Notes under the pieces: model-generated
Seen by the model: the letters and a program-made list of their open reading frames with translations, nothing else
Told to the model about the DNA's origin: nothing
The model's database searches: none
Position numbers and translations under genes: made by a program
IMG/VR virus record: IMGVR_UViG_3300042991_000365
Location: 1 to 64,000 of that record
Direction: 5' to 3' (one strand)
From: a virus
Length of the DNA stretch: 64,000 bases
Part shown: positions 1-64,000 of the stretch, piece by piece
Layout: every line of letters starts with the position of its first letter
Numbering within the stretch: the stretch's first letter is position 1

Positions 1-234
1 ACAAGTGGTTACAATATTAGTGATGAATATAAATTTCAAAAAGCATATATTAAATATTATGTTAAAGCGGAAAATGTTTTTGATAAAACAGACGAAGAAT
101 ATGAAAAAGAAAAAAAAGAATTAATTGCAACAGCTTTAGAATATTTATATGATAATTTTGGTTTGAATAATAAAATAGAAGACCTTTATCCTAATGAAAT
201 GTATAGAGTTAATAGTAAAAAATATAATATATAA
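1..234 (+). CDS. KYNI-family protein, 5' end outside window
   Basis: The frame is open from the window edge; 77 residues are visible. They are charged and lysine/glutamate-rich and end in SKKYNI, the C-terminal signature shared by about thirty small proteins in this window. No domain is recognised in the visible part. A 3-base gap separates it from the next gene, which has the same tail, so the two are probably co-transcribed. Confidence 0.7.
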   Translation, partial: TSGYNISDEYKFQKAYIKYYVKAENVFDKTDEEYEKEKKELIATALEYLYDNFGLNNKIEDLYPNEMYRVNSKKYNI

Positions 235-237
235 TTA

Positions 238-765
238 ATGATAACAAGTTTTAGTGATTTTCAGATGCCAGATGTAAATTCAGTTAGTAGAGAATTTTGG
301 AAAATGACTACTGTGGTGAATTGGAAAAAAGTAATAGTAGATTATAAAAATGCTGATAAATTTAGTAGTAGTAATCGTGAAGTAAACGAAAACCGAAAAA
401 AAATTAAAGAACTTGCTCAAAAGAGATTGTGTTTAAAATATGAATATGAACAAATAAAAAATTTTGAAAAAGAATTACAATATATGTATAAACAATTATA
501 TCTATATTTTAAAAAATCTTGGTTAGATGGTAAAATTGATGTAAGTGATGATGGCTATTGGGATCTTTTAACATCTGTAATTGGTAGTGGAAAGAAATTT
601 ACTAAAGAATGTTTGTGGAATCCTAAAATTCTTTCAGACATGGCAAAAAAAAATAATTATGTTGAAAATTTTAGTTATCTTTTTACTATTGATGAAAAAG
701 AGTATATTGAAATTAAATCTAAATATGATCCACTTTTTAGAGATGTTAAAAAATATAATATATGA
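238..765 (+). CDS. KYNI-tailed unknown protein
   Basis: 175 residues. The N-terminus (MITSFSDFQ) only loosely resembles the family's M-K-x-I-K-x-Y-E start, but the end is VKKYNI. A lysine/glutamate-rich helical stretch at about residues 45-95 could form a coiled coil. The stop overlaps the next ATG by four bases (ATGA), which implies translational coupling. No function is recognised. Confidence 0.75.
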   Translation: MITSFSDFQMPDVNSVSREFWKMTTVVNWKKVIVDYKNADKFSSSNREVNENRKKIKELAQKRLCLKYEYEQIKNFEKELQYMYKQLYLYFKKSWLDGKIDVSDDGYWDLLTSVIGSGKKFTKECLWNPKILSDMAKKNNYVENFSYLFTIDEKEYIEIKSKYDPLFRDVKKYNI

Positions 766-1124
766 AAAAGAAATTTTTTAGACGCAAATTAGAAATAGAT
801 ATTTTAGATTTAGCCAAATATTATAATGGTGATATGTCTAAAGCTATAGATGATTTGTTAGAGTTAGCTGAAAATTCATCAAGTTATAAAATATATTCTA
901 AATACCTTAATAGTTGGTTTAAAGGAGAAAGATTGTTTAGATATGGTAAATCATTTGATTATAGGCATGATAAATCATATGGATTAATAATAAACAATAA
1001 TTATTTTTCAAGTTATGATTATTTAATAAAAAGAACAGAGAAAGTAATTTTTACATTTTTTAATGTATATTTTGATGATAATATTATTGAAACAGTATCA
1101 GATGTGTCAAAATATAATATTTAA
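762..1124 (+). CDS. KYNI-tailed unknown protein
   Basis: 120 residues ending in SKYNI, starting inside the stop of the upstream gene. The N-terminus is basic (MKKKFFRRK) and lacks the usual family start. It ends convergently against the minus-strand gene at 1121-2029, the two stop codons overlapping, so no terminator fits between them. Function unknown. Confidence 0.7.
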   Translation: MKKKFFRRKLEIDILDLAKYYNGDMSKAIDDLLELAENSSSYKIYSKYLNSWFKGERLFRYGKSFDYRHDKSYGLIINNNYFSSYDYLIKRTEKVIFTFFNVYFDDNIIETVSDVSKYNI

Positions 1125-2029
1125 TCCCATTCAAGTCTATTTACCGTATATTCGTTTAAAGTTTCCTTATCAATAGAACCAGAAATATAATCATAATATG
1201 GTTTTTTAAATTTAAAATATTCAATTTCATTTAAAATGGCTTGTAAATTACCATAATTAGTATCTTCAAATTCATACTCACCATAAAGTCCTTTTAATTC
1301 GCTTTTAATATCAGACCAACTAATATTAAGTTTTATGTATAACATATCTACTTCTTTTTCTTCACCTTTTTTTATAATCTTTTTATTTTTATGTTCGATT
1401 TCTCCAATTTCTTTTTCAAAAGCATTTTTTATTTTGGTGTAATATTCATCAAGATCAGCAGAATCTTGAGCTTCACTTAAAGCAAGTTGGAGACTACTGT
1501 TTAGTTCTTTTAAATCTCTGGTATCTATATATTTAACAAATTTTTCATCATTAAAATATATATCTCCATTTTTAAATGTTAAATTTTCATCTGTTAATAA
1601 TTCATCATCAATTTCAAGACCTTTATCTATACAATATTTAATTATTTCTTTTTTTGTGTCTTCATTATAATAATACCACCATGTGTTTATATCGTATCCA
1701 TAATTATCAGATGGATTATATTCATATTCGCCATTTAAGATTTGAATTTCAAATTCGTAGTCATCAGATAATATATCATCAAAATCATTAACAACTAAAT
1801 ATGTATCATCATTTATAATTTCTATGTCCATTAATTTACAAAAATACTCATCTGATATTAATTTATTTTCCCATAAAATAATCCAACCTCGTTCATTTAT
1901 ATCACTATCAATATTATCAAATGATACATTATAGTTTTTAATTAAATTTTTTATATCATTTTCATCAAAATTTAAAGCTGATTCATATTCATCATATGCT
2001 GTTAACATTGTTAAAATTAAATTGACCAT
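1121..2029 (-). CDS. acidic unknown protein
   Basis: 302 residues, very rich in Asp, Glu, Tyr and Asn. No enzyme motif is seen. Its composition and a helical segment near residues 185-215 resemble parts of the 437-residue protein at 22735-24048, so a distant relationship is possible but not shown. It is divergent from the gene at 2080; the short AT-rich gap between them should hold both start signals. Confidence 0.7.
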   Translation of the reverse strand: MVNLILTMLTAYDEYESALNFDENDIKNLIKNYNVSFDNIDSDINERGWIILWENKLISDEYFCKLMDIEIINDDTYLVVNDFDDILSDDYEFEIQILNGEYEYNPSDNYGYDINTWWYYYNEDTKKEIIKYCIDKGLEIDDELLTDENLTFKNGDIYFNDEKFVKYIDTRDLKELNSSLQLALSEAQDSADLDEYYTKIKNAFEKEIGEIEHKNKKIIKKGEEKEVDMLYIKLNISWSDIKSELKGLYGEYEFEDTNYGNLQAILNEIEYFKFKKPYYDYISGSIDKETLNEYTVNRLEWD

Positions 2030-2079
2030 TAAAATATAATATTTTTTATTTTATATATATTAAAAAAAATTATTATATT

Positions 2080-2475
2080 GTGGTCTTTATAAAAATATTT
2101 GAAAAATATTTAGAAGTAGATGATGTTAAACAAGAAATTTTAAATAAAGCTATTGAAACAGGTGAAGTTGAAGTTCTTGGGTTTTTTATAAATAAAGGAT
2201 ATGATATTGATAATATAAGTTCTATTGTAAAAGCAATGCCAATTGATAATATGTTATTGTATTTTCTAAAAAACGGTATCAATATTGAAAAATATAAAGA
2301 CGATTATGATATAAAAAGAAAATTAGAAGATTACGATATTCAAGATACATTAATGGAAAATGGATATGATAGATTAATATATAATACTGTTGGATTTTGT
2401 TGGAGAGTTAAAAATAATCCAAAATATGCAGATATTATTTCTTTGTATGAAGACTCCACAAAATATAATATATGA
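2080..2475 (+). CDS. KYNI-tailed protein with degenerate ankyrin-like repeats
   Basis: 131 residues starting at GTG. The start, M-V-F-I-K-I-F-E-K-Y, fits the family N-terminal pattern and the end is TKYNI. Residues about 20-75 contain two helix pairs with the rhythm of ankyrin repeats (FFINKGYDI, YFLKNGINI). Known ankyrin repeats bind proteins; the partner is unknown. The stop overlaps the next start by four bases. Confidence 0.65.
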   Translation: MVFIKIFEKYLEVDDVKQEILNKAIETGEVEVLGFFINKGYDIDNISSIVKAMPIDNMLLYFLKNGINIEKYKDDYDIKRKLEDYDIQDTLMENGYDRLIYNTVGFCWRVKNNPKYADIISLYEDSTKYNI

Positions 2476-2822
2476 AACATTTAAAATTTTTTGAAAATAA
2501 TAGCGATTTTCTTTGGTTGGTTGTTTATATAAACCACTCCGAAGATAATGAGAGCGAATATAGATTATTTAATAATATTGAAAATGCTGAAAATTATTTT
2601 CTAAAATTAATCAATGATATTAAAGAAATAAGATTTGCAAATAAAGGCAAAGAAATGAGTCAAATAGATATTATCACCGATGTAAATAGTGCGGTGGATT
2701 ATTTTGAGGATGAATTAGTCGGTTTATATACATTATATATTAGTGAGATGGAAGTTGAAGACGAATTTGATTTACCTGGATATATAAAAGTTGCAAGAGA
2801 TTCAAAAAAATATAATATATGA
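2472..2822 (+). CDS. KYNI-family protein, tandem paralogue A
   Basis: 116 residues, MKHLKFFEN at the start and DSKKYNI at the end. It is clearly homologous to the next gene: both share S-E-Y, then a block of the type ENAENYFLKLINDI near residues 35-50, and similar C-terminal thirds. This is a local duplication. The genes overlap by ATGA. Function unknown. Confidence 0.8.
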   Translation: MKHLKFFENNSDFLWLVVYINHSEDNESEYRLFNNIENAENYFLKLINDIKEIRFANKGKEMSQIDIITDVNSAVDYFEDELVGLYTLYISEMEVEDEFDLPGYIKVARDSKKYNI

Positions 2823-3169
2823 TAAACTTAAAACATTTAAAACTTTTTGAGTCTATTGGTGATATAAAATGGATAGTCATTAATATACCCTTTGGTGATC
2901 CAAGTGAATATATGATATCAATATTTGATGATATGGAAAGTGCTGAAAACTACTTTATTGAACTTGTTAATGATATAGCTATGTCTGACAAATACGAAAA
3001 TGAGGATTACGAAGATTATAATGACATTATATTTACAGTAGAAGATGCCGAAGAATATGTTAGTTCTAATGACTATGTGGTTGAATATAAATCATTTAAT
3101 GTTCGAGGTAAATATGAACTACCAGAAAAATTAAAAATTGGAGCTGATTCTAAAAAATATAATTTATAA
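2819..3169 (+). CDS. KYNI-family protein, tandem paralogue B
   Basis: 116 residues, same length as its upstream paralogue, with MINLKHLKLFES at the start and DSKKYNL at the end; the shared block reads ESAENYFIELVNDI. It is the last gene of this run, yet it still carries the tail, so the tail is not simply a junction with a following gene. Function unknown. Confidence 0.8.
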   Translation: MINLKHLKLFESIGDIKWIVINIPFGDPSEYMISIFDDMESAENYFIELVNDIAMSDKYENEDYEDYNDIIFTVEDAEEYVSSNDYVVEYKSFNVRGKYELPEKLKIGADSKKYNL

Positions 3170-3215
3170 TTATACATAATTATAAATAAATAATTCTAAA
3201 AAATAAACAATATAA

Positions 3216-3644
3216 ATGGAGTATATTAAAGAATTTAGGGATATATATTATCCTAAAATTAATAGTAAAAATTATGAGCTAATAGCTGCTGTTGATGATG
3301 GTGATATTAAAGAAATGAGAAAATTATTAAGTGAAGGTGCAGATGTTAATTTTCAAGATGAAAAATATGGATGGACACCTATAATGTATTGTAAATTTTA
3401 TTCTATGCTAATAGAATTAATAAGAGCTGGTGCAGATTTGAATATTAAAACATATGATGATGGTTCAACAGTTTTAATAATAAATTCATATAATAAGAAA
3501 ACCAAAGAAATGAAAAAGCTAATAAGCTGTGGCGCAGATATGAATATAAAAAATAATAAAGGTCAAGATTTTTATGATGTTGCATCCAGTGACATTAAAA
3601 AATGGATTTCTGAAAATTATCCTGAATTTGTAGCGAATAAATAA
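3216..3644 (+). CDS. ankyrin-repeat protein
   Basis: 142 residues. After an N-terminus MEYIKEFRDIY that recalls the KYNI family start, about three ankyrin repeats follow at residues 20-115, recognisable by the LLSEGADVN, LIRAGADLN and LISCGADMN hairpin signatures. Ankyrin repeats are protein-binding scaffolds; in phages they often target host proteins, but nothing here identifies a partner. It lacks the KYNI tail. Confidence 0.85.
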   Translation: MEYIKEFRDIYYPKINSKNYELIAAVDDGDIKEMRKLLSEGADVNFQDEKYGWTPIMYCKFYSMLIELIRAGADLNIKTYDDGSTVLIINSYNKKTKEMKKLISCGADMNIKNNKGQDFYDVASSDIKKWISENYPEFVANK

Positions 3645-3655
3645 AAACTTTTTAT

Positions 3656-3663
3656 TATATTTG
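3656..3663 (+). promoter_or_regulatory. Bacteroidota-type -7 element
   Basis: TATATTTG fits TAnnTTTG and lies 20 bases before the lipoprotein ATG. No well-spaced -33 TTG is seen. Confidence 0.5.
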
Positions 3664-3682
3664 CCATATAAAAATAAAAAAT

Positions 3683-3889
3683 ATGAAAAAATTAATTTTA
3701 GTTTTCGCGTTGGGATTATTTACAATTAGTTGCGCAACAATAAGTACGATTCCCGAAACAAGTAAGGTGACAGGAGTTGAAACGGCAAAACGTCCTAAAA
3801 AAGGTAAGTTCATTGTAACAACTGATTATTATCAGTTTCGTACAGACAAGAATTTCCAAATTGGTGATGAATTACAAATTTGCAAGTAA
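3683..3889 (+). CDS. small lipoprotein
   Basis: 68 residues. A lysine start and a hydrophobic stretch are followed by a lipobox (TISC) with Cys17, so the mature peptide should be lipid-anchored, in a Bacteroidota host possibly on the outer membrane. The rest is a short basic domain ending in GDELQICK. It has its own promoter element. Small phage lipoproteins can act in superinfection exclusion; that role is only a possibility here. Confidence 0.75.
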   Translation: MKKLILVFALGLFTISCATISTIPETSKVTGVETAKRPKKGKFIVTTDYYQFRTDKNFQIGDELQICK

Positions 3890-3968
3890 TTAAAAAACTG
3901 GTTGTATAAACTATAATAAAATTCCAATTTTTTATTGAAAATATTTTTTTTTTATAAAAAATAATATT

Positions 3969-3976
3969 TATCTTTG
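3969..3976 (+). promoter_or_regulatory. Bacteroidota-type -7 element
   Basis: TATCTTTG followed by CAC, 24 bases before the ATG at 4000. It fits TAnnTTTG; the -33 box is not clear. Confidence 0.55.
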
Positions 3977-3999
3977 CACAAAAAATAAATTATAGAATT

Positions 4000-4188
4000 A
4001 TGTCAAAATATCACATACCATTACCAACTAGAATAAAGGATGCTACTATTAAATTAAAACAAATTGGATATACAGTTATCAATAATGATGATGAAAATTT
4101 TGCAATATTAGCAGAGCGTAAAAAATATATATGTAATAATACCAATGAGTTTTTTAAAATTGCAGAACAATTAACTTCTGATATATAA
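4000..4188 (+). CDS. small unknown protein
   Basis: 62 residues, soluble, with a mixed alpha/beta look. It has its own upstream -7 element. No recognised family and neither of the shared tails. Confidence 0.65.
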   Translation: MSKYHIPLPTRIKDATIKLKQIGYTVINNDDENFAILAERKKYICNNTNEFFKIAEQLTSDI

Positions 4189-4212
4189 TGAACAATTATT
4201 AAAAATTATAAT

Positions 4213-4722
4213 ATGGTACTTGCAATTTTATCTTCAGTTTTAATATTAAGTGTTACTGCTCTTATAGTTGTATTTTTAAAATATCGAAAACTTAAAAATA
4301 CACCTACCAATTTAGAAGATTTTAATATTTTAAAGAGTAAGTATGATTCTCTCATTTCTAAAAATGAAAAAATTATAGAGGCTTTAAAAAAACAACCTTT
4401 AAGACATGGTTATTTTGAAACACCATTAACGTCAACCGATGGACTTACTAAAAAAGTAACATCATTTAGTCCAATAATATTTGTTGAAGAATTAGATAGA
4501 TTTACTGATGGTACATGTGAAGTTCAAATAGTAAAAATAATTCCAAAAATATCTTCAGGTGAACAATCGCATGATAAACTTTTTAAATATATTGAAGATA
4601 ATTTTTCACCAATTAAGAAAATATCTGACATAACTTGGTTAGAGAGTGAAACAGAGATTAAAGAACTTAGAAAACATAAAATTCAAAATATTTTAAAAAA
4701 TATTGACGACGATAATAATTAA
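4213..4722 (+). CDS. membrane-anchored coiled-coil protein with basic tail
   Basis: 169 residues: a transmembrane segment at about 3-22, a coiled coil at about 38-62, then a soluble domain. The C-terminus contains ITWLESETEIKELRKHKIQNI, a member of the basic-tail group. The frameshifted gene at 44258-44769 has the same architecture and a near-identical tail, so the two are paralogues. Function unknown. Confidence 0.75.
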   Translation: MVLAILSSVLILSVTALIVVFLKYRKLKNTPTNLEDFNILKSKYDSLISKNEKIIEALKKQPLRHGYFETPLTSTDGLTKKVTSFSPIIFVEELDRFTDGTCEVQIVKIIPKISSGEQSHDKLFKYIEDNFSPIKKISDITWLESETEIKELRKHKIQNILKNIDDDNN

Positions 4723-4727
4723 ATTCA

Positions 4728-4988
4728 ATGGGAGTTTTTAGTAATAAGTGGTGGAATAGATCCATTGTCATTATGCATACTAATTTTGACAGTGAGCATT
4801 TATCTAAATTAGGATTAAAGTGTGATATGAGCAATAATAATAAATTTTTTATATATAATGTTGATAGAACATTTACTCTTTCGTTACATAAATACGATTA
4901 CAATAAGATTGAAACTATTTATAATAATTTCTTAAGAAAACAAAAAATTCAAAAAATATCAAAGAGTAATATTGTTAAGTTTATTTAG
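4728..4988 (+). CDS. small unknown protein
   Basis: 86 residues, following the previous gene by 5 bases. The C-terminus is lysine-rich (RKQKIQKISKSN), similar to the basic-tail group. It ends convergently, overlapping the 3' end of the minus-strand gene at 4959-5270 by 30 bases. Function unknown. Confidence 0.65.
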   Translation: MGVFSNKWWNRSIVIMHTNFDSEHLSKLGLKCDMSNNNKFFIYNVDRTFTLSLHKYDYNKIETIYNNFLRKQKIQKISKSNIVKFI

Positions 4989-5270
4989 TTTTAAAAATCT
5001 ATGATCAAAAAATATATTTTTATAATATTCATAACCTCTATCACCATCATATACTAAAGAAAATTTAACATTATCATTTATACCACATGATATTGTAATT
5101 AAATTATCATTAATATCTGTTATAATATATTTTTTATTTTTATTAAAATATACTTTGTTTTTTTCTGATACAGATAAAAGCTCGCCAGAAAATTTATGAT
5201 ATGTCATTGAATAAATAGTTCTACTTATATTATCTTTTGCTATCAAATGATCACCTATTTTCATTTTCAT
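4959..5270 (-). CDS. SH3-like small protein
   Basis: 103 residues, beta-rich, beginning MKMKIGDHLIAKDN and containing KKYIITDI, the pattern of the small SH3-like barrels common in this window. It is the last of a four-gene minus-strand operon (6090 to 4959) and overlaps the upstream gene by 20 bases. Function unknown. Confidence 0.7.
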   Translation of the reverse strand: MKMKIGDHLIAKDNISRTIYSMTYHKFSGELLSVSEKNKVYFNKNKKYIITDINDNLITISCGINDNVKFSLVYDGDRGYEYYKNIFFDHRFLKLNKLNNITL

Positions 5271-5625
5271 TTATTTTTATTATCTTTTTCTTTCTTAATA
5301 TTTTTGTACCATATACTTTTCCCATTTCAAATGCTTGCTCATTTGTTGGAATACCATTTTCTTTCACTGAGCCAAAAATTGGGTGTGCGCAACAAAATAA
5401 TTTTTCAACTCTTTCTCTTGTTTCATTTGAATAATATCCAGCAAAATATCCCAAGTTTGATTTTGCTATTTTTTCTGCATTATCATGTATTCTTTCAGGA
5501 CACTTATCTATTTCACTTTGAATATATGATATATATTCTACTAAATATTGGTCTGCATCTTCTTTATCTTTAATGTCCATTGCAGTCTTCAGACAGTCTT
5601 TGGGATCGAATTTTGTAAATTTCAT
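5251..5625 (-). CDS. conserved unknown phage protein
   Basis: 124 residues, helical, with the block ERIHDNAEKIAKSN, then GYFAGYYSNETRERVE and CAHPIFGSV. I recognise this as a recurring hypothetical protein of Bacteroidota and their phages, without known activity. The C-terminus (LRKKKIIKINENENR) belongs to the basic-tail group. It starts inside the stop of the upstream gene. Confidence 0.75.
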   Translation of the reverse strand: MKFTKFDPKDCLKTAMDIKDKEDADQYLVEYISYIQSEIDKCPERIHDNAEKIAKSNLGYFAGYYSNETRERVEKLFCCAHPIFGSVKENGIPTNEQAFEMGKVYGTKILRKKKIIKINENENR

Positions 5626-5843
5626 AGTGAATATATTTCATAGTTTAACAACATTTTCCACTTTAATTCATATGTATTGTCACTATTCATACTAGATACT
5701 ATTAATCCATTTTTGTTTCTAGAATTTATAATTACAATATCTATTTCTGGACTTAATCCTTCATTATAATCATCATAACAAGGAAAAACTATTTTATATG
5801 TTTTTCCATTTATTACATCATATGGGTTTGTTACTTTATCCAT
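5622..5843 (-). CDS. small unknown protein
   Basis: 73 residues with beta-strand patterning (NGKTYKIVFPCYDDY). It sits between two genes of the same minus-strand operon with a 4-base overlap downstream and a 1-base gap upstream. No family recognised. Confidence 0.65.
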   Translation of the reverse strand: MDKVTNPYDVINGKTYKIVFPCYDDYNEGLSPEIDIVIINSRNKNGLIVSSMNSDNTYELKWKMLLNYEIYSL

Positions 5844-5844
5844 T

Positions 5845-6090
5845 TTATTTATCTTTATTTAACCACATTTCAAACACTTCTTTAGTTGTATAAAATTTAG
5901 GATCACTACTATTACATTTGTGCGTTTCTATCCAAAATAATTCATTATCACCAATCGCTTTTACCTGTGGTGTAAATCTGCGCCTGATGTCCATTGTATA
6001 TTCAGGTGGTAATAATTCTGTGATCCATTCAGCAAAATCAATAGCTATTTGCATAGAGTTATTATTTTCTATTAAATCTTTATTTTTCAT
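5845..6090 (-). CDS. small unknown protein
   Basis: 81 residues, first gene of the minus-strand operon; a helical N-terminal half is followed by TKEVFEMWLNKDK at the end. A promoter element lies 47 bases upstream. Function unknown. Confidence 0.65.
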   Translation of the reverse strand: MKNKDLIENNNSMQIAIDFAEWITELLPPEYTMDIRRRFTPQVKAIGDNELFWIETHKCNSSDPKFYTTKEVFEMWLNKDK

Positions 6091-6136
6091 TTTTTTTAAT
6101 TTTTTATTTTTAAATATAATAAATATTTTTTAATAA

Positions 6137-6144
6137 CAAAAATA
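6137..6144 (-). promoter_or_regulatory. Bacteroidota-type -7 element
   Basis: Read on the minus strand the site is TATTTTTG, fitting TAnnTTTG, and it points at the operon starting at 6090. Confidence 0.45.
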
Positions 6145-6170
6145 ATATAATGATTTTTAATATATAGTTT

Positions 6171-6412
6171 ATGAAATTTCTTAAAAAATTTGACTCAAGT
6201 ATAAATTTAATATTGGTAGTTATGTTGCACGTAAAAGAAAAAACGGCTTTATTTATATTATAGATGATATGAATTATTTAAGAAATTTAATATGGATTTA
6301 TAAAATTATAAATATAGATACAAATATGCATGAATGGGTAACCGAAAATTCTTTAAGAGATTTAACAGAAAAGGAAAAAATATTAGTATCAGCAAAAAAA
6401 TACAATCTATGA
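6171..6412 (+). pseudogene. frameshifted KYNL-family gene
   Basis: The start MKFLKKFDSS is a family N-terminus, but this frame runs into TAG after 30 codons. From about 6205 another frame carries the rest: NIGSYVARKRKNGFIYII and so on, ending in AKKYNL at a TGA that overlaps the next ATG. The two halves make one normal family gene if one base is missing near 6195-6215, either a real mutation or a sequencing error. Confidence 0.75.
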
Positions 6413-6555
6413 GGATAAAAAAATGTAACAACTGTAAGGAAGACAAAGAGGTAATTGAATTTGAGTATTTGTTTTTCAGAGAAAAATATGAAAATGTTTG
6501 TAAAAAATGTAAAGAGAATGGTGTAATTATAGAAGATGAAAAATATTTTAAATAA
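6409..6555 (+). CDS. two-CxxC zinc-binding mini-protein
   Basis: 48 residues from the ATG that overlaps the preceding KYNL stop; a longer in-frame extension upstream is rejected because it lies over the preceding gene. CNNC near the start and CKKC near residue 32 form a four-cysteine zinc site, as in treble-clef or zinc-ribbon mini-proteins. The role is unknown; nucleic-acid binding is plausible. Confidence 0.7.
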   Translation: MRIKKCNNCKEDKEVIEFEYLFFREKYENVCKKCKENGVIIEDEKYFK

Positions 6556-6860
6556 TGAAATATATAAAAACATACGAAGGTTATAGAGTTTTTGATAAAA
6601 AGAACATTGGAGATATTGTACAATGCTATTTTACACCGTCCTATGGTTATCATAATTTAGGTGTTGGTAGAAAATATGAAATAGTTGACACAAGATCAAG
6701 TGGTCAATTTTACGAGATTAAGGTTAAACCAATAGAGTATGATCCATTAATAAATGATGATAGATTTGACAGATATTATCTTGAAGTATATTTTATGAAT
6801 CCAGAAGAAAGAATAAAACTAATAAAATTTAATAAAAAAGTAGATAAATACAATATATGA
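6555..6860 (+). CDS. KYNI-family SH3-like protein
   Basis: 101 residues, MKYIKTYEGYR to DKYNI. After the start module comes NIGDIVQCYF and RKYEIVDT, an SH3-like barrel pattern. First of three overlapping family genes (ATGA junctions at 6857 and 7153). Function unknown. Confidence 0.8.
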   Translation: MKYIKTYEGYRVFDKKNIGDIVQCYFTPSYGYHNLGVGRKYEIVDTRSSGQFYEIKVKPIEYDPLINDDRFDRYYLEVYFMNPEERIKLIKFNKKVDKYNI

Positions 6861-7156
6861 AATTTATAAAAACATACGAAGGAGTTTGGGAAAAGAACAT
6901 AAAAGTTGGTGAGATATACAAAATGACAGACTTTTTAGTTGCTGAAAAAGGTTATTTAAGAAATATTCCAATTTGTAGAGTTTTAGATACGACTGGATAT
7001 GGATATTTTAATATTAAAACTTTTATTAAATCGACAAGAGAAAAGTATGTAATGGAATTATATAAAAAATTTATTTTAAAAAAAGCAACACCAGAAGAAA
7101 TTAAAGAATTTGAAGAATTTGAAACATATGAAACATCAAAAAAATATAATATATGA
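6857..7156 (+). CDS. KYNI-family SH3-like protein
   Basis: 99 residues, MKFIKTYEGVW to SKKYNI. The core has KVGEIYKMTD and a C-terminal helix rich in glutamate. Middle gene of the three-gene overlapping run. Function unknown. Confidence 0.8.
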   Translation: MKFIKTYEGVWEKNIKVGEIYKMTDFLVAEKGYLRNIPICRVLDTTGYGYFNIKTFIKSTREKYVMELYKKFILKKATPEEIKEFEEFETYETSKKYNI

Positions 7157-7518
7157 AATATCTAAAATCATACGAAGAAAAAAGAAGAGGTAATGAAATA
7201 GTATATACGTTCACAACAAAAGCCAAATCAGGTGAACATCAATATACAGTTCATATATTACAAGATGATCCAAAATATGATGAAACAAATGGACATTCTT
7301 ATAATGGACTAGCATTATCAATTGATGATACTCCAGCTTGTTGGTATGTTTCAACATTATTACATTATTCTGATCCACCAATTATAAATTTTGATAAAAT
7401 TTCAATTAGCGGTAGTTATTGGATGTGTGATAATTGGAGAGAAATTGGTGAAGAATTAAAAAGCTGGGTAGCTAATATATATCCACATTATGAAGATTTA
7501 AAAAAATATAATATATAG
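7153..7518 (+). CDS. KYNI-family protein
   Basis: 121 residues, MKYLKSYEEKRR to LKKYNI, stopping at TAG. The core is beta-rich and then helical (REIGEELKSWVANIYP). It does not show the SH3-like GDxV pattern, so different folds carry the same ends. Function unknown. Confidence 0.8.
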   Translation: MKYLKSYEEKRRGNEIVYTFTTKAKSGEHQYTVHILQDDPKYDETNGHSYNGLALSIDDTPACWYVSTLLHYSDPPIINFDKISISGSYWMCDNWREIGEELKSWVANIYPHYEDLKKYNI

Positions 7519-7544
7519 GACCAAAATTATCTTATATATAATAT

Positions 7545-7805
7545 ATGGCTACAGAATTTAGAAAAACAAGACCTGTTTCAGATTTTCAACATTTAATCGG
7601 TAAAAATATAAATGATATAATATTATTTGATGATGGTACTAATGAATTACTAGAAGCTGGCGAAACAATATTACCAAGGCATTATTTTTTGTTTGTTGGT
7701 ACAAAAAATGGAGAGTTACAATTTAAACCATATGAATTTAATCAATACAGAATAGTAGTTACAACTTATAATGATATAATATATGTAATTGATTCGATAG
7801 GTTAA
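7545..7805 (+). CDS. small unknown protein
   Basis: 86 residues following the KYNI run, without either shared end. Beta-rich, with RHYFLFVGTKNGELQFKPYE in the second half. It ends convergently against the gene at 7807. Function unknown. Confidence 0.65.
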   Translation: MATEFRKTRPVSDFQHLIGKNINDIILFDDGTNELLEAGETILPRHYFLFVGTKNGELQFKPYEFNQYRIVVTTYNDIIYVIDSIG

Positions 7806-7806
7806 A

Positions 7807-8070
7807 TTATAAATTGTATTTTTTTGATTGAGATATTAATTCCATGTATTTTTCTATTTCATCACTATCCTTTTCACTATATATTGGAAATGTGCCATAT
7901 TTATCTTCAGCCAAATCAACAGAAATTAATTTTTTCATTTTTAAATATTCTAGTTGCTCTGGATCTACCCACACCGAATAGCCTGTAATTTCATTATTTG
8001 AATCAACTTCCCATGCTTCAATTAAATTAAAATCATCTCTATGGTTTTCAAATTTTTTAATATGCATCAT
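7807..8070 (-). CDS. KYNL-family protein
   Basis: 87 residues, MMHIKKFENHRDD to SKKYNL. Isolated on the minus strand, with no family gene following it, so the tail is kept without a junction partner. Function unknown. Confidence 0.75.
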   Translation of the reverse strand: MMHIKKFENHRDDFNLIEAWEVDSNNEITGYSVWVDPEQLEYLKMKKLISVDLAEDKYGTFPIYSEKDSDEIEKYMELISQSKKYNL

Positions 8071-8103
8071 AATTTTATATATATAAAAATAATTTGTAAA
8101 ATG

Positions 8104-8134
8104 TTGTGTATTCTAAAAAATATTTTTATATTTG
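8104..8134 (+). promoter_or_regulatory. complete Bacteroidota-type promoter
   Basis: TTG at 8104-8106, a 20-base spacer, then TATATTTG at 8127-8134. Spacing and both boxes fit the phylum consensus. Transcription would start near 8140 and run through the broken gene to the terminator at 8414, giving an RNA of about 310 bases. Confidence 0.7.
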
Positions 8135-8140
8135 TATAGA

Positions 8141-8346
8141 GATAAGAAACCATTTGTTGAAAATGGTGGAACAATATTTATTAACAATAGTCGTTTTGAA
8201 TTAAAACCAATATTCAAAATAGGCGAATTTAAAAAGGGTAGTAAAGGACTATCCTAAATTGGTTTATCGTTCAAAAAAATTTATTTGATTTCGATCTTAA
8301 ATTAAACAATCGAATAGGACAAATTAACAGGTATGATAGGGTTTAA
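8141..8346 (+). pseudogene. broken small gene or its RNA relic
   Basis: No intact ORF lies here. One frame from 8141 reads DKKPFVENGGTIFINNSRFE onward and ends at TAA near 8258; a second frame from about 8248 continues TILNWFIVQKNLFDFDL onward and ends at TAA near 8346. Together they look like one protein broken by a frameshift and lacking a normal start. The rest of 8347-8413 shows nothing recognisable. The strong promoter and terminator around it leave a small-RNA role possible. Confidence 0.5.
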
Positions 8347-8413
8347 AAATCTTGTTTTTTCAAACATTTTTAAGAAGTAAAATGTCTTGACAGTTTTATG
8401 ATGGGAGTTTGTA

Positions 8414-8449
8414 AAAAAGACCTTTACCTTTTTAGGTAAAGGTCTTTTT
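8414..8449. terminator. strong bidirectional terminator
   Basis: A perfect 16-bp stem (AAAAAGACCTTTACCT and its complement) with a TTTT loop, flanked by A- and T-runs, so it should work in both directions. It ends the plus transcript from 8140 and abuts the last gene of the minus-strand KYNI array. Confidence 0.85.
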
Positions 8450-8450
8450 A

Positions 8451-8807
8451 TTATATGTTATATTTGGTAATATTTTCGTAAAGACTAGAATATTTTTTCA
8501 TTTTATATTCGCTAATCACCACAATTGTTTCAATTTCTTTGGGTCCACTATGTTCTCTTTTTATTTTTAATTTTTCTTTTTCTAAAAAATTATAAAATTT
8601 CTCAAATGATTCTTCTGAAGTCATATATCTAAAATAAAAAGCCAGTTCTAATTTATTATTATCTATAAACTCAAATCTACATTCAATAAAACCCTCATGA
8701 ATTGATACTGGCATTATACTTTCTAAATATAAACAAGTATAACTAGCCATTTTTTCATCTTCATTCAATGTAGCATAATAATTTTCGTATAATGCTAAAT
8801 GTTTCAT
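8451..8807 (-). CDS. KYNI-family protein, last of array
   Basis: 118 residues, MKHLALYENYYA to ENITKYNI. Beta-rich core followed by a helix. It is the last gene of a five-gene minus-strand array (10234 to 8451), stopping 2 bases from the terminator stem; the KYNI tail persists although no gene follows. Function unknown. Confidence 0.8.
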   Translation of the reverse strand: MKHLALYENYYATLNEDEKMASYTCLYLESIMPVSIHEGFIECRFEFIDNNKLELAFYFRYMTSEESFEKFYNFLEKEKLKIKREHSGPKEIETIVVISEYKMKKYSSLYENITKYNI

Positions 8808-9136
8808 ATATTATATTTATTTGTTTGTACTTTCAAATCTTTTATATCTAATAAATCCTGTATATTATTTGATTGATATAACATATTATTTATAACATAC
8901 TCTAAAGTATAAATCCAATCTTCACTATATTCATTAAGGTCTTTACCTGTCATCATATCAAATAAATATATTCTTTTTAATCGTACTTTATTAACATTAG
9001 TTGTCATATCCTTATATCTTTGAACTACTTTCATAATCGCCATTCTTTTTTCAGAATTACCATGATCCATTATAAGATAATCTTTAAGATATATGTTAAC
9101 ACCATCCCAATCCTCATATGTTTTTATAACTTTCAT
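8804..9136 (-). CDS. KYNI-family protein
   Basis: 110 residues, MKVIKTYEDWDG to TNKYNI. It appears homologous to the gene at 38180-38521: both have a YLKDYL or DLKEYI strand, an RIY segment and a C-terminal helix of the type DDIDKLLEIAELK. Overlaps both neighbours by ATGA. Function unknown. Confidence 0.8.
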   Translation of the reverse strand: MKVIKTYEDWDGVNIYLKDYLIMDHGNSEKRMAIMKVVQRYKDMTTNVNKVRLKRIYLFDMMTGKDLNEYSEDWIYTLEYVINNMLYQSNNIQDLLDIKDLKVQTNKYNI

Positions 9137-9321
9137 TTCTTTTTATTAAAATATTCTTCTTCGATTGTTCTATATTTTGGTTCTTTTTTGGCTTGTTCTT
9201 TTTCTAATCTTGGGTTGATTGTATTTAATTCTAATATAAGCTCTTCAAAACATCTTTCACAATATAAATTATCAATTCTTTTACCTTCTTTTTTATAGCA
9301 AATTGTACAAAGTTTCTTCAT
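9133..9321 (-). CDS. four-cysteine zinc mini-protein
   Basis: 62 residues with CTIC near residue 5 and CERC near residue 22, then a charged helix. It lies inside the KYNI array, joined to both neighbours by ATGA overlaps, but has neither shared end. Comparable to the mini-protein at 6409-6555, which also sits beside KYNI genes. Confidence 0.7.
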   Translation of the reverse strand: MKKLCTICYKKEGKRIDNLYCERCFEELILELNTINPRLEKEQAKKEPKYRTIEEEYFNKKK

Positions 9322-9887
9322 ATATTATATTTTTTCATATCAATAATACGTTCTAAATCTTCTTTATTTTTAGAAAAATATTTTATTGATTCATCAGTTG
9401 TACTAATTATACCTTTACCATCATGTATACCAATTTCTAATTTTTTAACGGAATAATCAAAATTTGTCCATCTTAATTCAGATCTCTTTCTAGCCAAAAC
9501 TTCACATATATAATTATCACCACCTAGTATTACATAATCACCAACCATTGGTAATTTTTCCAAATTTCTCCTATCCTTTGCGTAACTTCTTATCTCATCA
9601 ATTGTTGCTAAAACTTTCAGTTTCCAAAATTCATATTTATCAAAAGTTATTTTATATTCTTTTGTATTTTCGTTGTAATCAATAATTTGTCCAACAGCAA
9701 TTCTATATATTTTGTTTTCTCTATTATATCTTGTTACATAATCAGCATCACCTATTATCTCATCATAATATTTATCAGTCATTCGAACATAATCACCTAT
9801 CATTGGTGGTCTTTTTTCTCTATACTGTTTAATATGAGAAAATACTGTAGGCTCTTCTATTTGTTCAAATGTTTTTAAATGTCTCAT
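9318..9887 (-). CDS. KYNI-family protein with two SH3-like barrels
   Basis: 189 residues, MRHLKTFEQIEEP to MKKYNI. Two copies of the barrel signature are visible, MIGDYVRMTD near residue 30 and MVGDYVILGG near residue 113, so this is a duplicated-domain member, about twice the usual family length. Function unknown. Confidence 0.8.
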   Translation of the reverse strand: MRHLKTFEQIEEPTVFSHIKQYREKRPPMIGDYVRMTDKYYDEIIGDADYVTRYNRENKIYRIAVGQIIDYNENTKEYKITFDKYEFWKLKVLATIDEIRSYAKDRRNLEKLPMVGDYVILGGDNYICEVLARKRSELRWTNFDYSVKKLEIGIHDGKGIISTTDESIKYFSKNKEDLERIIDMKKYNI

Positions 9888-10234
9888 ATATTATAACTAT
9901 CTATATTTTTTAAAAAATCATCAATTACTATTTCATTATTAATAAGTTTTACTTCACCACCAAATTTCAAGTTCAAACGTTTAAAATCGTCTTTACCGTT
10001 TTCTATATCATCACCATCTTCTATTTCAAAATAATTCCAACCGTATTTTTTAGTATAACCAAAATATAAACCTTTTAATCTTGTTGATAAATATTCAGCG
10101 TGCATTTGAGGTAGTTTATTTTCTATAACAAATTTTCTAATTATAATTTTAACTTCTTCTATGTTACCATTTATTACCCAAAAGTATTTTAGATAATCAA
10201 TTTTATTATTTTCAAATTTTTTAATATATTTCAT
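9884..10234 (-). CDS. KYNI-family protein, first of array
   Basis: 116 residues, MKYIKKFENNKID to DSYNI (Lys replaced by Ser in the tail). First gene of the minus-strand array; an AT-rich stretch with TTTATATATAATAAAATATG immediately precedes it. Function unknown. Confidence 0.75.
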   Translation of the reverse strand: MKYIKKFENNKIDYLKYFWVINGNIEEVKIIIRKFVIENKLPQMHAEYLSTRLKGLYFGYTKKYGWNYFEIEDGDDIENGKDDFKRLNLKFGGEVKLINNEIVIDDFLKNIDSYNI

Positions 10235-10276
10235 ATTTTATTATATATAAATTTAATCTTTTTAAAAAATAATATA

Positions 10277-10284
10277 TATCTTTG
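10277..10284 (+). promoter_or_regulatory. Bacteroidota-type -7 element
   Basis: TATCTTTG followed by C, 22 bases before the ATG at 10306; fits TAnnTTTG. Confidence 0.55.
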
Positions 10285-10305
10285 CTATAAATATAATGAA
10301 AAAAT

Positions 10306-10725
10306 ATGAAAAAAATATCTGGATTTAATAATTTTGAAAATGAGTCGGTTTCTAAACCACAATTAAAATATCCTGTTGATAAATGTTTAGATTTTTCTAA
10401 GTTTGTATATTATTTGGAGTCAAAAGGTATTGAAATAACAGAATTACCTACCGAAGAGCATGGTACTAAACAAATAAAAAGAAATAGTGGAAATTTTTAT
10501 GAACTTCTTAACACTATGGATCCAATTTTTCCAAAATTAACAAGTTGGAAAAAATATGATGAAATACAAGCAAAAAAATATAAAGCTGTTGGTATACCTC
10601 ATACACCATATAGATACAGTGAACATATGGGAGTCTATGAATTGCCAATTAAATATGATTCCTCACAAGATTATTCCAATTGGGTTGAAAAAAGGATTAA
10701 GTTTTTTGAGAATATGAAAAAATGA
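10306..10725 (+). CDS. unknown protein upstream of GHMP-like gene
   Basis: 139 residues starting MKKISGFNNFENES, a loose version of the family start, without the KYNI tail. It overlaps the GHMP-like gene by ATGA, so the two are coupled and probably act together. No GHMP N-terminal motif is seen in it. Function unknown. Confidence 0.7.
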   Translation: MKKISGFNNFENESVSKPQLKYPVDKCLDFSKFVYYLESKGIEITELPTEEHGTKQIKRNSGNFYELLNTMDPIFPKLTSWKKYDEIQAKKYKAVGIPHTPYRYSEHMGVYELPIKYDSSQDYSNWVEKRIKFFENMKK

Positions 10726-11336
10726 AAGAGCTACAAGGAAAAAAATGGACAGAAAAAGATGAAAAACTTTATTCAGAAGGAGTTGATTTTGGACCTCAAA
10801 ATTTTGATTGGTATAATATTGTTTTAGATGAACTTTATAAATCATATCCTCAATATTATAAAAATGGTAAAATAAAAATTTGGCATGACGAAGATGAATT
10901 TAGTGGTCATAAACAAATTTGGGATTATCCATTAATTGAATCAGAAATTGATAATGATATTTTAGAATTTATAGAAAATAATTTATGGTTTATTACACTT
11001 AATCCAAGAGTAAATGAGTATGATGTTTTGGCTAATACTAATATTAATTATAATAATGCTAAAAAATTAGCTGAAGCATCTGAAAATTGTTGGAAAGTTA
11101 TAATAAATAAAGATGTCAAACTTTTTGGATTTTACTTTAAAGAGAGTTTTGACGCACAAGTAAAAATGTTTCCAAATATGGTAACACAAGAAATATTAGA
11201 TATTATTGAATTATATAAGAATGATGCACTGGGTTGGAAATTAAGTGGAGCGGGTGGTGGCGGATATCTTATAATAGTATCAGATAAAAAAATAAAAAAT
11301 GCTATACAAATACGTATAGTTAGAAAAGAAAAATAA
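10722..11336 (+). CDS. GHMP-kinase C-terminal-domain protein
   Basis: 204 residues. Residues about 100-190 match the GHMP kinase C-terminal domain: a helical stretch, ESFDAQVKMFPNM, and the glycine loop LSGAGGGGYLI at 174-184, closest by eye to heptose-7-phosphate kinases of the HddA type. The N-terminal ATP-binding half (PxxxGLGSSA) is absent both here and in the coupled upstream gene. With gmhA at 36758 this suggests a heptose-phosphate link, but activity cannot be assumed. Confidence 0.65.
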   Translation: MKELQGKKWTEKDEKLYSEGVDFGPQNFDWYNIVLDELYKSYPQYYKNGKIKIWHDEDEFSGHKQIWDYPLIESEIDNDILEFIENNLWFITLNPRVNEYDVLANTNINYNNAKKLAEASENCWKVIINKDVKLFGFYFKESFDAQVKMFPNMVTQEILDIIELYKNDALGWKLSGAGGGGYLIIVSDKKIKNAIQIRIVRKEK

Positions 11337-11372
11337 AACAAAACTTTGAAATATAAAAAAAAATTATAAAAT

Positions 11373-11624
11373 ATGGAAATTAAAATAACGTTTAATGAAT
11401 TAAGAAAAGTTAAAGATAGTTTACCAAAAGGTGCTATTAAATTATTGTCAGAAGAATTTAATTTATCAGAAGAGACTATAAGAAATTATTTTGGCGGTTC
11501 TAATTATGATAAAGGTTCTGCTATAGGAATACACATGGAATCTGGACCAAATGGTGGTATTGTTTTAATAGATGATTCTACAATTTTTGATAGAGCTAAA
11601 GAGTTAATTTGTGAATCAGAATAA
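11373..11624 (+). CDS. small HTH DNA-binding protein
   Basis: 83 residues. A helix-turn-helix is visible at about 16-42 (PKGAIKLLSEEFNLSEETIR followed by NYFGG), then GIHMESGPNGGIV and a short helix. I recognise the layout from small conserved DNA-binding proteins of Bacteroidota. Regulation of neighbouring phage genes is inferred only. Confidence 0.7.
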   Translation: MEIKITFNELRKVKDSLPKGAIKLLSEEFNLSEETIRNYFGGSNYDKGSAIGIHMESGPNGGIVLIDDSTIFDRAKELICESE

Positions 11625-11633
11625 ATAAAATTT

Positions 11634-11840
11634 ATGATGGCACATAATATCTATGATGATAACGATCAATATTTATTAAATAAAATACTTGAATTGGAAG
11701 ATAGAATTATAGAATTAACAAACAGATTAGATTTTGTTTGTGATATAATTGATGATAAAGATAATATTAATAGTGTTGATATAAAAATATTAGAGCAATA
11801 TATAAGAGAAAGAAAGATGAGGAAAATAAATGAAAGATGA
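11634..11840 (+). CDS. coiled-coil mini-protein
   Basis: 68 residues, largely one amphipathic helix (KILELEDRIIELTNRLDFV). The end, YIRERKMRKINER, fits the basic-tail group. A second ATG one codon in (11637) may be the true start. Overlaps the next gene by 11 bases. Confidence 0.65.
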   Translation: MMAHNIYDDNDQYLLNKILELEDRIIELTNRLDFVCDIIDDKDNINSVDIKILEQYIRERKMRKINER

Positions 11841-12105
11841 AGATATATTAAAACAAGAAAATGGTGAGGCATTAGTAATATCTAAAAAAATAGAAAAATT
11901 AAGAAAAAGAACACATAAACTAGTTGCTGAAATAAACAAGCTAAATAGTCAGCTTAAAGTTGTTTGCTCACATAATGATACTGAAACCGTTCAAAGTTAT
12001 GTTTCTGGTGGATATTTAGATAGAGAAGAATATATAACAACAGTAAAATGTAAAACTTGCGGTGAAGTACTTAGTAGAGATGTAAAATTGGGAGGATTTA
12101 ATTAA
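11830..12105 (+). CDS. coiled-coil zinc protein
   Basis: 91 residues: an N-terminal coiled coil (about 15-48), then CSH near residue 51 and CKTCG near 78, which could make a C-H-C-C zinc site. Function unknown. Confidence 0.65.
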   Translation: MKDEDILKQENGEALVISKKIEKLRKRTHKLVAEINKLNSQLKVVCSHNDTETVQSYVSGGYLDREEYITTVKCKTCGEVLSRDVKLGGFN

Positions 12106-12122
12106 AAACTTATAATTAAAAT

Positions 12123-12311
12123 ATGAATAATATTAATAATTTAATTAAGGATAAGAAAAAACTAACAGAACGAGTAATGGCTGGTTTAGATAGAGAATTG
12201 AAAAGACAAAAAGCTGCTGGTAAAAAATTTTTATCTAATGAGGAAGTAGATAACTTGATAGATAGCATTTTTAAAGAAGAATTGGGTGATTCTTGGAAAG
12301 AAAAATATTAG
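12123..12311 (+). CDS. small helical protein
   Basis: 62 residues, basic and helical, ending LGDSWKEKY. It lies 4 bases before the peptidyl-tRNA hydrolase start. Function unknown. Confidence 0.6.
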   Translation: MNNINNLIKDKKKLTERVMAGLDRELKRQKAAGKKFLSNEEVDNLIDSIFKEELGDSWKEKY

Positions 12312-12315
12312 AAAA

Positions 12316-12729
12316 ATGAAAACAAAACAAGTTATAGTTTTTAGAAAGGATTTACAAGTACGAAAAGGTAAATTTGCAGCACAAGTTGCTCATGCGTCAT
12401 TTAAAGTATTTTTGGATCTTTGTGAAAAAGGTGTTATATTTGATGATGAACAAGGTGAAATGCAAAAATTTACATTTTATTATAAAGCTGGTACACCTTG
12501 GGATAAATGGTTAAATGGTTTATTCACTAAAATTGTAGTTAGTTGTGAAAACGAAAAAGAATTAGATGAATTATATCAAAAAGCAAAGGATAAAAATTTA
12601 CCTTGTTCTATGATTGTAGATGCAGGATTAACAGAATTTAATGGTGTGCCAACTAAAACATGTATTGCTATTGGACCAGCAAATTCTGATGATATTGATG
12701 AAATAACTAAAGATTTAAAATTATTATAA
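12316..12729 (+). CDS. peptidyl-tRNA hydrolase, PTH2 type
   Basis: 137 residues from the ATG at 12316; an in-frame start 30 bases upstream is rejected because it lies in the preceding gene. The family hydrolyses the ester bond of peptidyl-tRNA, recycling tRNA. Seen are the PTH2 signature RKDLQVRKGKFAAQVAHAS at 10-28, the central T-K-I-V-V strand, and the C-terminal DAGLTEFNGVPTKTCIAIGP. PTH2 is archaeal/eukaryotic in the main but recurs in large phages. Length is normal for the family, longer by an insert near residues 45-65. Confidence 0.9.
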   Translation: MKTKQVIVFRKDLQVRKGKFAAQVAHASFKVFLDLCEKGVIFDDEQGEMQKFTFYYKAGTPWDKWLNGLFTKIVVSCENEKELDELYQKAKDKNLPCSMIVDAGLTEFNGVPTKTCIAIGPANSDDIDEITKDLKLL

Positions 12730-12743
12730 AATAATATACTATT

Positions 12744-12947
12744 ATGAAAAAATCTGAAATTTTTAAGGAAGCATTAAAAATGCAACGTGAAGAATTAATT
12801 CCATCTAGAGTTTGTAAAACTAAATTAATTCATGTTACTCAAGAAGAATTTTGTGAATTGTACAAACATCTTAATGGACATGAAATAAAAGAAAATTGTG
12901 ATTGTGATACAATTTTTATTGATAATTATATTTTTAAAAAAAGATAA
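12744..12947 (+). CDS. small unknown protein
   Basis: 67 residues with three cysteines in the second half (Cys32 and a CDC pair near 51). The block LIHVTQEEFCELYKHL looks helical. Two bases separate it from the next gene. Function unknown. Confidence 0.6.
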   Translation: MKKSEIFKEALKMQREELIPSRVCKTKLIHVTQEEFCELYKHLNGHEIKENCDCDTIFIDNYIFKKR

Positions 12948-12949
12948 AT

Positions 12950-13321
12950 ATGGAAGATAATTTAAAATTAATTTTAGATGAATTCGAAAAATTAAAAGGA
13001 CAATTTGTTATTACCGAAATGAACAACATTGAAAGACTTGTTGCTATTGGTGATGACCAAGAAGATTGGTATTATATAACTTATAATGGTAGAGAATTAC
13101 ATTGGTCTAGTTGTGTTGGTAGAATAATGCCACTAAAAGGATATATTAGAGAACAAGATTATAATTATTTAGTACATATTGCTAAATTAAATCATCACGA
13201 TCAACTTGATTTAAGTGTAAATGGAAATAAAGATAAATTTTTAGAATCTCTTAATGAATATGTGTCTAAATTTTCTGAAAAAGAAAAATTTATAACTGAA
13301 CCTTGTTGGGATTTAAATTAA
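12950..13321 (+). CDS. unknown protein
   Basis: 123 residues, soluble. Beta-rich first half (EDWYYITYNGRELHW) and helical second half ending EPCWDLN. No recognised family. Confidence 0.65.
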   Translation: MEDNLKLILDEFEKLKGQFVITEMNNIERLVAIGDDQEDWYYITYNGRELHWSSCVGRIMPLKGYIREQDYNYLVHIAKLNHHDQLDLSVNGNKDKFLESLNEYVSKFSEKEKFITEPCWDLN

Positions 13322-13327
13322 ATTGTT

Positions 13328-13525
13328 ATGAGCTTAGATATAAGAATAAAATCAATTGATGCTCAAATATCATATTTAAAAATACTTCGTAATTCTTCAA
13401 AAACATTAAGTCCTTCAAGAATATATTACAAGATAATAAAGTTAAAAGAAGAAAGGCATGAACTATTATTATTAAAAATCAGGCGTGAAAAATTAGTAAA
13501 AATTAATAAAATTAACAATGACTGA
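13328..13525 (+). CDS. coiled-coil mini-protein with basic tail
   Basis: 65 residues forming an almost continuous helix; the end RREKLVKINKINND is a clear basic-tail member. Overlaps the next gene by 8 bases. Confidence 0.65.
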   Translation: MSLDIRIKSIDAQISYLKILRNSSKTLSPSRIYYKIIKLKEERHELLLLKIRREKLVKINKINND

Positions 13526-13799
13526 AAAATTATGTAATTATAAAAGCAACATTTTGAATGAATTATTATCTGAAATAACAAATGAGGAACAATATATTAC
13601 TGATAAAAAAATGCTTATAGCATCAGCAATTGAAGATGTAATAAAAGAAAATGGTTGGACAAATAATGATGTTGCAAATAAAATGAATATAAAACCAGCA
13701 CTTATAGAACTTTGGTTGAGTGGTACATACAATTTTAATTTAAAAACTCTTTTTAAATTAGAAAAAAATTTAGGTATTAATTTAATAAATATAAAATAA
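13518..13799 (+). CDS. XRE-like HTH protein
   Basis: 93 residues. Residues about 45-90 (NGWTNNDVANKMNIKPALIE, then LWLSGTYNFNLKTL) match the Cro/C1 helix-turn-helix as used in antitoxins and small repressors. No toxin partner of typical form lies beside it. The following gene starts immediately after its stop. Confidence 0.7.
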   Translation: MTEKLCNYKSNILNELLSEITNEEQYITDKKMLIASAIEDVIKENGWTNNDVANKMNIKPALIELWLSGTYNFNLKTLFKLEKNLGINLINIK

Positions 13800-14300
13800 A
13801 TGAAATATTCTTTTGATAAATATATTGAAAATGTTAAAGAACAATTAGAATGTAATGCTACGGATGAATATAAATCTCAATTTATAGTATATACATATTC
13901 TAATGAAGAAGTAGATTCTAATTTAGATTATTTTAAAAAGTGTAAAAAAGAAAATTTATCACCATATAAATCTTTGTTATTTTTTTCAGATCATTTAAAT
14001 AGAGAAATGTGTGAATGCGGAAATTTTGCTATCTGGTGTTATATGCCAGGTTTTATAGATAATAGTAGTCCTTATTTTTGTGATGATTGTGTTCCTAGAT
14101 GTTGTACTTGTAATCACAGATATATTGATGTAAACGCATATCATCCACCATTAGAAGAACCTGATTTACCAACTATTGAAGATGAACCAATAAAATGGAT
14201 TGAAAATGATAAAGTTTGGTGTCACGTTGATGAAAATGGAAGGGAATTTCCTTGTTGTGAATATATGTATGATGAAAATGGTTGGACCAAAAACGATTAA
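13800..14300 (+). CDS. cysteine-rich zinc protein
   Basis: 166 residues. A central cluster CECG, CDDC, CCTC with His nearby (about residues 63-105) should bind one or two zinc ions; further CC pairs lie near the C-terminus. The N-terminal third is helical. Known zinc clusters of this sort bind nucleic acid or protein; no finer assignment is possible. Confidence 0.7.
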   Translation: MKYSFDKYIENVKEQLECNATDEYKSQFIVYTYSNEEVDSNLDYFKKCKKENLSPYKSLLFFSDHLNREMCECGNFAIWCYMPGFIDNSSPYFCDDCVPRCCTCNHRYIDVNAYHPPLEEPDLPTIEDEPIKWIENDKVWCHVDENGREFPCCEYMYDENGWTKND

Positions 14301-14301
14301 T

Positions 14302-14538
14302 ATGACTAAAGAGGAACAAATTGTTGAAATTTTAAATAATACTTTATCAGCACACGGTTGGTATAGTAATACGGTAATTGAGGGACAGGAAAAAGCAGCA
14401 AAAGAAATAATAAAATTGTTTGATATACCTAATAACACAACTTCAATTTGTGAAAGATGTGGTAGTGGTAAATCATATAAAAAGAGTGGTATATGTTATA
14501 AGTGTTTATTGGAAATTTATGATGAGCATAATAAATAA
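14302..14538 (+). CDS. helical protein with zinc ribbon
   Basis: 78 residues from ATG 14302 (MTKEEQIVEIL); the longer frame upstream overlaps the previous gene and is rejected. Residues 53-73 carry CERCGS and CYKC, a short zinc ribbon. Function unknown. Confidence 0.7.
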   Translation: MTKEEQIVEILNNTLSAHGWYSNTVIEGQEKAAKEIIKLFDIPNNTTSICERCGSGKSYKKSGICYKCLLEIYDEHNK

Positions 14539-14543
14539 TTAAT

Positions 14544-14551
14544 TATATTTG
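14544..14551 (+). promoter_or_regulatory. Bacteroidota-type -7 element
   Basis: TATATTTG, 12 bases before the ATG at 14563; fits TAnnTTTG. Confidence 0.55.
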
Positions 14552-14562
14552 TAAAAAAAATT

Positions 14563-15405
14563 ATGAGTTTAAAAGCATACAACGGAATGATGTCAAGAAA
14601 AGGTATCAAGTATATACAAGATGAAATTGTAGCAAGATTACCTAAATTTAAAGATGCATCAGAAAATAAATTGGCAAAAGAATATGCCAAATTGCTTGTA
14701 GATCATGCTGATAGTAATATTAGTATAAAAAGTCAAATAGATTTTGATGCTATTAATGAATCTGATTTAAAAGAAAAAATAAATAAAATAGAAATAACAG
14801 AAGATACCACTATATTATCTTATATTTATCAAGCATCTAAAATATTATCTGATGGTTTTTTTATTAATGATTTTATGTGTCATTTGAATATTTCATTACA
14901 AGTAATAAATAATAGAAAAATATTAATTTATCCAAACATTATAGTGTCAGAACATAGAAATATTCTTTTAGAATTTTTAGAAGACTGGTATTGTCAAAAC
15001 CAATGTGATCCTGATGAAAGAGTAAGTAAACGCCAATGGAGACAACGAAAAAGGGATTGGTATGCGTTTGATGAAACAAGAGGGTTTAGTATGAAAATAA
15101 AATTATTTGATCCTATAAGTATTTCTGATTCATTAAATTCTAATTTTAGAGGTGAAGAATTAATTAATAAAATATTATTACATATACCATCAGACGAAAA
15201 ACGTATAAGAAGAATAGCCAGAGATGCTATATTAACTAAAAAAGAACAGGAATTTAAAGACAAAGGTGATCAAATTAGAATTTGGAATATGATGGGTGAA
15301 TTAGCAAAAGAAGATAATACAGAAATTCAAGATTATATTAACTCAAATGATATAAAATTGATTAAAATTGATGCAGAATATATAAAAAATGCAAAAATGT
15401 TATAA
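14563..15405 (+). CDS. unknown protein
   Basis: 280 residues, soluble. A basic, tryptophan-rich patch (RQWRQRKRDWYAFDE) lies near residues 158-172 and the C-terminal third is helical. It has its own promoter element. No family recognised; the basic patch could contact nucleic acid. Confidence 0.7.
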   Translation: MSLKAYNGMMSRKGIKYIQDEIVARLPKFKDASENKLAKEYAKLLVDHADSNISIKSQIDFDAINESDLKEKINKIEITEDTTILSYIYQASKILSDGFFINDFMCHLNISLQVINNRKILIYPNIIVSEHRNILLEFLEDWYCQNQCDPDERVSKRQWRQRKRDWYAFDETRGFSMKIKLFDPISISDSLNSNFRGEELINKILLHIPSDEKRIRRIARDAILTKKEQEFKDKGDQIRIWNMMGELAKEDNTEIQDYINSNDIKLIKIDAEYIKNAKML

Positions 15406-15576
15406 TTTTTGATGTTCTTTTATTAAATCATCAAGTTTTTTTAAACATTTTCCACAGCTACTTCCTAAAGATGTTAAATTTTTTATTTGAGATATATCAT
15501 TATTCTCTTTTATTAATTTTAAGACTTCTTTAGTAGTTACAAAATTGCACAAGCAAATAAAATCTTCTTTATTCAT
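15400..15576 (-). CDS. BFD-like [2Fe-2S] mini-protein
   Basis: 58 residues. Cys8-x-Cys10 and Cys41-x-x-Cys44 with the context ICLCNFVTTKEVLKLI and SLGSSCGKCL match the BFD (bacterioferritin-associated ferredoxin) [2Fe-2S] domain, here alone and complete. BFD domains bind a 2Fe-2S cluster and pass electrons or regulate iron release. It is convergent with the preceding plus-strand gene, overlapping by 6 bases. What it serves in a phage is unknown. Confidence 0.75.
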   Translation of the reverse strand: MNKEDFICLCNFVTTKEVLKLIKENNDISQIKNLTSLGSSCGKCLKKLDDLIKEHQKL

Positions 15577-15686
15577 ATAAATATATATTAAAATGTAATA
15601 TTGTTGTAATAAAAAATTGTTTATAATTTAATCTAAATTTGACTTTTTATAAAAATATATTTATTATATAGTATTAAAAATATATT

Positions 15687-16379
15687 GTGAAATTAAGTAT
15701 TATAATTCCAACAAAAAATGAAGAAAAAAACATAATTAATTTATTAGATTGTTTATTTAAACAAACTTTTAAAGATTTTGATATAATAATATCAGATGCA
15801 AATTCAACAGATTACACCATTCAAAACGCTCTTTCACATAAAATTTCACATAAAATTAGAATAACAAGAGGTGGATTACCAGCAATAGGTAGGAATAGTG
15901 GTGCTAAAATTAGCAATTCTGATTTTATACTTTTTATAGATGCTGACATAACAATTAAAGATAAAGATTTATTAAAAAAATCAATAGAATTAATAAACAA
16001 TAAAAAATTAGATTTAATTACAACAAATATATCTTGTAGAAATAATTTTACTGTTAAAATAATATATGCTATTAATAATTTAATTCAATTTTTATCAAAA
16101 TTTGATATGCCATTTGCAACTGGAATGTATTTTTTTATTAAAAAATCAAAATTTGACGAACTTGGCGGTTTTAACGAAAAAGATCAATTTGCAGAAGATT
16201 ATAATTTAAGTAGAAAAATAAATAAAAATAATTTTGCCATATTAAATTCATTTGTATATTCAGATGATAGAAGATTTAAAAAGTTAGGTTATTTTAAGGT
16301 TATTAAATTATTTTATAATACAATGATAAATAGAAATAATGAACATCATTATAAGAAAAAAATAAAATATTTTGAATGA
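15687..16379 (+). CDS. family 2 glycosyltransferase
   Basis: 230 residues from GTG. The fold begins LSIIIPTKNEEKNI and has the metal/nucleotide-sugar DxD motif as DAD at 85-87, followed by a GGF-NE-E loop (LGGFNEKDQFAEDYNL) near 155-170 that supplies the catalytic acid. The family transfers sugar from a nucleotide donor. Overlap of four bases with the LpxH-like gene suggests joint action on host surface glycolipid. Confidence 0.85.
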   Translation: MKLSIIIPTKNEEKNIINLLDCLFKQTFKDFDIIISDANSTDYTIQNALSHKISHKIRITRGGLPAIGRNSGAKISNSDFILFIDADITIKDKDLLKKSIELINNKKLDLITTNISCRNNFTVKIIYAINNLIQFLSKFDMPFATGMYFFIKKSKFDELGGFNEKDQFAEDYNLSRKINKNNFAILNSFVYSDDRRFKKLGYFKVIKLFYNTMINRNNEHHYKKKIKYFE

Positions 16380-17098
16380 AAAAAATAAAATCTTTATTTA
16401 TAAGTGATATACATTTGGGTAATCCTAATTCAAGAGCAGATAAGGTTTTAGAATTATTAAAGATGTATAATTTTAAAAATTTATTTATAGTTGGTGATTT
16501 TATTGATATAACTTATATGAAAAGAAAGAAAAATGATTGGAACAAAGATCATTTAACTGTAATACAAAAAGTATTAAGATTATCAAGAAAAGGCGTTAAA
16601 ATTATATATGTTGTTGGTAATCATGATGCCTATATAAGAAAATTTATAGAAAATAGCGGTATTCATTTTGGTGATATATTAATTTGCAATGAATACAAAT
16701 ATAAAACATCAACCCAACAAATATATATAACTCATGGTGATGAATTTGATGGTTTTATTAGAATTCATCCTTTTATATATTGGTTAGGCGACAATGCATA
16801 TGAACTATCAATAAAAATTAATAAAATATATAATACATTTAGAAAAATGTTTGGATTAAAATATTGGAGTCTATCTTCATATTTAAAAAATAAAGTAAAA
16901 AATTCTATATCATTTATTAATGAATATGAAAAAATGTCTAAAATTAAAACACAAGAAATGAATTGTGATTCAATTTTAATGGGACACACCCATCACCCTA
17001 AAATTGAAACTGGATATTATAATACAGGGGACTTTGTTGAAAGTTGTAGTTACATAATTGAAGATTATGATGAAAAACTAATTCTTCATTTTATTTAA
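16376..17098 (+). CDS. LpxH-like metallophosphoesterase
   Basis: 240 residues with all calcineurin-like blocks: DIHLG at 11-15, GDFID at 40-44, GNHD at 81-84, and H-G-D and GHTHHP further on. Arrangement and length fit UDP-2,3-diacylglucosamine hydrolases (LpxH/LpxI-type lipid A step) and their relatives. Coupled to a glycosyltransferase upstream and a small membrane protein downstream, it may alter host lipid A or envelope; that is inferred. Confidence 0.8.
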   Translation: MKKIKSLFISDIHLGNPNSRADKVLELLKMYNFKNLFIVGDFIDITYMKRKKNDWNKDHLTVIQKVLRLSRKGVKIIYVVGNHDAYIRKFIENSGIHFGDILICNEYKYKTSTQQIYITHGDEFDGFIRIHPFIYWLGDNAYELSIKINKIYNTFRKMFGLKYWSLSSYLKNKVKNSISFINEYEKMSKIKTQEMNCDSILMGHTHHPKIETGYYNTGDFVESCSYIIEDYDEKLILHFI

Positions 17099-17256
17099 TG
17101 AAAATATTAAAAATATTTCCAATTAGTACTTTATATAAAATAAAAGGATTTAAATACTATCGTATATTTATTTATTTTGACATATTAATATTTTTATTAC
17201 CATTTGGTACATTTATATTAATATTTTTAATTTTTATTATTAGTAAAATTAAATAA
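17098..17256 (+). CDS. small membrane protein
   Basis: 52 residues starting in the TAATG overlap with the LpxH-like gene. Residues about 27-48 are a long hydrophobic helix; the N-terminus is basic. Third gene of the envelope-related cluster. Function unknown. Confidence 0.65.
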   Translation: MKILKIFPISTLYKIKGFKYYRIFIYFDILIFLLPFGTFILIFLIFIISKIK

Positions 17257-17263
17257 ATTTTAA

Positions 17264-17271
17264 TATCTTTG
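17264..17271 (+). promoter_or_regulatory. Bacteroidota-type -7 element
   Basis: TATCTTTG followed by CAAAATG: the -7 box ends 4 bases before the RNA ligase ATG, so the transcript would be almost leaderless. Confidence 0.55.
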
Positions 17272-17275
17272 CAAA

Positions 17276-17899
17276 ATGGAATTAAGATTTAAATATCAAA
17301 GAACACCTCATTTAATGTGGTCAAAAGGTTGTACTTCAGATGATAAAATGTTATCATCTGTTGAACATTTTTTTGGAAAAGAAATTATAATGACCGAAAA
17401 ACGTGATGGTGAAAATTCCACGATATATAAAGATTATATGCATGCTCGTTCATTAGATTCAGTTGATCATCCATCACGACACTGGCTAAAAAACTTACAT
17501 GGAACAATGGGGTACAATATTCCAGATGGTTGGAGAGTGTGTGGTGAAAATCTTTATGCTAAACATAGCCTTCATTATACAAGCTTAAAAAGCTATTTTG
17601 AAGTATTCTCAATATGGAATGAAAATAATGTGTGTTTATCTTTTGATGATACATTAGAATGGTGTGAATTATTAGGTTTAGTTCATGTTCCAGTTTTATG
17701 GAGAGGTATATTTGATGAACAATTATTAAGAAATTATAAAATTGATACTGAAAAGCAAGAAGGCTATGTAATACAATTAGCAGACAGTTTTAAATATGAA
17801 GATTTTAGTACATCGGTAGCTAAATGGGTGAGAGAAAATCATGTTACCACAAATAATCATTGGATGTATGAAAAAATAATACCAAATATTTTGGTATAA
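17276..17899 (+). CDS. RNA ligase
   Basis: 207 residues with the nucleotidyltransferase motifs in order: motif I EKRDGEN with Lys42 as the adenylated residue, motif III CGENLYAKHS at 89-98, IIIa FEVFSIW at 108-114, motif IV EGYVI at 162-166 and motif V VAKWVR at 181-186. This is a compact member of the Rnl2-like RNA ligase family, which seals RNA ends with ATP; phages use them to repair tRNAs cleaved by host defences. No polynucleotide kinase lies nearby. Confidence 0.85.
   Translation: MELRFKYQRTPHLMWSKGCTSDDKMLSSVEHFFGKEIIMTEKRDGENSTIYKDYMHARSLDSVDHPSRHWLKNLHGTMGYNIPDGWRVCGENLYAKHSLHYTSLKSYFEVFSIWNENNVCLSFDDTLEWCELLGLVHVPVLWRGIFDEQLLRNYKIDTEKQEGYVIQLADSFKYEDFSTSVAKWVRENHVTTNNHWMYEKIIPNILV
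17337..17360 (+). repeat. perfect inverted repeat inside RNA ligase gene
   Basis: CAGATGATAA, loop AATG, TTATCATCTG: a 10-bp perfect stem about 60 bases into the coding sequence. It may be a chance result of codons or an mRNA hairpin close to the start. Confidence 0.5.
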
Positions 17900-17956
17900 T
17901 TAAAAAAATTACTTATATTTATAAAAAATATATATTAACAATTAAAAATTATTATT

Positions 17957-18160
17957 ATGCCAACAATTAAAAGCTACTCTATCAAAATATTAGAGTATAA
18001 ACAAACAAAAACGGTTTATATACCAGTGTATCACAACATTTATCATGATGGTTCTGGATTTAGAGTAAGGGTGATGAGAAATAAAATTAGAACCAGTAAG
18101 AATTTTCAATCACTCAAAGAAGCTGTTAAATTCAGGAGAAAACTAGTTTACCAAAAGTAA
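17957..18160 (+). CDS. AP2-like DNA-binding mini-protein
   Basis: 67 residues. Residues about 25-62 (YHDGSGFRVRVMRNKIRTSK, then FQSLKEAVKFRRKL) follow the AP2 pattern of three strands and a helix. AP2-like domains occur in phage integrases and homing endonucleases as DNA binders; here the domain stands alone. The assignment rests on pattern only. Confidence 0.55.
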   Translation: MPTIKSYSIKILEYKQTKTVYIPVYHNIYHDGSGFRVRVMRNKIRTSKNFQSLKEAVKFRRKLVYQK

Positions 18161-18238
18161 TTTAAAAAATAAAATATTATAAAATGATAAACTTTGTGTT
18201 TTAATTTATATAATATATATAAATTAAAAATTGAACTC

Positions 18239-18649
18239 ATGAAAATTAGAAACGGATTTATTAGCAATTCTTCATCAAGTAGTTTTGTTATATTTAAAGA
18301 TGCTTTATCTAAAATAAAAATGGATATGGTATTGAATTGTGATTCATACATTAAAGATATGATTAATAATGATAAAACTGGAAAATTATCTGAATTATTT
18401 GAATATTATGATACTGATCCTTGGAATATTGTAGAAAGAGATGATTATATTTTTGGAGAAACGTCTATGGATAATTTTTCAATTGGTGATTATTTTAAAC
18501 ACATTAAAATCAAATCAAAATATATTAAATGGGATGATGGCTACAACGATGAACCATATGATCACCAATTAAACTTTATCAGAGAAATGAAAGTTAAATT
18601 CAGAAGAGATAAAATTAAAAAAATTGAAAAAAATAAAACTGATGATTAA
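18239..18649 (+). CDS. SNSSSSSF-module protein
   Basis: 136 residues from the ATG at 18239. It begins MKIRNGFISNSSSSSFVIF, a conserved N-terminal module seen on many otherwise different phage and bacterial proteins, function unknown. A second copy starts the gene at 63442. The C-terminus (RRDKIKKIEKNKTDD) resembles the basic tail. TAATG overlap with dam. Confidence 0.8.
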   Translation: MKIRNGFISNSSSSSFVIFKDALSKIKMDMVLNCDSYIKDMINNDKTGKLSELFEYYDTDPWNIVERDDYIFGETSMDNFSIGDYFKHIKIKSKYIKWDDGYNDEPYDHQLNFIREMKVKFRRDKIKKIEKNKTDD

Positions 18650-19491
18650 TGTATGTAAATCCAGCATTAAATTTCACTGGCAGTAAATTCAAACTTTTAC
18701 CTCAATTACTACCACAAATGGATTATACAAAAAAATATTTTGTTGATTTATTTTGTGGTAGTTTTGTTGTTGGTTCTAATGTTGTTGATAAATTTGAAAA
18801 AGTATTAGCAAATGATATCATTGAAGATTTAGTTGAAATACACAATAATATTATTAATAATTCTGATAAATTTATTTTAGATGTTAAATCATTAGTTGTA
18901 TCAAATGATGATCAAGATGGTTTTAATAAATTGAGAGAATCATATAATAAAGATAAATCTCCTGAAAAGTTATATGCATTACTGCTATGCTCAACTAATA
19001 ATATGTTAAGATTTTCTCAAACATTTAAGTATAATCAAACATTTGGAAAAAGAACTTTTAACTCATCAACAGAAAAAAAATTAGAAGAATATATTAAACA
19101 TATTCAACCACATAAAGATAAAATTATTTTTACATCTAAATCATTTAATGATATTAAATTAAAAAAGCCTTCTATGGTGTATATTGATCCACCTTATGGC
19201 TACATTTTAAATAATAATGAGATTGGAAATAAGCAAATATCTGAAGCAGGATATAATGCTTTTTACAAAAAAGAGGATGATATTAAATTATTCAATTATA
19301 TATTAGACTTAAATAAAAATGGTCATTCGTTTATGGTGTCTGGATTATTGGAACATGATGATAAAGTGTCTTGGTTAATGACAAAATTGGTAGAATCTGG
19401 TTTTAATTATAAAGAATTGGATTTTGACTATAATAAAGTAAGTCGTAAAGGTGATAAAAATAGTACAGAATTAATTATCACCAATTTTTAA
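18649..19491 (+). CDS. dam: DNA adenine-N6 methyltransferase, D12 class
   Basis: 280 residues. FTGSK at 9-13, the SAM-binding motif DLFCGSFVVG at 33-42, and the catalytic DPPY near residue 179 are in the order of the D12 (Dam) class, and the length is close to T4 Dam. It transfers methyl to adenine N6 in a short site, probably protecting phage DNA from restriction. The target cannot be read from sequence. No restriction enzyme lies beside it. Confidence 0.9.
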   Translation: MYVNPALNFTGSKFKLLPQLLPQMDYTKKYFVDLFCGSFVVGSNVVDKFEKVLANDIIEDLVEIHNNIINNSDKFILDVKSLVVSNDDQDGFNKLRESYNKDKSPEKLYALLLCSTNNMLRFSQTFKYNQTFGKRTFNSSTEKKLEEYIKHIQPHKDKIIFTSKSFNDIKLKKPSMVYIDPPYGYILNNNEIGNKQISEAGYNAFYKKEDDIKLFNYILDLNKNGHSFMVSGLLEHDDKVSWLMTKLVESGFNYKELDFDYNKVSRKGDKNSTELIITNF

Positions 19492-19740
19492 CAATTTCTT
19501 TCTTCTTTCGGATTTAATACTTATGAAAAAATCATAAAAATAAGCTTCATCTTTACCAATATAATCATCAATATATTCTAATGATTTATTCAATCTAAAC
19601 CTATACCAACTATGTTCTAATGATTCTTCACTTTCTATTGTTATAAAATCATTCTTTTCAAATACAGATGAATATTGAATGATATTATAATATTTTCCTT
19701 TTTGGAAATTAAAATATGATTTTTTACAATACACTTTCAT
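19471..19740 (-). CDS. SH3-like small protein with basic tail
   Basis: 89 residues. MKVYCKKSYFNFQKGKYYNI is the start of the KGKYY-type SH3-like barrel also seen at 30368 and 40696; it ends SERRKKLLKIGDN, a basic-tail member. It overlaps the 3' end of dam by 21 bases, convergently. Confidence 0.75.
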   Translation of the reverse strand: MKVYCKKSYFNFQKGKYYNIIQYSSVFEKNDFITIESEESLEHSWYRFRLNKSLEYIDDYIGKDEAYFYDFFISIKSERRKKLLKIGDN

Positions 19741-19746
19741 ATTTAA

Positions 19747-20082
19747 TTATTCTATTTCAGAAACATCTTGTTTGGTGAATTTGGTCATATCATAGTAGCA
19801 TGTAACTTCACCTTTATCATTTTTACTTTTAAATAAGGCACACTCTTTACACTTATTGTAAACTACATCATCCATTTTTGCACTAATTAATTTGTTATCT
19901 GAGCTTTTTGTTACTGTTGCTTCTCTATAACAATCACAATAGTTTGAATAAATTTTAACTAATATCTTATCACCTGGTTTAAGATTATAAAACCATTTTT
20001 TAAATTTATCCACACTTAATAAATATTTCACAAGCATGATAGATATAATAGCAACTATAGCTAATAAAATAATTTCTTTCAT
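19747..20082 (-). CDS. membrane-anchored protein with cysteine cluster
   Basis: 111 residues: transmembrane helix at about 4-24, then GDKILVKI (SH3-like strand), CDC, and CKECALF with a later Cys, possibly a zinc site. Orientation of the soluble part is not determined. Upstream of the SH3-like gene on the same strand, probably one transcript. Confidence 0.7.
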   Translation of the reverse strand: MKEIILLAIVAIISIMLVKYLLSVDKFKKWFYNLKPGDKILVKIYSNYCDCYREATVTKSSDNKLISAKMDDVVYNKCKECALFKSKNDKGEVTCYYDMTKFTKQDVSEIE

Positions 20083-20190
20083 ATTTTAGATTTTAAATTC
20101 ATATATTAAAAAAATATAATAAAGTTTTATTTAATAAAGATATAAAAAAATATGACATAAATAAAAACTATTGTGACATTTTTTCATATA

Positions 20191-20198
20191 TATTTTTG
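20191..20198 (+). promoter_or_regulatory. possible -7 element
   Basis: TATTTTTG fits TAnnTTTG, with TTG 17 bases before it, slightly short. It would give a leader of about 80 bases for the thioredoxin gene. Confidence 0.35.
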
Positions 20199-20284
20199 TG
20201 GTATTAAAATTGATATTAACAAATTAATATATTTATATATTTCTATATGTTTGTATATTTATAAAAAAAAAATAATATAAAATT

Positions 20285-20635
20285 ATGTTAGAACATTTAA
20301 CAACAGAAACTTTTAAAGAAAAAGTATTCAATTTTGAATTGAACAAAGAATGGAAATATGAGGGTGAATTACCAGCAATAGTAAAATTTACAGCAGCATG
20401 GTGTTCCCCATGTAAAGCGTTGACTCCTGTATTATTAGAAATTGAATCTGAATATAATAATAAAATAAATATTTATGAAGTAGATGTAGATAAAGAGCAA
20501 GAGCTATCTTCTATATTTGGAATAAGAAGTGTTCCAACTATGTTATTTACACCAATTAATGGTCAACCATCCATGACATCTGGATCATTACCTAAAAATA
20601 AAATTATAGATATTATTAATGATGTATTACTTTAA
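20285..20635 (+). CDS. thioredoxin
   Basis: 116 residues, the normal size. Active site W-C-S-P-C with Cys40 and Cys43, and the cis-proline motif RSVPT at 81-85. A dithiol-disulfide reductase of the cytoplasm; phages use thioredoxin-like proteins for ribonucleotide reductase or polymerase. Ser-Pro instead of Gly-Pro in the active site suggests a shifted redox potential. No reductase lies next to it. Confidence 0.9.
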   Translation: MLEHLTTETFKEKVFNFELNKEWKYEGELPAIVKFTAAWCSPCKALTPVLLEIESEYNNKINIYEVDVDKEQELSSIFGIRSVPTMLFTPINGQPSMTSGSLPKNKIIDIINDVLL

Positions 20636-21363
20636 TTCTAATTTATAACCTTTATGAAATTTAATTTTAATTAAATTATCAACATTAATTCTATCTTTTA
20701 ATTTTAAAGTAGAATTAATGTTTTTTATATGATTTTCTAATTTTATCTTACCATTAAATTCAAGCCTTTCATTATTTGGAGTATATAATATATAAATTTT
20801 AAAAAATTCTTTATGTTTATAATTATTGATACCTTTTTGAACTCTTTTATCTGATTTGTCTAGTCCTTTATTTCAAGGAATGTTACCTTTTAATGATTTA
20901 GATACCTTTTCAATTCTTTCTTTACTATATTTTTTACCTAATCCTGCATATCTTCTTTTTTCTTTCTCTTCTTCTGCCTTATCACCATATATTTCTTCAT
21001 ATGTTTTACCTTTCCTTTTTTCTGCAATAACTTCTAATATTTTTAGAGAGCCTATTCTATGTTTTTCTTTTGATTCTTGTGAAACCAATGTACCTTTACC
21101 GCCTTACCACCTTCCGCAAGATTATAATACTCATTTGAATTAATTGCGTCATATTTTTCTATGAAAAATTTTTCTCTTTCAAATAAATATTTAATATCAT
21201 CACTTTCTTCTAAAATTTCTTTGGTGAAATTTTCAGTGCCATATTTTTTTAATGATAGTCTAATGATTTTACCAGACCCAAAATAATTCTTATTATTATT
21301 TGAATCTACTCCTATATATTTTTTACCATTTAATTTGTTTGTTGTTAAATAAATTACTCCCAC
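20627..21363 (-). pseudogene. broken GIY-YIG homing endonuclease
   Basis: The first frame (from 21363) has the GIY-YIG core, GVIYLTTNKLNGKKYIGV then YFGSGKII and NLAEGGK. Near 21085-21110 the frame shifts; the second frame carries the NUMOD3-like linker (RYAGLGKKYSKERIEKVSKS). At 20873 that frame meets TGA where relatives have Trp in P-W-N-K-G, then stays open for 81 codons to TAA at 20627. Two lesions mark it as inactive unless they are sequence errors. A perfect 19-base palindrome (21366-21384) precedes the start. Confidence 0.8.
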
Positions 21364-21407
21364 ATACTATATATTATATATAGTAGGTTCGTATTAAATA
21401 TTACAAA

Positions 21408-21581
21408 TTATTTCTTATTAATTGAAAAACTATTACTACCATTAATAACATTAATGATAGTTTTGTCAGTTTTATCTTCTGTTATGGAATATTTATCATA
21501 TAATTGTTTACAAATCTTACAGCCCTTTATTGGCTTATCAGATTCTGTACACAATGGATGATGTTTATTTTTTGTTTTCAT
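21408..21581 (-). CDS. small Cys/His mini-protein
   Basis: 57 residues with HHPLC near residue 7 and GCKIC at 20-24, a likely single zinc site, then an asparagine-rich tail. A -7 element lies 23 bases upstream. It precedes the broken homing endonuclease on the same strand. Function unknown. Confidence 0.65.
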   Translation of the reverse strand: MKTKNKHHPLCTESDKPIKGCKICKQLYDKYSITEDKTDKTIINVINGSNSFSINKK

Positions 21582-21603
21582 ATATTATTAAATTATTAAC
21601 ATG

Positions 21604-21611
21604 CAAATATA
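21604..21611 (-). promoter_or_regulatory. Bacteroidota-type -7 element
   Basis: Minus-strand TATATTTG followed by CATG; fits TAnnTTTG and points at the gene starting at 21581. Confidence 0.5.
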
Positions 21612-21629
21612 ATAAATATATTTGTATAA

Positions 21630-22112
21630 TCAAAATAATTTTCTATTTAATTTTTTAAGTTTTTTCTTCCTATTTTCTGATAAATCATCTACGTCAAAAT
21701 AATTTATATTATCTTTAACATATAAAATTTCTCTACCATTATGTACAAATAATTCATTTTTGCCAATATCATAACAAATAACATCATATTTATTATTTTT
21801 TATAAATGCTGATATATTATATAAACATATTACTTTGATTTCATTTTTATCTTTTACTTTCTTTATAAAATTTTTATATTTTTTCACATTTAAATAATAT
21901 GAAATTATAATAGGTGATAGAATAAATACAGATATTATAAATGTTGTAATATATGATTGATAGTGTATATTTTTAACTCCACCGCCAGCATAAATAATTA
22001 ATAATGTTGAAAATATTTGACCTATGGGATATCCAAAAAAAAGATAACTGATAATTGTAATTCGTTGGCTTTTTACGGACATTTTTCTATTGATATAATT
22101 TATCAATTTCAT
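21630..22112 (-). CDS. two-helix membrane protein with basic tail
   Basis: 160 residues: hydrophobic helices at about 18-42 and 55-75, then a soluble domain with beta strands, ending LSENRKKKLKKLNRKLF, a clear basic-tail member. Both ends are probably cytoplasmic. Function unknown. Confidence 0.75.
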   Translation of the reverse strand: MKLINYINRKMSVKSQRITIISYLFFGYPIGQIFSTLLIIYAGGGVKNIHYQSYITTFIISVFILSPIIISYYLNVKKYKNFIKKVKDKNEIKVICLYNISAFIKNNKYDVICYDIGKNELFVHNGREILYVKDNINYFDVDDLSENRKKKLKKLNRKLF

Positions 22113-22135
22113 TTTTTAGAAATTTTCTTTTTTCT

Positions 22136-22318
22136 TTATTTTAGATATGGTTTATACTCTGTTATTTTTAATTTTTTAAGACATTTTATACAATATGCTG
22201 TATAGTATTCACGTTCTGGAACTTTTGCTGTATATATGTCTTTTGCATCAAAATCTTCAATACACTCTGAACATATATGTTTATCACTTGTTTTTTTAGT
22301 TATTTTCTTTTCTACCAT
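22136..22318 (-). CDS. four-cysteine zinc mini-protein
   Basis: 60 residues with CSEC near 16 and CIKC near 43, a zinc-ribbon-like pair. First gene of a minus-strand transcript with its own promoter element. Function unknown. Confidence 0.7.
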   Translation of the reverse strand: MVEKKITKKTSDKHICSECIEDFDAKDIYTAKVPEREYYTAYCIKCLKKLKITEYKPYLK

Positions 22319-22332
22319 AATATAAATTTTTA

Positions 22333-22340
22333 CAAAGATA
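22333..22340 (-). promoter_or_regulatory. Bacteroidota-type -7 element
   Basis: Minus-strand TATCTTTG, 15 bases before the start at 22318; fits TAnnTTTG. Confidence 0.55.
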
Positions 22341-22410
22341 ATTATTATTTAATTAAAATATAAAAAATGTTATAAAAAATTTTATATATACATAAAATAA
22401 ATGTTTTTAT

Positions 22411-22734
22411 ATGAAACATGTGAATGAGTATAACAATTTAAACGAAAGAAAAAGGTATAAAGATAAAATATCACACCAATATAAATTAAATCAATATCAA
22501 AAATATGATCCTGAAAATGATGAGTTTTTAAGAGAAGTTTGGTGTGATAAATCTATTCCAAAATATGTTTCAGAAGGTAAAAAGTATCGTTTATATGCTG
22601 AATTTGAAACTGGAGCAATGATTTCTGGTAAATGTTATGTTGTTTTAACTGATAATAAAGAATTTGTAGGATTAGATTCTGAATATTTTTTAGAAGATTA
22701 TCAATGGATTGCATCAAAAAAATATAATATATAA
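22411..22734 (+). CDS. KYNI-tailed protein
   Basis: 107 residues, MKHVNEYNNLNER to SKKYNI, a diverged family start. The middle is charged; VSEGKKYRLYAEFETG looks like a beta barrel segment. The next family gene begins directly after its stop. Function unknown. Confidence 0.75.
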   Translation: MKHVNEYNNLNERKRYKDKISHQYKLNQYQKYDPENDEFLREVWCDKSIPKYVSEGKKYRLYAEFETGAMISGKCYVVLTDNKEFVGLDSEYFLEDYQWIASKKYNI

Positions 22735-24048
22735 ATGAAATATATTAGAACTTACGATAATTTTAAACCAATTAAAATAAATTCTGAAAAACCATTTAAA
22801 GTAAAAAAAAACATTGTAAAAAGTGTTAAATATTTACAAGATAGAGTTAAAAGTTTAAGACGTAGAATTTCTGATGAAAAAGACATCAAAAAACGTTCAG
22901 ACATGAACAAAGATGTTAATAAGAATGTTAAAAAAATTAGTGATCTCAATTTTAAAAACCTCAAACAAATAGAATATTTAAGAAACAATCCTATTAAAGA
23001 AGAATTAGAAAACATTGAAGAATTAGAAAATAATGAAAATTTGAAAGATGTTATAAGCTCACCAGATTTTAATATTGAAGATATTGAAAAATATATCGGT
23101 ATTGATGATGATGATTATCAATTAGATTTTTTTGATGGATATTATTCCAATAATAAAGAGGAATTTAAATTATTCGTAGAAGAATCTACCTTAACAGATT
23201 TATTAAATATTGAAAATGGTGCTATAGATTTTTTTATGCAATTTCAAGACTACAATAATTATGAATATAATGTTAATGATGATGAACTAAATTATTTGCA
23301 TTGTTATTTAGATGAAAATAGTTCAAATAAAATAAAAACATTAGCAAAAGCATTTAAATATAAATTAAAAATAAATAAGCATGGATACGAAGAAGATACT
23401 ATTAATGATTTTTTAACATATTTAGGATTAATTGATTTTGAAAAAGATATTTTAATAGAAATAAGTTACGAAAAAGAAAGATGTGTAACTAAAGAAGCAA
23501 AAAGAATAATAGAATCTCTACCTTTTGAAATTTCATATGAATATAATAATAAATTTAATTATGAACTTATTTTTAATATTGATACTATATTTAAATATAT
23601 TGAGGAAAATAAATTAGATAATATAAAAACCATAAAAGATTTTTTAGAAAACATTTCTGAGTCAAGTGAGTTAACATATGAAGTAGAGTATCAATCTGAT
23701 GGTGATGCTGATTATAAGAATTTAAATAAAAGTATAGGAGAAGAATTAGATAAATTTATAAATAGTCCTGATGAGGTTTTTCCATATATAATAATGGTAG
23801 ATAGTTTAAGTGCAATTAAAAAGAATATCAAATTAGCATTGTTTGATTATCATTATGAAATCAGATTTAATTATGATGAAAAGAAAGGTAACTTATTTGA
23901 ATTGGCAATAGAAGTTAATGGTAAAATTTATGATTGGTTTAAATCAGATGAATTTGCAACACTTATTAAAAAAATAGGTGATAACGATAGTATAGCCGCT
24001 TATAATGAATTTTTATTTGGTGAAAATGTAAAAAGATATAATATATAA
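22735..24048 (+). CDS. long KYNI-family protein
   Basis: 437 residues, by far the longest member, MKYIRTYDNFKPI to VKRYNI. Residues about 25-75 form a basic coiled coil; the rest is acidic, alpha/beta and rich in Asp and Asn. It shows that the two ends can be attached to large proteins. Its stop overlaps the next start as TAATG. Function unknown. Confidence 0.8.
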   Translation: MKYIRTYDNFKPIKINSEKPFKVKKNIVKSVKYLQDRVKSLRRRISDEKDIKKRSDMNKDVNKNVKKISDLNFKNLKQIEYLRNNPIKEELENIEELENNENLKDVISSPDFNIEDIEKYIGIDDDDYQLDFFDGYYSNNKEEFKLFVEESTLTDLLNIENGAIDFFMQFQDYNNYEYNVNDDELNYLHCYLDENSSNKIKTLAKAFKYKLKINKHGYEEDTINDFLTYLGLIDFEKDILIEISYEKERCVTKEAKRIIESLPFEISYEYNNKFNYELIFNIDTIFKYIEENKLDNIKTIKDFLENISESSELTYEVEYQSDGDADYKNLNKSIGEELDKFINSPDEVFPYIIMVDSLSAIKKNIKLALFDYHYEIRFNYDEKKGNLFELAIEVNGKIYDWFKSDEFATLIKKIGDNDSIAAYNEFLFGENVKRYNI

Positions 24049-24491
24049 TGTTAATAACAGATTTTAAAAGTTATATAGATGAATTAAAATCAATTGAGAA
24101 AAGAAAAAAACAAATTGTTGAAGACATAAAAATGTCTTTTAGAATCAACATAGAAAATGAATTTTCTAAACATTTGGAAACATTAGAATATAAGGATAGT
24201 AAAATTTTTTTAATTGATTATGATTTTGGAATACGAGTTGGAAATCCTGCTTATAATGATTCTAATAAGTCAGTATATTTACATGTTAATACTGTTTATA
24301 AAAAGAAAATTGAAAATCGTTGGGTTTCAATTTATGAAAATAATATGGAAAGCTATGATACAAATAGCGAAGAATCTATTGATATTTTTGTTGAAAGATA
24401 TATTAAAAAAATAAAAAAATATAATATCAAAAGATCTTTAAGTAGAGATAAAAAAAAATTAAAAAGAGATTTGAAAAAGTATAATATATAA
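24048..24491 (+). CDS. KYNI-tailed protein
   Basis: 147 residues starting MLITDFKSYIDEL and ending LKKYNI; a second K-K-Y-N-I occurs at about residues 123-127, so the tail motif is present twice, 20 residues apart. That may record a tail duplication or extension. A perfect terminator follows directly. Function unknown. Confidence 0.75.
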   Translation: MLITDFKSYIDELKSIEKRKKQIVEDIKMSFRINIENEFSKHLETLEYKDSKIFLIDYDFGIRVGNPAYNDSNKSVYLHVNTVYKKKIENRWVSIYENNMESYDTNSEESIDIFVERYIKKIKKYNIKRSLSRDKKKLKRDLKKYNI

Positions 24492-24520
24492 AAAAAGAGA
24501 GTTAATTAACTCTCTTTTTT
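24491..24520. terminator. perfect bidirectional terminator
   Basis: A 30-base perfect palindrome, AAAAAAGAGAGTTAA and its complement, between convergent genes. A- and T-runs on both sides let it work in both directions. Confidence 0.85.
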
Positions 24521-24530
24521 TATTTTTAAT

Positions 24531-25139
24531 TTATTGTTGAAATAAATTTTCTTTCACATCACTATCTGCATAATATGCTGTAGCTGTTGAAATTTTAGAA
24601 TAAGCCACTGTAATACCATCATTAGTTGCATCATAATTAAATGCATTGCTACCAGACATACCCATTGATTCAGCTTGAAAACAAGAATCTTGATTTGCGC
24701 CTAAATATACAAATTCGGTATTATAACCTTCTCTCATATCTGTTACCATATTTTTAATTAATTCTTTATGATAAACTCTTGATGAATTTTCTTCACCATC
24801 AGTTAAAATAACAAACAAAGTTTTATTTGGTCTATCTTCTGATGAAGTTACACCCAAATAATCTACATAATCATCAATCATTTTACCAATAGCATCATAG
24901 AGAGCAGTACCACCTCTAGCATAATAAGTTTTCTTATTTACGTTTTCTACACTTTTAATATCCACATTTTTATATGGCATATAAAATTCAGTATCAAAAA
25001 ACATTAGTGAAAAATCAATTTGATTATTACTTTCTTTTTGTTCGTTTAAGAATTTATTAAATCCTTTTCTAGCTTTTTTGATAATAGATTCCATAGAACC
25101 AGACATATCAATTATACAATTTATATTTATCTTTTTCAT
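24531..25139 (-). CDS. von Willebrand factor A domain protein
   Basis: 202 residues, one vWA domain. The metal-binding MIDAS is complete: DMSGS at 11-15, Thr in GGTALYD near 78, and Asp in LTDGEE at 114. Soluble, no signal peptide. Such proteins bind protein partners through a divalent metal. A homing endonuclease gene separates it from the 298-residue zinc-ribbon protein on the same strand, with which it probably once formed a direct pair. Confidence 0.85.
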   Translation of the reverse strand: MKKININCIIDMSGSMESIIKKARKGFNKFLNEQKESNNQIDFSLMFFDTEFYMPYKNVDIKSVENVNKKTYYARGGTALYDAIGKMIDDYVDYLGVTSSEDRPNKTLFVILTDGEENSSRVYHKELIKNMVTDMREGYNTEFVYLGANQDSCFQAESMGMSGSNAFNYDATNDGITVAYSKISTATAYYADSDVKENLFQQ

Positions 25140-25147
25140 TTTAAAGT

Positions 25148-26113
25148 TTATTTTATTTTGAGATATTTTTGACTTGGTTTGATTCTTATAAACTTACTAG
25201 AATTAATTTCCCTTTTAGTAATACACAAATTTTCTATATTACCAATAACATAAGGATCAATATTTTCGGTAAAACCCTGAAATATTGAAATTTTATGATC
25301 TATTGATGGATATTTTTTATCTAAATAATGTAAATTTAAATTATCTTTAATATATTCATTATCGTAATAATCATATCCATTCCAATTATAAAATAATTCT
25401 TTTTTATATTTATAAATTAATCTTCTAGTAATCTTTCTATATTTTTCAAATTCAGTTAATTTATCTTCTGATATAATTAAATTTCTTTTTATTTTTGTTT
25501 TATTAGCTTTTTTTGATGCTTTTTTTACAATCTTATCTATAAACATTATATTATATTGTCCATATCTTTCTAAGCATGTAATTTGACCTTTCTTTTTTAT
25601 TTCATCAACTAACATAACATTTTCAACACCATATTTATCTAAACAAGTTTTCTTCTTTTTCTCATTTATTAAATTATAATAATTATTTAAATCACCATGT
25701 TTTGCTATAATATGTTTTTTTAATATGTTTGATCTTTCTTTTTTTGATGTTTTTTTGTTATTTTGTTTCATAGTTTTTGAAACTTTATTTGATATTTCAT
25801 TAACTAACATAACATTTTCAACACCATACTTTTCAAGATTGGTTTTTTTTATTCTACAATATTTACATTCTTTACAATAATATAATAAAGAATTGTTTCT
25901 TATAGTGGATTCATAATAAATTTTATATTTAATTTTTAGTTCTTTTTTACAATTATCGCATATAACCGAAACAATTGCACCAGAACCTTTATGAATATCT
26001 TTTGTATAAACTTCAATCTCATCTTTGGTGTTTACAATTTTATATCCTAACTTTAAATAATGATTTAGAATAGAAATTCGTAATTTAATTTTTATCAGTT
26101 CTTGTTTTAACAT
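25148..26113 (-). CDS. HNH-type homing endonuclease with KYGVEN repeats
   Basis: 321 residues. An N-terminal CxNC/CKEC zinc region is followed by repeated units LEKYGVENVMLVNEI, LDKYGVENVMLVDEI and LERYGQYNIMFIDKI at about 90-200. The C-terminus has an HNH-like site: SIDHKISIFQGF, then GNIENLCITKREIN with the conserved Asn. Similar repeat proteins are mobile phage endonucleases. It lies between the vWA gene and its likely partner. Confidence 0.7.
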   Translation of the reverse strand: MLKQELIKIKLRISILNHYLKLGYKIVNTKDEIEVYTKDIHKGSGAIVSVICDNCKKELKIKYKIYYESTIRNNSLLYYCKECKYCRIKKTNLEKYGVENVMLVNEISNKVSKTMKQNNKKTSKKERSNILKKHIIAKHGDLNNYYNLINEKKKKTCLDKYGVENVMLVDEIKKKGQITCLERYGQYNIMFIDKIVKKASKKANKTKIKRNLIISEDKLTEFEKYRKITRRLIYKYKKELFYNWNGYDYYDNEYIKDNLNLHYLDKKYPSIDHKISIFQGFTENIDPYVIGNIENLCITKREINSSKFIRIKPSQKYLKIK

Positions 26114-26148
26114 ATTTATATTATCTGTTTACCTTATATATAAATATT

Positions 26149-27045
26149 TTAATCCAATTTATTTCCACACTTTGGACAATATAGCCAATTAGATTTTCTT
26201 AATCTGTAGGAACAAAATCCACAATATTGTCTAATTTCATTAGAAGTGCGATTCATTTCAGAAAAAGGTAGCATTTTATATTGAATAGAATAAAAAGCAA
26301 CATTTGAAAATTGAGCATTAACTGTTTTTAATGTTTGGCTTGAAACATCTCCCATTTCAATTCTACCTGTTTCTACTAATGATAAATCACTTTCTGTTGT
26401 AAAAACACCAGGTGTCATCATACCTTCAAAATCTACAGATGAAGTATGTGTAATATTACTACTATACATTCTAGAATTAGAATTGGTAGTACTAAATGAA
26501 GCAAATGTATTGGTTGATCCTGCAGCACCACACACACCAGTTGGTCCATTTGGACCTGCACATCCTTGAACACCTCTTGAATTACCAAAATGTGGCATAC
26601 TTTTTGTTTTTTTAAAATTTGATTTATAAACAAAAGGTTTAGGTGGAAAATTATAATTTACATTTACATCTTCCATTCTACTATAGCTGTAATGTTCTTT
26701 ATAAAAATTAAAAGAAATTACACCATTTTGTTGAATTGCTTCAACTGCTTGTTTGTTGTTACCATCAACAACATAAGTTTCAAACAACATTTTTCGTTGT
26801 TCATCTAAAAAACGATCTAAAATTAGATCTTGTCCTGGATTTAAAACTAGAAATCCATCTCCTTTTCTAGTTCCGTTAAACATAATTTCAATCCCTATTT
26901 TTTCTTGTAAAGGATTAAAAAATCTTAACTCAAAGTTATCACCATTGTTTAAATAAACAACATTGTTTTGATAAACTTTTAATTCATTTCGATTTTTGGT
27001 TACTAGGACAGAAGGTAATCTATCCAACATTCTTGAATGTGTCAT
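26149..27045 (-). CDS. zinc-ribbon protein of vWA operon
   Basis: 298 residues. It opens LDRLPSVLVTKNRNELKVYQ and has a beta-rich domain, a short glycine-rich collagen-like stretch near 160-175 (CAGPNGPTGVCG), a serine/threonine-rich linker and a C-terminal zinc ribbon (CGFC and CPKCG). I recognise the N-terminal part as a recurring phage hypothetical protein. Function unknown; its partner may be the vWA protein. Confidence 0.75.
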   Translation of the reverse strand: MTHSRMLDRLPSVLVTKNRNELKVYQNNVVYLNNGDNFELRFFNPLQEKIGIEIMFNGTRKGDGFLVLNPGQDLILDRFLDEQRKMLFETYVVDGNNKQAVEAIQQNGVISFNFYKEHYSYSRMEDVNVNYNFPPKPFVYKSNFKKTKSMPHFGNSRGVQGCAGPNGPTGVCGAAGSTNTFASFSTTNSNSRMYSSNITHTSSVDFEGMMTPGVFTTESDLSLVETGRIEMGDVSSQTLKTVNAQFSNVAFYSIQYKMLPFSEMNRTSNEIRQYCGFCSYRLRKSNWLYCPKCGNKLD

Positions 27046-27199
27046 ATTTATCTTTTTATTTTTATTTTTGACTTGCTAATTTATTTATTGCATTTCAACA
27101 ATTCAAAAGTCATATTGACTCTAAACTAACATAGACCAAAAGATATCGTTTTAAACGATATTATATATATAAATAAAAATAGTTATAGTTTATACTTAT

Positions 27200-28183
27200 T
27201 TAATATTTTTTCTTAAATTTTACATAATTTATTTTTTCTAATAAATAATATAAATTATGTTTTTGAATATAATAATAACATTTATTAGATTTTTTATAAA
27301 ATTCATTAAATGTAGTATATTTAGATATTTCTTCTTCGCACATTTTAATATTCCAATAAATAACATCTTTATGCATATGTTTAGTATATTCATTTAATAA
27401 TTTCAATCTATATAATTTACGATATAAACTATATTCTTTAGATTTAAAATCTCTATAATTATTATATTTGTTTGTAATTTCTTTAATTTTATCATAATCC
27501 AATATACTATTATTTACATATATTAATATATCATTTTCAGAAATATTAATTATATTATCATCAATTATATTTGTATTACAATGTTTATTAATTTTGTTTA
27601 AATATTTTTTTAATTGATATTTAATTGAATCTTTTTCATTTATTCTAATTAACATTATATTATTTTTAATGCATAATTCATCTTTTTTATTATCTATTTC
27701 TGGACGATGCCAATACAAACCATCATATTCAAAGGCTAATTTATAATATGGAATATAAATATCTAATTCATATGGTTTAATTATTTTTTTATTATTAAAT
27801 AAAATTTCTTTATTAAATAATTTGGATACAATATATTTTAATATTAACTCTGGTCTACTTATATTTTGTGAAATCATATGAGAACAAATATCATTAATTA
27901 TTCCCATTTTAATAGCAGCACAGTAAGCACTATTATCTTGCTCTCTAAAATCTATTTTAGTTTTATAACTTTTTGCTATAATTTTTAAATTTTCATAAGA
28001 TAAATTCCTTGTTCTTGTTTTATTTATTTTTGTCCTAAGTTCTTTATTTTTATATAATTTTAAATATCTAGCCTTTCCTTGTACACTTGGTTTAGTTGTA
28101 TTTAAAAATTTAGAAATTTCTAAATTTGTATTATCTGGATATAACTTAATTAGTTTATCTAATTTATCCTTTGTCCATTTCAT
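27200..28183 (-). CDS. Vsr-like (EDxHD) homing endonuclease
   Basis: 327 residues. The N-terminus (WTKDKLDKLIKLYPDNTNLE) is a Myb-like/HTH DNA-binding module. The central block IKPYELDIYIPYYKLAFEYD followed by GLYWHRPEID matches the Vsr-like EDxHD nuclease family of phage homing enzymes. The C-terminal part repeats helical DNA-binding-like segments. It is coupled by an ATGA overlap to a ribbon-helix-helix gene just upstream. Confidence 0.75.
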   Translation of the reverse strand: MKWTKDKLDKLIKLYPDNTNLEISKFLNTTKPSVQGKARYLKLYKNKELRTKINKTRTRNLSYENLKIIAKSYKTKIDFREQDNSAYCAAIKMGIINDICSHMISQNISRPELILKYIVSKLFNKEILFNNKKIIKPYELDIYIPYYKLAFEYDGLYWHRPEIDNKKDELCIKNNIMLIRINEKDSIKYQLKKYLNKINKHCNTNIIDDNIINISENDILIYVNNSILDYDKIKEITNKYNNYRDFKSKEYSLYRKLYRLKLLNEYTKHMHKDVIYWNIKMCEEEISKYTTFNEFYKKSNKCYYYIQKHNLYYLLEKINYVKFKKKY

Positions 28184-28323
28184 TTAATTTTTTTATTTTT
28201 TCCAATAAATTCTTTTATTTTATTCTCAATAAATAAAGATTTGTTTATTGATTTTTCTTTAGATATATTATCAAATTCTTTACAAATTTTTTCATCTATT
28301 GTAAATGTTTTTTGAATTTTCAT
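28180..28323 (-). CDS. ribbon-helix-helix mini-protein
   Basis: 47 residues with the RHH order: strand KIQKTFTIDEKI, helix KEFDNISKEKS, turn IN, helix KSLFIENKIKEFI. RHH proteins are dimeric repressors. It overlaps the start of the downstream homing endonuclease by four bases, the same arrangement as at 53972-54136, so it may control that gene. Confidence 0.7.
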   Translation of the reverse strand: MKIQKTFTIDEKICKEFDNISKEKSINKSLFIENKIKEFIGKNKKIK

Positions 28324-28397
28324 ATTTATTTATATTGTTTTATATGTATATATTAAAAATGTTGGGCCATGTTTGAATTATTATTAATATTTTTTTA

Positions 28398-28405
28398 TAT
28401 ATTTG
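28398..28405 (+). promoter_or_regulatory. Bacteroidota-type -7 element
   Basis: TATATTTG with TTTG 22 bases upstream (28372-28375); the -7 box ends 4 bases before the start at 28410. Confidence 0.5.
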
Positions 28406-28409
28406 TAGC

Positions 28410-28715
28410 ATGGTAAATAAAAATGAAATACAGACTTGTTTTAATTATTTTGAAGAGAATATTATAAAAAATGAAAAACAATTTAAAGAATATTTAAAAT
28501 TTTCAGAACTAAGGTATAGACAAATTATACCAAACAAATCAATAGATGTAAGTATAAGAACATGTGATTATTTTATAAATGGTTATGATAAAATAGAAAT
28601 ATCAATAAAAATAATTTATACAACCTCATCTGGTATGAGATGTTGTTATAATTTGAGAAATAATTTTAATATTATTAGTTTTATGCGATATATTAAATTG
28701 AAAAAATTAAAATGA
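28410..28715 (+). CDS. unknown protein
   Basis: 101 residues, soluble, ending FMRYIKLKKLK, a possible basic-tail variant. Its own promoter element sits directly upstream. One base separates it from the next gene. No family recognised. Confidence 0.65.
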   Translation: MVNKNEIQTCFNYFEENIIKNEKQFKEYLKFSELRYRQIIPNKSIDVSIRTCDYFINGYDKIEISIKIIYTTSSGMRCCYNLRNNFNIISFMRYIKLKKLK

Positions 28716-28716
28716 A

Positions 28717-28899
28717 ATGAAAGATTGGCAAATAGCATATATAATGTTTGGTAAAAACACCAAGAAAGAATGTAAATTGGTTTCCAACATTTTAAAAAAT
28801 GCAACAATAGAACCTTTGTGTGATGGTTGGAGTATAATATATGATAATAAATTAAATGATGATTGTGGATGGATAATACCAAATGAGTGTTTAGATTAA
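28717..28899 (+). CDS. small unknown protein
   Basis: 60 residues with Cys at 20, 35 and 50; beta-rich second half (DGWSIIYDNKLNDDCGWIIP). Function unknown. Confidence 0.6.
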   Translation: MKDWQIAYIMFGKNTKKECKLVSNILKNATIEPLCDGWSIIYDNKLNDDCGWIIPNECLD

Positions 28900-28914
28900 A
28901 AAAATTTTTAATAT

Positions 28915-28930
28915 TTTTTTAATATATATT
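28915..28930 (+). promoter_or_regulatory. candidate phage promoter motif T6-AATATATA
   Basis: TTTTTTAATATATATT ends 4 bases before the ATG at 28935. The same motif recurs upstream of 36152 and 37630, apart from the TAnnTTTG sites, so it may be a second, phage-specific promoter class. AT-rich background weakens this. Confidence 0.3.
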
Positions 28931-28934
28931 ACTA

Positions 28935-29141
28935 ATGAACATTAAAGTATTATATACAGAGGTCATTACTAAAAAAAATGCTTTAGAATATATTAAAAAA
29001 ACTAAAGATAAGTCTGAAGTTGATGAATATCTGGATATTATAAGTGCATTAAATAATGGACTTGATGTTTTTAATATCGTTACAACAGATGGAGAATATT
29101 TAATGTTTTTAAAACCTGATAAGAAATCTAAAAAAAGTTAA
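28935..29141 (+). CDS. small unknown protein
   Basis: 68 residues; a helical middle (EYIKKTKDKSEVDEYLDIIS) and ending LKPDKKSKKS. One base before the next gene. Function unknown. Confidence 0.6.
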   Translation: MNIKVLYTEVITKKNALEYIKKTKDKSEVDEYLDIISALNNGLDVFNIVTTDGEYLMFLKPDKKSKKS

Positions 29142-29142
29142 A

Positions 29143-29523
29143 ATGTATTATAAAAAACTTGAACACTATAATAGTATAGCAACAAAAATTGATGACATTT
29201 TAAAATATTTTAATATTATTGAATTAAACGATACTACATATTATAAAAATCTTATCATTTTTATGAAAGAAATATTTATTAATAAAGAAATAAGCTTTAC
29301 CTCTATTGATGTTCCTAAAAATAATCCTATAATAACAGGAAAATGTATAAATATTAAAACATTTAATTATAAATATAATTATTTTTTTAAATTCAAAATT
29401 GGCACTATATGGTATTTAGTAGATGCAAATAAAGATATTATAGTTAAAAACTATGATGCTAATAATAAAAAATATCACAAAGAAGTAGAGCTAAAAAAAG
29501 AAATGATAAAATATAATTTATAA
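29143..29523 (+). CDS. KYNL-tailed protein
   Basis: 126 residues, MYYKKLEHYNSIA to MIKYNL. The start is a diverged version of the family pattern. The middle is lysine-, asparagine- and phenylalanine-rich with beta strands. It ends 28 bases from a convergent gene. Function unknown. Confidence 0.7.
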   Translation: MYYKKLEHYNSIATKIDDILKYFNIIELNDTTYYKNLIIFMKEIFINKEISFTSIDVPKNNPIITGKCINIKTFNYKYNYFFKFKIGTIWYLVDANKDIIVKNYDANNKKYHKEVELKKEMIKYNL

Positions 29524-29551
29524 ATTAATTATTATTTACTATTTCATATTT

Positions 29552-30160
29552 TCAATTTTTTAATTTTTCTTGCAATTCCATAAATAAATCATAATAATCA
29601 TATGGATTAAAAGTATTATAACTTTTATCTAATTCTTTTTTAATTTCGTTCATACTTGAATAATTAACAATTTTTTTGTGTTCTTTTATTTGCAAACCAA
29701 AGTCTAATATTCTTAAAGCATGAAAAATATTTTTTATTGATGATTCAATAAGTTCATCACGATATGCTAAAGTTGAAAAATACCAACTTGAGGAAGCTTT
29801 TGTTATTATTTTTTTAACAAATTCTTTTTCGTAAAATTTTGTAATACCAAAATTCATATTCTTTTGAATCACTTTTTCTTCAGGTAAGAAAATACATTCT
29901 AATGCTGATATTTCATAGTTATTAATAGCATCAATGAAACCTGCTCTTGAATAGCAGGTTCCTTGAATTTCTCTATCAAATGATGAAATCGCATTATCTT
30001 TAAATGCACCACTTGGAAGCAATGATGATTTAAAAACTATAACATAGTCACTATCAGAGTATTCATCATCAGTACCATAGATTTTAGAACCATATGGATA
30101 TATGTTCAAAACTTTTGAATGGTCTAACCTTAATTTTTCACAAATTTCTTCCGCTTTCAT
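29552..30160 (-). CDS. nucleotidyltransferase-fold protein
   Basis: 202 residues. YPYGSKIYGTDDEYSDSDYV at 21-40 is the Pol-beta-type nucleotidyltransferase signature (G-S then D-x-D), followed by a helical C-terminal half like minimal nucleotidyltransferases. The family transfers NMP to RNA, protein or antibiotic; the substrate is unknown. It overlaps the upstream gene by 23 bases in a five-gene minus-strand operon. Confidence 0.8.
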   Translation of the reverse strand: MKAEEICEKLRLDHSKVLNIYPYGSKIYGTDDEYSDSDYVIVFKSSLLPSGAFKDNAISSFDREIQGTCYSRAGFIDAINNYEISALECIFLPEEKVIQKNMNFGITKFYEKEFVKKIITKASSSWYFSTLAYRDELIESSIKNIFHALRILDFGLQIKEHKKIVNYSSMNEIKKELDKSYNTFNPYDYYDLFMELQEKLKN

Positions 30161-30368
30161 TTATTTTTTCTAATTTTTCGTTTCTTATTGCTTTTAATAA
30201 ATATGGACAATCTTTAGGTGTTACTTTTTCTAAATTTATTGTTGTATTAGTTTTAGTACATATATAATAATAATGCATAAATTTTAAATATTCACAATTT
30301 TTTTCTTCTTTTTTAACAGAATAAATATCTTCACCACAAAAATGTTTTACTCTAACTGGACCTTTCAT
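30138..30368 (-). CDS. cysteine-containing small protein with basic tail
   Basis: 76 residues with Cys at 11, 25, 37 and 54, perhaps a zinc site, and the tail IRNEKLEKINESG. It starts on the last base of the upstream gene's stop. Function unknown. Confidence 0.65.
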   Translation of the reverse strand: MKGPVRVKHFCGEDIYSVKKEEKNCEYLKFMHYYYICTKTNTTINLEKVTPKDCPYLLKAIRNEKLEKINESGRNL

Positions 30369-30565
30369 TATTTTTCAATTCTTTCAATTTTTAATTTTCT
30401 AATTTCTTTTAAAGTCATGAAATATTCTTTTTCTATTGCTTCATTCCAATCACCATCACAAGAAATGTAATATGTATTTTCTACTTCTGCTAAAACATCA
30501 TACCATAAACCTACAGATAACTCAAAAAAATAACTTGGATTGTTTTTGATACACTGAACTTTCAT
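30368..30565 (-). CDS. SH3-like small protein with basic tail
   Basis: 65 residues: MKVQCIKNNPSYFFELSVGL then WYDVLAEVENTYYI, a KGKYY-type barrel, and the tail EIRKLKIERIEK. Same architecture as 19471 and 40696. Function unknown. Confidence 0.7.
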   Translation of the reverse strand: MKVQCIKNNPSYFFELSVGLWYDVLAEVENTYYISCDGDWNEAIEKEYFMTLKEIRKLKIERIEK

Positions 30566-30568
30566 ATA

Positions 30569-31186
30569 TTATTTCATATTAGGTCTAAAACTTCTTTTAT
30601 CATCAAAGCCTTTACTTAATATTTTTTCAACGTCAGTTTGAGTATTTTCAATTTTTTCTTTTTCTGATATTTTATTTGATAACCATTCAGACAACATTAA
30701 AAATATATCTTCAGCTTTAAGAAATTTTGGTAAATATAATTCATTTAATTTTGGAAATTTAATTGTTTCTCTTTCTTTTACTGGTCTTCTAGTATTATAG
30801 CGAGATAAAATAATAGGACAATCAAAAAATGAATTAATATTTTCTGTGTCTTTTTTAATATCTTTATTAAAGTCAACTAAATACCTATCAATATCAATTG
30901 AAATTAAAGTATCATTTTTTTTCTTGTCGATACTAGATTTATAATATGACCAAGATTTATATTTACTTTTAAATTGCTCTAAATCTTCTCCATAAAAAAT
31001 TTTATCACCATCACAATAACCATCAATAACATATCCAGCAATAAACAATTGAATTTTTTCTTTATAGAACATATAAGAATCTGGACTAGCAATTCTTCTA
31101 TCAAGTATTAATTTAGGATCTTCACCATAAATTCCAACTAAATAGTCGTAGTAATCTTTATTTCCATTTTTATCTATTATTTTCAT
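30569..31186 (-). CDS. conserved unknown protein
   Basis: 205 residues. The blocks NGNKDYYDYLVGIYGEDPKL, KNDTLISIDIDRYL and LPKFLKAEDIFLMLSEWLSN are those of a protein I recognise as widespread and uncharacterised in Bacteroidota and their phages; the end is GFDDKRSFRPNMK. Length is normal for that group. Function unknown. Confidence 0.75.
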   Translation of the reverse strand: MKIIDKNGNKDYYDYLVGIYGEDPKLILDRRIASPDSYMFYKEKIQLFIAGYVIDGYCDGDKIFYGEDLEQFKSKYKSWSYYKSSIDKKKNDTLISIDIDRYLVDFNKDIKKDTENINSFFDCPIILSRYNTRRPVKERETIKFPKLNELYLPKFLKAEDIFLMLSEWLSNKISEKEKIENTQTDVEKILSKGFDDKRSFRPNMK

Positions 31187-31191
31187 ATTGT

Positions 31192-31437
31192 TTAATTTAA
31201 TGTATTTAATAAAAAATTCATATTTAATATTGCTAAGTCATTTTTTATTTTATCATGACTTAAAATATATTTCCATTTATTGCCATTCTTTGTTATATAT
31301 ATTTCATTTGTATCATTGTCTAACCAAGTATCAAAAACCATTTTAATATGAAATACATTTTCATTATAAAAAAACATATTATAAATATCTTTAAAATGTT
31401 TTTTGTCGTTTTTAGTTATTTTCCAACAAGTTTCCAT
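31192..31437 (-). CDS. small unknown protein
   Basis: 81 residues, first gene of the minus-strand operon ending at 29552, with a promoter element 16 bases upstream. Aromatic-rich, beta strands in the middle. Function unknown. Confidence 0.65.
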   Translation of the reverse strand: METCWKITKNDKKHFKDIYNMFFYNENVFHIKMVFDTWLDNDTNEIYITKNGNKWKYILSHDKIKNDLAILNMNFLLNTLN

Positions 31438-31452
31438 AATTAATATTTTTTA

Positions 31453-31460
31453 CAAAGATA
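31453..31460 (-). promoter_or_regulatory. Bacteroidota-type -7 element
   Basis: Minus-strand TATCTTTG; fits TAnnTTTG and precedes the operon starting at 31437. Confidence 0.55.
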
Positions 31461-31505
31461 ATAATAAATATTAAAACAAATATAATTTTTTAGAATAAAT
31501 ATAAA

Positions 31506-31700
31506 ATGGGAGTAAATAAAAGGATATTAAGTAAGAATTCAATTAAATATGTTGCTAAAAACAATGATATCGAGTCGTTTATTAATTATTTTAATTCTGA
31601 TATAATAATGACAAATGATTCTTTTTCATCATATATTTATAATAAAATTATAAATGATGATAATATTTTTACTATATTTAAATATTGTAATGAAAATTAA
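31506..31700 (+). CDS. small unknown protein
   Basis: 64 residues; repeated short helices (NDIESFINYFNSDIIM, DDNIFTIFKYCNEN) recall ankyrin-type pairs, but only weakly. Eight bases before the next gene. Function unknown. Confidence 0.55.
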   Translation: MGVNKRILSKNSIKYVAKNNDIESFINYFNSDIIMTNDSFSSYIYNKIINDDNIFTIFKYCNEN

Positions 31701-31708
31701 AATTAAAT

Positions 31709-32188
31709 ATGAGAAATGAAGTTAGAATAGATAATTTTTTAAAAAAAGTGAATATTAATCATTTAATAACAAATATTTGGAAATTACCCGACATTAATGT
31801 TCAAAATATTATTAATAATATACCCATCATTAGAGAACACTGGATGCATATGCCAGATTTAAGATTTAGTCAAATATTAATTTATTTAGATTATGTACCA
31901 AATTTAAGTGGTGGTTGGTTTTATTATGAAGAAGATGAAATACTTGAAATCCAAGGCTATAAACCAAGAGAATATACATTTTGGGGTAATTTGTATGACA
32001 AAGACAAAAACAAATTACCAGAAGTTAATTATATATTGGTTAAAGATTTAAATATTGATCATATGCAGAATTTAATTGATGGTAATTGGATAAAAAATGG
32101 TACTAAAATTTATAAAATTATATCTGATGAATTAAAAATAAGGTCAAGAAGAGAAAAATTGAAAAAAATTAATAAAAAAAGCAGTTAA
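31709..32188 (+). CDS. conserved unknown protein with basic tail
   Basis: 159 residues. MRNEVRIDNFLKKVN and the block HMPDLRFSQILIYLDY with EDEILE belong to a small conserved bacterial and phage family that opens M-R-N-x-x-R-I; no activity is known. The tail is SRREKLKKINKKSS; its last residues are encoded by the terminator palindrome. Confidence 0.7.
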   Translation: MRNEVRIDNFLKKVNINHLITNIWKLPDINVQNIINNIPIIREHWMHMPDLRFSQILIYLDYVPNLSGGWFYYEEDEILEIQGYKPREYTFWGNLYDKDKNKLPEVNYILVKDLNIDHMQNLIDGNWIKNGTKIYKIISDELKIRSRREKLKKINKKSS

Positions 32189-32203
32189 TATTAACTGCTT
32201 TTT
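32176..32203. terminator. palindromic terminator shared by convergent genes
   Basis: A 28-base perfect palindrome, AAAAAGCAGTTAAT and its complement. It includes the last codons and stop of the plus gene and of the minus gene at 32191, so both proteins end in K-S-S. Confidence 0.85.
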
Positions 32204-32442
32204 CTTTTATATTTTCTTTTAATTTTATTTAAAACTTTTTTACTATATTCATTATCTATTCTTATGTAATTTTTTATCCAAGTAAATATTGATATAAATA
32301 GTCCAATATTACCAGTTATAATAATGATAAACATAACTGTATATTTTAATAAACCATTGTCTAATCTTGAATTATTATTGTAAACAATCGCACCAATAAT
32401 ACCAGACAATATCCATATAAATAAAGATAAAATTAATATCAT
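32191..32442 (-). CDS. two-helix membrane protein
   Basis: 83 residues with hydrophobic helices at about 1-22 and 33-58, a basic loop-tail KVLNKIKRKYKRKSS. Its C-terminus lies in the shared terminator. Function unknown. Confidence 0.7.
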   Translation of the reverse strand: MILILSLFIWILSGIIGAIVYNNNSRLDNGLLKYTVMFIIIITGNIGLFISIFTWIKNYIRIDNEYSKKVLNKIKRKYKRKSS

Positions 32443-32471
32443 AAAAATTATTTTTTTTTAAGTTAAAAAAA

Positions 32472-32503
32472 AACCTCAATACTCTTTCAAATATTAAGGT
32501 TTT
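32472..32503 (-). terminator. terminator of the 1-kb RNA
   Basis: On the minus strand AACCTTAATA and TATTGAGGTT form a 10-bp stem with one mismatch, followed by a run of ten T. Confidence 0.8.
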
Positions 32504-33442
32504 AATTTAATTATGGCTGAGAATAAGCCTCATTGTAGAATTCTTTGGAAACCTTATTTTTTAGTTTCTTTTCCACTATCTTTTGGATAGTAAATCCTAA
32601 CGACGGTTTTTTAAGTTAACCACTCTTTATGTTGTCAAATACTCTCTTGTTACTCATAACTTCTTTAAGATGCCTCTCAAACTAAACCTTGCGGGTATAA
32701 AGTACTTTCTCAAAAATCTTGCAGGAATTGGGTTCCATACAAGGCTGTGAACACTCACAACTAAGTAGTCGCCTTTCTCTGACAACAGGTGAACTCTTTT
32801 CCTTTTATTTTATTTTTAATTTTTACATCAATTGTAATTTAAAAGTAACTAGTTTGTGGATTTATGAAAGTTGCGGTTCACCAATTAGCTTTCCCATCTT
32901 TTGAACAGAAAAATACTAAACAACTCTCTGCGATATCCCTATCACCATATTTTAAGTCAACTAGAACTTGTCAAATGTCTTGGTAAACATTAGTTTACAA
33001 AAATAACAGCACCACCTGTACATTATGTAAATGTTCACATTACCTTTCGGTTTTAAGCTAACTTTCATATTGAATAACGCAATGATGTGATTGGACGTCA
33101 CACTTTTTGCAATATATTCTTTGGATTATTCTTGTTGCTGTTCCCAGCTCACCAAGACTACCCACATAGCCCTGGCATTAAACCACTTTCTCTACAGTGT
33201 TACCCTCGATACTTAAGGTTTAACGATATTCCAATTGCCTGCTTGAGCAAAATATTTCTATTTTGCCGCAAGTGACTTAAACTAATAATCCACTCACTTT
33301 ATACTACTTTCATAGTTTATTTAAAGACTACAGGCAGCCTATTTATCTGTTTTCATTAAACATATCATCAACCGAAATTGACTCTACACCTAATTAAAAA
33401 CAGAGTATATTTTTTCAAAAAAAATCAAAGAACTTATTAAAA

Positions 33443-33466
33443 AATGTTAGCACTTCTGCTAACATT
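33443..33466 (-). repeat. 5' hairpin of the 1-kb RNA
   Basis: Perfect 10-bp stem AATGTTAGCA / TGCTAACATT with loop GAAG on the minus strand, about 5 bases from the predicted start and followed by six T. It may protect the 5' end, or act as an early terminator (attenuator). Confidence 0.75.
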
Positions 33467-33498
33467 AAATTATAGTGCAAAAATAAAAAAAGTTTTTG
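33454..33498. repeat. 45-base direct repeat, copy 1 (carries promoter)
   Basis: Identical over 45 bases to 33546-33590, 92 bases away. Each copy contains the -7 box and start site of a minus-strand promoter. Confidence 0.9.
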
Positions 33499-33509
33499 TT
33501 TTCACCAAA
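33478..33509 (-). promoter_or_regulatory. proximal promoter of the 1-kb RNA
   Basis: On the minus strand TTTG (33509-33506), a 20-base spacer, then TATTTTTG (33485-33478) and CACTATA, where transcription should begin. Both boxes and the spacing fit the Bacteroidota consensus. Confidence 0.8.
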
Positions 33510-33545
33510 TATTTTTTACATTTTTTTCAAAATAATTTTTAACAT

Positions 33546-33590
33546 TTCTGCTAACATTAAATTATAGTGCAAAAATAAAAAAAGTTTTTG
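33546..33590. repeat. 45-base direct repeat, copy 2 (carries promoter)
   Basis: Identical to 33454-33498. Past the repeat the hairpin is incomplete in this copy. Confidence 0.9.
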
Positions 33591-33600
33591 ATTTTACAAA
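33570..33600 (-). promoter_or_regulatory. distal promoter of the 1-kb RNA
   Basis: On the minus strand TTTG (33600-33597), a 19-base spacer and TATTTTTG (33577-33570). It duplicates the proximal promoter, 92 bases upstream. Confidence 0.75.
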
Positions 33601-33607
33601 AAAAAAA

Positions 33608-34342
33608 TTAAAAAATTTTATCATCTGTTGAAAGTTTTCCATATTCAATGTTATTATATTCATTTGGATTCATTATTAATTTTTCTAAATAATAATCTGA
33701 TATTAATCTATTACTTGCATTAGAATCTAATAACGATACTTTTTTATCATCTAAATATTTTCCTTTATATGGATACATTTCTATAAAATCATCTTGTTGT
33801 TCTATACATGGTGATAAGTGTTCACTTAAATAATATACATTTTTATTAATGTATGTAGTAAATCTTATTCTTAAATCGTGATCTTCATATCCATAATTTT
33901 TCATTGTTTCAATATAACCACCCAATTTATCGAAATTTTCTTTAGTCATTGCTATTCTACCAGCATTTTTTTGAAGTGTGGCTATAATAATATTGATATT
34001 TCTATTAAAATAATAATTGATGGCTGATATATAATCTTCTGTAATGTAATTATCACAATCCAAATCTATTGATATTTCACCAGTTGAATATCTATGAGCT
34101 ATGTTTTTTGCATGAAATCTATCAAAATATTGTTTGTTTGCAACTTTTATATAAATAATATATTTATCTTCTATTTCTTTGCTAAAATTTTTCACCATGA
34201 ATTCATGTAAATCATCTTTACTATCATAATTTACTAATACTAATTCATAATTATATTTTTTTATTAAAGGTATATTTTTAAATATTGTAGCCTTTAAATA
34301 TTCACTTCTATTCATGCATGTAGAGCAAAAAGAAAACTTCAT
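33608..34342 (-). CDS. GT-A glycosyltransferase
   Basis: 244 residues. It opens FSFCSTCMNRSEYLKAT, with the nucleotide-sugar/metal motif DLDCD at 93-97 and the catalytic region KLGGYIETMKNYGYEDHDLR near 137-156 (G-x-E-D-x-D as in galactosyl- and GalNAc-transferases). No membrane segment. Phages use such enzymes to modify host surface sugars or their own DNA or proteins. It lies just upstream of the RNA promoters, same strand. Confidence 0.8.
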   Translation of the reverse strand: MKFSFCSTCMNRSEYLKATIFKNIPLIKKYNYELVLVNYDSKDDLHEFMVKNFSKEIEDKYIIYIKVANKQYFDRFHAKNIAHRYSTGEISIDLDCDNYITEDYISAINYYFNRNINIIIATLQKNAGRIAMTKENFDKLGGYIETMKNYGYEDHDLRIRFTTYINKNVYYLSEHLSPCIEQQDDFIEMYPYKGKYLDDKKVSLLDSNASNRLISDYYLEKLIMNPNEYNNIEYGKLSTDDKIF

Positions 34343-34387
34343 ATTATTTAATATTGTTTTATTAGTATATATACAATATGAACTACT

Positions 34388-34406
34388 ATTACACTAAAGA
34401 TGTAAT
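34388..34406 (-). repeat. IS605-type end hairpin
   Basis: Minus strand ATTACA, loop TCTTTAG, TGTAAT. The loop TCTTTAG is the same as in both end hairpins of the IS605 element at 45-47 kb, and here too the tnpB stop codon lies in the hairpin, so this is a right end. Confidence 0.7.
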
Positions 34407-35612
34407 GGTTTCGTTAAAAAGATTAAACTTTTTAACAACATTAGATAAATCTAATGGCTCGTTCATAGAAGCAAAATGATTTTCAAACCATCTGTGTAGT
34501 ATATTTATGGCTGAATTTAAATCACGGTCTATAATTATGGTATCTGACAATTGAACTTTTCTATCTTTCAATTCAATTTTGTTTTTAAATAATTTTCCAG
34601 TCAAACAATTTAATTGTGTCGTCCACTTTTCATCAATCTTTGTTAAATTGGTATTATTTGTTTGACATTTATATTTTAAAAATTCTAAAAACATATTAAT
34701 ATTAGATTTATGAAATGATTTACGAATTGTTTTTTTATTTTCATTCACACCATCACTTAACATTAATTTTTTGACATTCAGATCACCAATTACAATTGTG
34801 TTGTAATTCATATTCACTAATTTTTTACTCTGAATATGTAGAGTTTGATTTATTTGTTGATTTTTTTTATAATAACATTTATTTAATGTTCTTTTTAATA
34901 GTAAATTTCTATTTGAACCTTTTATTGTTTTACTTCTTTTATTCTGTATTTTCGCTATCTGTTTTTGATAATAATTATTTATTTTCTTTGATTTATTTTT
35001 AATAATAACTTCATTGCCTTTATTATCTATACCATGACATAATTTATCTAAGCCTAAATCAATAGCAAGAACTCTGGTATTAATTAAAATTTCATCTTTA
35101 TATTTTATACTATCATCAATAACTATATCACACAACCATTTGTTTCTAATAAATTTAATTCTTATCTCTTTAATATTTAATTCATTTAAATTTAAATTTG
35201 ATTTATATTTAAATGATATTTTATTGATAATTATTATATTATTATTTTTAATAATCCAACCTGATTGATTCCAACAGATAGAATGATAATTATTATTTTC
35301 TATTTTTCTTGGTGGTCTTGCTGATTTGTCCTTTTTTATTAAATTTAAAAATGAACGATATGATCCATATAATTCAGTAGATATAGTTTGAGTTGCTTTT
35401 GAATTTAATTTTTTCCAATCTGAAAATTGCTCCTTTAATTCGGGAAGCATATTATTTAAATCAAATTTATTAAATATAGTTTTATTTGTTTCATAGGATT
35501 GTTGTTGTATATCAAGTAACTTATTCCATATATCTTTTCTTATGTCAGATAATTTTTGTAATTGATTTATTTGTTCTTTTGATGGAAATAATCTTATTTG
35601 ATATGTCTTCAA
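34389..35612 (-). CDS. lone TnpB-like protein with degenerate RuvC site
   Basis: 407 residues, no tnpA beside it. RuvC-I Asp is present (LAIDLGLDKL) and RuvC-III Asp too (IIDRDLNSAINIL). In the RuvC-II position the catalytic Glu is Gly: TIVIGDLNVKKL, against LISIEDLNVKGM in the intact TnpB at 45643. The zinc ribbon between RuvC-II and -III has lost its cysteines (TTQLNCLTGKLFKNKIELKD). Known TnpBs are RNA-guided DNA nucleases; nuclease-dead relatives (TldR) act as RNA-guided repressors. Decay of an IS1341-type element is the alternative. Confidence 0.8.
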   Translation of the reverse strand: MKTYQIRLFPSKEQINQLQKLSDIRKDIWNKLLDIQQQSYETNKTIFNKFDLNNMLPELKEQFSDWKKLNSKATQTISTELYGSYRSFLNLIKKDKSARPPRKIENNNYHSICWNQSGWIIKNNNIIIINKISFKYKSNLNLNELNIKEIRIKFIRNKWLCDIVIDDSIKYKDEILINTRVLAIDLGLDKLCHGIDNKGNEVIIKNKSKKINNYYQKQIAKIQNKRSKTIKGSNRNLLLKRTLNKCYYKKNQQINQTLHIQSKKLVNMNYNTIVIGDLNVKKLMLSDGVNENKKTIRKSFHKSNINMFLEFLKYKCQTNNTNLTKIDEKWTTQLNCLTGKLFKNKIELKDRKVQLSDTIIIDRDLNSAINILHRWFENHFASMNEPLDLSNVVKKFNLFNETITSLV

Positions 35613-35759
35613 TTTTTATACAATATTTTTTATAATACTATATATAAATTAAATGGTGTTATATATTCTAAATTTTTAAAAGTTTTTTGTTAAATTTATC
35701 AAAATATAATAAAGATGCAATTATTTTTTTACGGATCTCTATAAATGGTTTAGTTCAAA

Positions 35760-36092
35760 TTATAAGTTATATTTTTTTGATTTAATAACAAGTTGAATAT
35801 CATCATCAGATACTAATTCATCATTACTTGATTCTTTTACTATGAATAATACATCATAATTTTTTTTATATAATTCGTAAAAATGTACACACTTTTCTAA
35901 TGATGTTGTTCTAACGACTGAATCTGGTTTAATTCTAGATTCTTCATATAATTCTCCATTAGATTTAAAAAGTGTAATACTATATAAAGTATAATGTACT
36001 TCATCAATTACTATTTTTTGTTTGGCCTTATTAATAATATTAATAATCTCATCGGGATATTCATTATCGGCATTAAATTTTTCTATTATCAT
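35760..36092 (-). CDS. KYNL-tailed protein
   Basis: 110 residues, MIIEKFNADNEYP to SKKYNL, the start only partly family-like. Beta-rich with a helix near residue 75. A -7 element lies 40 bases upstream, divergent from the gene at 36152. The 147 bases between it and the TnpB-like gene show no further feature. Function unknown. Confidence 0.75.
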   Translation of the reverse strand: MIIEKFNADNEYPDEIINIINKAKQKIVIDEVHYTLYSITLFKSNGELYEESRIKPDSVVRTTSLEKCVHFYELYKKNYDVLFIVKESSNDELVSDDDIQLVIKSKKYNL

Positions 36093-36110
36093 ATTAAATT
36101 TTAATTATAG

Positions 36111-36125
36111 TTTTTAATATATATT
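36111..36125 (+). promoter_or_regulatory. candidate phage promoter motif T5-AATATATA
   Basis: TTTTTAATATATATT, 27 bases before the ATG at 36152; same motif as at 28915 and 37608. Confidence 0.3.
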
Positions 36126-36131
36126 AAAAAA

Positions 36132-36139
36132 CAAATATA
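36132..36139 (-). promoter_or_regulatory. Bacteroidota-type -7 element
   Basis: Minus-strand TATATTTG; fits TAnnTTTG and points at the KYNL gene starting at 36092. Confidence 0.45.
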
Positions 36140-36151
36140 CACATATTTAAT

Positions 36152-36454
36152 ATGAAATATATAAAAAAATATGAAAACATTAATTCTGACCTGAAAGTAG
36201 GTGATTATGTTTTGATAAAATCTACTTTTTCAATTGAAAAATTAAAGGATTTTATTAATAAGACAATAGGCCAAATAACTCAAATTGATATTGATAATAT
36301 TGTATATGTAAAATATACTAAAATTCCGTTTGAATTAATACAATATTTTGATGCTAATGGTGGGAGATATTTTCAAAATAAACAAATAATAGAATTTGAT
36401 AAAGATATTGAAAAATTAAAATTAAAAATAGACTCCAAAAAATATAATATATGA
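36152..36454 (+). CDS. KYNI-family SH3-like protein
   Basis: 100 residues, MKYIKKYENINSD to SKKYNI, with LKVGDYVLIKST and a NKTIGQITQID loop. Homologous to the gene at 39251-39565, which has IGDYVLISMKG and NNNIGQIIKFD in register. ATGA overlap with the next gene. Function unknown. Confidence 0.8.
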   Translation: MKYIKKYENINSDLKVGDYVLIKSTFSIEKLKDFINKTIGQITQIDIDNIVYVKYTKIPFELIQYFDANGGRYFQNKQIIEFDKDIEKLKLKIDSKKYNI

Positions 36455-36750
36455 TAACTAAATTTAAAATATTTGAAAACAATACTGATTTTAAAAAATA
36501 TTTTATATCAGATTTTTTTGATATTTTAGCAATATTTGAAATTTTAAATATTAACACTAAAAACTCCACAGCCAAAATAAAATTATTATATTCATATGAT
36601 AATGAAAAATTTGTAAATGATACAGATAGTACACCATATTTTAAACCTTTAGTAATATTAAATAATAAAATATTATACTCTTCTAATAGCCTTGAAGATT
36701 GTTTAGATGTAATTAAAACTTTGAAAGATATAAACAACTATAATATATAA
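36451..36750 (+). CDS. KYNI-family protein
   Basis: 99 residues, MITKFKIFENNTD to NNYNI. It lies 7 bases before gmhA on the same strand, so a KYNI gene and an enzyme of sugar metabolism share a transcript. Function unknown. Confidence 0.75.
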   Translation: MITKFKIFENNTDFKKYFISDFFDILAIFEILNINTKNSTAKIKLLYSYDNEKFVNDTDSTPYFKPLVILNNKILYSSNSLEDCLDVIKTLKDINNYNI

Positions 36751-36757
36751 AAAATAT

Positions 36758-37342
36758 ATGAAGGATAGAATAATTAATATAATAGATGAGTCTATTTCAG
36801 TAAAGAAATCAATTTTAAAAGATAATAAATTAATAGAAACTATTAATGATGTAACAAATGTTATTATTGATTGTTATAAAAATGGTGGAAAAGTTCTTTT
36901 TTGTGGAAATGGTGGAAGTGCTGCTGATGCACAACATTTAGCTGCAGAATTATCGGGTCGATTTTATTTTGATAGAAATCCATTATTTGCAGAAGCTTTA
37001 CATGTTAATACATCTTATGTTACTGCTGTTGCTAATGATTATGGATATGATAATATATACTCACGGTTAGTCATAGCAATGGGTAGGAAGAATGATATTC
37101 TAATTGGACTATCAACATCAGGCAACTCAAAAAACATCATTAAATCATTTGAGGCTGCACAGGAAATAGGTATGAAAACAATAGCATTTACTGGTAATGA
37201 TGGTGGAGAACTTAAAAAATTTTCAGATTACATTATTAATATACCTTCAAATGATACACCAAGAATACAAGAATCTCATATAATGATTGGTCATATAGTT
37301 TGTGAATTAGTTGAAGATATATTATTTAAAAATAGTGAGTAA
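36758..37342 (+). CDS. gmhA: sedoheptulose-7-phosphate isomerase
   Basis: 194 residues, full length for GmhA. The SIS fold shows GGKVLFCGNGGSAADAQHLA near 43-62 with the substrate-binding Asn-Gly-Gly-Ser-Ala, GLSTSGNSKN near 117-126, and the C-terminal metal/catalytic helix RIQESHIMIGHIVCELVE. It converts sedoheptulose 7-phosphate to D-glycero-D-manno-heptose 7-phosphate, the first step to ADP- or GDP-heptose for LPS or capsule. The GHMP-like gene at 10722 may relate to the next step. Confidence 0.92.
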   Translation: MKDRIINIIDESISVKKSILKDNKLIETINDVTNVIIDCYKNGGKVLFCGNGGSAADAQHLAAELSGRFYFDRNPLFAEALHVNTSYVTAVANDYGYDNIYSRLVIAMGRKNDILIGLSTSGNSKNIIKSFEAAQEIGMKTIAFTGNDGGELKKFSDYIINIPSNDTPRIQESHIMIGHIVCELVEDILFKNSE

Positions 37343-37344
37343 AA

Positions 37345-37495
37345 TTGCTGTATAAATAACCACTGGTACGCTAGCGGATCAAACCGAATTTAATCTATTT
37401 ATATAATCTACTAATATCATCTACTTTTAAGGCTGTTACGGGTTAGGTAACCGACAATACTTCAACATCCTTTCAGACAACAATATTACTCACTT
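37345..37495 (-). ncRNA. possible structured RNA downstream of tRNA-like gene
   Basis: No ORF. G+C-richer than its surroundings, with a GTTAC-CTAACCC-GTAAC hairpin (37435-37451) and a CCGCT/AGTGG stem followed by TTATTTAT near 37355-37377 that could be a weak terminator. It lies on the transcript predicted from the promoter at 37595. It may be a second small RNA or a trailer; no family recognised. Confidence 0.35.
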
Positions 37496-37500
37496 TTAGA

Positions 37501-37589
37501 TAGAGCGGTCAGACTCGAACTGACATATCTTTTTATTATTAATAAAAGTGTAATTCCCTAAAGCTTTTTTGGCTTTTTACAACGCTCTA
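37501..37589 (-). tRNA. tRNA-like gene with enlarged D-loop
   Basis: Minus strand: acceptor TAGAGCG / CGCTCTA, U8, G10, A14, A21, and a textbook T-arm GTCAG-TTCGAGT-CTGAC. The best anticodon arm is TTTTA-TTAATAA-TAAAA, which would read anticodon AAT (Ile). The D-arm stem GTAA/TTAC encloses about 23 bases, with an extra hairpin AAAGC/GCTTT, against the usual 7-11. No CCA is encoded. It may be an altered tRNA, a decoy or a decayed one. Confidence 0.5.
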
Positions 37590-37594
37590 TAATG

Positions 37595-37626
37595 CAAACT
37601 TAATAAATTTTTTTAATATATACAAA
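37595..37626 (-). promoter_or_regulatory. complete Bacteroidota-type promoter for tRNA-like RNA
   Basis: Minus strand TTTG (37626-37623), 20-base spacer, TAAGTTTG (37602-37595). Transcription would begin at about 37590, at the 5' end of the acceptor stem. Confidence 0.7.
37608..37623 (+). promoter_or_regulatory. candidate phage promoter motif T7-AATATATA
   Basis: TTTTTTTAATATATAC ends 6 bases before the first gene of the eight-gene KYNI array. It overlaps the minus-strand promoter of the tRNA-like RNA, so the two could compete. Confidence 0.35.
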
Positions 37627-37629
37627 AAT

Positions 37630-37917
37630 ATGAAGCATTTAAAGACATATGAATCTGAAGTTGATAATGATTTTAAATTTAATATAGGTGATGTGGTTAT
37701 ATGTATTAAAAATACATGGCCAATTGAAAATATGAAATTAGGTGAAACATATATAGTTCTTGATAGAAAAAAATATAGTGGTATTAACTATTATGGTGTA
37801 TCTGATACCGATGGTTATGGAATAGAAAGCATATTAATTCCAGATGAATTAGCCTTTTACGGTGAGAAGATATTTGTAACACCGCTTGAATATAATGCTG
37901 ATAAATATAATATATGA
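37630..37917 (+). CDS. KYNI-family SH3-like protein, array gene 1
   Basis: 95 residues, MKHLKTYESEVDN to DKYNI. The core FNIGDVVICIKN, LGETYIVLDRK and GVSDTDGYG gives a clear SH3-like barrel. First of eight head-to-tail genes, each joined to the next by ATGA. Function unknown. Confidence 0.82.
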   Translation: MKHLKTYESEVDNDFKFNIGDVVICIKNTWPIENMKLGETYIVLDRKKYSGINYYGVSDTDGYGIESILIPDELAFYGEKIFVTPLEYNADKYNI

Positions 37918-38183
37918 AATATTTAAAAACATATGAAGTCTCTAATACAAAAGAACCAAATTTTAAAAAAGGTGACTACGTTTATTGTATTGATCCAAGC
38001 TATAATCATGGTGAAAAATTACATCCATATAAACATGTTGATACAGATATAAAATATTGTGTAGATTTTGTTTATAAAAACCAAGGAGTGTGGTTTTGTA
38101 ATTTAAAAGGTAAAGGTCCAAATTTCTATTGCACTAGTTTTATACCAGAAGCAGAATATGATGCAAAAAAATATAATATATGA
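37914..38183 (+). CDS. KYNI-family SH3-like protein, array gene 2
   Basis: 89 residues, MKYLKTYEVSNT to KKYNI, with FKKGDYVYCIDP and YCVDFVYKNQGVWFC. The C-terminal approach SFIPEAEYDAKKYNI resembles genes 1 and 8, so these three seem to be close paralogues. Function unknown. Confidence 0.82.
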   Translation: MKYLKTYEVSNTKEPNFKKGDYVYCIDPSYNHGEKLHPYKHVDTDIKYCVDFVYKNQGVWFCNLKGKGPNFYCTSFIPEAEYDAKKYNI

Positions 38184-38521
38184 AATATTTAAAGACATAT
38201 GAGAATTTTATGGATTTAAAATTTAAAGACCTTAAAGAATATATACTTTTAAAAAGAGGTGATAGTGGTGGTTTTGATATATTCAAAATTAGTAAAAAAA
38301 ATTTTAATAACATTGAACCAAAATGTAAAGTGAGAAGAATATATACTATTAGTAATAAAGGAATAAAAAAAATACAAGATCTTAATAAAACTAAAACTGT
38401 TGATGATTTATATATTAGATTTAGATTTATTATAGAATATATGGTTGATCATTCAGACGATATAGATAAATTATTAGAAATAGCAGAATTAAAAATTGCA
38501 ACAAAGAAATATAATATATGA
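38180..38521 (+). CDS. KYNI-family protein, array gene 3
   Basis: 113 residues, MKYLKTYENFMD to TKKYNI. Homologous to the minus-strand array gene at 8804-9136 (DLKEYILLKRGDS, RRIY, then IIEYMVDHSDDIDKLLEI), so related cassettes sit in distant arrays. Function unknown. Confidence 0.82.
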   Translation: MKYLKTYENFMDLKFKDLKEYILLKRGDSGGFDIFKISKKNFNNIEPKCKVRRIYTISNKGIKKIQDLNKTKTVDDLYIRFRFIIEYMVDHSDDIDKLLEIAELKIATKKYNI

Positions 38522-38823
38522 AATATTTAAAAACACACGAAAGTTTTAAAGATTGGACTCCAAGTACATATCAAAAAAACGATTTGGTTATTATTGAATC
38601 TGATTGGTTAGAGAGTATAGCAAAAGTTATTAATGTGTTACCAAGTGATAATTTTAAAGATGATACAGAATATAAATTGGAATGTAAAACAAAAATAAGT
38701 TCTGACATGATAAATGAATATGTCATAATATCTGCAATAGAAAAAGAGATTGTAAGAAAGTTAACTCCTTCAGAAATAATTGAATATAATTTACGAGAAG
38801 ATGCAAAAAAATATAATATATGA
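38518..38823 (+). CDS. KYNI-family protein, array gene 4
   Basis: 101 residues, MKYLKTHESFKDW to AKKYNI. Contains YQKNDLVIIESDWLESIAKV, a barrel-like start, and a helical C-terminal segment (LTPSEIIEYNLREDA). Function unknown. Confidence 0.82.
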   Translation: MKYLKTHESFKDWTPSTYQKNDLVIIESDWLESIAKVINVLPSDNFKDDTEYKLECKTKISSDMINEYVIISAIEKEIVRKLTPSEIIEYNLREDAKKYNI

Positions 38824-39254
38824 GATATATTAAAACATATGAAGATAGTGAAAATATAGAAGAACTTAAAAAAGATCTTAAAAAATTATTATTGCACATA
38901 AGAAGAATATTGAACAATTATTATAGTTCAACAGTGGATTTTGGTGATGATCAATATAGTATTTATTTTTCAAATATTTCAGTACCAACACAAAGGGTAA
39001 TAGATATACAAGGTGAGTTTTCAAGTTCTTTAACATTTTTATCAATAACATTAAGAATTGGAAGTATTTATGATGATTTTCCTAAATTTTTACAAGAATA
39101 CTTTAAAACCATTTCTGGACTTGAATTATATAATGAAAGTCCCAGTTTTTACAATACTCAATTTAAAATAACTGGAGACATGGATGATATAATAAATCAA
39201 ATTTCAAAAGAAGATATTGAAATTAAATCAAATTCAAATAAGTATAATATATGA
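38820..39254 (+). CDS. KYNI-family protein, array gene 5
   Basis: 144 residues, MRYIKTYEDSENI to SNKYNI. An N-terminal helix (ELKKDLKKLLLHIRRILNNY) precedes a beta-rich half; not the SH3-like type. Function unknown. Confidence 0.82.
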   Translation: MRYIKTYEDSENIEELKKDLKKLLLHIRRILNNYYSSTVDFGDDQYSIYFSNISVPTQRVIDIQGEFSSSLTFLSITLRIGSIYDDFPKFLQEYFKTISGLELYNESPSFYNTQFKITGDMDDIINQISKEDIEIKSNSNKYNI

Positions 39255-39565
39255 AACATTTAAAAACATTTGAGAATATAAATGGACCACAAATTGGTGA
39301 TTATGTATTAATTAGTATGAAAGGTAGTTATAATAATGATAACAGTATTGATTTTTTTATTAATAATAATATAGGACAAATTATTAAATTTGATGAAAAT
39401 ATGAGACTGGTTAAATATTCAAATGTACCAGGAAATATCAAAATGAAAAACAAATTTAATAAAGATGGTTCTATTTGGATAGGTAACGCATTTAAAACTG
39501 TAGCCTTTGGTAAAACAAAAGAAGAACTAGAATTAAAAATGGATATGAAAAAATATAATATATGA
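39251..39565 (+). CDS. KYNI-family SH3-like protein, array gene 6
   Basis: 104 residues, MKHLKTFENINGP to MKKYNI, with IGDYVLISMKG and NNNIGQIIKFD; a paralogue of 36152-36454. Function unknown. Confidence 0.82.
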   Translation: MKHLKTFENINGPQIGDYVLISMKGSYNNDNSIDFFINNNIGQIIKFDENMRLVKYSNVPGNIKMKNKFNKDGSIWIGNAFKTVAFGKTKEELELKMDMKKYNI

Positions 39566-40005
39566 AACATTTAAAAACATATGAATCAATAAAAAATTTG
39601 AATTTCAAATTAAAAGATAATTCAATGTATATATTTTATGATTATGAAATGGGACTGAATAAAGTTGAAAAATTTTTAAAATTATATTTAATAAATAATA
39701 CTATAAATAAATCTATGAAAGAGTTTCTTAAAAATGTTGAAAGCAAAAAACGTTTTAATAAAAATAAAGGAGCAATATTATATTATATTGACGGTTATGA
39801 AAATTCTCAATTTGACGTATTTGATTATTATAACAGTAGAAAAAATAAAGGTGATAATAGAAATTTAAAATATTATTTAAGGAATTATTATAGTTATAAT
39901 ATAGAATATATAGATATTAAAAACGATAAAATTATTTCTTTATCTAAAGAAGAATTTATAGATAAAATTAATTTTATTAATGATGCAAATAAATATAATA
40001 TATGA
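39562..40005 (+). CDS. KYNI-family protein, array gene 7
   Basis: 147 residues, MKHLKTYESIKNL to ANKYNI. Lysine-, asparagine- and tyrosine-rich, mostly helical with some strands; not SH3-like. Function unknown. Confidence 0.82.
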   Translation: MKHLKTYESIKNLNFKLKDNSMYIFYDYEMGLNKVEKFLKLYLINNTINKSMKEFLKNVESKKRFNKNKGAILYYIDGYENSQFDVFDYYNSRKNKGDNRNLKYYLRNYYSYNIEYIDIKNDKIISLSKEEFIDKINFINDANKYNI

Positions 40006-40295
40006 AACATTTAAAAGCATTTGAAAAAATTGAAGATGATAGATTAGCAGTTAAATTAGCTAATTATGAATATGATGATTCTAAAACATATGATATACCC
40101 AGATTTGAAGTTGGAGATATTGTTTATGCTGATCCTAAACTAATACAAAATATGTCTATGATAAACAAAGAATTAAAAGTTATGAAAGTTTTTCCAACTT
40201 GTTATTATGTTGTAGATAGATATCCAAATTTTGCACTTTCTCAAAAAAGATTAATATCAGAAGAAGAATATAATGTAAATAAATATAATTTATAA
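40002..40295 (+). CDS. KYNL-family SH3-like protein, array gene 8
   Basis: 97 residues, MKHLKAFEKIEDD to NKYNL, with FEVGDIVYADPK and CYYVVDRYP. Last gene of the array, meeting the thioesterase gene head-on; the tail is present without a following family gene. Function unknown. Confidence 0.82.
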   Translation: MKHLKAFEKIEDDRLAVKLANYEYDDSKTYDIPRFEVGDIVYADPKLIQNMSMINKELKVMKVFPTCYYVVDRYPNFALSQKRLISEEEYNVNKYNL

Positions 40296-40730
40296 TTTCA
40301 TATTTTCTAATTGTTCTTTAGTAAATTTCAAAGAATGTCCATCAATTCCTATTTGAACAAAAACTGCTGTTGTTGAACAAACTAATATTTCTTTTTCAAA
40401 TGCTCTTGGTAATAAATCTTCATCTTTACTATCTTTAAAAACCAAATACATAAAATTTTTAACTTTTGCTTCCAGTTTTATAGTCATTGAGCTATTACCA
40501 ATATTTGCAACCTCACCGTATATTTTTATGTGGTCATTAACTTTGACTGGTAGTTTAAATAATACTTCTTCAATTTTTAAAGTAACCATATTTTTATTAC
40601 AAGCTTTATCTGTTGCTAAAAGAAATCCAGATTCATCTAACCACGATAACATTACACCACCGAATAAATTATCATTTATTCCGATATCACTTGTCTTACA
40701 AACTTTTGTTGATATTAATTCCATTTTCAA
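40290..40730 (-). CDS. hotdog-fold acyl-CoA thioesterase-like protein
   Basis: 146 residues. The hotdog helix NLFGGVMLSWLDESGFLLAT near 21-40, with Asp32 in the catalytic position, is that of YciA-like thioesterases, and VNDHIKIYGEVANIGNSSM is the matching strand pair. The family hydrolyses acyl-CoA. An inserted segment near 105-120 is unusual. Overlaps the upstream gene by 35 bases. Why a phage carries it is not clear. Confidence 0.8.
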   Translation of the reverse strand: MKMELISTKVCKTSDIGINDNLFGGVMLSWLDESGFLLATDKACNKNMVTLKIEEVLFKLPVKVNDHIKIYGEVANIGNSSMTIKLEAKVKNFMYLVFKDSKDEDLLPRAFEKEILVCSTTAVFVQIGIDGHSLKFTKEQLENMKL

Positions 40731-40977
40731 TATTTTTTAATTTTTGTTTTCTTAATTTTTTTAAATCTCTAAAATTTTTATCTACATATGCTTTAGTAAA
40801 ATCGCCATATTCATTTCCATACATTATATGATCTAATGTAATAAATAAGATATTATCATGTATATCATTATCAATATGTAAGATTTCATATGTTTCACCT
40901 TTTATAAATAATGGATCACCTAACATATTAATAATTTGTTTTATACAAATTAATTTATCACCTTTTTTATATTTCAT
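40696..40977 (-). CDS. SH3-like small protein with basic tail
   Basis: 93 residues: KKGDKLICIKQI, FIKGETYEILHI, then FRDLKKLRKQKLKNIENG, a basic-tail member extended by about ten residues into the next gene. Same type as 19471 and 30368. Function unknown. Confidence 0.75.
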   Translation of the reverse strand: MKYKKGDKLICIKQIINMLGDPLFIKGETYEILHIDNDIHDNILFITLDHIMYGNEYGDFTKAYVDKNFRDLKKLRKQKLKNIENGININKSL

Positions 40978-40978
40978 T

Positions 40979-41416
40979 TTAAAAATATCTTTCCTCTAAT
41001 TCATAATAACCAATTTCAGTTGCATCAATTAATTTTGGATCATTAAAATTTGAATATAACACATAACACTCACTACCAAAATCATATGCAATTATATATT
41101 CTTCATTATTAAAATTAAATCCAAAAGAAAAATTAGTCCTTGTTAAATTGGTTATATTTGGTGATTTTGACATTTTTTTATAAAATTTATCAAAATCTTT
41201 TTTAATATATTTTGTGTCTGGTGTTTCTTTTGTTAATTGACTTCTAAATATGCTCACTTGCATTTCAAGACCATCTTTGCTATTATTATTTATTTGATAA
41301 AATTGATTTTTTAATTCTGATGACATTGTATCACCTAATGTAATTTTGCCACCTGTTTTCTGAAGTTCTTTAAACTTATTAAACATATCTTCTTTTTCTT
41401 CTTCAAATGTTTTCAT
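40979..41416 (-). CDS. unknown protein
   Basis: 145 residues from the ATG at 41416 (MKTFEEEKEDMF, like the family start); an extension to 41473 would overlap the upstream gene further. Helical N-terminal half and a beta-rich C-terminal half (NFSFGFNFNNEEYIIAYDFG). It overlaps the upstream gene by 14 bases. Function unknown. Confidence 0.65.
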   Translation of the reverse strand: MKTFEEEKEDMFNKFKELQKTGGKITLGDTMSSELKNQFYQINNNSKDGLEMQVSIFRSQLTKETPDTKYIKKDFDKFYKKMSKSPNITNLTRTNFSFGFNFNNEEYIIAYDFGSECYVLYSNFNDPKLIDATEIGYYELEERYF

Positions 41417-41591
41417 ATTTATCATTTTTATTGTTTTTGCATTTATCTTTATAATTTTTATAAATTTTAACAAATGTCGGATTTTCTGCCATTAGTTGTG
41501 CTAATTTTTTACCACATGGACAGTTTTCTAATTCGTTATTTTCTAATTGACCTAATTTTTCAATAACTAATGCTTCTATTTCTTTTTTCAT
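41403..41591 (-). CDS. small unknown protein
   Basis: 62 residues; ENCPCGKKL near residue 22 gives a C-x-C-G, then a basic tail (KNYKDKCKNNKNDKYENI). Overlaps neighbours on both sides. Function unknown. Confidence 0.6.
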   Translation of the reverse strand: MKKEIEALVIEKLGQLENNELENCPCGKKLAQLMAENPTFVKIYKNYKDKCKNNKNDKYENI

Positions 41592-41844
41592 ATAATCTTT
41601 TTAATTTTAATTTCCTGTTCTCTTTTAAAGGTGAAAAATCATTAACATTAAAACAGTGTCCAAGAGGAAAATCTTTAAGATAAATTATTGTTTTAGTTTT
41701 ATCTGAACCATTATAATGATCAAAAGTATAATAAGATTTAATATTATTCAAATCTTTTATTCTATATTGTTCATAAAATAAATTATTATTTAAAACATTT
41801 AATGTTTTTCTTAAATATGCTATTCTATCACCAGATTTAAACAT
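41560..41844 (-). CDS. SH3-like small protein with basic tail
   Basis: 94 residues: FKSGDRIAYLRKT at the start, beta strands, then KENRKLKLKRLYEKRNRS. The tail extends over the next gene's start by 32 bases. Function unknown. Confidence 0.65.
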   Translation of the reverse strand: MFKSGDRIAYLRKTLNVLNNNLFYEQYRIKDLNNIKSYYTFDHYNGSDKTKTIIYLKDFPLGHCFNVNDFSPLKENRKLKLKRLYEKRNRSISY

Positions 41845-42047
41845 TTTATTTTTTCTTTTCTTTCTTTTAATTTACGATATTCTTGAAGTATTTTATCATC
41901 AACTAATATGCAATTGTTACATTTTAAGCCGACACACTCAGCATTTTTACAAGATTTTCCATAAAATTCAGTTATAAAAAACTTAGGTATAATTAAACCT
42001 TTATATCTTTGATTATTTTCATAACATTTCGGAATATAATTATTCAT
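41820..42047 (-). CDS. small cysteine-containing protein
   Basis: 75 residues with C-x4-C and C-x2-C near 33-45 (CKNAECVGLKCNNC), a likely zinc site, and a basic end YRKLKERKEKIKCLN. Eight-base overlap with the MazG-NMNAT gene. Function unknown. Confidence 0.65.
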   Translation of the reverse strand: MNNYIPKCYENNQRYKGLIIPKFFITEFYGKSCKNAECVGLKCNNCILVDDKILQEYRKLKERKEKIKCLNLVIE

Positions 42048-42943
42048 ATAATTTATTTTCTATCATATAATCAAATACATTTTCATCAATAAAAGGCAAA
42101 AGTTTGGCTTTTACAATCATTTTTACTTCAGGTGGCAATTTATTATATCCGTATATTTTTTCTCTAATTTCTGTAGATGAAATTTCTGGTATATTATTTT
42201 CATAATTTAAGAAAATATGAGGTTTTTGTAAATACCAATTAACATTTATATCTCTTTCAATACCACTTCTTGGCACAATTACAAATTGTGCTAAACTTTC
42301 TAACTCTTGATAATTAACCCATTTATTAAATGTGTTGGCATTATCTAAACCAATTATCATTGCAAATTGATATTTTTCTGTAAGTTCTTTTTCTTCTTTC
42401 AATCTTTTGAAAAAATAATAAGTTTCGCCTTTTAATTGATTTTTAATTTCATAATCAAAAACCTTAATTCTATTATCCACTTTTGCAGCAATTTTACACA
42501 TTTCTAATCTGTGTTCAGCACTAACCATATTCTTATTATACATATGATTATATGCTGGCATTAACCACACTTCATCAAATTGACCAGATGTATTTAATAC
42601 AAACTGTGCTAATTGAATATGACCCTTGTGAATTGGATTTCCAGCTAATCCCAATATAGCAACCTTTGTTTTACGACCTAATGTTTTATATTGGTCTGCT
42701 CTCTTATCAATTTTTTTAAGAGTGTCCAAAATTAAATCTTCATAATTCCAACCACTTTCAGAACAAAGTTCTATTAAACTATATAACAAATCACCAGTTT
42801 CCTCTTTGATATTTTGAATGTCTTGCCATTTCATTAATTCAAAAAATTCACTTTGTATATCTAAAAATCTTTCTCTAAAGATGTATATCCGAAATGTTCT
42901 TTAAATTTATCATCAACTAACTTCTGTAATTCTTTTGTTTTCA
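42040..42943 (-). pseudogene. MazG-like/NMNAT-like fusion with a frameshift
   Basis: Residues before GRK form a MazG-like pyrophosphohydrolase segment (EETGDLLYSLIELCSESGWN); the rest is a nucleotidyltransferase like NadD, with GNPIHKGH near the middle and ISSTEIREKI at the end. This fusion is known from large phages and would act in NAD or nucleotide metabolism. A start at 42943 reads MKTKELQKLVDDKF and on, but hits TAG; the continuation RERFLDIQSEFFELMKW is in the other frame, so one base is missing near 42870. From 42834 the second part could still be made alone. Confidence 0.75.
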
Positions 42944-42965
42944 TATTTTTTTTTATTAAACATTA

Positions 42966-42973
42966 CAAATATA
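42966..42973 (-). promoter_or_regulatory. Bacteroidota-type -7 element
   Basis: Minus-strand TATATTTG, 23 bases before the MazG-NMNAT start at 42943; fits TAnnTTTG. Confidence 0.5.
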
Positions 42974-42993
42974 ATATTTTTCTACCAATTATA

Positions 42994-43875
42994 CTATTTT
43001 TTAGTAAAAAATTCAGATAACCATTTATTTATTCTAGACACTTTATATGAATATGGCGATTTTATACTAAACTCGCCTCTACCATTATATTTTAGAGATT
43101 CTTCTTTACATTTTTCTTTTGTCCAATAATCTCTTAAAATTTTTTTATCACCCATATGTTCACACAATTCATCTAACCAGCCATTATTTAATGCTGAAGT
43201 ATAAGCAGATTTACAATTTTTACAAAAATTAAATCTTGTATTATATTTTAACGCTTCATTTTTACAATTTTCTTTTGTCCAATTATTTCTATTATTCATA
43301 TGTTTACACACATCATCTAACCAATTATTTAATAAACTTGATCTATATGCACCAGCAGATTTTTTACAAAAATCATTTCTCGTATTATATTTTAGAGCTT
43401 CTATTTCACAGTTTTCTTTAGTCCATTTTTTTGTGTGTCCACCTAAACTTCCTGTTTTTGATTTATTTAAAATGTTCCAATTATTTTTTTTATATTCCAA
43501 AACATAATCATGTTCCAATTTTATAGCATTATCTACATCAATATAATTAGTTAATTGCTTTAATATATAATTTGAATTTTTTTCAATGTGTTTATAAACC
43601 GTTCCTTTTTTAAGATGTCTTTGATTTCTTTTATAAATATTTGATGTTAATCCAACATAAGAGTAATTATCTGAAAATTCATAAACATAAATACACCTTT
43701 TATATTTATTTCCAACAGCAACCATATGATTACATATATCATCTAAACATTTATATCTATTTTTAGCAGCACTATATGCACCCATAGAACATTTACTAAA
43801 TTCTGTTCTTGATTTATATTTTAATGCTTCGTTTTTACAATTTTCCTTTGTCCAATAATTATTTGGTTTTCTCAT
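42994..43875 (-). CDS. GIY-YIG endonuclease between repeated W-T-K-E-N-C modules
   Basis: 293 residues from ATG 43875. A GIY-YIG core (CIYVYEFSDNYSYVGLTSNI with Arg and a downstream Glu) lies near 60-140. Around it are four copies of a roughly 45-residue module: WTKENCKNEALKY, R-x-x-F-x-K, AYxxA, WLDDxCxHM. The modules probably bind DNA. Such proteins are mobile nucleases of large phages. It follows the minus-strand unknown gene at 43984. Confidence 0.8.
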   Translation of the reverse strand: MRKPNNYWTKENCKNEALKYKSRTEFSKCSMGAYSAAKNRYKCLDDICNHMVAVGNKYKRCIYVYEFSDNYSYVGLTSNIYKRNQRHLKKGTVYKHIEKNSNYILKQLTNYIDVDNAIKLEHDYVLEYKKNNWNILNKSKTGSLGGHTKKWTKENCEIEALKYNTRNDFCKKSAGAYRSSLLNNWLDDVCKHMNNRNNWTKENCKNEALKYNTRFNFCKNCKSAYTSALNNGWLDELCEHMGDKKILRDYWTKEKCKEESLKYNGRGEFSIKSPYSYKVSRINKWLSEFFTKK

Positions 43876-43983
43876 TTTTATTTTTATATCTATATATAAA
43901 AATATCATATCGTAAAGTGGAGTGTGACCAATTAATTAATTTACAAATTACTAATATTTTTTAATTATTTATTATAAAAATTT

Positions 43984-44265
43984 TCAATAAAGATTTTCCG
44001 AAATTAATATAGAATCATCACCATTATCTGAAACTTCTAATCCAAATCTAATTTGATTATTTGCTTTTGCAATTTTCCAAGCTTCTTTTCTATCAACAAA
44101 CCTATTTAATGAAGTTAAAAATCCTTGCATATTTCTATCAGGTTCTTCATCTTCTGTTATATCAGGTTTTAATTGTCTTAAAATATCATAGCAATCACCA
44201 TGTCTATGACCACATATAATAGTATCTTTAAAATTAATAGCAGCGCATAATATTATTTCATTCAT
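43984..44265 (-). CDS. conserved unknown protein
   Basis: 93 residues. MNEIILCAAINFKD, ICGHRHGDC and GFLTSLNRFVDRKEAWKIA belong to a recurring hypothetical protein of phages and bacteria that I recognise without known activity. Overlaps the upstream gene by 8 bases. Confidence 0.75.
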   Translation of the reverse strand: MNEIILCAAINFKDTIICGHRHGDCYDILRQLKPDITEDEEPDRNMQGFLTSLNRFVDRKEAWKIAKANNQIRFGLEVSDNGDDSILISENLY

Positions 44266-44769
44266 TGTTTAAAATTTTATTTAGTTTTTCTTTTCTCAAT
44301 TCTTTTAAACTTTCCTCGCTTTCTAACCATTCAATATCAGAGGTTTTTTTAATTGAACAAAATCTCTTAATTTGTGATTCTTTAATCCAAGGATATTCAG
44401 TAACTTGATAACCTGCTATTACTTCCACATCTGTTAATTCTATTTTTGACATACCGTTAGTATATATATCAATTTCTTTAACATATATTATATAATTATA
44501 TTGTTCACCTTTTTTACCAGTTGCTTTATCTTCATCACTTAATAAATTAACTAAACCATTATAAAAACCATACCTATTTGTTTTAAAAATGTCCTTTAAG
44601 TCTTTAATTTTTTTATTTAGTACAATTTTTTCATTATCTAATGATTCAATTTTTGAACTTAATTTGTTTATTTTTAATTTATAATTTTTTTATCAACTAA
44701 AAATAATGTGATAAAAAATACACTCAAAGAAAAAAATACCAAACTACTAATTATTAATAAAGTTTCCAT
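44258..44769 (-). pseudogene. frameshifted membrane coiled-coil protein with basic tail
   Basis: From ATG 44769 the frame gives a membrane helix (METLLIISSLVFFSLSVFFI and on) and stops early. The other frame from about 44685 gives a coiled coil (KLKINKLSSKIESLDNEKI), a soluble domain and the tail EWLESEESLKELRKEKLNKI. Restoring one A in a run of seven (44685-44691) joins them into a paralogue of the gene at 4213-4722. A slip in a homopolymer suits phase variation, mutation or sequencing error. Confidence 0.75.
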
Positions 44770-45013
44770 TTTTAATATTATTTAATTTTTTTAATCTAGT
44801 TTCTTTTATAATTAATTTTACACATTCTTTTGATCCAACTTCTTTTTTTTTTTCTATTGTATAACAACCGTTACGTATTAAACGTTTTGTGTTTTTTTTA
44901 TCCCAAGCTTCATCATATTTGTAAATTTCGTATAAATCATAATCCCTATTTCGCTCTCTTATAGAATAATATCTTCCTATAATATGTTCAATGTGACTAC
45001 CATATGGTTTCAT
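44747..45013 (-). CDS. unknown protein beside IS605
   Basis: 88 residues from the ATG at 45013 (MKPYGSHIEHIIG). The frame is open further upstream, but that part runs into the IS605 left end and is not expected to be native. The tail is TRLKKLNNIKNG, of the basic type; the gene ends TAG. If native coding began upstream, the IS has cut it. Confidence 0.55.
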   Translation of the reverse strand: MKPYGSHIEHIIGRYYSIRERNRDYDLYEIYKYDEAWDKKNTKRLIRNGCYTIEKKKEVGSKECVKLIIKETRLKKLNNIKNGNFINN

Positions 45014-45124
45014 ATATTTTCTGAAATCTTTTACACTTTTTACACTTGTTATACTATTTATATGACACGTCAAAGAAAACACAGAAGTCTTTAGCTTCTG
45101 TGATGAATTTGACAAAAAACAATT

Positions 45125-45538
45125 CTAACCTTGAGAAAGAATATATTGTTTAATAGTGTTTGGATTGGCTTCTCCAATAGAACAAACAAAATAACCATCT
45201 GACCAAAAAGTTTTTTCAACCCAAAATTGAGTATGTAAATAATTCCTATGTTGAGAACGCCATATATGATAGGTGCTTTCCTGTTTTAGTTTTCTAACAA
45301 TAGATGTAATAGACAAACGAGGAATATATCTAATAAGAAAATGAATATGGTCAATATCAGATTCCATAACTTCTATTTCAAAATCACTTTTAGAAGCAAT
45401 GTTTAACAATAATTGTTTCATATCATCTTTTAATTGACCAACAAGTAATTTCTTTCTGTATTTACATACAAAGATTAAATGACATTTTAAATAATGTTTT
45501 GAACGATTTGTTGAACGATAATTAGATTTTTTAGACAT
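45125..45538 (-). CDS. tnpA: IS200/IS605 Y1 transposase
   Basis: 137 residues, full length. The HUH motif is DHIHFLI (with His-x-His) near residue 63 and the catalytic tyrosine is in TIKQYILSQ near the C-terminus. The dimeric enzyme cuts and joins the single-stranded hairpin ends. Complete by inspection. Confidence 0.92.
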   Translation of the reverse strand: MSKKSNYRSTNRSKHYLKCHLIFVCKYRKKLLVGQLKDDMKQLLLNIASKSDFEIEVMESDIDHIHFLIRYIPRLSITSIVRKLKQESTYHIWRSQHRNYLHTQFWVEKTFWSDGYFVCSIGEANPNTIKQYILSQG

Positions 45539-45543
45539 AGTAA

Positions 45544-45600
45544 GTAAATTATTTTGTGAATACTTTTCACAAACAACAAAGTATTTACAAAATAATTTAC
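45544..45600. repeat. near-perfect inverted repeat between tnpA and tnpB
   Basis: Left arm GTAAATTATTTTGTGAATAC (45544-45563) and right arm GTATTTACAAAATAATTTAC (45581-45600) match at 19 of 20 positions. It lies over the divergent start region and may carry paired regulatory sites. Confidence 0.75.
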
Positions 45601-45642
45601 GATTTAGTAAAAAATGACTTTTAAAGTTTAATATATAATAAT

Positions 45643-46818
45643 ATGAAAGTCATTAATAAGGTATATAAATTTAGAATTTACCCAAATAAAGAACAAGAAA
45701 TATTGTTATCTAAACATTTTGGTTGTTCAAGATTTGTATATAATTACTTTTTAAATGAAAGAAAAGAACAATATCAAAAAGATAATAAATCAGATAATTA
45801 CTATAAACAAGCAAAATCTTTAACTGAATTAAAGAAACAAGAAGAATACAATTGGTTAAAAGAAGTTAATAGTCAAACAATCCAATTTGCTTTAAGAAAT
45901 TTAGACACCGCTTATGATAGATTTTTCAGGAAAATAGCACAATTTCCCAAATTCAAATCAAGAAAACACAAAAATACTTTTACTATACCTCAATTTGGTA
46001 GATTAGAAGAAAATAAAATATTCATTCCTAAATTTAAAGAAGATATCAAAGTTAAATTAGATAAACGTGAAATCAAAGGTAAGATTGGTAAAATGAATAT
46101 TACTAAAACAACAACTGGTAAATATTATGTATCAGTTTTTACTGAACAAGAAATTGAACAATTACCAAAAACAAATAAACAATGTGGCATAGATTTAGGA
46201 TTAAAAGATTTTGTAATAACATCTGATGGAATAAAATACAAAAACAATAGATATACAAAAAAATATTCAAGAGAATTAAAAAAAGCACAACAACATCTTT
46301 CTCGTAAAGAAAAAGGTAGCAATGGGTTTGAAAAACAAAAACTTAAAGTTGCCAAAATTCATGAGAAAATATCAAGTTGTAGATTAGATACCTTACATAA
46401 AGTTAGTAAAGAACTTGTTGAAAATTATGATTTAATAAGTATTGAGGATTTGAATGTAAAAGGTATGATTAAAAATCATAAATTATCTAAACATGTTGCA
46501 GATGCAAGTTGGGGGAATTTTGTTAACCTACTTACTTACAAATGTGATTGGTATGGTAAAGAACTTGTTAAAATTGGTAGGTTCTATCCATCAAGTAAAA
46601 CTTGTAATAGTTGTGGTTGGATAAATCAAAATTTAAAACTTTCAGATAGAAAATGGACTTGTAAATGTGGTGAAACGCATGATAGAGATTTAAACGCAAG
46701 TAAAAACATTTTAAAAGAAGGTTTAAAAATATATGGTAAGGAACTTGCCATTACAAAGGTGGAGAGTAAATTAGACTTTGGAAACAAAGCACACTCTATG
46801 AAACCCGAAACACATTAG
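45643..46818 (+). CDS. tnpB: TnpB RNA-guided nuclease of IS605
   Basis: 391 residues. RuvC-I Asp in GIDLGLKDF, RuvC-II Glu in SIEDLNVKGM, zinc ribbon CNSCG and CKCG, and RuvC-III Asp in HDRDLNASKN are all present, so the nuclease should be active. TnpB uses a guide RNA made from its own 3' end and the element's right end, cutting the donor site to keep the IS. The stop codon lies within the right-end hairpin, as expected for that RNA. Confidence 0.92.
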   Translation: MKVINKVYKFRIYPNKEQEILLSKHFGCSRFVYNYFLNERKEQYQKDNKSDNYYKQAKSLTELKKQEEYNWLKEVNSQTIQFALRNLDTAYDRFFRKIAQFPKFKSRKHKNTFTIPQFGRLEENKIFIPKFKEDIKVKLDKREIKGKIGKMNITKTTTGKYYVSVFTEQEIEQLPKTNKQCGIDLGLKDFVITSDGIKYKNNRYTKKYSRELKKAQQHLSRKEKGSNGFEKQKLKVAKIHEKISSCRLDTLHKVSKELVENYDLISIEDLNVKGMIKNHKLSKHVADASWGNFVNLLTYKCDWYGKELVKIGRFYPSSKTCNSCGWINQNLKLSDRKWTCKCGETHDRDLNASKNILKEGLKIYGKELAITKVESKLDFGNKAHSMKPETH

Positions 46819-46821
46819 TCT

Positions 46822-47028
46822 TTAGCTAATGTGTAGTTCATTGTTTTCATTAATTTTTTGTAATTTTTCTTTTCTTTCTTCTTTTAAATACCAACTATAA
46901 ATACCGTAATATTTAAGATTTTTTATATAATCATCATTTGTAAATTTATTACCAAAAATATGAGTTTCATCATACATATCTTCTAATATCCTACAATAAA
47001 TTATATAATTATCATGATTTATATTCAT
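46822..47028 (-). CDS. small protein with tail altered by IS605
   Basis: 68 residues. RKEKLQKINENN is the basic tail; the last residues ELHIS are read from the IS right end, so the insertion has replaced the native stop. The rest (YCRILEDMYDETHIFG) is unrecognised. Confidence 0.6.
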   Translation of the reverse strand: MNINHDNYIIYCRILEDMYDETHIFGNKFTNDDYIKNLKYYGIYSWYLKEERKEKLQKINENNELHIS

Positions 47029-47048
47029 ATAATATTATAGAAGAGAAA

Positions 47049-47174
47049 TTATCTTTTTTTACCATATTTAAGTTCAGCTAACCTTTCTTTGATTAGTTCT
47101 TCTGAATTTTGATAATCTTTCTTTTTTACCTCTTTGCTATTAAATAGCTCCCTAAAAAATTTCTTAATATTCAT
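47049..47174 (-). CDS. small helical protein
   Basis: 41 residues, MNIKKFFRELFNSKE to ELKYGKKR, amphipathic and basic. A -7 element lies 26 bases upstream. Function unknown. Confidence 0.55.
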   Translation of the reverse strand: MNIKKFFRELFNSKEVKKKDYQNSEELIKERLAELKYGKKR

Positions 47175-47199
47175 AATTTTATTCTTTTTAATTAATATA

Positions 47200-47207
47200 C
47201 AAATATA
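47200..47207 (-). promoter_or_regulatory. Bacteroidota-type -7 element
   Basis: Minus-strand TATATTTG; fits TAnnTTTG and points at the genes from 47174 down. Confidence 0.5.
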
Positions 47208-47262
47208 ATATTTTTTTTTATATAAAAAAAATTATAATAATAATTTATAATATATACATTAT

Positions 47263-47684
47263 ATGAAACATTTAAAAAAGTTTGAAAAATATGTAGAATT
47301 AGATAAATTGATAGATTTATCTAAATATATGATGTATCACAAAGCATTAACATTTAATGATGTTGATACAGCAGAAGAAATATTAGATGAACTCAATCCA
47401 AAGTCCCAAAAAAGGTTAGGTAGGCAAGTTAAAAATTTTGATCCTAAAGTATGGGATAAAGTTAAATTCAATATAGTTAAAAAAGGATTAAGAGAAAAAT
47501 TCACACAAAACTCTGATTTAAAAAATATTTATTAAAATATAAAGGATATCAAATTGTAGAAGCCTCACCAGAAGATAGGATTTGGGGTATTGACTATTAC
47601 GCTCAAGATGCAATTAATAATATTGATAATTGGGGTGAAAATATATTAGGTAAAATATTAACAGAACTTTCACAGGAAAATTAA
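47263..47684 (+). pseudogene. NADAR-domain protein with family start and a frameshift
   Basis: It opens MKHLKKFEKYVE, the KYNI-family start, then runs into a NADAR domain (YMMYHKALTFND, LGRQVKNFDPKVWDKVKF, LREKFTQNSDL). TAA comes at 47533; the last part of the domain (YQIVEASPEDRIWGIDYYAQ and NIDNWGENILGKIL) is in another frame to 47684, so one base is displaced near 47525-47535. The N-terminal quarter of a usual NADAR is also missing. Known NADARs remove ADP-ribose from nucleotides or DNA. Confidence 0.75.
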
Positions 47685-47688
47685 ATAA

Positions 47689-47967
47689 ATGGTAACAAAA
47701 GGAGAAGAATTAAATGCTGTATGTAAAGAAGGATTACCAGGTCATAGATGCCCGTTGCTTATATTAGGTGACACTTATTTATTTAGGATAGATAAATTTA
47801 AATATAAATTTTCTATTTTTAATCATAGAAGGATTATTGTTTTTTGGATGGATAATGGTACACGTGGTACTTATTTTGATAGTGATACTTTTAAATATAA
47901 ATTCCACCCTAAAGAAACATTAGAAAATTTTTTATTAAGATTAGAATCTGAAAAATATAATTTGTGA
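47689..47967 (+). CDS. KYNL-tailed protein
   Basis: 92 residues ending ESEKYNL at TGA. The start MVTKGEELNAVCKEG is not of the family type. Beta-rich with LGDTYLFRIDKFK, an SH3-like pattern. Function unknown. Confidence 0.7.
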   Translation: MVTKGEELNAVCKEGLPGHRCPLLILGDTYLFRIDKFKYKFSIFNHRRIIVFWMDNGTRGTYFDSDTFKYKFHPKETLENFLLRLESEKYNL

Positions 47968-47984
47968 ATTTAATAAGAAATAAA

Positions 47985-48123
47985 ATGAATGAGATTTATG
48001 AGCCAAAAAAACAAATTAGCTATCTACCAGATTGGCTATTAGAAAAAGTTTTACATAAACATCCAGATCACGAATTTATTAGAAAAGAACTTAGAAAACG
48101 CAAATTAAAAAATATAAATTAAA
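47985..48123 (+). pseudogene. frameshifted small gene with basic tail
   Basis: From ATG 47985 the frame reads MNEIYEPKKQISYLPDWLLE and on, then leaves sense near 48060; one base over, it continues HPDHEFIRKELRKRKLKNIN to TAA at 48123. The composite is a good basic-tail protein of 45 residues, so an extra base lies near 48058-48062. Confidence 0.55.
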
Positions 48124-48133
48124 AATTAAAATT

Positions 48134-48694
48134 ATGAAAATAGAAACTATTGATTGCGTAATTGCAATAACAAAATTTTTCTTAGAAAAGGAACCAAATA
48201 ATATTCCTTTACTAACAGCACCATTATGGAAAAGAGTTTCAAAAAGTGGAACAGGTAATAATATAGTAAGGACATTTGAAAACAAAAAGACTGGAAATAT
48301 TGTTAATGTTACTTCTTCTGAAACACAAATCTTTAACATATCTGTTGGACCTGCTCAAACTATGACTATAAAATCATATATTAAGCAAAAATATGAAGAA
48401 CATGGTGATTTTGATGATCTTCATTATGAAATTTTAGGTGAGGATAATGTGAAAAAATGGCCTCAGGTATTAGAAGATCCAGATGATAAATCTTCCAAAG
48501 AACCTCTTGATATGGAAAATTTTGAATGGATTTCAATTGATGATGATGAACTTGTTATTTCTTGTGGTGGTGATTGGCAAGAACCTTTGACACTAACAAT
48601 TAAATTGATAAAGGGTCAATTAACTGTCACACATAAAGAAGATGGATTCGAAGATGGAATGGGAGAACAATATTTTATTAACAGTTTAAAATAA
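48134..48694 (+). CDS. unknown protein
   Basis: 186 residues, acidic, alpha/beta, with a glycine-rich C-terminal part (GDWQEPLTLTIKLIKGQLTV). It has neither shared end. The next gene follows by 6 bases. Function unknown. Confidence 0.7.
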   Translation: MKIETIDCVIAITKFFLEKEPNNIPLLTAPLWKRVSKSGTGNNIVRTFENKKTGNIVNVTSSETQIFNISVGPAQTMTIKSYIKQKYEEHGDFDDLHYEILGEDNVKKWPQVLEDPDDKSSKEPLDMENFEWISIDDDELVISCGGDWQEPLTLTIKLIKGQLTVTHKEDGFEDGMGEQYFINSLK

Positions 48695-48700
48695 TTATAA

Positions 48701-49774
48701 ATGTCAACAAAATACGAAAAATTAATTATCAATCCAATTCTTAAAGTAATTGAGAAAAATCAAGATTACTTATGTAAACCAGAAAACCTTACACAATTAG
48801 CTAAATTGGGTTATATGTTTGATAATCTATGGTATGCTGGACGTGTATGTTATGGCTATTATGGTGCAATAAAAAAAGGAAATTCATGTGAAAATAATCC
48901 CAAATATGAAATTGGTGATAATATCAAATATAATTCAGAAGAGAATGAAAATTTGATTTATGATGCATGGGGTATGCATGTGACCAATGAAGGACATGAT
49001 ATTGATTATGAAACATTCAAAAAACTTATACTCGAAGGAAGAAAACTTTCAGATTTTGAAATACAATTAAGAAAACCAAATAAAACTTTCGATGATTGGG
49101 TTGATATTATGACTAATAAACAATACAAATATAAAAGTTTGTTTCCTGATAGACGTTCAGTAGCAAATTATTTACTTTGTACAATTGGTACTGGTTATGG
49201 TTATAACTCTATAACTGGTGTGGTAATTAAAGAAGCTAGTGGAGCAGATCAAGATCAAGATTTATATGGACAATGGGAAAATGCAGTTTTTGAACCATCT
49301 ATTTTAAAAGTTGTCAATCAAATTCTTGATGTTCCTGAATGTAAAATTGCACTTGATACATATTCTAATATTGTTATTAAAAATAGGCAAGAAAGAAAGA
49401 AAAAGGAAAATGAAGATAGATTTAAATTTTTTGGCTATTTACTTCCTATTATTAATGAAAAAAGAGCTAAATTAGGTAAAACACCAGTTTCAATTGATGA
49501 TGAAGATTTTTATGATCATATAGATAATTCTCTAAATAGGAAAACCATAATTCAACTACCATTTGAGTATTATCCAATCTGTAATTATTCTATTATTATG
49601 CAACTTAATGAAAATTCACATCCATCTTATATACAAGCTGCTTTAGAAGTTTGTGAAGATATAGTTGCTAACCCACCAGAAATCAAGAAAAATTTTAATC
49701 AATTTCAAATTGATCAAAGAAATGAAGGAGTTAATTTTTGTGAAAACTTTATTAAAAAATTTAAAAAAATATAA
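48701..49774 (+). CDS. unknown protein
   Basis: 357 residues, soluble, mixed helical; conserved-looking patches are NLWYAGRVCYGYYGA near 43-57 and LLCTIGTGYGYNSITG near 158-173. No family recognised. One base separates it from the next gene. Confidence 0.7.
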   Translation: MSTKYEKLIINPILKVIEKNQDYLCKPENLTQLAKLGYMFDNLWYAGRVCYGYYGAIKKGNSCENNPKYEIGDNIKYNSEENENLIYDAWGMHVTNEGHDIDYETFKKLILEGRKLSDFEIQLRKPNKTFDDWVDIMTNKQYKYKSLFPDRRSVANYLLCTIGTGYGYNSITGVVIKEASGADQDQDLYGQWENAVFEPSILKVVNQILDVPECKIALDTYSNIVIKNRQERKKKENEDRFKFFGYLLPIINEKRAKLGKTPVSIDDEDFYDHIDNSLNRKTIIQLPFEYYPICNYSIIMQLNENSHPSYIQAALEVCEDIVANPPEIKKNFNQFQIDQRNEGVNFCENFIKKFKKI

Positions 49775-49775
49775 C

Positions 49776-50015
49776 ATGAAAACATTAGAAAAAAACGACA
49801 TTAAAGCCAAATTAACAGAAATGGCTGAAATGAGTGAAAAACTCAAAAATTTACAAAACCAATTAGAAGTTGACTATTTTGGTGAAGATAGTGAAACTAT
49901 TGATGATTTGGAATTGGACGAAAGAGTAAATAATTTTTACGATTTCATTAATAGTGATTTTGAATTACACAGTTTATTGGAACAAATCAGATTAAATTTA
50001 GATGCATTAGTATGA
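49776..50015 (+). CDS. coiled-coil mini-protein
   Basis: 79 residues from ATG 49776; the longer frame upstream lies inside the preceding gene. Acidic, helical (LTEMAEMSEKLKNLQNQLEV). ATGA overlap with the next gene. Function unknown. Confidence 0.65.
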   Translation: MKTLEKNDIKAKLTEMAEMSEKLKNLQNQLEVDYFGEDSETIDDLELDERVNNFYDFINSDFELHSLLEQIRLNLDALV

Positions 50016-50254
50016 GAAAATTAACACCTGAAGATATTGAAATTGTTAATTTTATAGTTAAAAAAGAAGCCAGAAAAGAAGCTATTGAAATACTTGAAAA
50101 ATGTCCAATTAGAAATTATAATGAATTTATGAATTATCATAATATGGACAAAGACAATGTTTGTTGTTTGGTTTTAGATTTTACTAAAGATGAATTGGTA
50201 AAATGTAACGAAATGAAGCAAAATAAAAAGGATTTTTTTGGTAATGTTTTTTAA
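50012..50254 (+). CDS. small unknown protein
   Basis: 80 residues, helical, with Cys at 31, 52 and 53 and 66. It starts in the ATGA overlap. Function unknown. Confidence 0.6.
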   Translation: MRKLTPEDIEIVNFIVKKEARKEAIEILEKCPIRNYNEFMNYHNMDKDNVCCLVLDFTKDELVKCNEMKQNKKDFFGNVF

Positions 50255-50264
50255 AAATAAAAAT

Positions 50265-50537
50265 ATGGAAAGTACAGGTCCAGGTCACTATTGTTATGGT
50301 TGTAAAGAATTTTTTCACGATTCAAATATGTACGTACATACACACAAAGGTTGTAAAGGACAAAAAAGTTTAGGCATTTGTGTAGATAGTAAAGAATTTG
50401 GAAAATATCATCCATACAATTTGGAAAATAAAAGCAATTGGGATTTAATTCAAATTATACAAGAATTATCTGAAGATGTAAAAAAACTTTCTAAAAACAT
50501 AGAAAAACATGGTAAATCTAATGATTATTTGATATAA
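50265..50537 (+). CDS. zinc-binding small protein
   Basis: 90 residues from ATG 50265. CYGC with two His and a later Cys (HTHKGCKGQKSLGIC) near 9-37 make a likely zinc site; the C-terminal half is a charged helix. Function unknown. Confidence 0.7.
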   Translation: MESTGPGHYCYGCKEFFHDSNMYVHTHKGCKGQKSLGICVDSKEFGKYHPYNLENKSNWDLIQIIQELSEDVKKLSKNIEKHGKSNDYLI

Positions 50538-50548
50538 AATTAATACAT

Positions 50549-50686
50549 ATGAAAAGTGCAGAAGACTTACTCAAAGAAAAAGGTATTACAGAAAGATCTA
50601 AATTTCATAATTATAATTACTTATATAAAACTTTTGTAGAAATTATTAATAAATTACAAAAAGAAAATGAGAACAAAAATGATTAA
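50549..50686 (+). CDS. small helical protein
   Basis: 45 residues, MKSAEDLLKEKGITE to KENENKND. It overlaps the next gene by 20 bases. Function unknown. Confidence 0.55.
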   Translation: MKSAEDLLKEKGITERSKFHNYNYLYKTFVEIINKLQKENENKND

Positions 50687-50909
50687 ATCTTTTGTGATAA
50701 TAATAATAGTTCTAATTATAATACTTGGTAATTTTACAATTACATATTATACTAATAATAAGAACGAATATAAATTAGAATATAATGGTTTATTATGGGT
50801 AACACTAGATTATTGGACTATCAAAAAATATAAAAGTTCCGATACACCTATGAAATTAATTAAATTTTCACGAAATTTAAAAGGAAATGATAAATATAAA
50901 ATTGTATAA
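50667..50909 (+). CDS. single-span membrane protein
   Basis: 80 residues; a helix of Ile, Val and Leu at about 8-27 anchors a soluble domain (EYNGLLWVTLDYWTIKKYKS). An internal ATG at 50679 would avoid most of the overlap with the preceding gene. Function unknown. Confidence 0.65.
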   Translation: MRTKMIKSFVIIIIVLIIILGNFTITYYTNNKNEYKLEYNGLLWVTLDYWTIKKYKSSDTPMKLIKFSRNLKGNDKYKIV

Positions 50910-50921
50910 TATTAAATAAAA

Positions 50922-51110
50922 ATGAATAAATTAGAATGGTGGGGATATAAACACACATCAGGTAACTATATACCTAAAAGATATTTTAGTAAACTTGATA
51001 TTGAAGAAGCACAAGAAAGTCCTTTTTGTGAAATTGCAGTTGGTCCATTTTTAGCTGAAAATTGGGAAGATGCTTTAAAACAATTAAAAAAATTAATTGA
51101 TGAATTATGA
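50922..51110 (+). CDS. small unknown protein
   Basis: 62 residues; WWGYKHTSGNYIPKRYFSKL then a helix, with AVGPFLAENWEDALKQLKKL at the end. I have seen this layout in short phage hypothetical proteins. ATGA overlap with the next gene. Confidence 0.65.
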   Translation: MNKLEWWGYKHTSGNYIPKRYFSKLDIEEAQESPFCEIAVGPFLAENWEDALKQLKKLIDEL

Positions 51111-51343
51111 AATATAAAAAACTTTTAAAAATCCATCAGAAAGCAAAAAGAATTGTAGATTCTGATTTAGAATGGGATGATAAATTTGATAAAATATTTT
51201 CTAGAAAAATAGCTAGAAAAGTAAAATTTGAATGGTATGATCCAGACACATCATATCAAGAAGATGTGGAAGCTTTTATGAGAGAATTTGATGAATATAT
51301 GAAAAAACAGGAAATTATATCAAAGCAAATTAATATAGATTAA
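51107..51343 (+). CDS. small helical protein
   Basis: 78 residues, charged throughout, with alternating basic N-terminal and acidic C-terminal halves. Starts in the ATGA overlap. Function unknown. Confidence 0.6.
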   Translation: MKYKKLLKIHQKAKRIVDSDLEWDDKFDKIFSRKIARKVKFEWYDPDTSYQEDVEAFMREFDEYMKKQEIISKQINID

Positions 51344-51353
51344 AATAAAATAT

Positions 51354-51361
51354 TAACTTTG
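51354..51361 (+). promoter_or_regulatory. Bacteroidota-type -7 element
   Basis: TAACTTTG, 23 bases before the lipoprotein ATG; fits TAnnTTTG. Confidence 0.55.
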
Positions 51362-51384
51362 TATAAAAATTAAAAAATAAAATT

Positions 51385-51636
51385 ATGAAAAATTTATTAC
51401 TATTATTAGTTATTCTGATAGTTTCATCATGTGGTTATACAACGCCAAAAATTGGTAGTGAAACAGAGCCATTTATTGTTATAGAAATACAACATTATAA
51501 TGAAAAACAATCTAGATATATTGGTAGTCCTAATGCAGATGATAATGAAATTTCTGTTTTTTGTCCTGCTATAATTTTACCAACAGGAATGTTTAATATG
51601 GGTGATACAATATTGCCACAAGATTTTATAAAATGA
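51385..51636 (+). CDS. small lipoprotein
   Basis: 83 residues. The hydrophobic signal ends in the lipobox VSSC (Cys16), so the protein should be lipid-anchored. The mature part has beta strands. One of three lipoproteins in the window (with 3683 and 56189), all with Ser or Thr before the Cys. Coupled by ATGA to a small membrane protein. Confidence 0.75.
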   Translation: MKNLLLLLVILIVSSCGYTTPKIGSETEPFIVIEIQHYNEKQSRYIGSPNADDNEISVFCPAIILPTGMFNMGDTILPQDFIK

Positions 51637-51779
51637 AATTAATTAAGAAAATATTTTATTATTTTTGGGAAGAAACAACAGTAAAAGTTGGTAATTCCGC
51701 TTTTGAAATGGGTGGATTTATTATATCATTGGGAATTACTATATTTATTTTATGGTCATTAGGATTACTTGATAAATAA
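51633..51779 (+). CDS. small membrane protein
   Basis: 48 residues: amphipathic N-terminus (MKLIKKIFYYFWEE) and a hydrophobic helix at about 27-44. Starts in the stop of the lipoprotein gene, so the two are coupled. Function unknown. Confidence 0.65.
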   Translation: MKLIKKIFYYFWEETTVKVGNSAFEMGGFIISLGITIFILWSLGLLDK

Positions 51780-51788
51780 AAATATTAT

Positions 51789-51989
51789 ATGGAAAAAATT
51801 AAAAAACTTTGGTTACAATATAAAAATTCTATAAAGTGGGAAGTTACACTATTCTGGTATATTATATTTAATTTGGGTGTTCTTATTTCAGAACCTAAAT
51901 TTTATAAATTTATAGCAATATTTATATTTTTCATATACTTAACACTATATGTTTGGTTTAAAAAACATTATATGGATAAATATGAATAA
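51789..51989 (+). CDS. two-helix membrane protein
   Basis: 66 residues with helices at about 20-35 and 40-58. It overlaps the radical SAM start by 8 bases. Third gene of a lipoprotein/membrane trio. Function unknown. Confidence 0.65.
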   Translation: MEKIKKLWLQYKNSIKWEVTLFWYIIFNLGVLISEPKFYKFIAIFIFFIYLTLYVWFKKHYMDKYE

Positions 51990-53082
51990 AACAGAAATAA
52001 CATTAATTAATGGCGATAAAGCCACTATTATAGACACGAATAAAGTTAAAGCTCTTAAATCAGAAAACTACAATTTTATCTTTAATAAGGAAGACGGTTT
52101 CTTTTGTCGTTGGGGAAAAACAGAAAATGATGATGGAGATTTGGAACTTGGAATAACCGAAATTGCGGATATAGAGCTAAGTACCGTGTGTCACGGTGTT
52201 GGTAAACCATGTAGTTTCTGTTACAAAAGCAATGTTGGACATAAAGGTGATAACATGACATTTGATACTTTCAAAAAAGTATATAAAAAATTACCACCAT
52301 CAATCACACAAATTGCGGCTGGAATTGGAGATATAGATGGTAATCCTGATTTATGGCGAATATTTGAATTTTGCAAAGATAATGATACAGCTATAAATGT
52401 GACTATAAATGGAGCAAGAATGACACCAGAATATTATGATAATCTAGCAAAATACTGTGGTGCAGTATCTGTATCAATATATGATAAAGAATTGAGTTAC
52501 AACGCACTACAAGAGTTAACAAGTCGTGGTATGAAACAATGCAACATACATTTTATGATTAGCGAGGAAACCATAGATAAGGCATATGAAATTATGGATG
52601 ATATGAAAACTGATCCAAGATTGAGTAAAATGAATGCAATAGTTTTTCTTTCTTTAAAAAAGAAAGGAAATGCAAAATCTGGATTTACACAATTATCACA
52701 AGATAAATTTGACAAACTTTCTAAATATGCTTTAGATAATAATATTAGTTTTGGTTTCGATAGTTGTAGTAGTCACAAATTCTTACATTATGTTGATTCT
52801 ACTAAAGATTTAGATGAAAAACAAAAAAATGAAATTCGTCAATCAATCGAACCGTGTGAGAGTTCCATTTACTCCAGTTATATTTCTTGTGGTAGTTCAA
52901 CATCAAACCCAAAATATTATCCTTGTAGTTTTTGTGAAGGTGTTAATGATGATTGGAAAGATGGAATAGATGTTTTAGAATGTGATAATTTTTTAAATGA
53001 TATTTGGCAACATGAAAAAACAAAAAAGTTTAGAAAAAAACTTATTAGTTGTGGTCGGGATTGCCCAATTTATAAAATTTGA
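51982..53082 (+). CDS. radical SAM enzyme with variant cysteine motif
   Basis: 366 residues from ATG 51982. The cluster motif is STVCHGVGKPCSFCYKSN, that is C-x6-C-x2-C instead of the usual C-x3-C-x2-C, followed by AGIGDIDGNPDLW and beta strands of a partial TIM barrel. The C-terminal part has six more cysteines (CESS, ISCGSS, YPCSFCEG, LISCGRDCP), like a SPASM/twitch auxiliary cluster. Such enzymes modify peptides or other substrates; no precursor peptide is obvious. Confidence 0.8.
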   Translation: MNKTEITLINGDKATIIDTNKVKALKSENYNFIFNKEDGFFCRWGKTENDDGDLELGITEIADIELSTVCHGVGKPCSFCYKSNVGHKGDNMTFDTFKKVYKKLPPSITQIAAGIGDIDGNPDLWRIFEFCKDNDTAINVTINGARMTPEYYDNLAKYCGAVSVSIYDKELSYNALQELTSRGMKQCNIHFMISEETIDKAYEIMDDMKTDPRLSKMNAIVFLSLKKKGNAKSGFTQLSQDKFDKLSKYALDNNISFGFDSCSSHKFLHYVDSTKDLDEKQKNEIRQSIEPCESSIYSSYISCGSSTSNPKYYPCSFCEGVNDDWKDGIDVLECDNFLNDIWQHEKTKKFRKKLISCGRDCPIYKI

Positions 53083-53972
53083 TTTAGTAATTTTTTAATA
53101 TTTCTATAATCAGTACCTATAATTTTACCAATTTCGTTAAAAGTCATGTGTTTTTCTAAATACATGACTTTTATTTTTTCTATATTTTCATCAGAAAAAA
53201 ATATACGTTTAATTTTAAGTCCATTATCTAAAATAAAATTTGTTATTCTAAGTTCACTTATATCATATTTTTTAGATAATTTACTAATATTTATAAAATT
53301 ATTTTTATAATCATATAGTATATTGTCTCCAATGTTTTTGGGTATTGGTTTATATCCATGTGAATATTTTCCATATTTTCCAAAGCTAGAATTTTTTTCT
53401 CCACTATGGACACCATTATCTTTAAGATATTTAGAAATTTTTTCTTTTTTATCTTTTGACCATTTATTATTATAGTTTGGGTTATTTTCACCAGTAGTTA
53501 TTTTTGAAATTTTGTCTCTATATTCTTTGGTTTTATATTTGTGATTATGATAATTTTCTTTTCTAGTTTTAATATATTTTTCTTTACGTTCATCAGTAAA
53601 CTCAACACCATACATTGGGTTATTTTTTCCTTTACTTGTTCCTCTTTCTTTAATTGTATTACTAATTTTATTCTTAATTTCATCTGTCATTAAATATTTA
53701 TCACCACCATCAGTTAAATTATATCCAATATCTAAATTTGTAGATTTATATTCTGATATCCAAAAAACTTCACGGCTATTCAATTTATCACTATATTCAC
53801 AATATTCTAATATTTCTTTTCTGAAATTATTTTCACCATATTTTTTAATTGCTAATTGCAAAATTGTACCTGAACCTAAATAATTATCAATTTTTTTTGA
53901 TTTATCTATATGTTGTCCTATATAAATTTTACCATTAAGTAAATTTGTTGTTTTATAAATATACATTTTCAT
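53070..53972 (-). CDS. GIY-YIG homing endonuclease
   Basis: 300 residues from the ATG at 53972. The core is MYIYKTTNLLNGKIYIGQHI with YLGSGTILQLAIKKYG, Glu in SREVFWISEY, and GYNLTDGG. The C-terminal half has NUMOD3-like repeats (GKNNPMYG, GENNPNYN, GEKNSSFG) and an HTH near the end. Complete SegA-type mobile nuclease, coupled by overlap to a ribbon-helix-helix gene, facing the radical SAM gene and overlapping its end by 13 bases. Confidence 0.85.
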   Translation of the reverse strand: MKMYIYKTTNLLNGKIYIGQHIDKSKKIDNYLGSGTILQLAIKKYGENNFRKEILEYCEYSDKLNSREVFWISEYKSTNLDIGYNLTDGGDKYLMTDEIKNKISNTIKERGTSKGKNNPMYGVEFTDERKEKYIKTRKENYHNHKYKTKEYRDKISKITTGENNPNYNNKWSKDKKEKISKYLKDNGVHSGEKNSSFGKYGKYSHGYKPIPKNIGDNILYDYKNNFINISKLSKKYDISELRITNFILDNGLKIKRIFFSDENIEKIKVMYLEKHMTFNEIGKIIGTDYRNIKKLLNQIL

Positions 53973-54136
53973 CACAAAATTATTTTTTTAATTTCTTCTT
54001 GATAAATATTTTTTAGATCTTGGTATATAAGCCATTCTATATATTTAGATTTGTTATTAATTGTATTGTTCATTAAGTTATCAAGATTTCTGTCTATTGA
54101 AACCGTCCTGTTTATTTTTGTTTTTATTTTTCCCAT
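53972..54136 (-). CDS. ribbon-helix-helix mini-protein
   Basis: 54 residues: strand KTKINRTVSIDRNL, helix NLMNNTINNKS, then KYIEWLIYQDLKNIYQ, the RHH order. Its stop overlaps the homing endonuclease ATG, as at 28180. Likely dimeric repressor of its own operon. Confidence 0.7.
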   Translation of the reverse strand: MGKIKTKINRTVSIDRNLDNLMNNTINNKSKYIEWLIYQDLKNIYQEEIKKIIL

Positions 54137-54198
54137 TATTGAATTTATTTATTATTATATATAAATATTCTAAAGTCAAAAAGTGTTATTTTATATAT

Positions 54199-54206
54199 TA
54201 TTTTTG
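54199..54206 (+). promoter_or_regulatory. Bacteroidota-type -7 element
   Basis: TATTTTTG, 61 bases before the ATG at 54268; fits TAnnTTTG. Confidence 0.4.
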
Positions 54207-54231
54207 GTATTATTAAACATATTAAACAAAA

Positions 54232-54239
54232 CAAAGATA
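54232..54239 (-). promoter_or_regulatory. Bacteroidota-type -7 element
   Basis: Minus-strand TATCTTTG, giving a leader of about 90 bases for the RHH/endonuclease pair. It is divergent from the site at 54199, so the two RHH genes share this control region. Confidence 0.5.
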
Positions 54240-54267
54240 TTTATCTATAAAAAAATAAACAATAGTT

Positions 54268-54453
54268 ATGGTTAGACGAAAACTTGCTGATGATAAGAAG
54301 AAGCCAAAGATATCAATAACAATTGATAGTAGATTAGATGAAATTATGGAAATTCATTTAGAAAAAATAAAATTAAATAGATCAAAATATATTGAAGATT
54401 TAATACGTAAAGACTTTGAGAAAAAAGGATATGATATTACACCAAATTTTTAA
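54268..54453 (+). CDS. ribbon-helix-helix protein
   Basis: 61 residues; basic N-terminal arm (MVRRKLADDKKK), strand PKISITID, helix RLDEIMEIHLEKI, turn LN, helix RSKYIEDLIRKDF. It faces the other RHH gene across a shared promoter region. Likely DNA-binding regulator. Confidence 0.75.
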   Translation: MVRRKLADDKKKPKISITIDSRLDEIMEIHLEKIKLNRSKYIEDLIRKDFEKKGYDITPNF

Positions 54454-54461
54454 AAAAACCT

Positions 54462-54469
54462 TATATTTG
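54462..54469 (+). promoter_or_regulatory. Bacteroidota-type -7 element
   Basis: TATATTTG, 20 bases before the ATG at 54490; fits TAnnTTTG. Confidence 0.5.
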
Positions 54470-54489
54470 TAATTAAATATTTTAAACAT

Positions 54490-54801
54490 ATGACTAATCC
54501 AAAATATAAATATAATTGGGAAATATATCCATCTTGGAAAAAAGATTCTTCAAAATCAGATGTTCATGATTATAGTGGAACAATTAAAAAAATTATAGAA
54601 GCTCATAAACAAAAAAAAGATGAAGATTCTAAAAAATATAGTGAGATTATAGAAAAATTAACAAAGAAAAAATCTAAAAAAGAGAATGCTCAAGAAATAT
54701 TAGATAAATTAAATAATGATAAAGAACTAAAACTTGAATTCGAAAAATTGTTAAGAAAAGAAAAATTAGATAGAATAGATAATGAAAGAGATACTAATTA
54801 A
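54490..54801 (+). CDS. charged coiled-coil protein with basic tail
   Basis: 103 residues; after KYNWEIYPSWKKDSSK a long lysine-rich helix runs to LRKEKLDRIDNERDTN, a basic-tail member. Overlaps the next gene by 20 bases. Function unknown. Confidence 0.7.
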   Translation: MTNPKYKYNWEIYPSWKKDSSKSDVHDYSGTIKKIIEAHKQKKDEDSKKYSEIIEKLTKKKSKKENAQEILDKLNNDKELKLEFEKLLRKEKLDRIDNERDTN

Positions 54802-54931
54802 ATGGCTTGGTAGAGAAAGATATTGTAAATTTTTTCATTCAGCAGAATTTAAAGATAACATGTGGTATTGTAATAAATGCAATTTATCATATAATAGACA
54901 TGAGCACGATGATGATTTAGGACCATATTAA
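54782..54931 (+). CDS. zinc mini-protein
   Basis: 49 residues with Cys14-x3-His and CNKC near 33, then a His/Asp-rich end (RHEHDDDLGPY). A C-H-C-C zinc site is likely. Function unknown. Confidence 0.6.
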   Translation: MKEILIKWLGRERYCKFFHSAEFKDNMWYCNKCNLSYNRHEHDDDLGPY

Positions 54932-54967
54932 TTTTTAAAATTTTGAATAATATTCAAAAATAATTTT

Positions 54968-54975
54968 TATATTTG
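54968..54975 (+). promoter_or_regulatory. Bacteroidota-type -7 element
   Basis: TATATTTG, 14 bases before the ATG at 54990; fits TAnnTTTG. It probably starts the long run of overlapping genes to 60 kb. Confidence 0.55.
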
Positions 54976-54989
54976 TAAAAAAATAAATT

Positions 54990-55211
54990 ATGGCTAAAGA
55001 AAATAAAATGCTAATTTCTGATTTAATAAAAGAGTTAGAATTAATAAAAAAAGAATATGGTGATATACCATGTGTACATTCAGAAGAACATGAATATTGG
55101 GGTTCTGTTCAAACACATTTATCTCGTCTATATAATATTGAAGTTGGCTCTGGTCAACCAGATGGTCCTAAATCTGGTGTATCAGAATTATGTGTAAAAT
55201 TTGGTAAATAA
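54990..55211 (+). CDS. small unknown protein
   Basis: 73 residues: ISDLIKELELIKKEYGDIPC is a pattern seen in many short phage hypothetical proteins, followed by a beta-rich part with VEVGSGQPDGPK-like loop. First gene after a promoter. Function unknown. Confidence 0.65.
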   Translation: MAKENKMLISDLIKELELIKKEYGDIPCVHSEEHEYWGSVQTHLSRLYNIEVGSGQPDGPKSGVSELCVKFGK

Positions 55212-55218
55212 GTAACCT

Positions 55219-55608
55219 ATGAACAAAAAAATAAAAGATATTATAATAAATTCTTTTCTTAAACAATGGTATAAAAACACCAACGAGAAAATTGTAATTG
55301 ATTCTGAAAATAATATATCTGTTAATAATAGAGACTTGTTATTTTTATATAAAGAACTATTGACAGCATTTATAGGAAATTCTAATAAATATAAAATTGT
55401 TGGTTCAGATAAAGCTAAATCATTTTCCATTGGATTTTCTGACGAAGACACAATGCTACAAACAGCACAAGACATTTGGAATAATCCACATGATTATTAT
55501 AAATTTCATAAAGATGATGACGAGTATTATGAATTTTTAAAATTTTTATGGATTGAATATCCCAATGGTAACGAAGAAAGATTAACAGATTGTATTAATA
55601 CAAATTAA
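55219..55608 (+). CDS. unknown protein
   Basis: 129 residues, soluble; acidic C-terminal half (HKDDDEYYEFLKFLWIEYP). No family recognised and neither shared end. Confidence 0.65.
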   Translation: MNKKIKDIIINSFLKQWYKNTNEKIVIDSENNISVNNRDLLFLYKELLTAFIGNSNKYKIVGSDKAKSFSIGFSDEDTMLQTAQDIWNNPHDYYKFHKDDDEYYEFLKFLWIEYPNGNEERLTDCINTN

Positions 55609-55613
55609 CTATC

Positions 55614-55832
55614 ATGAGAGAAGATAATTATAAAAGTTTTGACGAATTTATATTATCAGGAGAAAAAGTTAGAATTATACCTGATTTAACTTTAGATTAT
55701 TATAAAGAGATGCTAAAGTATAAAGTTAAAATGGAAACATATGAAGATAAATTAGATAAAATTCCAATTGAAAAAATTGAAAGATATTTAAGGAATAAAA
55801 AATTAAAAAACATCATGAAGAATGAAATGTAA
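55614..55832 (+). CDS. small protein with basic tail
   Basis: 72 residues, charged, ending YLRNKKLKNIMKNEM, a basic-tail member. Overlaps the next gene by 11 bases. Function unknown. Confidence 0.65.
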   Translation: MREDNYKSFDEFILSGEKVRIIPDLTLDYYKEMLKYKVKMETYEDKLDKIPIEKIERYLRNKKLKNIMKNEM

Positions 55833-56016
55833 ACTTTTTTTAGTATCAAATACAAGTCAAGATGAAAATAAAATTAATGAATGGCTAAAAACTATTCCTG
55901 GAATTAATATTATTCATTTTAATTCAAACCTTTGTGATTCAGGTGATGTATTATTAACAATATTTTATTCTGATAGAAAAGATAAATTAAATAATTTAAA
56001 GGATTTAAACACATGA
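55822..56016 (+). CDS. small protein with basic tail
   Basis: 64 residues; beta-alpha start (KCKLFLVSNTSQDENKINEW) and end SDRKDKLNNLKDLNT. ATGA overlap with the next gene. Function unknown. Confidence 0.65.
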   Translation: MKCKLFLVSNTSQDENKINEWLKTIPGINIIHFNSNLCDSGDVLLTIFYSDRKDKLNNLKDLNT

Positions 56017-56192
56017 AAATAAGAGAAGTAAAACCAAAAATTATTATTGCAGGAACAGGTTCAGTTGATGAATGTGAATGTTGCAACGAAACATTTTTAT
56101 CTGGTGCTGCTTGTTTTTTGGTAGATAAAGAAATTTTTATTAACTTGTGCGATATTTGTATAAAAAATAGATTTAAGGAAATTAAAAAATGA
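56013..56192 (+). CDS. cysteine-rich zinc mini-protein
   Basis: 59 residues with CECC near 21 and CDIC near 48 plus a Cys between, a probable zinc site. Joined to both neighbours by ATGA. Function unknown. Confidence 0.65.
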   Translation: MKIREVKPKIIIAGTGSVDECECCNETFLSGAACFLVDKEIFINLCDICIKNRFKEIKK

Positions 56193-56524
56193 AAAAAATA
56201 TTATTAGTATTATTAGTTTTTTTTAGTTCTTGTCATAAAATTGATAAAGAAAATTATTATATTAATGAAAAATTTATATTAGTAGGTACTAATGAAGTTG
56301 ATGGTTTTTCAAATGATAAATTTCACAAACCATTAGTAACAAAAATATGGTTAATAGAAAGAGTTTCAAATCCGACTGAACATGCTGAATTAACCAGTGA
56401 GGATGAATATAATGGTAGATTTAAGATTACAAAGGACTTGTGGTATAATAGAAAAATAGGAGATACACTTTATTTTGAATTTATTAACAAAGATAGATTT
56501 TTTAAAATTAAAAAACATGAGTAA
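56189..56524 (+). CDS. lipoprotein
   Basis: 111 residues. Signal MKKILLVLLVFFSSC with lipobox FSSC (Cys15), then a beta-rich domain with DLWYNRKIGDTLYFEF near the end. Lipid-anchored in the envelope. Overlaps the next gene by 8 bases. Role unknown; interference with host surface or superinfection is possible. Confidence 0.75.
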   Translation: MKKILLVLLVFFSSCHKIDKENYYINEKFILVGTNEVDGFSNDKFHKPLVTKIWLIERVSNPTEHAELTSEDEYNGRFKITKDLWYNRKIGDTLYFEFINKDRFFKIKKHE

Positions 56525-56984
56525 TTATTGTTCAAAATGTCACGGCATATTTCCTGATGGTACACCAATGCATATTATTATAGATGATTTTTATGCTTGT
56601 TCTTCTTGTTTTGATAAAATAAAAAAATTTAAATCAAGAGAATATACAAAAGAAGAAGCATCAGAAAAATTATTAAAACATTTTTGGTGTTTATTAGAGT
56701 ATTGGGAAGATTTACCAGATAAAACAACACATGAGAGAATGTCAGGTATGTTGCATTCTATATTAGCAACACTTGATGGTGCTAGTGGTGATATGCCAGG
56801 TTTTAAAGTTATACCAATTACACGTAAAGGTGATATAGATTTTCATAAAGCTTTTGGTGAAAATTGGTATCCAAAAAAAGATGTTGCTGGTGGTTTACAT
56901 GAAATATTATATAGATTTAAGCCAACACTTAAAAACAAAAGATTAAGAAAATTAAAAAAAATAACTAAAAAAACAAAATCATGA
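56517..56984 (+). CDS. zinc-finger protein with basic tail
   Basis: 155 residues from ATG 56517. CSKC and CSSC (residues 5-35) form a zinc site; the middle HSILATLDGASGDMPGFKVI matches a conserved unknown protein of Bacteroidota and phages. Tail KNKRLRKLKKITKKTKS. ATGA overlap with the next gene. Confidence 0.75.
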   Translation: MSNYCSKCHGIFPDGTPMHIIIDDFYACSSCFDKIKKFKSREYTKEEASEKLLKHFWCLLEYWEDLPDKTTHERMSGMLHSILATLDGASGDMPGFKVIPITRKGDIDFHKAFGENWYPKKDVAGGLHEILYRFKPTLKNKRLRKLKKITKKTKS

Positions 56985-57244
56985 AAAAAGAAGACATTGA
57001 AAACGTAATGGAAATAATTCTAAAAGATGCAAACAAAAGAGAGCAAGATGCTGGATTTAGTGGAAGTCATTCTGATGGTGGTGCATCAAGATTGAGAGAA
57101 CAAGTTGAGTTTTATAAATATGGTATAGATGGATTAGTACCGCCAGAATGTAATAAATATATAACTGATTATATAAATGAAAAAGACCCTGACTATTCTG
57201 AATATATCAGATTAAAAGAAAAATTTGAAAATGGAAGAAATTAA
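56981..57244 (+). CDS. small unknown protein
   Basis: 87 residues; GFSGSHSDGGASRLREQVEF near 24-43, then VPPECNKYI. Helical and charged. Overlaps the next gene by 14 bases. Function unknown. Confidence 0.65.
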   Translation: MKKEDIENVMEIILKDANKREQDAGFSGSHSDGGASRLREQVEFYKYGIDGLVPPECNKYITDYINEKDPDYSEYIRLKEKFENGRN

Positions 57245-57557
57245 AGATAAATATTATTACTTTCCTACAATGACAAAAAATATAATGTTTGTCAGAGGTC
57301 AAAAATACATTTGTTTATCAGATAATGTAAATAAATATATGAAAAAAGGAGAATCTTATACATTATATGATTTTGAAAATAATAACTTCTTTGAAGATTT
57401 AAAATTTATAAATAATGATAAGATGATAATAAGAGTATCTGCATGTGATGTTGGTTCTTTTACATCATTAAAAAAGCAAAGACAAAGTAAACTAACAAAA
57501 TTAAATAAAAAATGGGATTGGATATTAAAAGAAACAGAGCAGGTTTGTACAAAGTAA
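57231..57557 (+). CDS. SH3-like small protein with extended basic tail
   Basis: 108 residues from the ATG at 57231; a TTG two codons upstream is less likely. VRGQKYICLSDN and KKGESYTLYDF are barrel strands; LKKQRQSKLTKLNKKWDW is the basic tail, extended 12 residues over the next gene. Function unknown. Confidence 0.65.
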   Translation: MEEIKDKYYYFPTMTKNIMFVRGQKYICLSDNVNKYMKKGESYTLYDFENNNFFEDLKFINNDKMIIRVSACDVGSFTSLKKQRQSKLTKLNKKWDWILKETEQVCTK

Positions 57558-57832
57558 AAAGTTCAATATCTGATGAAAAATTAGGTAAAGAATGGATGAC
57601 TGAAGATGAATTGAAAAAAATATTAATTGAAAGAGCATATTGGAAATTTATAACAAATGCGATTGAAATTGATATGGAATTTCCTAGTGGATATTATATT
57701 AATAATAAAAGAAAAATTGTTGAGGAAAAACATTCTGCTGGTGGTGAATTTATTCTTAAAAATTGGAACAAAGAAGACACTATTGAAAAAAAATATAGGG
57801 AAATTTGTGAACGTTTAAAAATTGAATTATGA
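57512..57832 (+). CDS. unknown protein
   Basis: 106 residues; it overlaps the previous gene by 46 bases, the largest such overlap here. Helical N-terminal half, HSAGGEFILKNW near 75. ATGA junction with the next gene. Function unknown. Confidence 0.6.
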   Translation: MGLDIKRNRAGLYKVKSSISDEKLGKEWMTEDELKKILIERAYWKFITNAIEIDMEFPSGYYINNKRKIVEEKHSAGGEFILKNWNKEDTIEKKYREICERLKIEL

Positions 57833-58044
57833 AAACAACAATAGAAGTTTTATTCGTTATATCCATATTTGGATTCATATTATCATATTTTGCATATGCT
57901 ATGCTTAAAACAGAACCAGACAATTCTAAAGTTGGTAAACTTATTAAAAAATATAAAAAGCATTATAAAAAATTTGGTAAGGTTAATATGGTTTTTTTAA
58001 TCTTAAGTATGATATTAGTATTAATTTTAAATAATGTAGTATGA
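57829..58044 (+). CDS. two-helix membrane protein
   Basis: 71 residues with helices at about 5-24 and 52-70, joined by a basic cytoplasmic loop (KLIKKYKKHYKKFGK). Coupled to neighbours by ATGA overlaps. Function unknown. Confidence 0.7.
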   Translation: MKTTIEVLFVISIFGFILSYFAYAMLKTEPDNSKVGKLIKKYKKHYKKFGKVNMVFLILSMILVLILNNVV

Positions 58045-58355
58045 AATTAACAAAACATTATCAATATAGTAAACATTGTAAAGATGGCAAAGATAGAAAT
58101 TATCTTATCTACTTTTTAGATGGTATTGAAATTTTAAAGCAAAAAATACCATTTAATGAAAATTATGAACACGGCTTTGATAGAAGAACATCTATTACTG
58201 GTGAATATATTTTGAATGGTAAAATACACCAAACACGATATTTTCATGAAGCATGTGGTGCAGAACCAAAAAATATTAGAAATGTATCATTTCCATTATC
58301 TAAAAACAAATTAAAAGGTTTTAATATACCAAAAGATTTAAAAATTGAATTATAA
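58041..58355 (+). CDS. unknown protein
   Basis: 104 residues, basic, with NEACG-like HEACGAEPKN near residue 72 and beta strands before it. No family recognised. Confidence 0.65.
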   Translation: MKLTKHYQYSKHCKDGKDRNYLIYFLDGIEILKQKIPFNENYEHGFDRRTSITGEYILNGKIHQTRYFHEACGAEPKNIRNVSFPLSKNKLKGFNIPKDLKIEL

Positions 58356-58360
58356 AAATT

Positions 58361-58624
58361 ATGGCACATTTATATAGAATACCAGATGGTGCAGGTGATA
58401 GCGGAGCATTCTCAGTTGCATTAGGATTAAATGAAGAAAACAAAGTAGTGATAAAAGGAAACAGACCAATTGTTGGTTGCGTAATGCGAGTTGGTTCTGT
58501 TACTGCCAGGAGTTATTCAAAAAGTGATTATTGGACAACTACAGAAATTTTAGAAATTTTAGAAGAGAGAGAAGATTACGTTAAATTTAGAACACAAAAT
58601 TCTATTTACGAATGGAGAAGTTAA
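58361..58624 (+). CDS. unknown protein
   Basis: 87 residues, beta-rich; GNRPIVGCVMRVGSVTARSY is the most striking stretch, with many small residues. It looks like a compact barrel. Function unknown. Confidence 0.65.
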   Translation: MAHLYRIPDGAGDSGAFSVALGLNEENKVVIKGNRPIVGCVMRVGSVTARSYSKSDYWTTTEILEILEEREDYVKFRTQNSIYEWRS

Positions 58625-58635
58625 ATAAAAACAAA

Positions 58636-58806
58636 ATGAAAAGAATACTATTAAATCAAGAGGATTTTGAAAAATTAACAAGAGGTGAAATTATTCAAAA
58701 AGATGATGTAGAAATTGCATTATCTGACATAGGATATTATAATATGATTGATATTATATTAACGAATAAAAATGATGAAAACTTAAAATCAAAAAATATT
58801 AAATAA
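58636..58806 (+). CDS. small unknown protein
   Basis: 56 residues from ATG 58636; an upstream in-frame start is rejected as it lies in the previous gene. LNQEDFEKLTRGEIIQKDDV is seen in other small phage proteins. It ends one base into the next start. Function unknown. Confidence 0.6.
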   Translation: MKRILLNQEDFEKLTRGEIIQKDDVEIALSDIGYYNMIDIILTNKNDENLKSKNIK

Positions 58807-59117
58807 TGATTAAAGATTTAATAATAGAAAGAATTGATATAATTAAAAGCGAGGAAGAAAATTTTAAATCTTATTGGTGGAAAGATATTTTTATTTCATA
58901 TACAAAAACTGTCAATAAACTTCCTTTAAGTAGTCATATACCAGTAAGTGTACTTCAAAATATAACAGAACATATATCAGAAGTTAATTTTGATGATATG
59001 TCAGATGATGATTTAGTTCGTTTATTTGAACATGTTATATTAACTAGGAATGAAATTTCCAATAATAGAGTAGAAAAAAAATATTTCAGTGAGTATGATT
59101 TTAAAAGTAACTTATAA
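58806..59117 (+). CDS. unknown protein
   Basis: 103 residues, helical, acidic in the middle (ISEVNFDDMSDDDLVRLFEH). TAATG junction with the previous gene. Function unknown. Confidence 0.65.
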   Translation: MIKDLIIERIDIIKSEEENFKSYWWKDIFISYTKTVNKLPLSSHIPVSVLQNITEHISEVNFDDMSDDDLVRLFEHVILTRNEISNNRVEKKYFSEYDFKSNL

Positions 59118-59129
59118 AATTAATATATT

Positions 59130-59639
59130 ATGGAATTAAAAGAACTTGGACATGTAAGAATAACAAACAGAGTTGATAAATTCGGTATTTCTAAAGAAAT
59201 TAGATTATACACAAAAGCTCAACGTAGATTTATATTAAATACAATAAAAGAAAAATCTAATGATATAAATGTAAAAGACATATTAAAATCATTTAATCTT
59301 CAACATGCAGTTTATCTTCATTGGTTAAAAAACGAGAAAAAAGAAAAATTAAAAGAAAGTGAATTATTAAAAAAAGAAATGATTAAAATAAAAGAACAAA
59401 AAAAAGAAGCTGTTAAAATAGAAAATCAAAAAAAAGAAACAAAAATGGAATATACAATTTTAAAAGATTCAACAAGTTCTGGTTTAATTGAAAATGTTAA
59501 AAAACATATTTCTGATGGTTGGAAACCTATTGGTGGACATCAAGTAGTTATTACCCAAACAATAGATAAGTATAGTGGTTCACAACACATGAGCACACTT
59601 AGTACAATTGTTTATTCTCAAACCATGATAAAAGAATAA
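59130..59639 (+). CDS. protein with DUF1737-like C-terminal domain
   Basis: 169 residues: N-terminal helical domain, a lysine/glutamate coiled coil at about 70-105, then MEYTILKDSTSSGLIENVKK and SDGWKPIGGHQVV with a YSQTMIK end, the DUF1737 pattern. Function of that domain is unknown. An internal ATG at the domain start might give a short form. Confidence 0.75.
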   Translation: MELKELGHVRITNRVDKFGISKEIRLYTKAQRRFILNTIKEKSNDINVKDILKSFNLQHAVYLHWLKNEKKEKLKESELLKKEMIKIKEQKKEAVKIENQKKETKMEYTILKDSTSSGLIENVKKHISDGWKPIGGHQVVITQTIDKYSGSQHMSTLSTIVYSQTMIKE

Positions 59640-59641
59640 AA

Positions 59642-59857
59642 ATGAGCAATTCGATCTATAAAATTAGTGGGCAAGAAAGAAGAAATAAAAAAAAGGAACT
59701 TGCTAAAATAAAATATTCCGTTAAAATGTTTTGGTATTGGGAAGATGTTGATAGAGTTTATGGAGGTGGTTTAGAAAAAGATGAAGCTGAAGAAGCATTA
59801 AATTCATATAAAAAACAAATTGAAAAAATAGAACTAGAATTAAAAGAATTATTATGA
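59642..59857 (+). CDS. small helical protein
   Basis: 71 residues, basic N-terminus (SGQERRNKKKELAKIKYS), helical C-terminus. ATGA overlap with the next gene. Function unknown. Confidence 0.6.
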   Translation: MSNSIYKISGQERRNKKKELAKIKYSVKMFWYWEDVDRVYGGGLEKDEAEEALNSYKKQIEKIELELKELL

Positions 59858-60060
59858 CTAAAAAGAATAAAATAATTATTCATTCTGATGATAATAAAGA
59901 AAACATTGAATTGGCATTACTAGAAGCTATTTGGACTATGAGATGGACAGAAAACAAAGAAGCAATGTATGCAGTTCTGACTGTTGAAGAAGCCCAACAA
60001 ATAATGAAAGACATTTTTATAGAATTAGATAAAATTGGTTACGAAATAAAAAAGAAATAA
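59854..60060 (+). CDS. small unknown protein
   Basis: 68 residues: a beta strand (KIIIHSDD) then helices, VEEAQQIMKDIFIELDK near the end. TAATG junction with the next gene. Function unknown. Confidence 0.6.
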   Translation: MTKKNKIIIHSDDNKENIELALLEAIWTMRWTENKEAMYAVLTVEEAQQIMKDIFIELDKIGYEIKKK

Positions 60061-60326
60061 TGGTATATATATTAGTATTATCAATTTTTATTATTGGATT
60101 TTTATGTACATTTTTAATTGATAAATTATTAAGATTTATTTATAATAAATTTTATATTTATAAATCAAAAGATAAATATCAAAGAATGCTTGCAAAAATC
60201 ATATGCAATGATAAATTATCAATCTATGAAAAAGCTGATAATATGTCTAAAATTGTTGAATTGAAACTAAAAGACATTAAAATGAAAGAAAGAAAAGATA
60301 AATTAAATAAACTAAATAGTAAATAG
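60060..60326 (+). CDS. single-span membrane protein with basic tail
   Basis: 88 residues: helix at about 2-22, then a basic soluble part ending MKERKDKLNKLNSK at TAG, a basic-tail member. Last gene of the dense run. Function unknown. Confidence 0.7.
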   Translation: MVYILVLSIFIIGFLCTFLIDKLLRFIYNKFYIYKSKDKYQRMLAKIICNDKLSIYEKADNMSKIVELKLKDIKMKERKDKLNKLNSK

Positions 60327-60367
60327 TTTATATCATTATTAGCTATCTGAAAAAATAATTTTTACAA

Positions 60368-61330
60368 ATGAAAAATAAATTAGACCATACCATTTACAAA
60401 GATCTTTTTAAATCAAACATTTCAAAGTTAACTTTAGAAAAATTAGAAGAACAAATAAAAAAAGCAAATTATAAAAACATTGAAAATAAACTATCAGATA
60501 TAGAAAACATGAGGGGGTTACCAATGTTAATTACCACTTTTTATTATATGTTAGAAATAAACGGTGAGATACCAAATCTTAAAGATTTTTCAGATTTATG
60601 GATTCGAGATGTTTTTATTAAATTTCCAAAACTTAAAGATGATGATGAAATAGAAATGGCTTTGCGTGGAAGAGCAAGTAGGACATATCCATCATTAATT
60701 AGAGATGTACATTTTAAATTATATTTGAGTGAATATTTAAAAGTATTTTTCGAAAATTACGAAATAGTATTTAATAAAAAATTAGATTCTAGAAATTTAA
60801 TAGACATATTAATCATACTTGATGGTAAATATTATGGATTAAAATTATTTACAAAAACACAAAATGCTATCAAGTACGCTAAAGAAAAACCAACTAGAAA
60901 TGTTATAGAATTTAGTAATGTCGAATATATTAGTTTAACATTGAAATTGAATGATAAAGAAAAAAATATAGCTATTAATACTGGAACTCATATTTGTAAT
61001 GAAAATTGTGAAAAAATATGTAAAAATAATCAAGAGATTTACTTATATGGATTTGAATATGTAAAAGAATTAAAAGAAATAATTGAGAACTTGAAAAAAA
61101 AGCATGAAATAGCAAAAACAATAGCACAAACAATGTTTGTTCAACTCAAAGATGATAAATATCTATTAAAAGAATTAAAAGAAATAATTGATAACAATAA
61201 AAAAAATCAAGAAATAAAAAATACAACAGTAAATACAACAGCACAAACAATGTTTATTCAACTCAAAGATAATAAATATTTATTAGGTGAATTAAATATA
61301 CTATTTAAAGAACATAAAATCGAAAAATGA
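60368..61330 (+). CDS. unknown protein with duplicated C-terminal unit
   Basis: 320 residues. Residues about 130-190 (SRNLIDILIILDGKYYGLKL then TKTQNAIKYAKEK) have an E/D-x-K-like alpha/beta pattern that might be a PD-(D/E)xK fold. Near the C-terminus two copies of AQTMFVQLKDDKYLLKEL lie about 45 residues apart, a recent internal duplication. Four bases overlap the next gene. Function not assigned. Confidence 0.65.
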   Translation: MKNKLDHTIYKDLFKSNISKLTLEKLEEQIKKANYKNIENKLSDIENMRGLPMLITTFYYMLEINGEIPNLKDFSDLWIRDVFIKFPKLKDDDEIEMALRGRASRTYPSLIRDVHFKLYLSEYLKVFFENYEIVFNKKLDSRNLIDILIILDGKYYGLKLFTKTQNAIKYAKEKPTRNVIEFSNVEYISLTLKLNDKEKNIAINTGTHICNENCEKICKNNQEIYLYGFEYVKELKEIIENLKKKHEIAKTIAQTMFVQLKDDKYLLKELKEIIDNNKKNQEIKNTTVNTTAQTMFIQLKDNKYLLGELNILFKEHKIEK

Positions 61331-61800
61331 AAATTTTTAAATACACATTCAGTATATCAAGGCATAAATTTCATGGTAGTTGGAAAAATAGCATAATATA
61401 TAAGGATTTTGAAACCTTTAAAACTTTTAAAAATTTTAAATATAACGGACTTGAAATTTTATATGATTCAACATACACTGTTACATTTAAAATTGATAAA
61501 CAATTAATGAGAAGGCTCAAAATATTAAATATAAATGAAAATTGTAATAAAACAGAAAAAATAATTTTATATTTTATTGAAAATGCCATAGAAAAAGAAA
61601 AAGAAGATATTTCACCAAATTATTGGCATAGTTATAATTCTTACCAAACATATTCGTCTGGTGATTATTATATAAGAAAAACAATTGATGAATATGATAT
61701 TCAAGAAAAAAAAGATAGAAAAAAGAATTTAATTTATCAATCAAAAAACGTTTCTTCAAAAGCAAAACAATATATTAACAAAGTAAATTTTAGAAAATAA
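61327..61800 (+). CDS. unknown protein
   Basis: 157 residues, basic, lysine-, tyrosine- and asparagine-rich; a helix near 75-100 (RRLKILNINENCNKTEKIIL) precedes a polar tail. ATGA overlap with the preceding gene. Function unknown. Confidence 0.65.
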   Translation: MKIFKYTFSISRHKFHGSWKNSIIYKDFETFKTFKNFKYNGLEILYDSTYTVTFKIDKQLMRRLKILNINENCNKTEKIILYFIENAIEKEKEDISPNYWHSYNSYQTYSSGDYYIRKTIDEYDIQEKKDRKKNLIYQSKNVSSKAKQYINKVNFRK

Positions 61801-61809
61801 ATTAAGTAT

Positions 61810-62889
61810 ATGATAATAAATAAAACAACAATAGATTTTGATGACTTATTAATTGTACCATCAGAATCAAGTGATATTAATAGTAGAAAAGAAGTAAATG
61901 TATATGATGATAATGGAATGTTACCATTATTTACAGCACCAATGGACACAGTAACTTGTTTAAAAAATGTTGATATATTTAAAGAAAATAAAATATATCC
62001 AATTTTACCAAGAACAACTGTTGGTGCTAATAAATATTTTAATTGGTTCTCAATGGGATTAACCGAATTTGAAGATTTTTTAAAATTATTTGAAAATATA
62101 GATACTAAAATATTTACCGAAAAAACTTATATTCTTATTGATATTGCCAATGGACATATGACCAAATTAAAAGATTTGGTTATAGAAGCAAAAGAAAAAC
62201 TTGGTGATAATTTAGTATTAATGGTTGGTAACGTTGCCAACTCACAAACATATAAATTATTATCTGATGCTGGTGCTGATTATATTAGATGTGGCGTAGG
62301 TAACGGTGGTGGTTGTCTCACCTCACAAAATGTTGGTGTTGGATATCCATTAGCATCATTAATTGATGAATGTTACAAAATTAGTTGTACACTAAATAAT
62401 CCAGCAAAAATTGTAGCCGATGGTGGTATGAAAAATTATTCAGATATAATTAAAGCATTAGCATTGGGTGCTGATATGGTTATGATTGGCTCAATATTTA
62501 ATAAAGCATTAGAAAGTGCAGGAGAAACATATAAAGCAAACGTAAAACATACTGGTGTTGAAAATTGGACAGAACCAGGTGAAATAGTTGATCAATATTC
62601 TGATAATACTAAAAATGCTTTTGAAAATGGTGCAAAATTTTATAAAAAATTTAGAGGAATGAGTACAAAAGGTGCTCAAAAATCACTAGGTAACACCATT
62701 TTAAAAACATCCGAAGGTGTTAATAGAATGAATCCTGTAGAATACACATTAGAAGGTTGGACTGAAAATTTCAGACACTATTTAGCATCAGCAATGTCAT
62801 ACACAGGAGCAAAAACACTTAATGATTTTATCGGAAAAGCTAATTTAGTATTAATTTCACCAGCAAGTTTTAATAGATTTAATAAATGA
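61810..62889 (+). CDS. IMP dehydrogenase/GMP reductase family enzyme
   Basis: 359 residues, single (beta/alpha)8 domain without the CBS insert. Seen: FDDLLIVPSES at the start, APMDTV, the catalytic loop GVGNGGGCLT with Cys169, and ADGGMKNYSDIIKALALGAD for phosphate binding; EGVNR near the flap. The family interconverts IMP and XMP or GMP with NAD(P). GMP reductase also lacks CBS, so direction is open. It would shift guanine nucleotide supply during infection. Confidence 0.85.
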   Translation: MIINKTTIDFDDLLIVPSESSDINSRKEVNVYDDNGMLPLFTAPMDTVTCLKNVDIFKENKIYPILPRTTVGANKYFNWFSMGLTEFEDFLKLFENIDTKIFTEKTYILIDIANGHMTKLKDLVIEAKEKLGDNLVLMVGNVANSQTYKLLSDAGADYIRCGVGNGGGCLTSQNVGVGYPLASLIDECYKISCTLNNPAKIVADGGMKNYSDIIKALALGADMVMIGSIFNKALESAGETYKANVKHTGVENWTEPGEIVDQYSDNTKNAFENGAKFYKKFRGMSTKGAQKSLGNTILKTSEGVNRMNPVEYTLEGWTENFRHYLASAMSYTGAKTLNDFIGKANLVLISPASFNRFNK

Positions 62890-63470
62890 TACCAATCTAC
62901 AACCAATACATAAAACCAACACCTTATACTAATTATATATCTGAAATTGCAATTATTAATACTAAAAATACAATAATTAAAAAAGATATTTTTTATATAG
63001 AAGGTGTTGATGACTCACCAATAAAAAGTGGGTTTTATTCAGATAATAATGATTATTTACTTAATTTATATTTCAATTCTCAATATGCCGTAAATAATAA
63101 TATATTAAAAAGTATTAATTATACAAAAAAATATTTTACATATATTAAAGTAATTGAAGACTTAAACAACCCTCAATTAAATGGGCAAGTAATGATATTT
63201 TCATTTGGTAGAACATTATTTAACGTTTTTAGTTCTCATGGTAACATTTTTAATAAAACTTTTAGAATTAAAGTTAATATAAAAAATGGATTTCCTGATT
63301 ATAGTAATTGTGACTTTACAAATAAAAATGTAAATATTTTTGATAATAATTTAAATTTAGATTCTGAAATATTTTATAAAAAAATTAATATTGAATCCAT
63401 TATTAGAAAAGAGAAATTAGAAAAAATAATAAATAATATTAATGAAATTGAGAAATGGATTTGTGAGTAA
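62886..63470 (+). CDS. unknown protein with basic tail
   Basis: 194 residues, starting in the IMPDH/GMPR stop. Beta-rich; tail IIRKEKLEKIINNINEIEK, a basic-tail member with a short extension over the next gene (29 bases). Function unknown. Confidence 0.7.
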   Translation: MIPIYNQYIKPTPYTNYISEIAIINTKNTIIKKDIFYIEGVDDSPIKSGFYSDNNDYLLNLYFNSQYAVNNNILKSINYTKKYFTYIKVIEDLNNPQLNGQVMIFSFGRTLFNVFSSHGNIFNKTFRIKVNIKNGFPDYSNCDFTNKNVNIFDNNLNLDSEIFYKKINIESIIRKEKLEKIINNINEIEKWICE

Positions 63471-64000
63471 TAGTAGCTCAAGTAGTTTTATTATATCAAA
63501 TGAAAAATTTCCCACTGTTAGGGATCTTGCTAAATATATGCTAAATGCAAAAATAGAAGATGCTAAATATGAAAAGCATTCTAATTCAATTAAATATAAT
63601 AAAAAACTAATAAAAAACTTAAATAATATAGATGAAAATCGTTCAGTTAGCTTTTCAAGTTGTAATTACGATACATATATTAAAAAAGTTGCAGATTGTT
63701 ATTTAGTTTCAACTTGTAATAATACTCAATGGAAATTATACGATTATTGTACAGTGTTATCAGATGAAGCGAAAGAAGAGATTATTAAAATAGCTAATAA
63801 TTCTTCTAAAAAAGTTAAAAATAAACTATTAGAATTATTAGAAGACACTGGTGAATTTTATAATTTTGGTAAAGATTACTATGATTTAGATAATGAGATA
63901 ATAGGAGTTGAAACATATGATGATTGTCCAAAATGTAAAGAAAAAGGTAAATATAATCATATGTGGAAAACTTTGAAACATGGAAAAATTTGTTTATCTT
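63442..64000 (+). CDS. SNSSSSSF-module protein, 3' end outside window
   Basis: 186 residues are visible. It begins MKLRNGFVSNSSSSSFIISN, the same module as the protein at 18239, then diverges: helical, lysine-rich middle, and YDDCPKCKEKGKYNHMW with CPKC near the end of the visible part, a possible zinc site. The module recurs widely in phages and bacteria with unknown function. Confidence 0.8.
   Translation, partial: MKLRNGFVSNSSSSSFIISNEKFPTVRDLAKYMLNAKIEDAKYEKHSNSIKYNKKLIKNLNNIDENRSVSFSSCNYDTYIKKVADCYLVSTCNNTQWKLYDYCTVLSDEAKEEIIKIANNSSKKVKNKLLELLEDTGEFYNFGKDYYDLDNEIIGVETYDDCPKCKEKGKYNHMWKTLKHGKICLS

What the first reader, a model, noticed from the sequence alone, without database searches (positions are those of the whole stretch)
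1..47967. KYNI cassettes: about thirty unrelated small proteins with the same two ends
Seen: 31 genes (two-thirds with M-K-x-I/L-K-x-Y/F-E at the N-terminus) end in K-Y-N-I or K-Y-N-L; their middles differ in fold and length from 87 to 437 residues. They occur on both strands and at ends of arrays, so the tail is selected on the protein, not only as a junction. The N-terminal motif recalls the T4 capsid-targeting leader (MKTYQEF-type), cleaved by the prohead protease. Inference: a shared address, perhaps packaging of accessory effectors into the virion.
Basis: partly seen in the sequence, partly recalled or inferred. Interest (0 to 1): 0.92.

Follow-up and report, generated by a model that had tools for sequence, protein, structure and literature searches.

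The report
Two-ended address on phage proteins
A family of very large bacterial viruses makes dozens to about a hundred otherwise unrelated small proteins that mostly start with the same short signal and end in the same four amino acids, probably a two-ended address label for loading them into the virus particle or another shared place.

Summary
In the window 30 complete ORFs end in [KRSN]-Y-N-[IL], 27 of them strictly KYN[IL]; one more is cut by the left edge. The tail is selected as protein, not as DNA: its codons are mostly no tighter than genome usage, 44 of 171 K/R tails have no adjacent downstream start, and some related viruses write it KFNL/KFNI. In 14 contigs 239 of 385 tail genes, against 35 of 1804 others, carry the MK[HY][LI]Kx[YF]E head. 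Between the ends lie unrelated folds, among them SH3/KOW-like barrels and ankyrin repeats. Related cassettes differ at Y/F in 64 of 78 pairs between Y-type and F-type genomes, 16 of 85 between like genomes, which points to one reader per virus. The window belongs with T4-like phages related to huge phages of Bacteroidota. The head matches the targeting half of the T4 capsid-targeting sequence but mostly lacks the cleavage half. Cassette operons more often carry the promoter motif seen before sheath and tail-tube genes. Loading into the prohead is the best explanation (about 0.5), not shown. The tail's reader is unknown.

The parts
1..234 (+). truncated cassette gene, ends KYNI; its start lies outside the window
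   Evidence: frame translation
238..765 (+). cassette, 175 aa, tail KKYNI, start MITSFSDF
762..1124 (+). cassette, 120 aa, tail SKYNI, no typical head; its downstream neighbour is convergent
2080..2475 (+). cassette, 131 aa, GTG start VVFIKIFE, tail TKYNI
2472..2822 (+). cassette, head MKHLKFFE, tail KKYNI
2819..3169 (+). cassette, start MINLKHLKLFE, tail KKYNL
6269..6412 (+). doubtful 47-aa ORF ending KKYNL; overlaps a longer minus-strand ORF
6555..6860 (+). cassette, head MKYIKTYE, tail DKYNI
6857..7156 (+). cassette, head MKFIKTYE, tail KKYNI
7153..7518 (+). cassette, head MKYLKSYE, tail KKYNI
7807..8070 (-). cassette, start MMHIKKFE, tail KKYNL (TAC codon)
8451..8807 (-). cassette, start MKHLALYE, tail TKYNI (AAC codon)
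8804..9136 (-). cassette, head MKVIKTYE, tail NKYNI
9318..9887 (-). cassette, head MRHLKTFE, tail KKYNI
9884..10234 (-). cassette, head MKYIKKFE, tail SYNI; TTTATATATA motif just upstream
22411..22734 (+). cassette, start MKHVNEYN, tail KKYNI; TTTTATATATA motif upstream
22735..24048 (+). largest cassette, 437 aa, start MKYIRTYD, tail RYNI; relatives in G003 and G015
24048..24491 (+). cassette, start MLITDFKSY, tail KKYNI; array end, convergent neighbour
29143..29523 (+). cassette, start MYYKKLEHY, tail KYNL; convergent neighbour
35760..36092 (-). cassette, start MIIEKFN, tail KKYNL
36111..36130 (.). palindrome TTTTTAATATATATTAAAAA between two divergent cassettes; reads as the late-type motif on both strands
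   Evidence: sequence; motif
36152..36454 (+). cassette, head MKYIKKYE, SH3/KOW-like GDYV middle, tail KKYNI
36451..36750 (+). cassette, start MITKFKIFE, tail NYNI
37612..37622 (+). TTTAATATATA, late-type promoter motif 7 nt before the start of the 37.6-40.3 kb array
   Evidence: sequence; motif
37630..37917 (+). cassette, head MKHLKTYE, GDVV middle, tail DKYNI
37914..38183 (+). cassette, head MKYLKTYE, GDYV middle, tail KKYNI
38180..38521 (+). cassette, head MKYLKTYE, tail KKYNI
38518..38823 (+). cassette, head MKYLKTHE, tail KKYNI
38820..39254 (+). cassette, head MRYIKTYE, tail NKYNI
39251..39565 (+). cassette, head MKHLKTFE, SH3/KOW-like; modelled: residues 1-8 below pLDDT 50, core about 90, C-terminal helix 90-102
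39562..40005 (+). cassette, head MKHLKTYE, tail NKYNI
40002..40295 (+). cassette, head MKHLKAFE, tail NKYNL; array end, convergent neighbour
47263..47535 (+). head without tail: MKHLKKFE, ends LKNIY
47689..47967 (+). tail without typical head: 92 aa, ends EKYNL

Best explanation
The head and the tail form a two-ended protein address carried by a large set of small accessory proteins of a huge T4-like phage, probably of Bacteroidota. Shown: both ends are protein-level signals on unrelated folds, they occur together, and the tail's aromatic residue goes with the genome rather than with the gene. Inferred: the head is a descendant of the T4-type capsid-targeting sequence that keeps the part docking onto the prohead core and has mostly lost the cleavage part. 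Inferred: the C-terminal stretch ending in K-[YF]-N-[ILV] is a second, clade-specific docking tag read by one partner in the prohead or its scaffold. Inferred: cargo made late is loaded before DNA packaging and goes into the next host with the genome, where the cores (ankyrin, SH3/KOW-like and others) act as take-over or counter-defence effectors, as T4 IPI and Alt do.
For: (1) Tail codons are mostly no tighter than genome usage and TAC, AAC, TTT/TTC, ATA/TTA/CTA/ATT are all used; 44 of 171 K/R tails have a convergent neighbour (22) or a same-strand gap above 50 nt (22). (2) Head and tail co-occur: 116 both, 25 head only, 72 tail only of 1270 ORFs; 239 of 385 against 35 of 1804 in 14 contigs. 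(3) Unrelated middles: 187 middles fall into 114 BLAST clusters; the largest are SH3/KOW-like (34) and ankyrin (10). In the SH3-like model residues 1-8 are below pLDDT 50 and the last four average 60 after a helix. (4) -3 residue among K/R tails: Y in 27 of 27, 32 of 32, 30 of 30 and 24 of 24 in G000, G001, G012, G025, F in 90 of 100 in G019 and 70 of 79 in G024; without the redundant contig G022, 64 of 78 related pairs differ between Y- and F-type genomes, 16 of 85 between like ones (with G022 87 of 111 and 21 of 122). (5) Head position 10, not part of the regex, is hydrophobic in 60% against 13% and 26% at positions 9 and 11 and 39% background; it corresponds to F7 of T4 IPIII, where residues 4 and 7 carry targeting, 8 and 10 processing (PMC9026906 section 2.6). 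(6) Relatives carry full T4-type leaders: MRKMRTYQEFIKES in G010, MKYIKEYEEFILEA in LR756500. (7) The S77 protease proteins of G006 and G025 hold 8 and 9 Y-x-[EK]-Y-[IL]-x-E repeats, the same pattern as such leaders. (8) TTTAATATATA or a near variant before sheath (3 of 3 with upstream held), tube (4 of 4) and a baseplate-like gene (4 of 4), and its looser form before 57 of 90 first-in-operon tail genes against 245 of 829 others.
Against: No virion data exist. The cleavage half of the CTS is absent from most head+tail proteins. CTS-like leaders are not proof of packaging: a sigma-factor-like protein of G014 starts MIVKFYEFIIE. The shell, protease and sheath proteins found do not bear the tail. 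S77 matched in 3 of 19 records (1 over the cut-off) and Gp23 in 3 of 15 (1 over the cut-off), not in the window record. G006 has only 2 tail genes with a usual -4 residue in 156.5 kb read, although its capsid protein is 86% identical to that of tail-rich G025. Three contigs mix the tails (G007 8 Y/6 F, G015 6/6, G003 9/5), so a reader need not be strict, and the F-type genomes may be one lineage. The last residue (I or L) does not follow genome preference among related pairs: 63 of 148 differ where preference differs, 40 of 85 where it is the same. The hub-lysozyme gene lacks the promoter motif in 3 of 3, and the motif sits 0-9 nt from the start in 37 of 57 cassette operons against 43 of 245 others, so its use may differ from that in structural genes. 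In the ankyrin model the head is drawn as part of the first helix, at pLDDT about 63. No reader of the tail was identified.
Confidence: 0.5

Rival explanations
1. The two ends address the proteins to another shared place made in the infected cell (a replication or transcription body, a membrane site, a late assembly hub), not into the particle; the likeness to the capsid-targeting sequence is ancestral or convergent.
For: The cleavage half is missing; a sigma-factor-like protein carries a similar leader; identified structural proteins lack the tail; the Y/F pattern needs a common reader but not a prohead.
Against: The head keeps the position-specific pattern of the CTS targeting half; relatives have full T4-type leaders and protease-scaffold repeats of the same pattern; late-type promoter motif.
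Confidence: 0.25
2. The tail is a C-terminal recognition tag for a protease, chaperone or PDZ-like domain that sets stability or activity; the head is a separate signal.
For: Y/F-x-I/L/V at a free C-terminus has the shape of a hydrophobic C-terminal ligand (class II PDZ motif, recalled, from no call).
Against: No PDZ_6 or PDZ_2 match in any of 18 phage records searched (most of them fragments), while all 14 control genomes rang; such a tag would not explain the link to the head. A host reader is not excluded.
Confidence: 0.12
3. The ends are DNA-level features: a promoter or translation-coupling site (TATAATAT before ATG) or a recombination junction that lets genes be swapped as cassettes; the amino acids are a by-product.
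For: 107 of 171 K/R tails overlap or abut the next start; the KYNI codons hold TATAAT; AAT/AAC choice in F-type genomes departs from usage.
Against: Tails at convergent ends and before gaps, synonymous change at about genome rates, the conservative Y-to-F and I/L/V changes, and mixed codons in one genome. Recombination at similar ends may still spread the cassettes.
Confidence: 0.05
4. Chance or plain paralogy: one duplicated family with conserved ends.
For: 34 of 187 middles form one SH3/KOW-like cluster and 10 an ankyrin cluster.
Against: 92 of 114 clusters are singletons (BLAST at 1e-3, so distant kinship is not excluded); ankyrin and barrel folds are unrelated; internal occurrence of the tripeptide is 0.24%.
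Confidence: 0.03

Closest known systems
T4 capsid targeting sequence of internal proteins IPI, IPII, IPIII and Alt (PMC9026906, section 2.6 read whole, other passages seen; IPII and IPIII leaders read from NC_000866)
   Same: Short leader at residue 1; K-x-aromatic, then a hydrophobic residue three places on; placed on divergent small accessory proteins; T4-like phages, with an S77-type prohead protease and scaffold-like region in relatives.
   Different: Cleavage residues I8 and E10 have no counterpart in most head+tail proteins; a constant C-terminal tetrapeptide is added; 101 of 550 ORFs in G019 carry it instead of three or four internal proteins.
P1 DarB N-terminal packaging signal (PMC9024508, abstract and passages seen)
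   Same: N-terminal signal that loads an anti-restriction protein into the head.
   Different: The authors report no consensus among Dar N-termini; no C-terminal tag is described in what I read.
SPN3US and phiKZ head ejection proteins with processed propeptides (PMC5694885, passages seen)
   Same: Large phage loading many proteins; two paralogs with identical first 15 residues.
   Different: Mostly long propeptides, a different protease motif; no shared C-terminal tail described in the passages.
Huge phages LR745206, LR756504, LR756500, LR756501 and Lak-B2 MK250021 (records searched; PMC7162821, passages seen)
   Same: Carry the nearest sheaths in the annotated phage collection; three of them have the head (47, 25 and 11 DNA matches, control 0).
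   Different: No clear excess of the KYN[IL] tail over the control pattern (10 to 12, 13 to 13, 20 to 15, 14 to 17, 17 to 14); two have the head nowhere by the pattern; LR745206, LR756504 and LR756500 have other recurrent C-termini (LGI, ELL, FDN/LDN).

Membership tests
T4-type capsid targeting sequence | Short leader starting at residue 1 | tested here: met
   Head starts at residue 1 by the regex; on 239 of 385 tail genes
T4-type capsid targeting sequence | Targeting residues: aromatic, then hydrophobic at +3 (Y4 and F7 in IPIII) | tested here: met
   Aromatic by definition of the regex; +3 hydrophobic in 60% against 13% and 26% at neighbouring positions
T4-type capsid targeting sequence | Cleavage site (I/L)-x-E directly after the leader | tested here: not met
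   [ILF]NE in 1 of 114 and [ILFV]xE in 28 of 114 (control stretch 32) head+tail genes; tail-only genes 16 of 72 for [ILF]NE. So not filed as a classical CTS
T4-type capsid targeting sequence | Prohead protease, scaffold and gp23-type shell in the same virus | tested here: inconclusive
   No match in the 65.5-kb window record (one search had no ringing control); present in G006 by profile and in tail-rich G025 by BLAST
T4-type capsid targeting sequence | Protein found inside the mature head | not testable with these tools
   needs virion mass spectrometry
T4-type capsid targeting sequence | Made before or during head assembly | tested here: inconclusive
   Structural-gene promoter motif (loose form) at 57 of 90 cassette operons, but mostly nearer to the start than in structural genes
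DNA-level junction or promoter | Nucleotides conserved beyond codon usage and only next to a downstream start | tested here: not met
PDZ-type C-terminal ligand system | A PDZ reader in the same virus | tested here: not met
   0 of 18 records for PDZ_6 and for PDZ_2; most records are fragments

The most novel reading that the evidence does not exclude
Probability: 0.35. Interest if true: 0.93.

Novelty: new variant of a known kind. Interest (0 to 1): 0.8.

Why it matters
Many genes of huge phages have no assigned function. A common address would let anyone list, from sequence alone, a large effector set of these viruses, and would make the question of what huge virions carry besides DNA directly testable. 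The Y-to-F difference over dozens of tags in one genome is an unusual natural experiment in tag-receptor co-evolution. If packaging holds, the pair of ends is also a short modular loading signal that could be tried on reporter proteins in laboratory systems.

Tried and rejected
Relatives by protein: the search for related loci with one cassette gave none; blastn of 8 kb against annotated phages gave none; PHROGs on ten cassettes gave only weak matches (best E 0.0023), nearly all of unknown function. The junction DNA pattern found the relatives; in genome contigs it found none.

TATAAT-promoter or recombination-site reading: rejected on codons and gene context. I also thought the F-type genomes avoid AAT so as not to spell the late motif TTTAATATATA; rejected, because AAC is as common before leucine codons as before ATA. 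The AAC excess stays unexplained.

Tail in long phage records and two cultured Bacteroidota phages: matches about equal the control. PDZ reader: none. PADLOC on 107 cluster representatives: two single hits (E 1e-4, 6e-4). Foldseek of the SH3-like model: no hit below E 0.001; KOW, SH3 and ribosomal proteins from E 0.09 in PDB, best E 0.0067 in BFVD. I/L as a second co-switching position: not followed among related pairs. Papers: the listings of eight searches show none that by title or abstract describes these ends; I read passages of four papers only, and the library lacks most subscription journals.

Limits: contigs were chosen by the junction pattern, so their tail frequency is biased upward; ORFs were called by a simple longest-ORF rule with ATG starts; some contigs were read to within 1-6 kb of their end, and the later fetched contigs were cut at 20-kb borders, so ORFs across borders are lost. 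G022 is almost wholly contained in G024 (240 of 243 ORFs share their last 45 residues). It is counted once in the 385/1804 figures and, left out, and still in the per-contig list, the chi-square tests and the 87/111 and 21/122, (66 of 102 against 254 of 882) and. G016 and G018, which seem to repeat parts of G015 and G007, were not used for gene counts. Tails with a -4 residue outside KRNSEDQT were left out, outside K/R. In one search, 71 of 464 tail genes have a homolog without such a tail: 29 pairs have the head in both, 21 only in the tailed one, 6 only in the untailed one, 15 in neither. The 39 leaders of the profile include some that also fit the head regex. Window tail genes of 80-200 aa have fewer homologs in the other contigs than untailed ones (3 of 27 against 16 of 56).

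Full report
What is there. The window is bases 1-64,000 of a 65,539-base IMG/VR virus record, 23% G+C. Thirty complete ORFs of 269 end in [YF]N[ILVM], 27 of them in KYN[IL], and a reading frame cut by the left edge ends in KYNI. They lie in runs at 0.2-3.2, 6.3-10.2, 22.4-24.5, 35.8-36.8 and 37.6-40.3 kb, with single ones at 29.1 and 47.7 kb, on both strands. Neighbours in a run often overlap as ATGA: the last A of the tail plus the TGA stop holds the start of the next gene.

Protein or DNA. The tail word contains TATAAT, so a promoter or junction had to be excluded. In ten contigs (the window and nine relatives) the tail codons are AAA 156 to AAG 10, TAT 143 to TAC 25, AAT 155 to AAC 33; the usage inside the same genes is 0.91, 0.905 and 0.867 for the first of each pair. 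That is no tighter than background for Y and N, and slightly tighter for K. Of 171 K/R tails, 107 abut a start, 22 have a convergent neighbour, 22 have a same-strand gap above 50 nt, 18 a gap of 9-50 nt, and 2 are at an edge; the four large classes use mixed codons for the same residues. In the 330-kb contig G019, 101 of 550 ORFs carry the tail, mostly KFNL (48) and KFNI (41), with F as TTT 71 / TTC 20 and N as AAC 51 / AAT 50. The selection is on the amino acids.

Two ends, many folds. By a strict regex 116 ORFs have both ends, 25 the head only, 72 the tail only and 1,057 neither, of 1,270. After adding G019, G022, G024 and G025, taking ORFs of 70 aa or more and removing repeats, 239 of 385 tail genes and 35 of 1,804 others have the head. 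Among 188 tails K at -4 is 88%; Y/F, N and I/L/V/M after it are fixed by the regex, with Y 89%, I 55%, L 42%; the stretch before it is rich in E, K and L. Middles of 187 tail proteins form 114 BLAST clusters, 92 of them singletons; the largest hold 34 (GDYV, SH3/KOW-like) and 10 (ankyrin, my reading of the sequences). Pfam sees ankyrin repeats (2 members for Ank_2) and single, mostly weak, matches to other families in 107 cluster representatives. AlphaFold gives a small barrel for window 39251-39565 (mean pLDDT 83; residues 1-8 below 50; final helix 90-102) and an ankyrin stack for a relative (mean pLDDT 84; best PDB matches at E 4e-6, designed and natural ankyrins). In the second model the head is drawn as part of the first helix at pLDDT about 63. 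The barrel has no significant structural match. The two ends are joined to unrelated cores.

Which virus. Of 137 window proteins, 22, 21, 18 and 17 have a tblastn match in G015, G019, G003 and G024, and 9 in the huge phage LR745206; 40 of the 44 matched proteins are not cassettes. Of the cassette-bearing contigs G014, G007, G010 and G006 have a contractile sheath, a tail tube and a baseplate-like gene (PF12322 at 19.6 bits, under its cut-off of 24.5). The nearest sheaths in the annotated phage collection are those of the uncultured 735-kb LR756501/LR756503 (50% identity), of other 0.46-0.64 Mb phages, of Flavobacterium phage MaF61 (31%) and of Lak phages. The huge-phage paper places its genomes above 634 kb in a Mahaphage clade predicted to infect Bacteroidetes (PMC7162821, passages). 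That LR756501 is that paper's 735-kb genome is my inference from its length. I identified no structural gene in the window, so its place in this group, and the host, rest on shared genes and on the cassettes.

Head and the T4 capsid-targeting sequence. T4 IPII and IPIII both begin MKTYQEFIAEA. In IPIII residues 4 and 7 govern targeting and 8 and 10 processing, and an aspartate at 10 blocks processing while leaving targeting. The consensus head M-K-[HY]-[LI]-K-x-[YF]-E puts its aromatic in the place of Y4; position 10 then stands for F7. Position 10 was not part of my regex and is hydrophobic in 60% of 114 head+tail genes, against 13% at 9, 26% at 11, 21% at 12, and 39% background. A profile of 39 T4-type leaders from these phages scores the targeting half of head+tail genes above untagged genes (AUC 0.88), and that of tail-only genes too (0.72). 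The first figure is partly circular, because the regex fixes the aromatic and some of the 39 leaders also fit it; the second is not chosen by the N-terminus. The processing half is missing: [ILF]NE in 1 of 114, and [ILFV]xE no more often than in a control stretch. Tail-only genes have [ILF]NE in 16 of 72 and heads of LR745206 in 24 of 52. Relatives bear complete T4-type leaders, such as MRKMRTYQEFIKES (G010) and MKYIKEYEEFILEA (LR756500). In G006 and G025 the S77 protease protein has a long extra part with 8 and 9 copies of Y-x-[EK]-Y-[IL]-x-E, which I take for the scaffold, and the capsid protein has LNE before NVAYSTLGNLNGMGA; that LNE is its maturation site is my inference. So the head works like the targeting half of a CTS, but I do not file it as one, because the cleavage feature was tested and not met.

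One reader per virus. Among K/R tails the -3 residue is Y in all 27 of G000, all 32 of G001, all 30 of G012 and all 24 of G025, and F in 90 of 100 of G019 and 70 of 79 of G024, while Y and F are about equally common in the proteins of these genomes (Y:F 1.0-1.4). Three contigs are mixed: G007 8 Y / 6 F, G015 6/6, G003 9/5. Leaving out G022, which G024 contains, 163 reciprocal-best pairs of middles below 70% identity remain: tails differ at -3 in 64 of 78 pairs between Y- and F-type genomes (54 different genes on the F side) and in 16 of 85 between like genomes. The final I/L does not behave like this (63 of 148 and 40 of 85, with G022). G019 and G024 may be one lineage, so this may be one switch; but one residue changed over dozens of unrelated genes, with mixed codons, is best explained by a trans-acting reader.

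Timing. TTTAATATATA or a near variant precedes the sheath (3 of 3 with upstream held), tail tube (4 of 4) and the baseplate-like gene (4 of 4), but not the hub-lysozyme gene (0 of 3). Among the other genes listed there I see it before none of the RNR, DnaB, rtcB, HNH and ATPase genes, before one of four sig1 genes, and before the single sig2 gene, the one with the CTS-like start. The looser motif T[AT][AT]TATATA precedes 57 of 90 first-in-operon tail genes, 13 of 16 head-only genes and 245 of 829 others, structural genes included. In the ten-contig set it is in 3% of random 60-mers and 12% of shuffled cassette upstreams. It ends 0-9 nt from ATG in 37 of 57 cassette genes with the motif and in 43 of 245 others, of which 133 have it at 15-24 nt. 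This suggests late, perhaps leaderless, messages; it is indirect.

How it most likely works. Late in infection these proteins are made in bulk, dock on the prohead core through the head and through a partner of the C-terminal tail, are enclosed, and enter the next cell with the DNA. Shown: the two protein-level ends, their linkage, unrelated cores, the genome-wise aromatic. Inferred: docking, enclosure, injection, effector role. The main open rival is targeting to some other shared place in the cell.

Breadth. The junction pattern was found in 25 and 42 stretches of viral contigs and in none of the genome-contig collection. In the stretches read, tail genes with a usual -4 residue number 2 of 224 (G006), 29 of 140 (window), 80 of 394 (G024) and 101 of 550 (G019) ORFs. 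The seven named phage records searched have no clear excess of the tail, but LR745206, LR756504 and LR756500 have the head (47, 25 and 11 DNA matches, control 0).

Noticed in passing
L079-L110 (LR745206): 15 of 905 ORFs end in LGI (0.33 expected), with R[ND]xK[LI]xxLGI as the wider pattern, on proteins without the MKHLK head: another recurrent C-terminus in another huge phage.
   Followed up: partly
L111-L116 (LR756504); L117 (LR756500): 8 of 230 ORFs end in ELL (mostly [LI]RKxxIxELL or alike); in LR756500 five proteins, some starting MKYIKEYEEF or alike, end in NAD[DE]FG[FM][FL]DN.
   Followed up: partly
L040:6386-8734; L183:639-3011: S77 prohead protease joined to a long region with 8 or 9 repeats of Y-x-[EK]-Y-[IL]-x-E, mostly 14 residues apart, the same pattern as T4-type leaders.
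   Followed up: partly
L030:4612-4863 (minus): 83-aa protein with a T4-type leader MKKFKEYIKE followed by GGMGAVVAAQPSATPG, close to the stretch that follows LNE in the G006 capsid protein.
   Followed up: no
L052:5682-6740 (minus): Sigma-factor-like protein (phrog_1740) of G014 with a CTS-like start MIVKFYEFIIEN and the TTTAATATATA motif upstream: a packaged sigma factor, or a sign that such leaders are not only for packaging.
   Followed up: no
L150-L181 (G019, G022, G024): In F tails with last codon ATA or a leucine codon the N codon is AAC in 79 of 155, although AAT is 0.87-0.88 of N codons in G019 and G024 genes; not explained by avoiding the promoter motif.
   Followed up: partly
window 36111-36130: TTTTTAATATATATTAAAAA, a palindrome between two divergent cassettes that could serve both strands as promoter.
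   Followed up: no
L047:1757-1939, L058:4079-4279, L063:946-1140: A conserved 60-66-aa protein with the head but no tail (E[FY]VAPxRE ... KDVISFK) in three contigs.
   Followed up: no
window 15687-19491 and 42994-43908: Glycosyltransferase, calcineurin-like phosphoesterase, D12-class adenine methyltransferase and a GIY-YIG protein by Pfam.
   Followed up: no
window 34389-35612 and 45643-46818: Two proteins that look to me like IS605-type TnpB/OrfB (recalled; no family search run on them); relatives in G007 and G015.
   Followed up: no

What the first reader, a model, noticed from the sequence alone, without database searches (positions are those of the whole stretch)
32465..33600. A roughly 1-kb highly structured RNA with duplicated promoters in a phage
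Seen: an ORF-free, G+C-richer stretch on the minus strand with two consensus Bacteroidota promoters in a perfect 45-base direct repeat, a 10-bp 5' hairpin, several long-range stems and a poly-T terminator. Known: only a few bacterial RNA classes reach this size outside rRNA (GOLLD, ROOL, OLE, HEARO and others), and the first two sit in phages. Inference: a phage ornate RNA, either a diverged member of one of these or a new class.
Basis: partly seen in the sequence, partly recalled or inferred. Interest (0 to 1): 0.92.

Follow-up and report, generated by a model that had tools for sequence, protein, structure and literature searches.

The report
Phage GOLLD RNA with rRNA-style leader
This is a member of a known family of giant phage RNAs (GOLLD, whose solved member assembles into an RNA-only cage); it and nearly all relatives with the same 5' domain found in metagenome viruses start with the short signal that the presumed Bacteroidota hosts put in front of their ribosomal RNA, which suggests that the phages borrow the host's ribosomal-RNA transcription machinery to make it.

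Summary
Rfam GOLLD matches window 32514-32928 (minus) end to end (278.9 bits, cutoff 150, E 1.6e-78); its model covers only the 3' domain. The 5' domain (33345-32929) is homologous to full-length GOLLDs from freshwater viral contigs. A consensus fold made without the window predicts 208 of 234 of its pairs (about 45% when slid), with 62 double-sided changes. It is not a new RNA class.

What I did not find described before: the leader. Between promoter 2 and the RNA body lies GTTCTTTGA (33425-33433), the boxA antitermination motif of Bacteroidia 16S rRNA leaders. It occurs in the 250-nt leader of 48 of 52 GOLLD clusters (background 0.016 per 250 nt), at variable spacing; a divergent GOLLD clade lacks it. 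Elsewhere in these phages, promoter+boxA units precede tmRNA, tRNA and unidentified units (0 of 32 with an ORF of 100 aa or more close by). Relatives often carry initiator-like tRNA-Met beside GOLLD; all five contigs over 120 kb tested carry bS21.

Likely working: the host Nus complex loads at boxA so RNA polymerase completes and folds a 1-kb untranslated RNA. This mechanism is inferred.

The parts
33569..33600 (-). promoter 1, Bacteroidota type (TTTG-N19-TATTTTTGC)
   Evidence: 4 exact matches in 64 kb, 0.4 expected
33477..33509 (-). promoter 2, Bacteroidota type (TTTG-N20-TATTTTTGC); closest to boxA
33531..33601 (-). upstream copy of the 71-nt direct repeat (45 nt identical, 33590-33546); its hairpin half has decayed
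33439..33509 (-). downstream copy of the direct repeat
33443..33466 (-). leader hairpin (10 bp, AATGTTAGCAGAAGTGCTAACATT), in the position of a boxB-like hairpin; a U6 run follows, so an attenuator is possible
   Evidence: 42 nt before boxA, z -4.7
33425..33433 (-). boxA-like element GTTCTTTGA, identical to the boxA core of most Bacteroidia 16S rRNA leaders sampled
32929..33345 (-). GOLLD 5' domain
   Evidence: homology to other full-length GOLLDs; 114 of 127 pairs predicted without the window are formed
32514..32928 (-). GOLLD 3' domain (Rfam RF02032 model 1-416 of 416)
32788..32856 (-). variable A/U-rich linker inside the 3' domain (approximate limits); no tRNA in it; in the solved GOLLD the linker lies disordered inside the cage
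   Evidence: PMC12286853
32465..32502 (-). intrinsic terminator (14-bp hairpin and T-run)

Best explanation
A GOLLD RNA gene of a phage that probably infects Bacteroidota. A transcript of about 1.0 kb (promoter 2) or 1.1 kb (promoter 1) starts at tandem host-type promoters, carries a leader hairpin and a boxA element, then the two-domain GOLLD RNA, and ends at an intrinsic terminator. Shown by sequence: GOLLD identity, both domains, covariation, and conservation of the boxA leader in this GOLLD clade. Inferred: host NusB-S10 binds boxA and converts RNA polymerase to the rRNA-type antitermination complex, so that a long untranslated RNA is completed, protected from Rho and folded co-transcriptionally. 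The RNA then assembles into the closed homo-multimeric cage seen for GOLLD env-38. The cage's purpose is unknown; initiator-like tRNA-Met, tmRNA and bS21 in related phages suggest a role beside phage takeover of translation.
For: Identity: Rfam GOLLD 278.9 bits over the whole model; blastn matches up to 821 nt across both domains, E to 9e-63; 203 consensus pairs, 131 with compensatory changes; a fold made without the window predicts 208/234 window pairs against 95-110 when slid, 62 double changes. Leader: boxA in 21/22 and 48/52 clusters, 19/20 at 75% clustering, background 0.0164 per 250 nt; information drops from about 2 bits in the core to about 0.2 in the flanks (the first 8 positions were used to pick the site). 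Host: GTTCTTTGA in 9 of 12 Bacteroidia 16S leaders with at least 130 nt upstream, commonly with the same promoter type. Specificity: boxA follows 50 of 70 promoter-like sites before GOLLD and 45 of 328 elsewhere; 0 of 32 unique other units precede an ORF of 100 aa or more within 250 nt, and those identified are tmRNA or tRNA. Function of boxA/Nus in rRNA: PMC5725501, PMC10250234. GOLLD cage: PMC12286853.
Against: No expression, Nus-binding or structural data for this RNA. The divergent GOLLD clade (9 contigs), a 642-kb phage GOLLD (LR756502) and the one ROOL checked have no GTTCTTT in the leader, so boxA is not needed for giant phage RNAs in general. The upstream hairpin is not universal (22 of 52 with z below -1), and in the window a U6 run follows it. 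Related sequences inflate the counts. The host is inferred, not observed.
Confidence: 0.75

Rival explanations
1. GOLLD RNA, but GTTCTTTGA is a structural or protein-binding part of GOLLD itself rather than a transcription signal.
For: It is nearly invariant just before the RNA body.
Against: Its distance to the first conserved element varies from -37 to about -147; the same motif precedes phage tmRNA and tRNAs and host 16S rRNA; a divergent GOLLD clade lacks it.
Confidence: 0.12
2. The leader hairpin 33466-33443 with its U-run is an attenuator or terminator that regulates GOLLD, and boxA is reached only on read-through.
For: It scores as terminator-like and folds much better than shuffles (z -4.7).
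Against: Leader hairpins of homologues, where present, end in sequence such as CCGAAATC before boxA, without a U-run; the window is 77% A+T, so U-runs are common; the upstream repeat copy has lost this hairpin.
Confidence: 0.12
3. The boxA leader is a decoy: abundant GOLLD transcripts titrate NusB/S10 from host rRNA operons and turn host ribosome synthesis down.
For: boxA is host-identical; the most abundant ICP1 transcript is a GOLLD-sized orphan RNA (PMC7567579).
Against: A cis role explains why boxA also precedes phage tmRNA and tRNAs; nothing shows that the leader stays on the mature RNA.
Confidence: 0.06
4. A new class of giant structured RNA.
For: The 5' domain is not covered by the Rfam model.
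Against: The full Rfam GOLLD model matches, and the same 5' domain accompanies Rfam-confirmed GOLLD 3' domains in relatives tested.
Confidence: 0.01

Closest known systems
GOLLD RNA (Rfam RF02032; env-38 cryo-EM 14-mer, PMC12286853)
   Same: Full 3'-domain model, homologous 5' domain in relatives, length over 800 nt, A/U-rich linker, phage-encoded, covarying helices
   Different: Tandem Bacteroidota promoters and a boxA leader; no tRNA in the 64 kb read
Bacteroidia 16S rRNA leaders (rrn boxA antitermination leader)
   Same: TAnnTTTG promoters, sometimes in tandem, then GTTCTTTGA about 75-140 nt before the mature RNA
   Different: Drives a phage RNA, not rRNA; boxC and leader-trailer helix not examined; hairpin position matches E. 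coli boxB but is not universal
boxA outside rRNA (suhB and other genes, PMC5725501)
   Same: The host Nus signal is used outside rRNA operons
   Different: There it precedes protein genes; here stable phage RNAs. A boxA upstream of CRISPR arrays is remembered from the literature, but that paper was not held
ROOL RNA (RF03087)
   Same: Giant phage or plasmid RNA that forms a cage (PMC12286853)
   Different: No Rfam match in the window; the L. salivarius ROOL has no boxA upstream

Membership tests
GOLLD (RF02032) | Rfam covariance model above gathering score over the conserved 3' domain | tested here: met
   278.9 bits against 150, positions 1-416 of 416, not truncated
GOLLD (RF02032) | Less conserved 5' domain upstream, total length about 800 nt or more | tested here: met
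   832-nt body, homologous to other full-length GOLLDs; 114/127 5'-domain pairs formed
GOLLD (RF02032) | Covarying helices in both domains | tested here: met
   131 of 203 pairs with compensatory changes; window: 30 (5') and 32 (3') double changes
GOLLD (RF02032) | Encoded by a phage or prophage | tested here: met
   Record is classed as viral; relatives are viral contigs and two phage records of 634 and 642 kb
GOLLD (RF02032) | Homo-14-mer cage in vitro | not testable with these tools
   Shown for env-38 only (PMC12286853); needs mass photometry or cryo-EM
rrn-type boxA antitermination leader | boxA sequence matching the host rRNA leader | tested here: met
   GTTCTTTGA at 33425-33433; the same core in 9 of 12 Bacteroidia 16S leaders
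rrn-type boxA antitermination leader | Conserved between promoter and RNA | tested here: met
   48 of 52 clusters against 0.016 expected per leader
rrn-type boxA antitermination leader | boxB-like hairpin before boxA | tested here: inconclusive
   Strong in the window (z -4.7), but only 22 of 52 leaders below z -1
rrn-type boxA antitermination leader | Bound by NusB-S10 and gives terminator read-through | not testable with these tools
   Experiment needed
ROOL, OLE, HEARO | Rfam model above gathering score | tested here: not met
   GOLLD was the only match in the window

The most novel reading that the evidence does not exclude
Phages of Bacteroidota place their giant GOLLD RNA, and also tmRNA and tRNA units, under the host's ribosomal-RNA antitermination signal (boxA), so the host Nus complex makes and folds a phage-encoded RNA cage. 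Together with initiator-like tRNA-Met beside GOLLD and bS21 in the same phages, this would make GOLLD part of a ribosome-directed takeover program.
Probability: 0.6. Interest if true: 0.7.

Novelty: new member of a known kind. Interest (0 to 1): 0.5.

Why it matters
GOLLD forms one of the largest known RNA-only assemblies and has no known function. A conserved rRNA-type boxA leader would explain how such long untranslated RNAs are transcribed to the end and folded, and it gives a cheap entry point: a point mutation in boxA. The link to initiator-like tRNA, tmRNA and bS21 in the same phages points at translation as the place to look for function.

Tried and rejected
New RNA class: rejected by the Rfam match. 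GOLLD in cellular genomes by motif: 56 motif hits in genome contigs; 50 of those genomes searched with the GOLLD model, 0 matches, so chance hits. A boxA rule for all giant phage RNAs: rejected, since the divergent GOLLD clade, LR756502 and one ROOL lack it. GOLLD in Lactobacillales and in a larger Bacteroidia sample: the genome search gave no usable answer, so the boxA status of Lactobacillus GOLLDs is untested. Published boxA-GOLLD link: none in the held library; the original 2009 GOLLD paper was not read. bS21 in the window record: none. The window's second GTTCTTTGA (17296-17304) lies at the start of a coding region on the other strand and was set aside as chance. The long-range 5'-to-3' pairs (columns 154-158/896-900) proposed by RNAalifold were not trusted.

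Full report
Observation. The minus strand of 33600-32465 is as described. Two 71-nt direct repeats (89% identical, 45 nt perfect) each hold an exact TTTG-N19/20-TAnnTTTGC promoter; the window has 4 such sites against 0.4 expected. A 10-bp hairpin follows promoter 2, and a 14-bp hairpin with a T-run closes the unit. The stretch has 33% G+C against 23% for the window, and no minus-strand ORF above 46 aa.

Identity. The only Rfam match in the window is GOLLD, RF02032, at 32514-32928 minus, 278.9 bits against a cutoff of 150, model 1-416 of 416. Rfam models only the 3' domain. Fifty viral contigs carry a GOLLD 3' motif; of 50 records searched with the Rfam model, 40 exceed the cutoff. The window aligns with many of them over up to 821 nt, through both domains, E down to 9e-63. 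An alignment of 21 full-length sequences gives 203 consensus pairs, 131 with compensatory changes. A fold computed without the window predicts 208 of 234 pairs in the window (114/127 in the 5' domain, 94/107 in the 3' domain); sliding one arm by 1-3 columns gives 95-110. Of the window's pairs, 62 differ on both sides from the commonest pair. The window therefore holds an intact, diverged GOLLD.

Leader. Reading upstream of the homologues showed a shared arrangement: promoter, sometimes a hairpin, then GTTCTTTGA. The motif GTTCTTT[GA]A lies within 250 nt of the body in 21 of 22 representatives. A second scan with a 5'-domain motif raised the set to 137 usable loci. In 52 clusters at 85% identity, 48 have the motif (50 have GTTCTTT; the other two read GTTCTTAGAA); at 75% clustering, 19 of 20. 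The background in the same contigs is 0.0164 per 250 nt. Aligned on the motif, core columns carry about 2 bits and flanks about 0.2; the first eight positions were used for picking, but A at +8 (49/52) and +9 (43/52) was not. The distance to the body varies from -37 to about -147, so it is not a fixed part of the fold.

What the motif is. Bacteroidia 16S rRNA leaders sampled from GTDB genomes carry GTTCTTTGA in 9 of 12 cases with at least 130 nt upstream (a tenth reads GTTATTTGA), commonly after the same promoter type, sometimes tandem. The gammaproteobacterial boxA consensus is GYTCTTTAANA; NusB-S10 binds it, and the Nus complex promotes rRNA folding and can block Rho (PMC5725501). In E. coli the order is boxB, boxA, boxC, and boxA alone is necessary and sufficient for complex formation (PMC10250234). 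The window order, promoter-hairpin-boxA-RNA, matches this.

Specificity. In the phage contigs boxA follows 50 of 70 promoter-like sites before GOLLD, and 45 of 328 elsewhere. Of 32 unique sites elsewhere, none is followed by an ATG ORF of 100 aa or more starting within 250 nt; those identified are tmRNA (Rfam-confirmed in L005, L013, L188, L276) or tRNA, mostly tRNA-Met, and others are unidentified. So boxA marks stable-RNA units in these phages. The rule has limits: a divergent GOLLD clade, the 642-kb phage LR756502 and the L. salivarius ROOL lack the motif.

Company. In 49 clusters, tRNA-Met(CAT) lies within 500 nt upstream (15 genes) or directly downstream (8) of GOLLD. Most have initiator marks: a C:A or A:A mismatch at 1:72 (some U:A), GAGC/GCTC D-stem, AGG or GGG anticodon stem. 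All five GOLLD contigs above 120 kb that I tested, and one of 83 kb, encode ribosomal protein bS21. Phages of up to 331 kb with bS21 are predicted to infect Bacteroidetes (PMC9723584), in line with the promoters. The window record itself (65.5 kb, a fragment) has no bS21, and the 64 kb read has no tRNA.

Mechanism. Shown: GOLLD identity, leader conservation, promoter type. Inferred: Nus complex loading at boxA, processive transcription and assisted folding, assembly into a closed cage as for env-38 (PMC12286853). In an L. brevis prophage GOLLD accumulates in lytic growth but is dispensable for phage production (reported in PMC7567579), so a conditional role is likely.

Novelty. The RNA is a new member of a known family. 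The boxA leader of this clade was not found described in the held library, but the original GOLLD paper was not available. Interest 0.5: the identity is ordinary, while the leader makes a cheap test of how, and perhaps why, these RNAs are made.

Noticed in passing
L064, L075, L077, L080, L082, L094 and others (GOLLD loci): tRNA genes beside GOLLD are mostly tRNA-Met(CAT) with initiator-like features, upstream or shortly downstream of GOLLD.
   Followed up: partly
G007, G008, G019, G042, G047, G033 (viral contigs): GOLLD-bearing freshwater contigs encode ribosomal protein bS21 (all five above 120 kb that were tested).
   Followed up: partly
L180 8100-, L207 1598-, L211 2215-, L268 8503-, L275 6871- (positions counted on the minus-strand read): Promoter+boxA is followed by a recurrent ORF-less sequence with ACCTGTCC(T/C)ATTAAGnGTnGGnGGT; Rfam does not name it at the places scanned. 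A possible new small-RNA class.
   Followed up: no
L263 7198-, L253 2398- (minus-strand read): Promoter+boxA is followed by an ORF-less sequence GGTTATAGAAACAGTCTAGGTCCGTAGGGCTACTGTTG...GAGGAAAGTGAC, faintly like RNase P RNA; no Rfam match in L263.
   Followed up: no
L051 7880-8474, L013 3940-4517: Phage tmRNA match whose 3' part overlaps a group I intron match; boxA lies just upstream of the tmRNA.
   Followed up: no
window 34389-35612 (-) and 45643-46818 (+): Two TnpB/OrfB-like (IS605, Cas12f1-like TNB) genes, one just upstream of the gene that neighbours the GOLLD unit; no TnpA was looked for.
   Followed up: no
window 25148-26113, 27200-28183, 42994-43908, 53070-53975: Several homing-endonuclease-like genes (HNH, GIY-YIG with NUMOD3), typical of large phages.
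   Followed up: no
window 33608-34342 (-): Glycosyltransferase family 2-like gene directly upstream of the GOLLD promoters.
   Followed up: no
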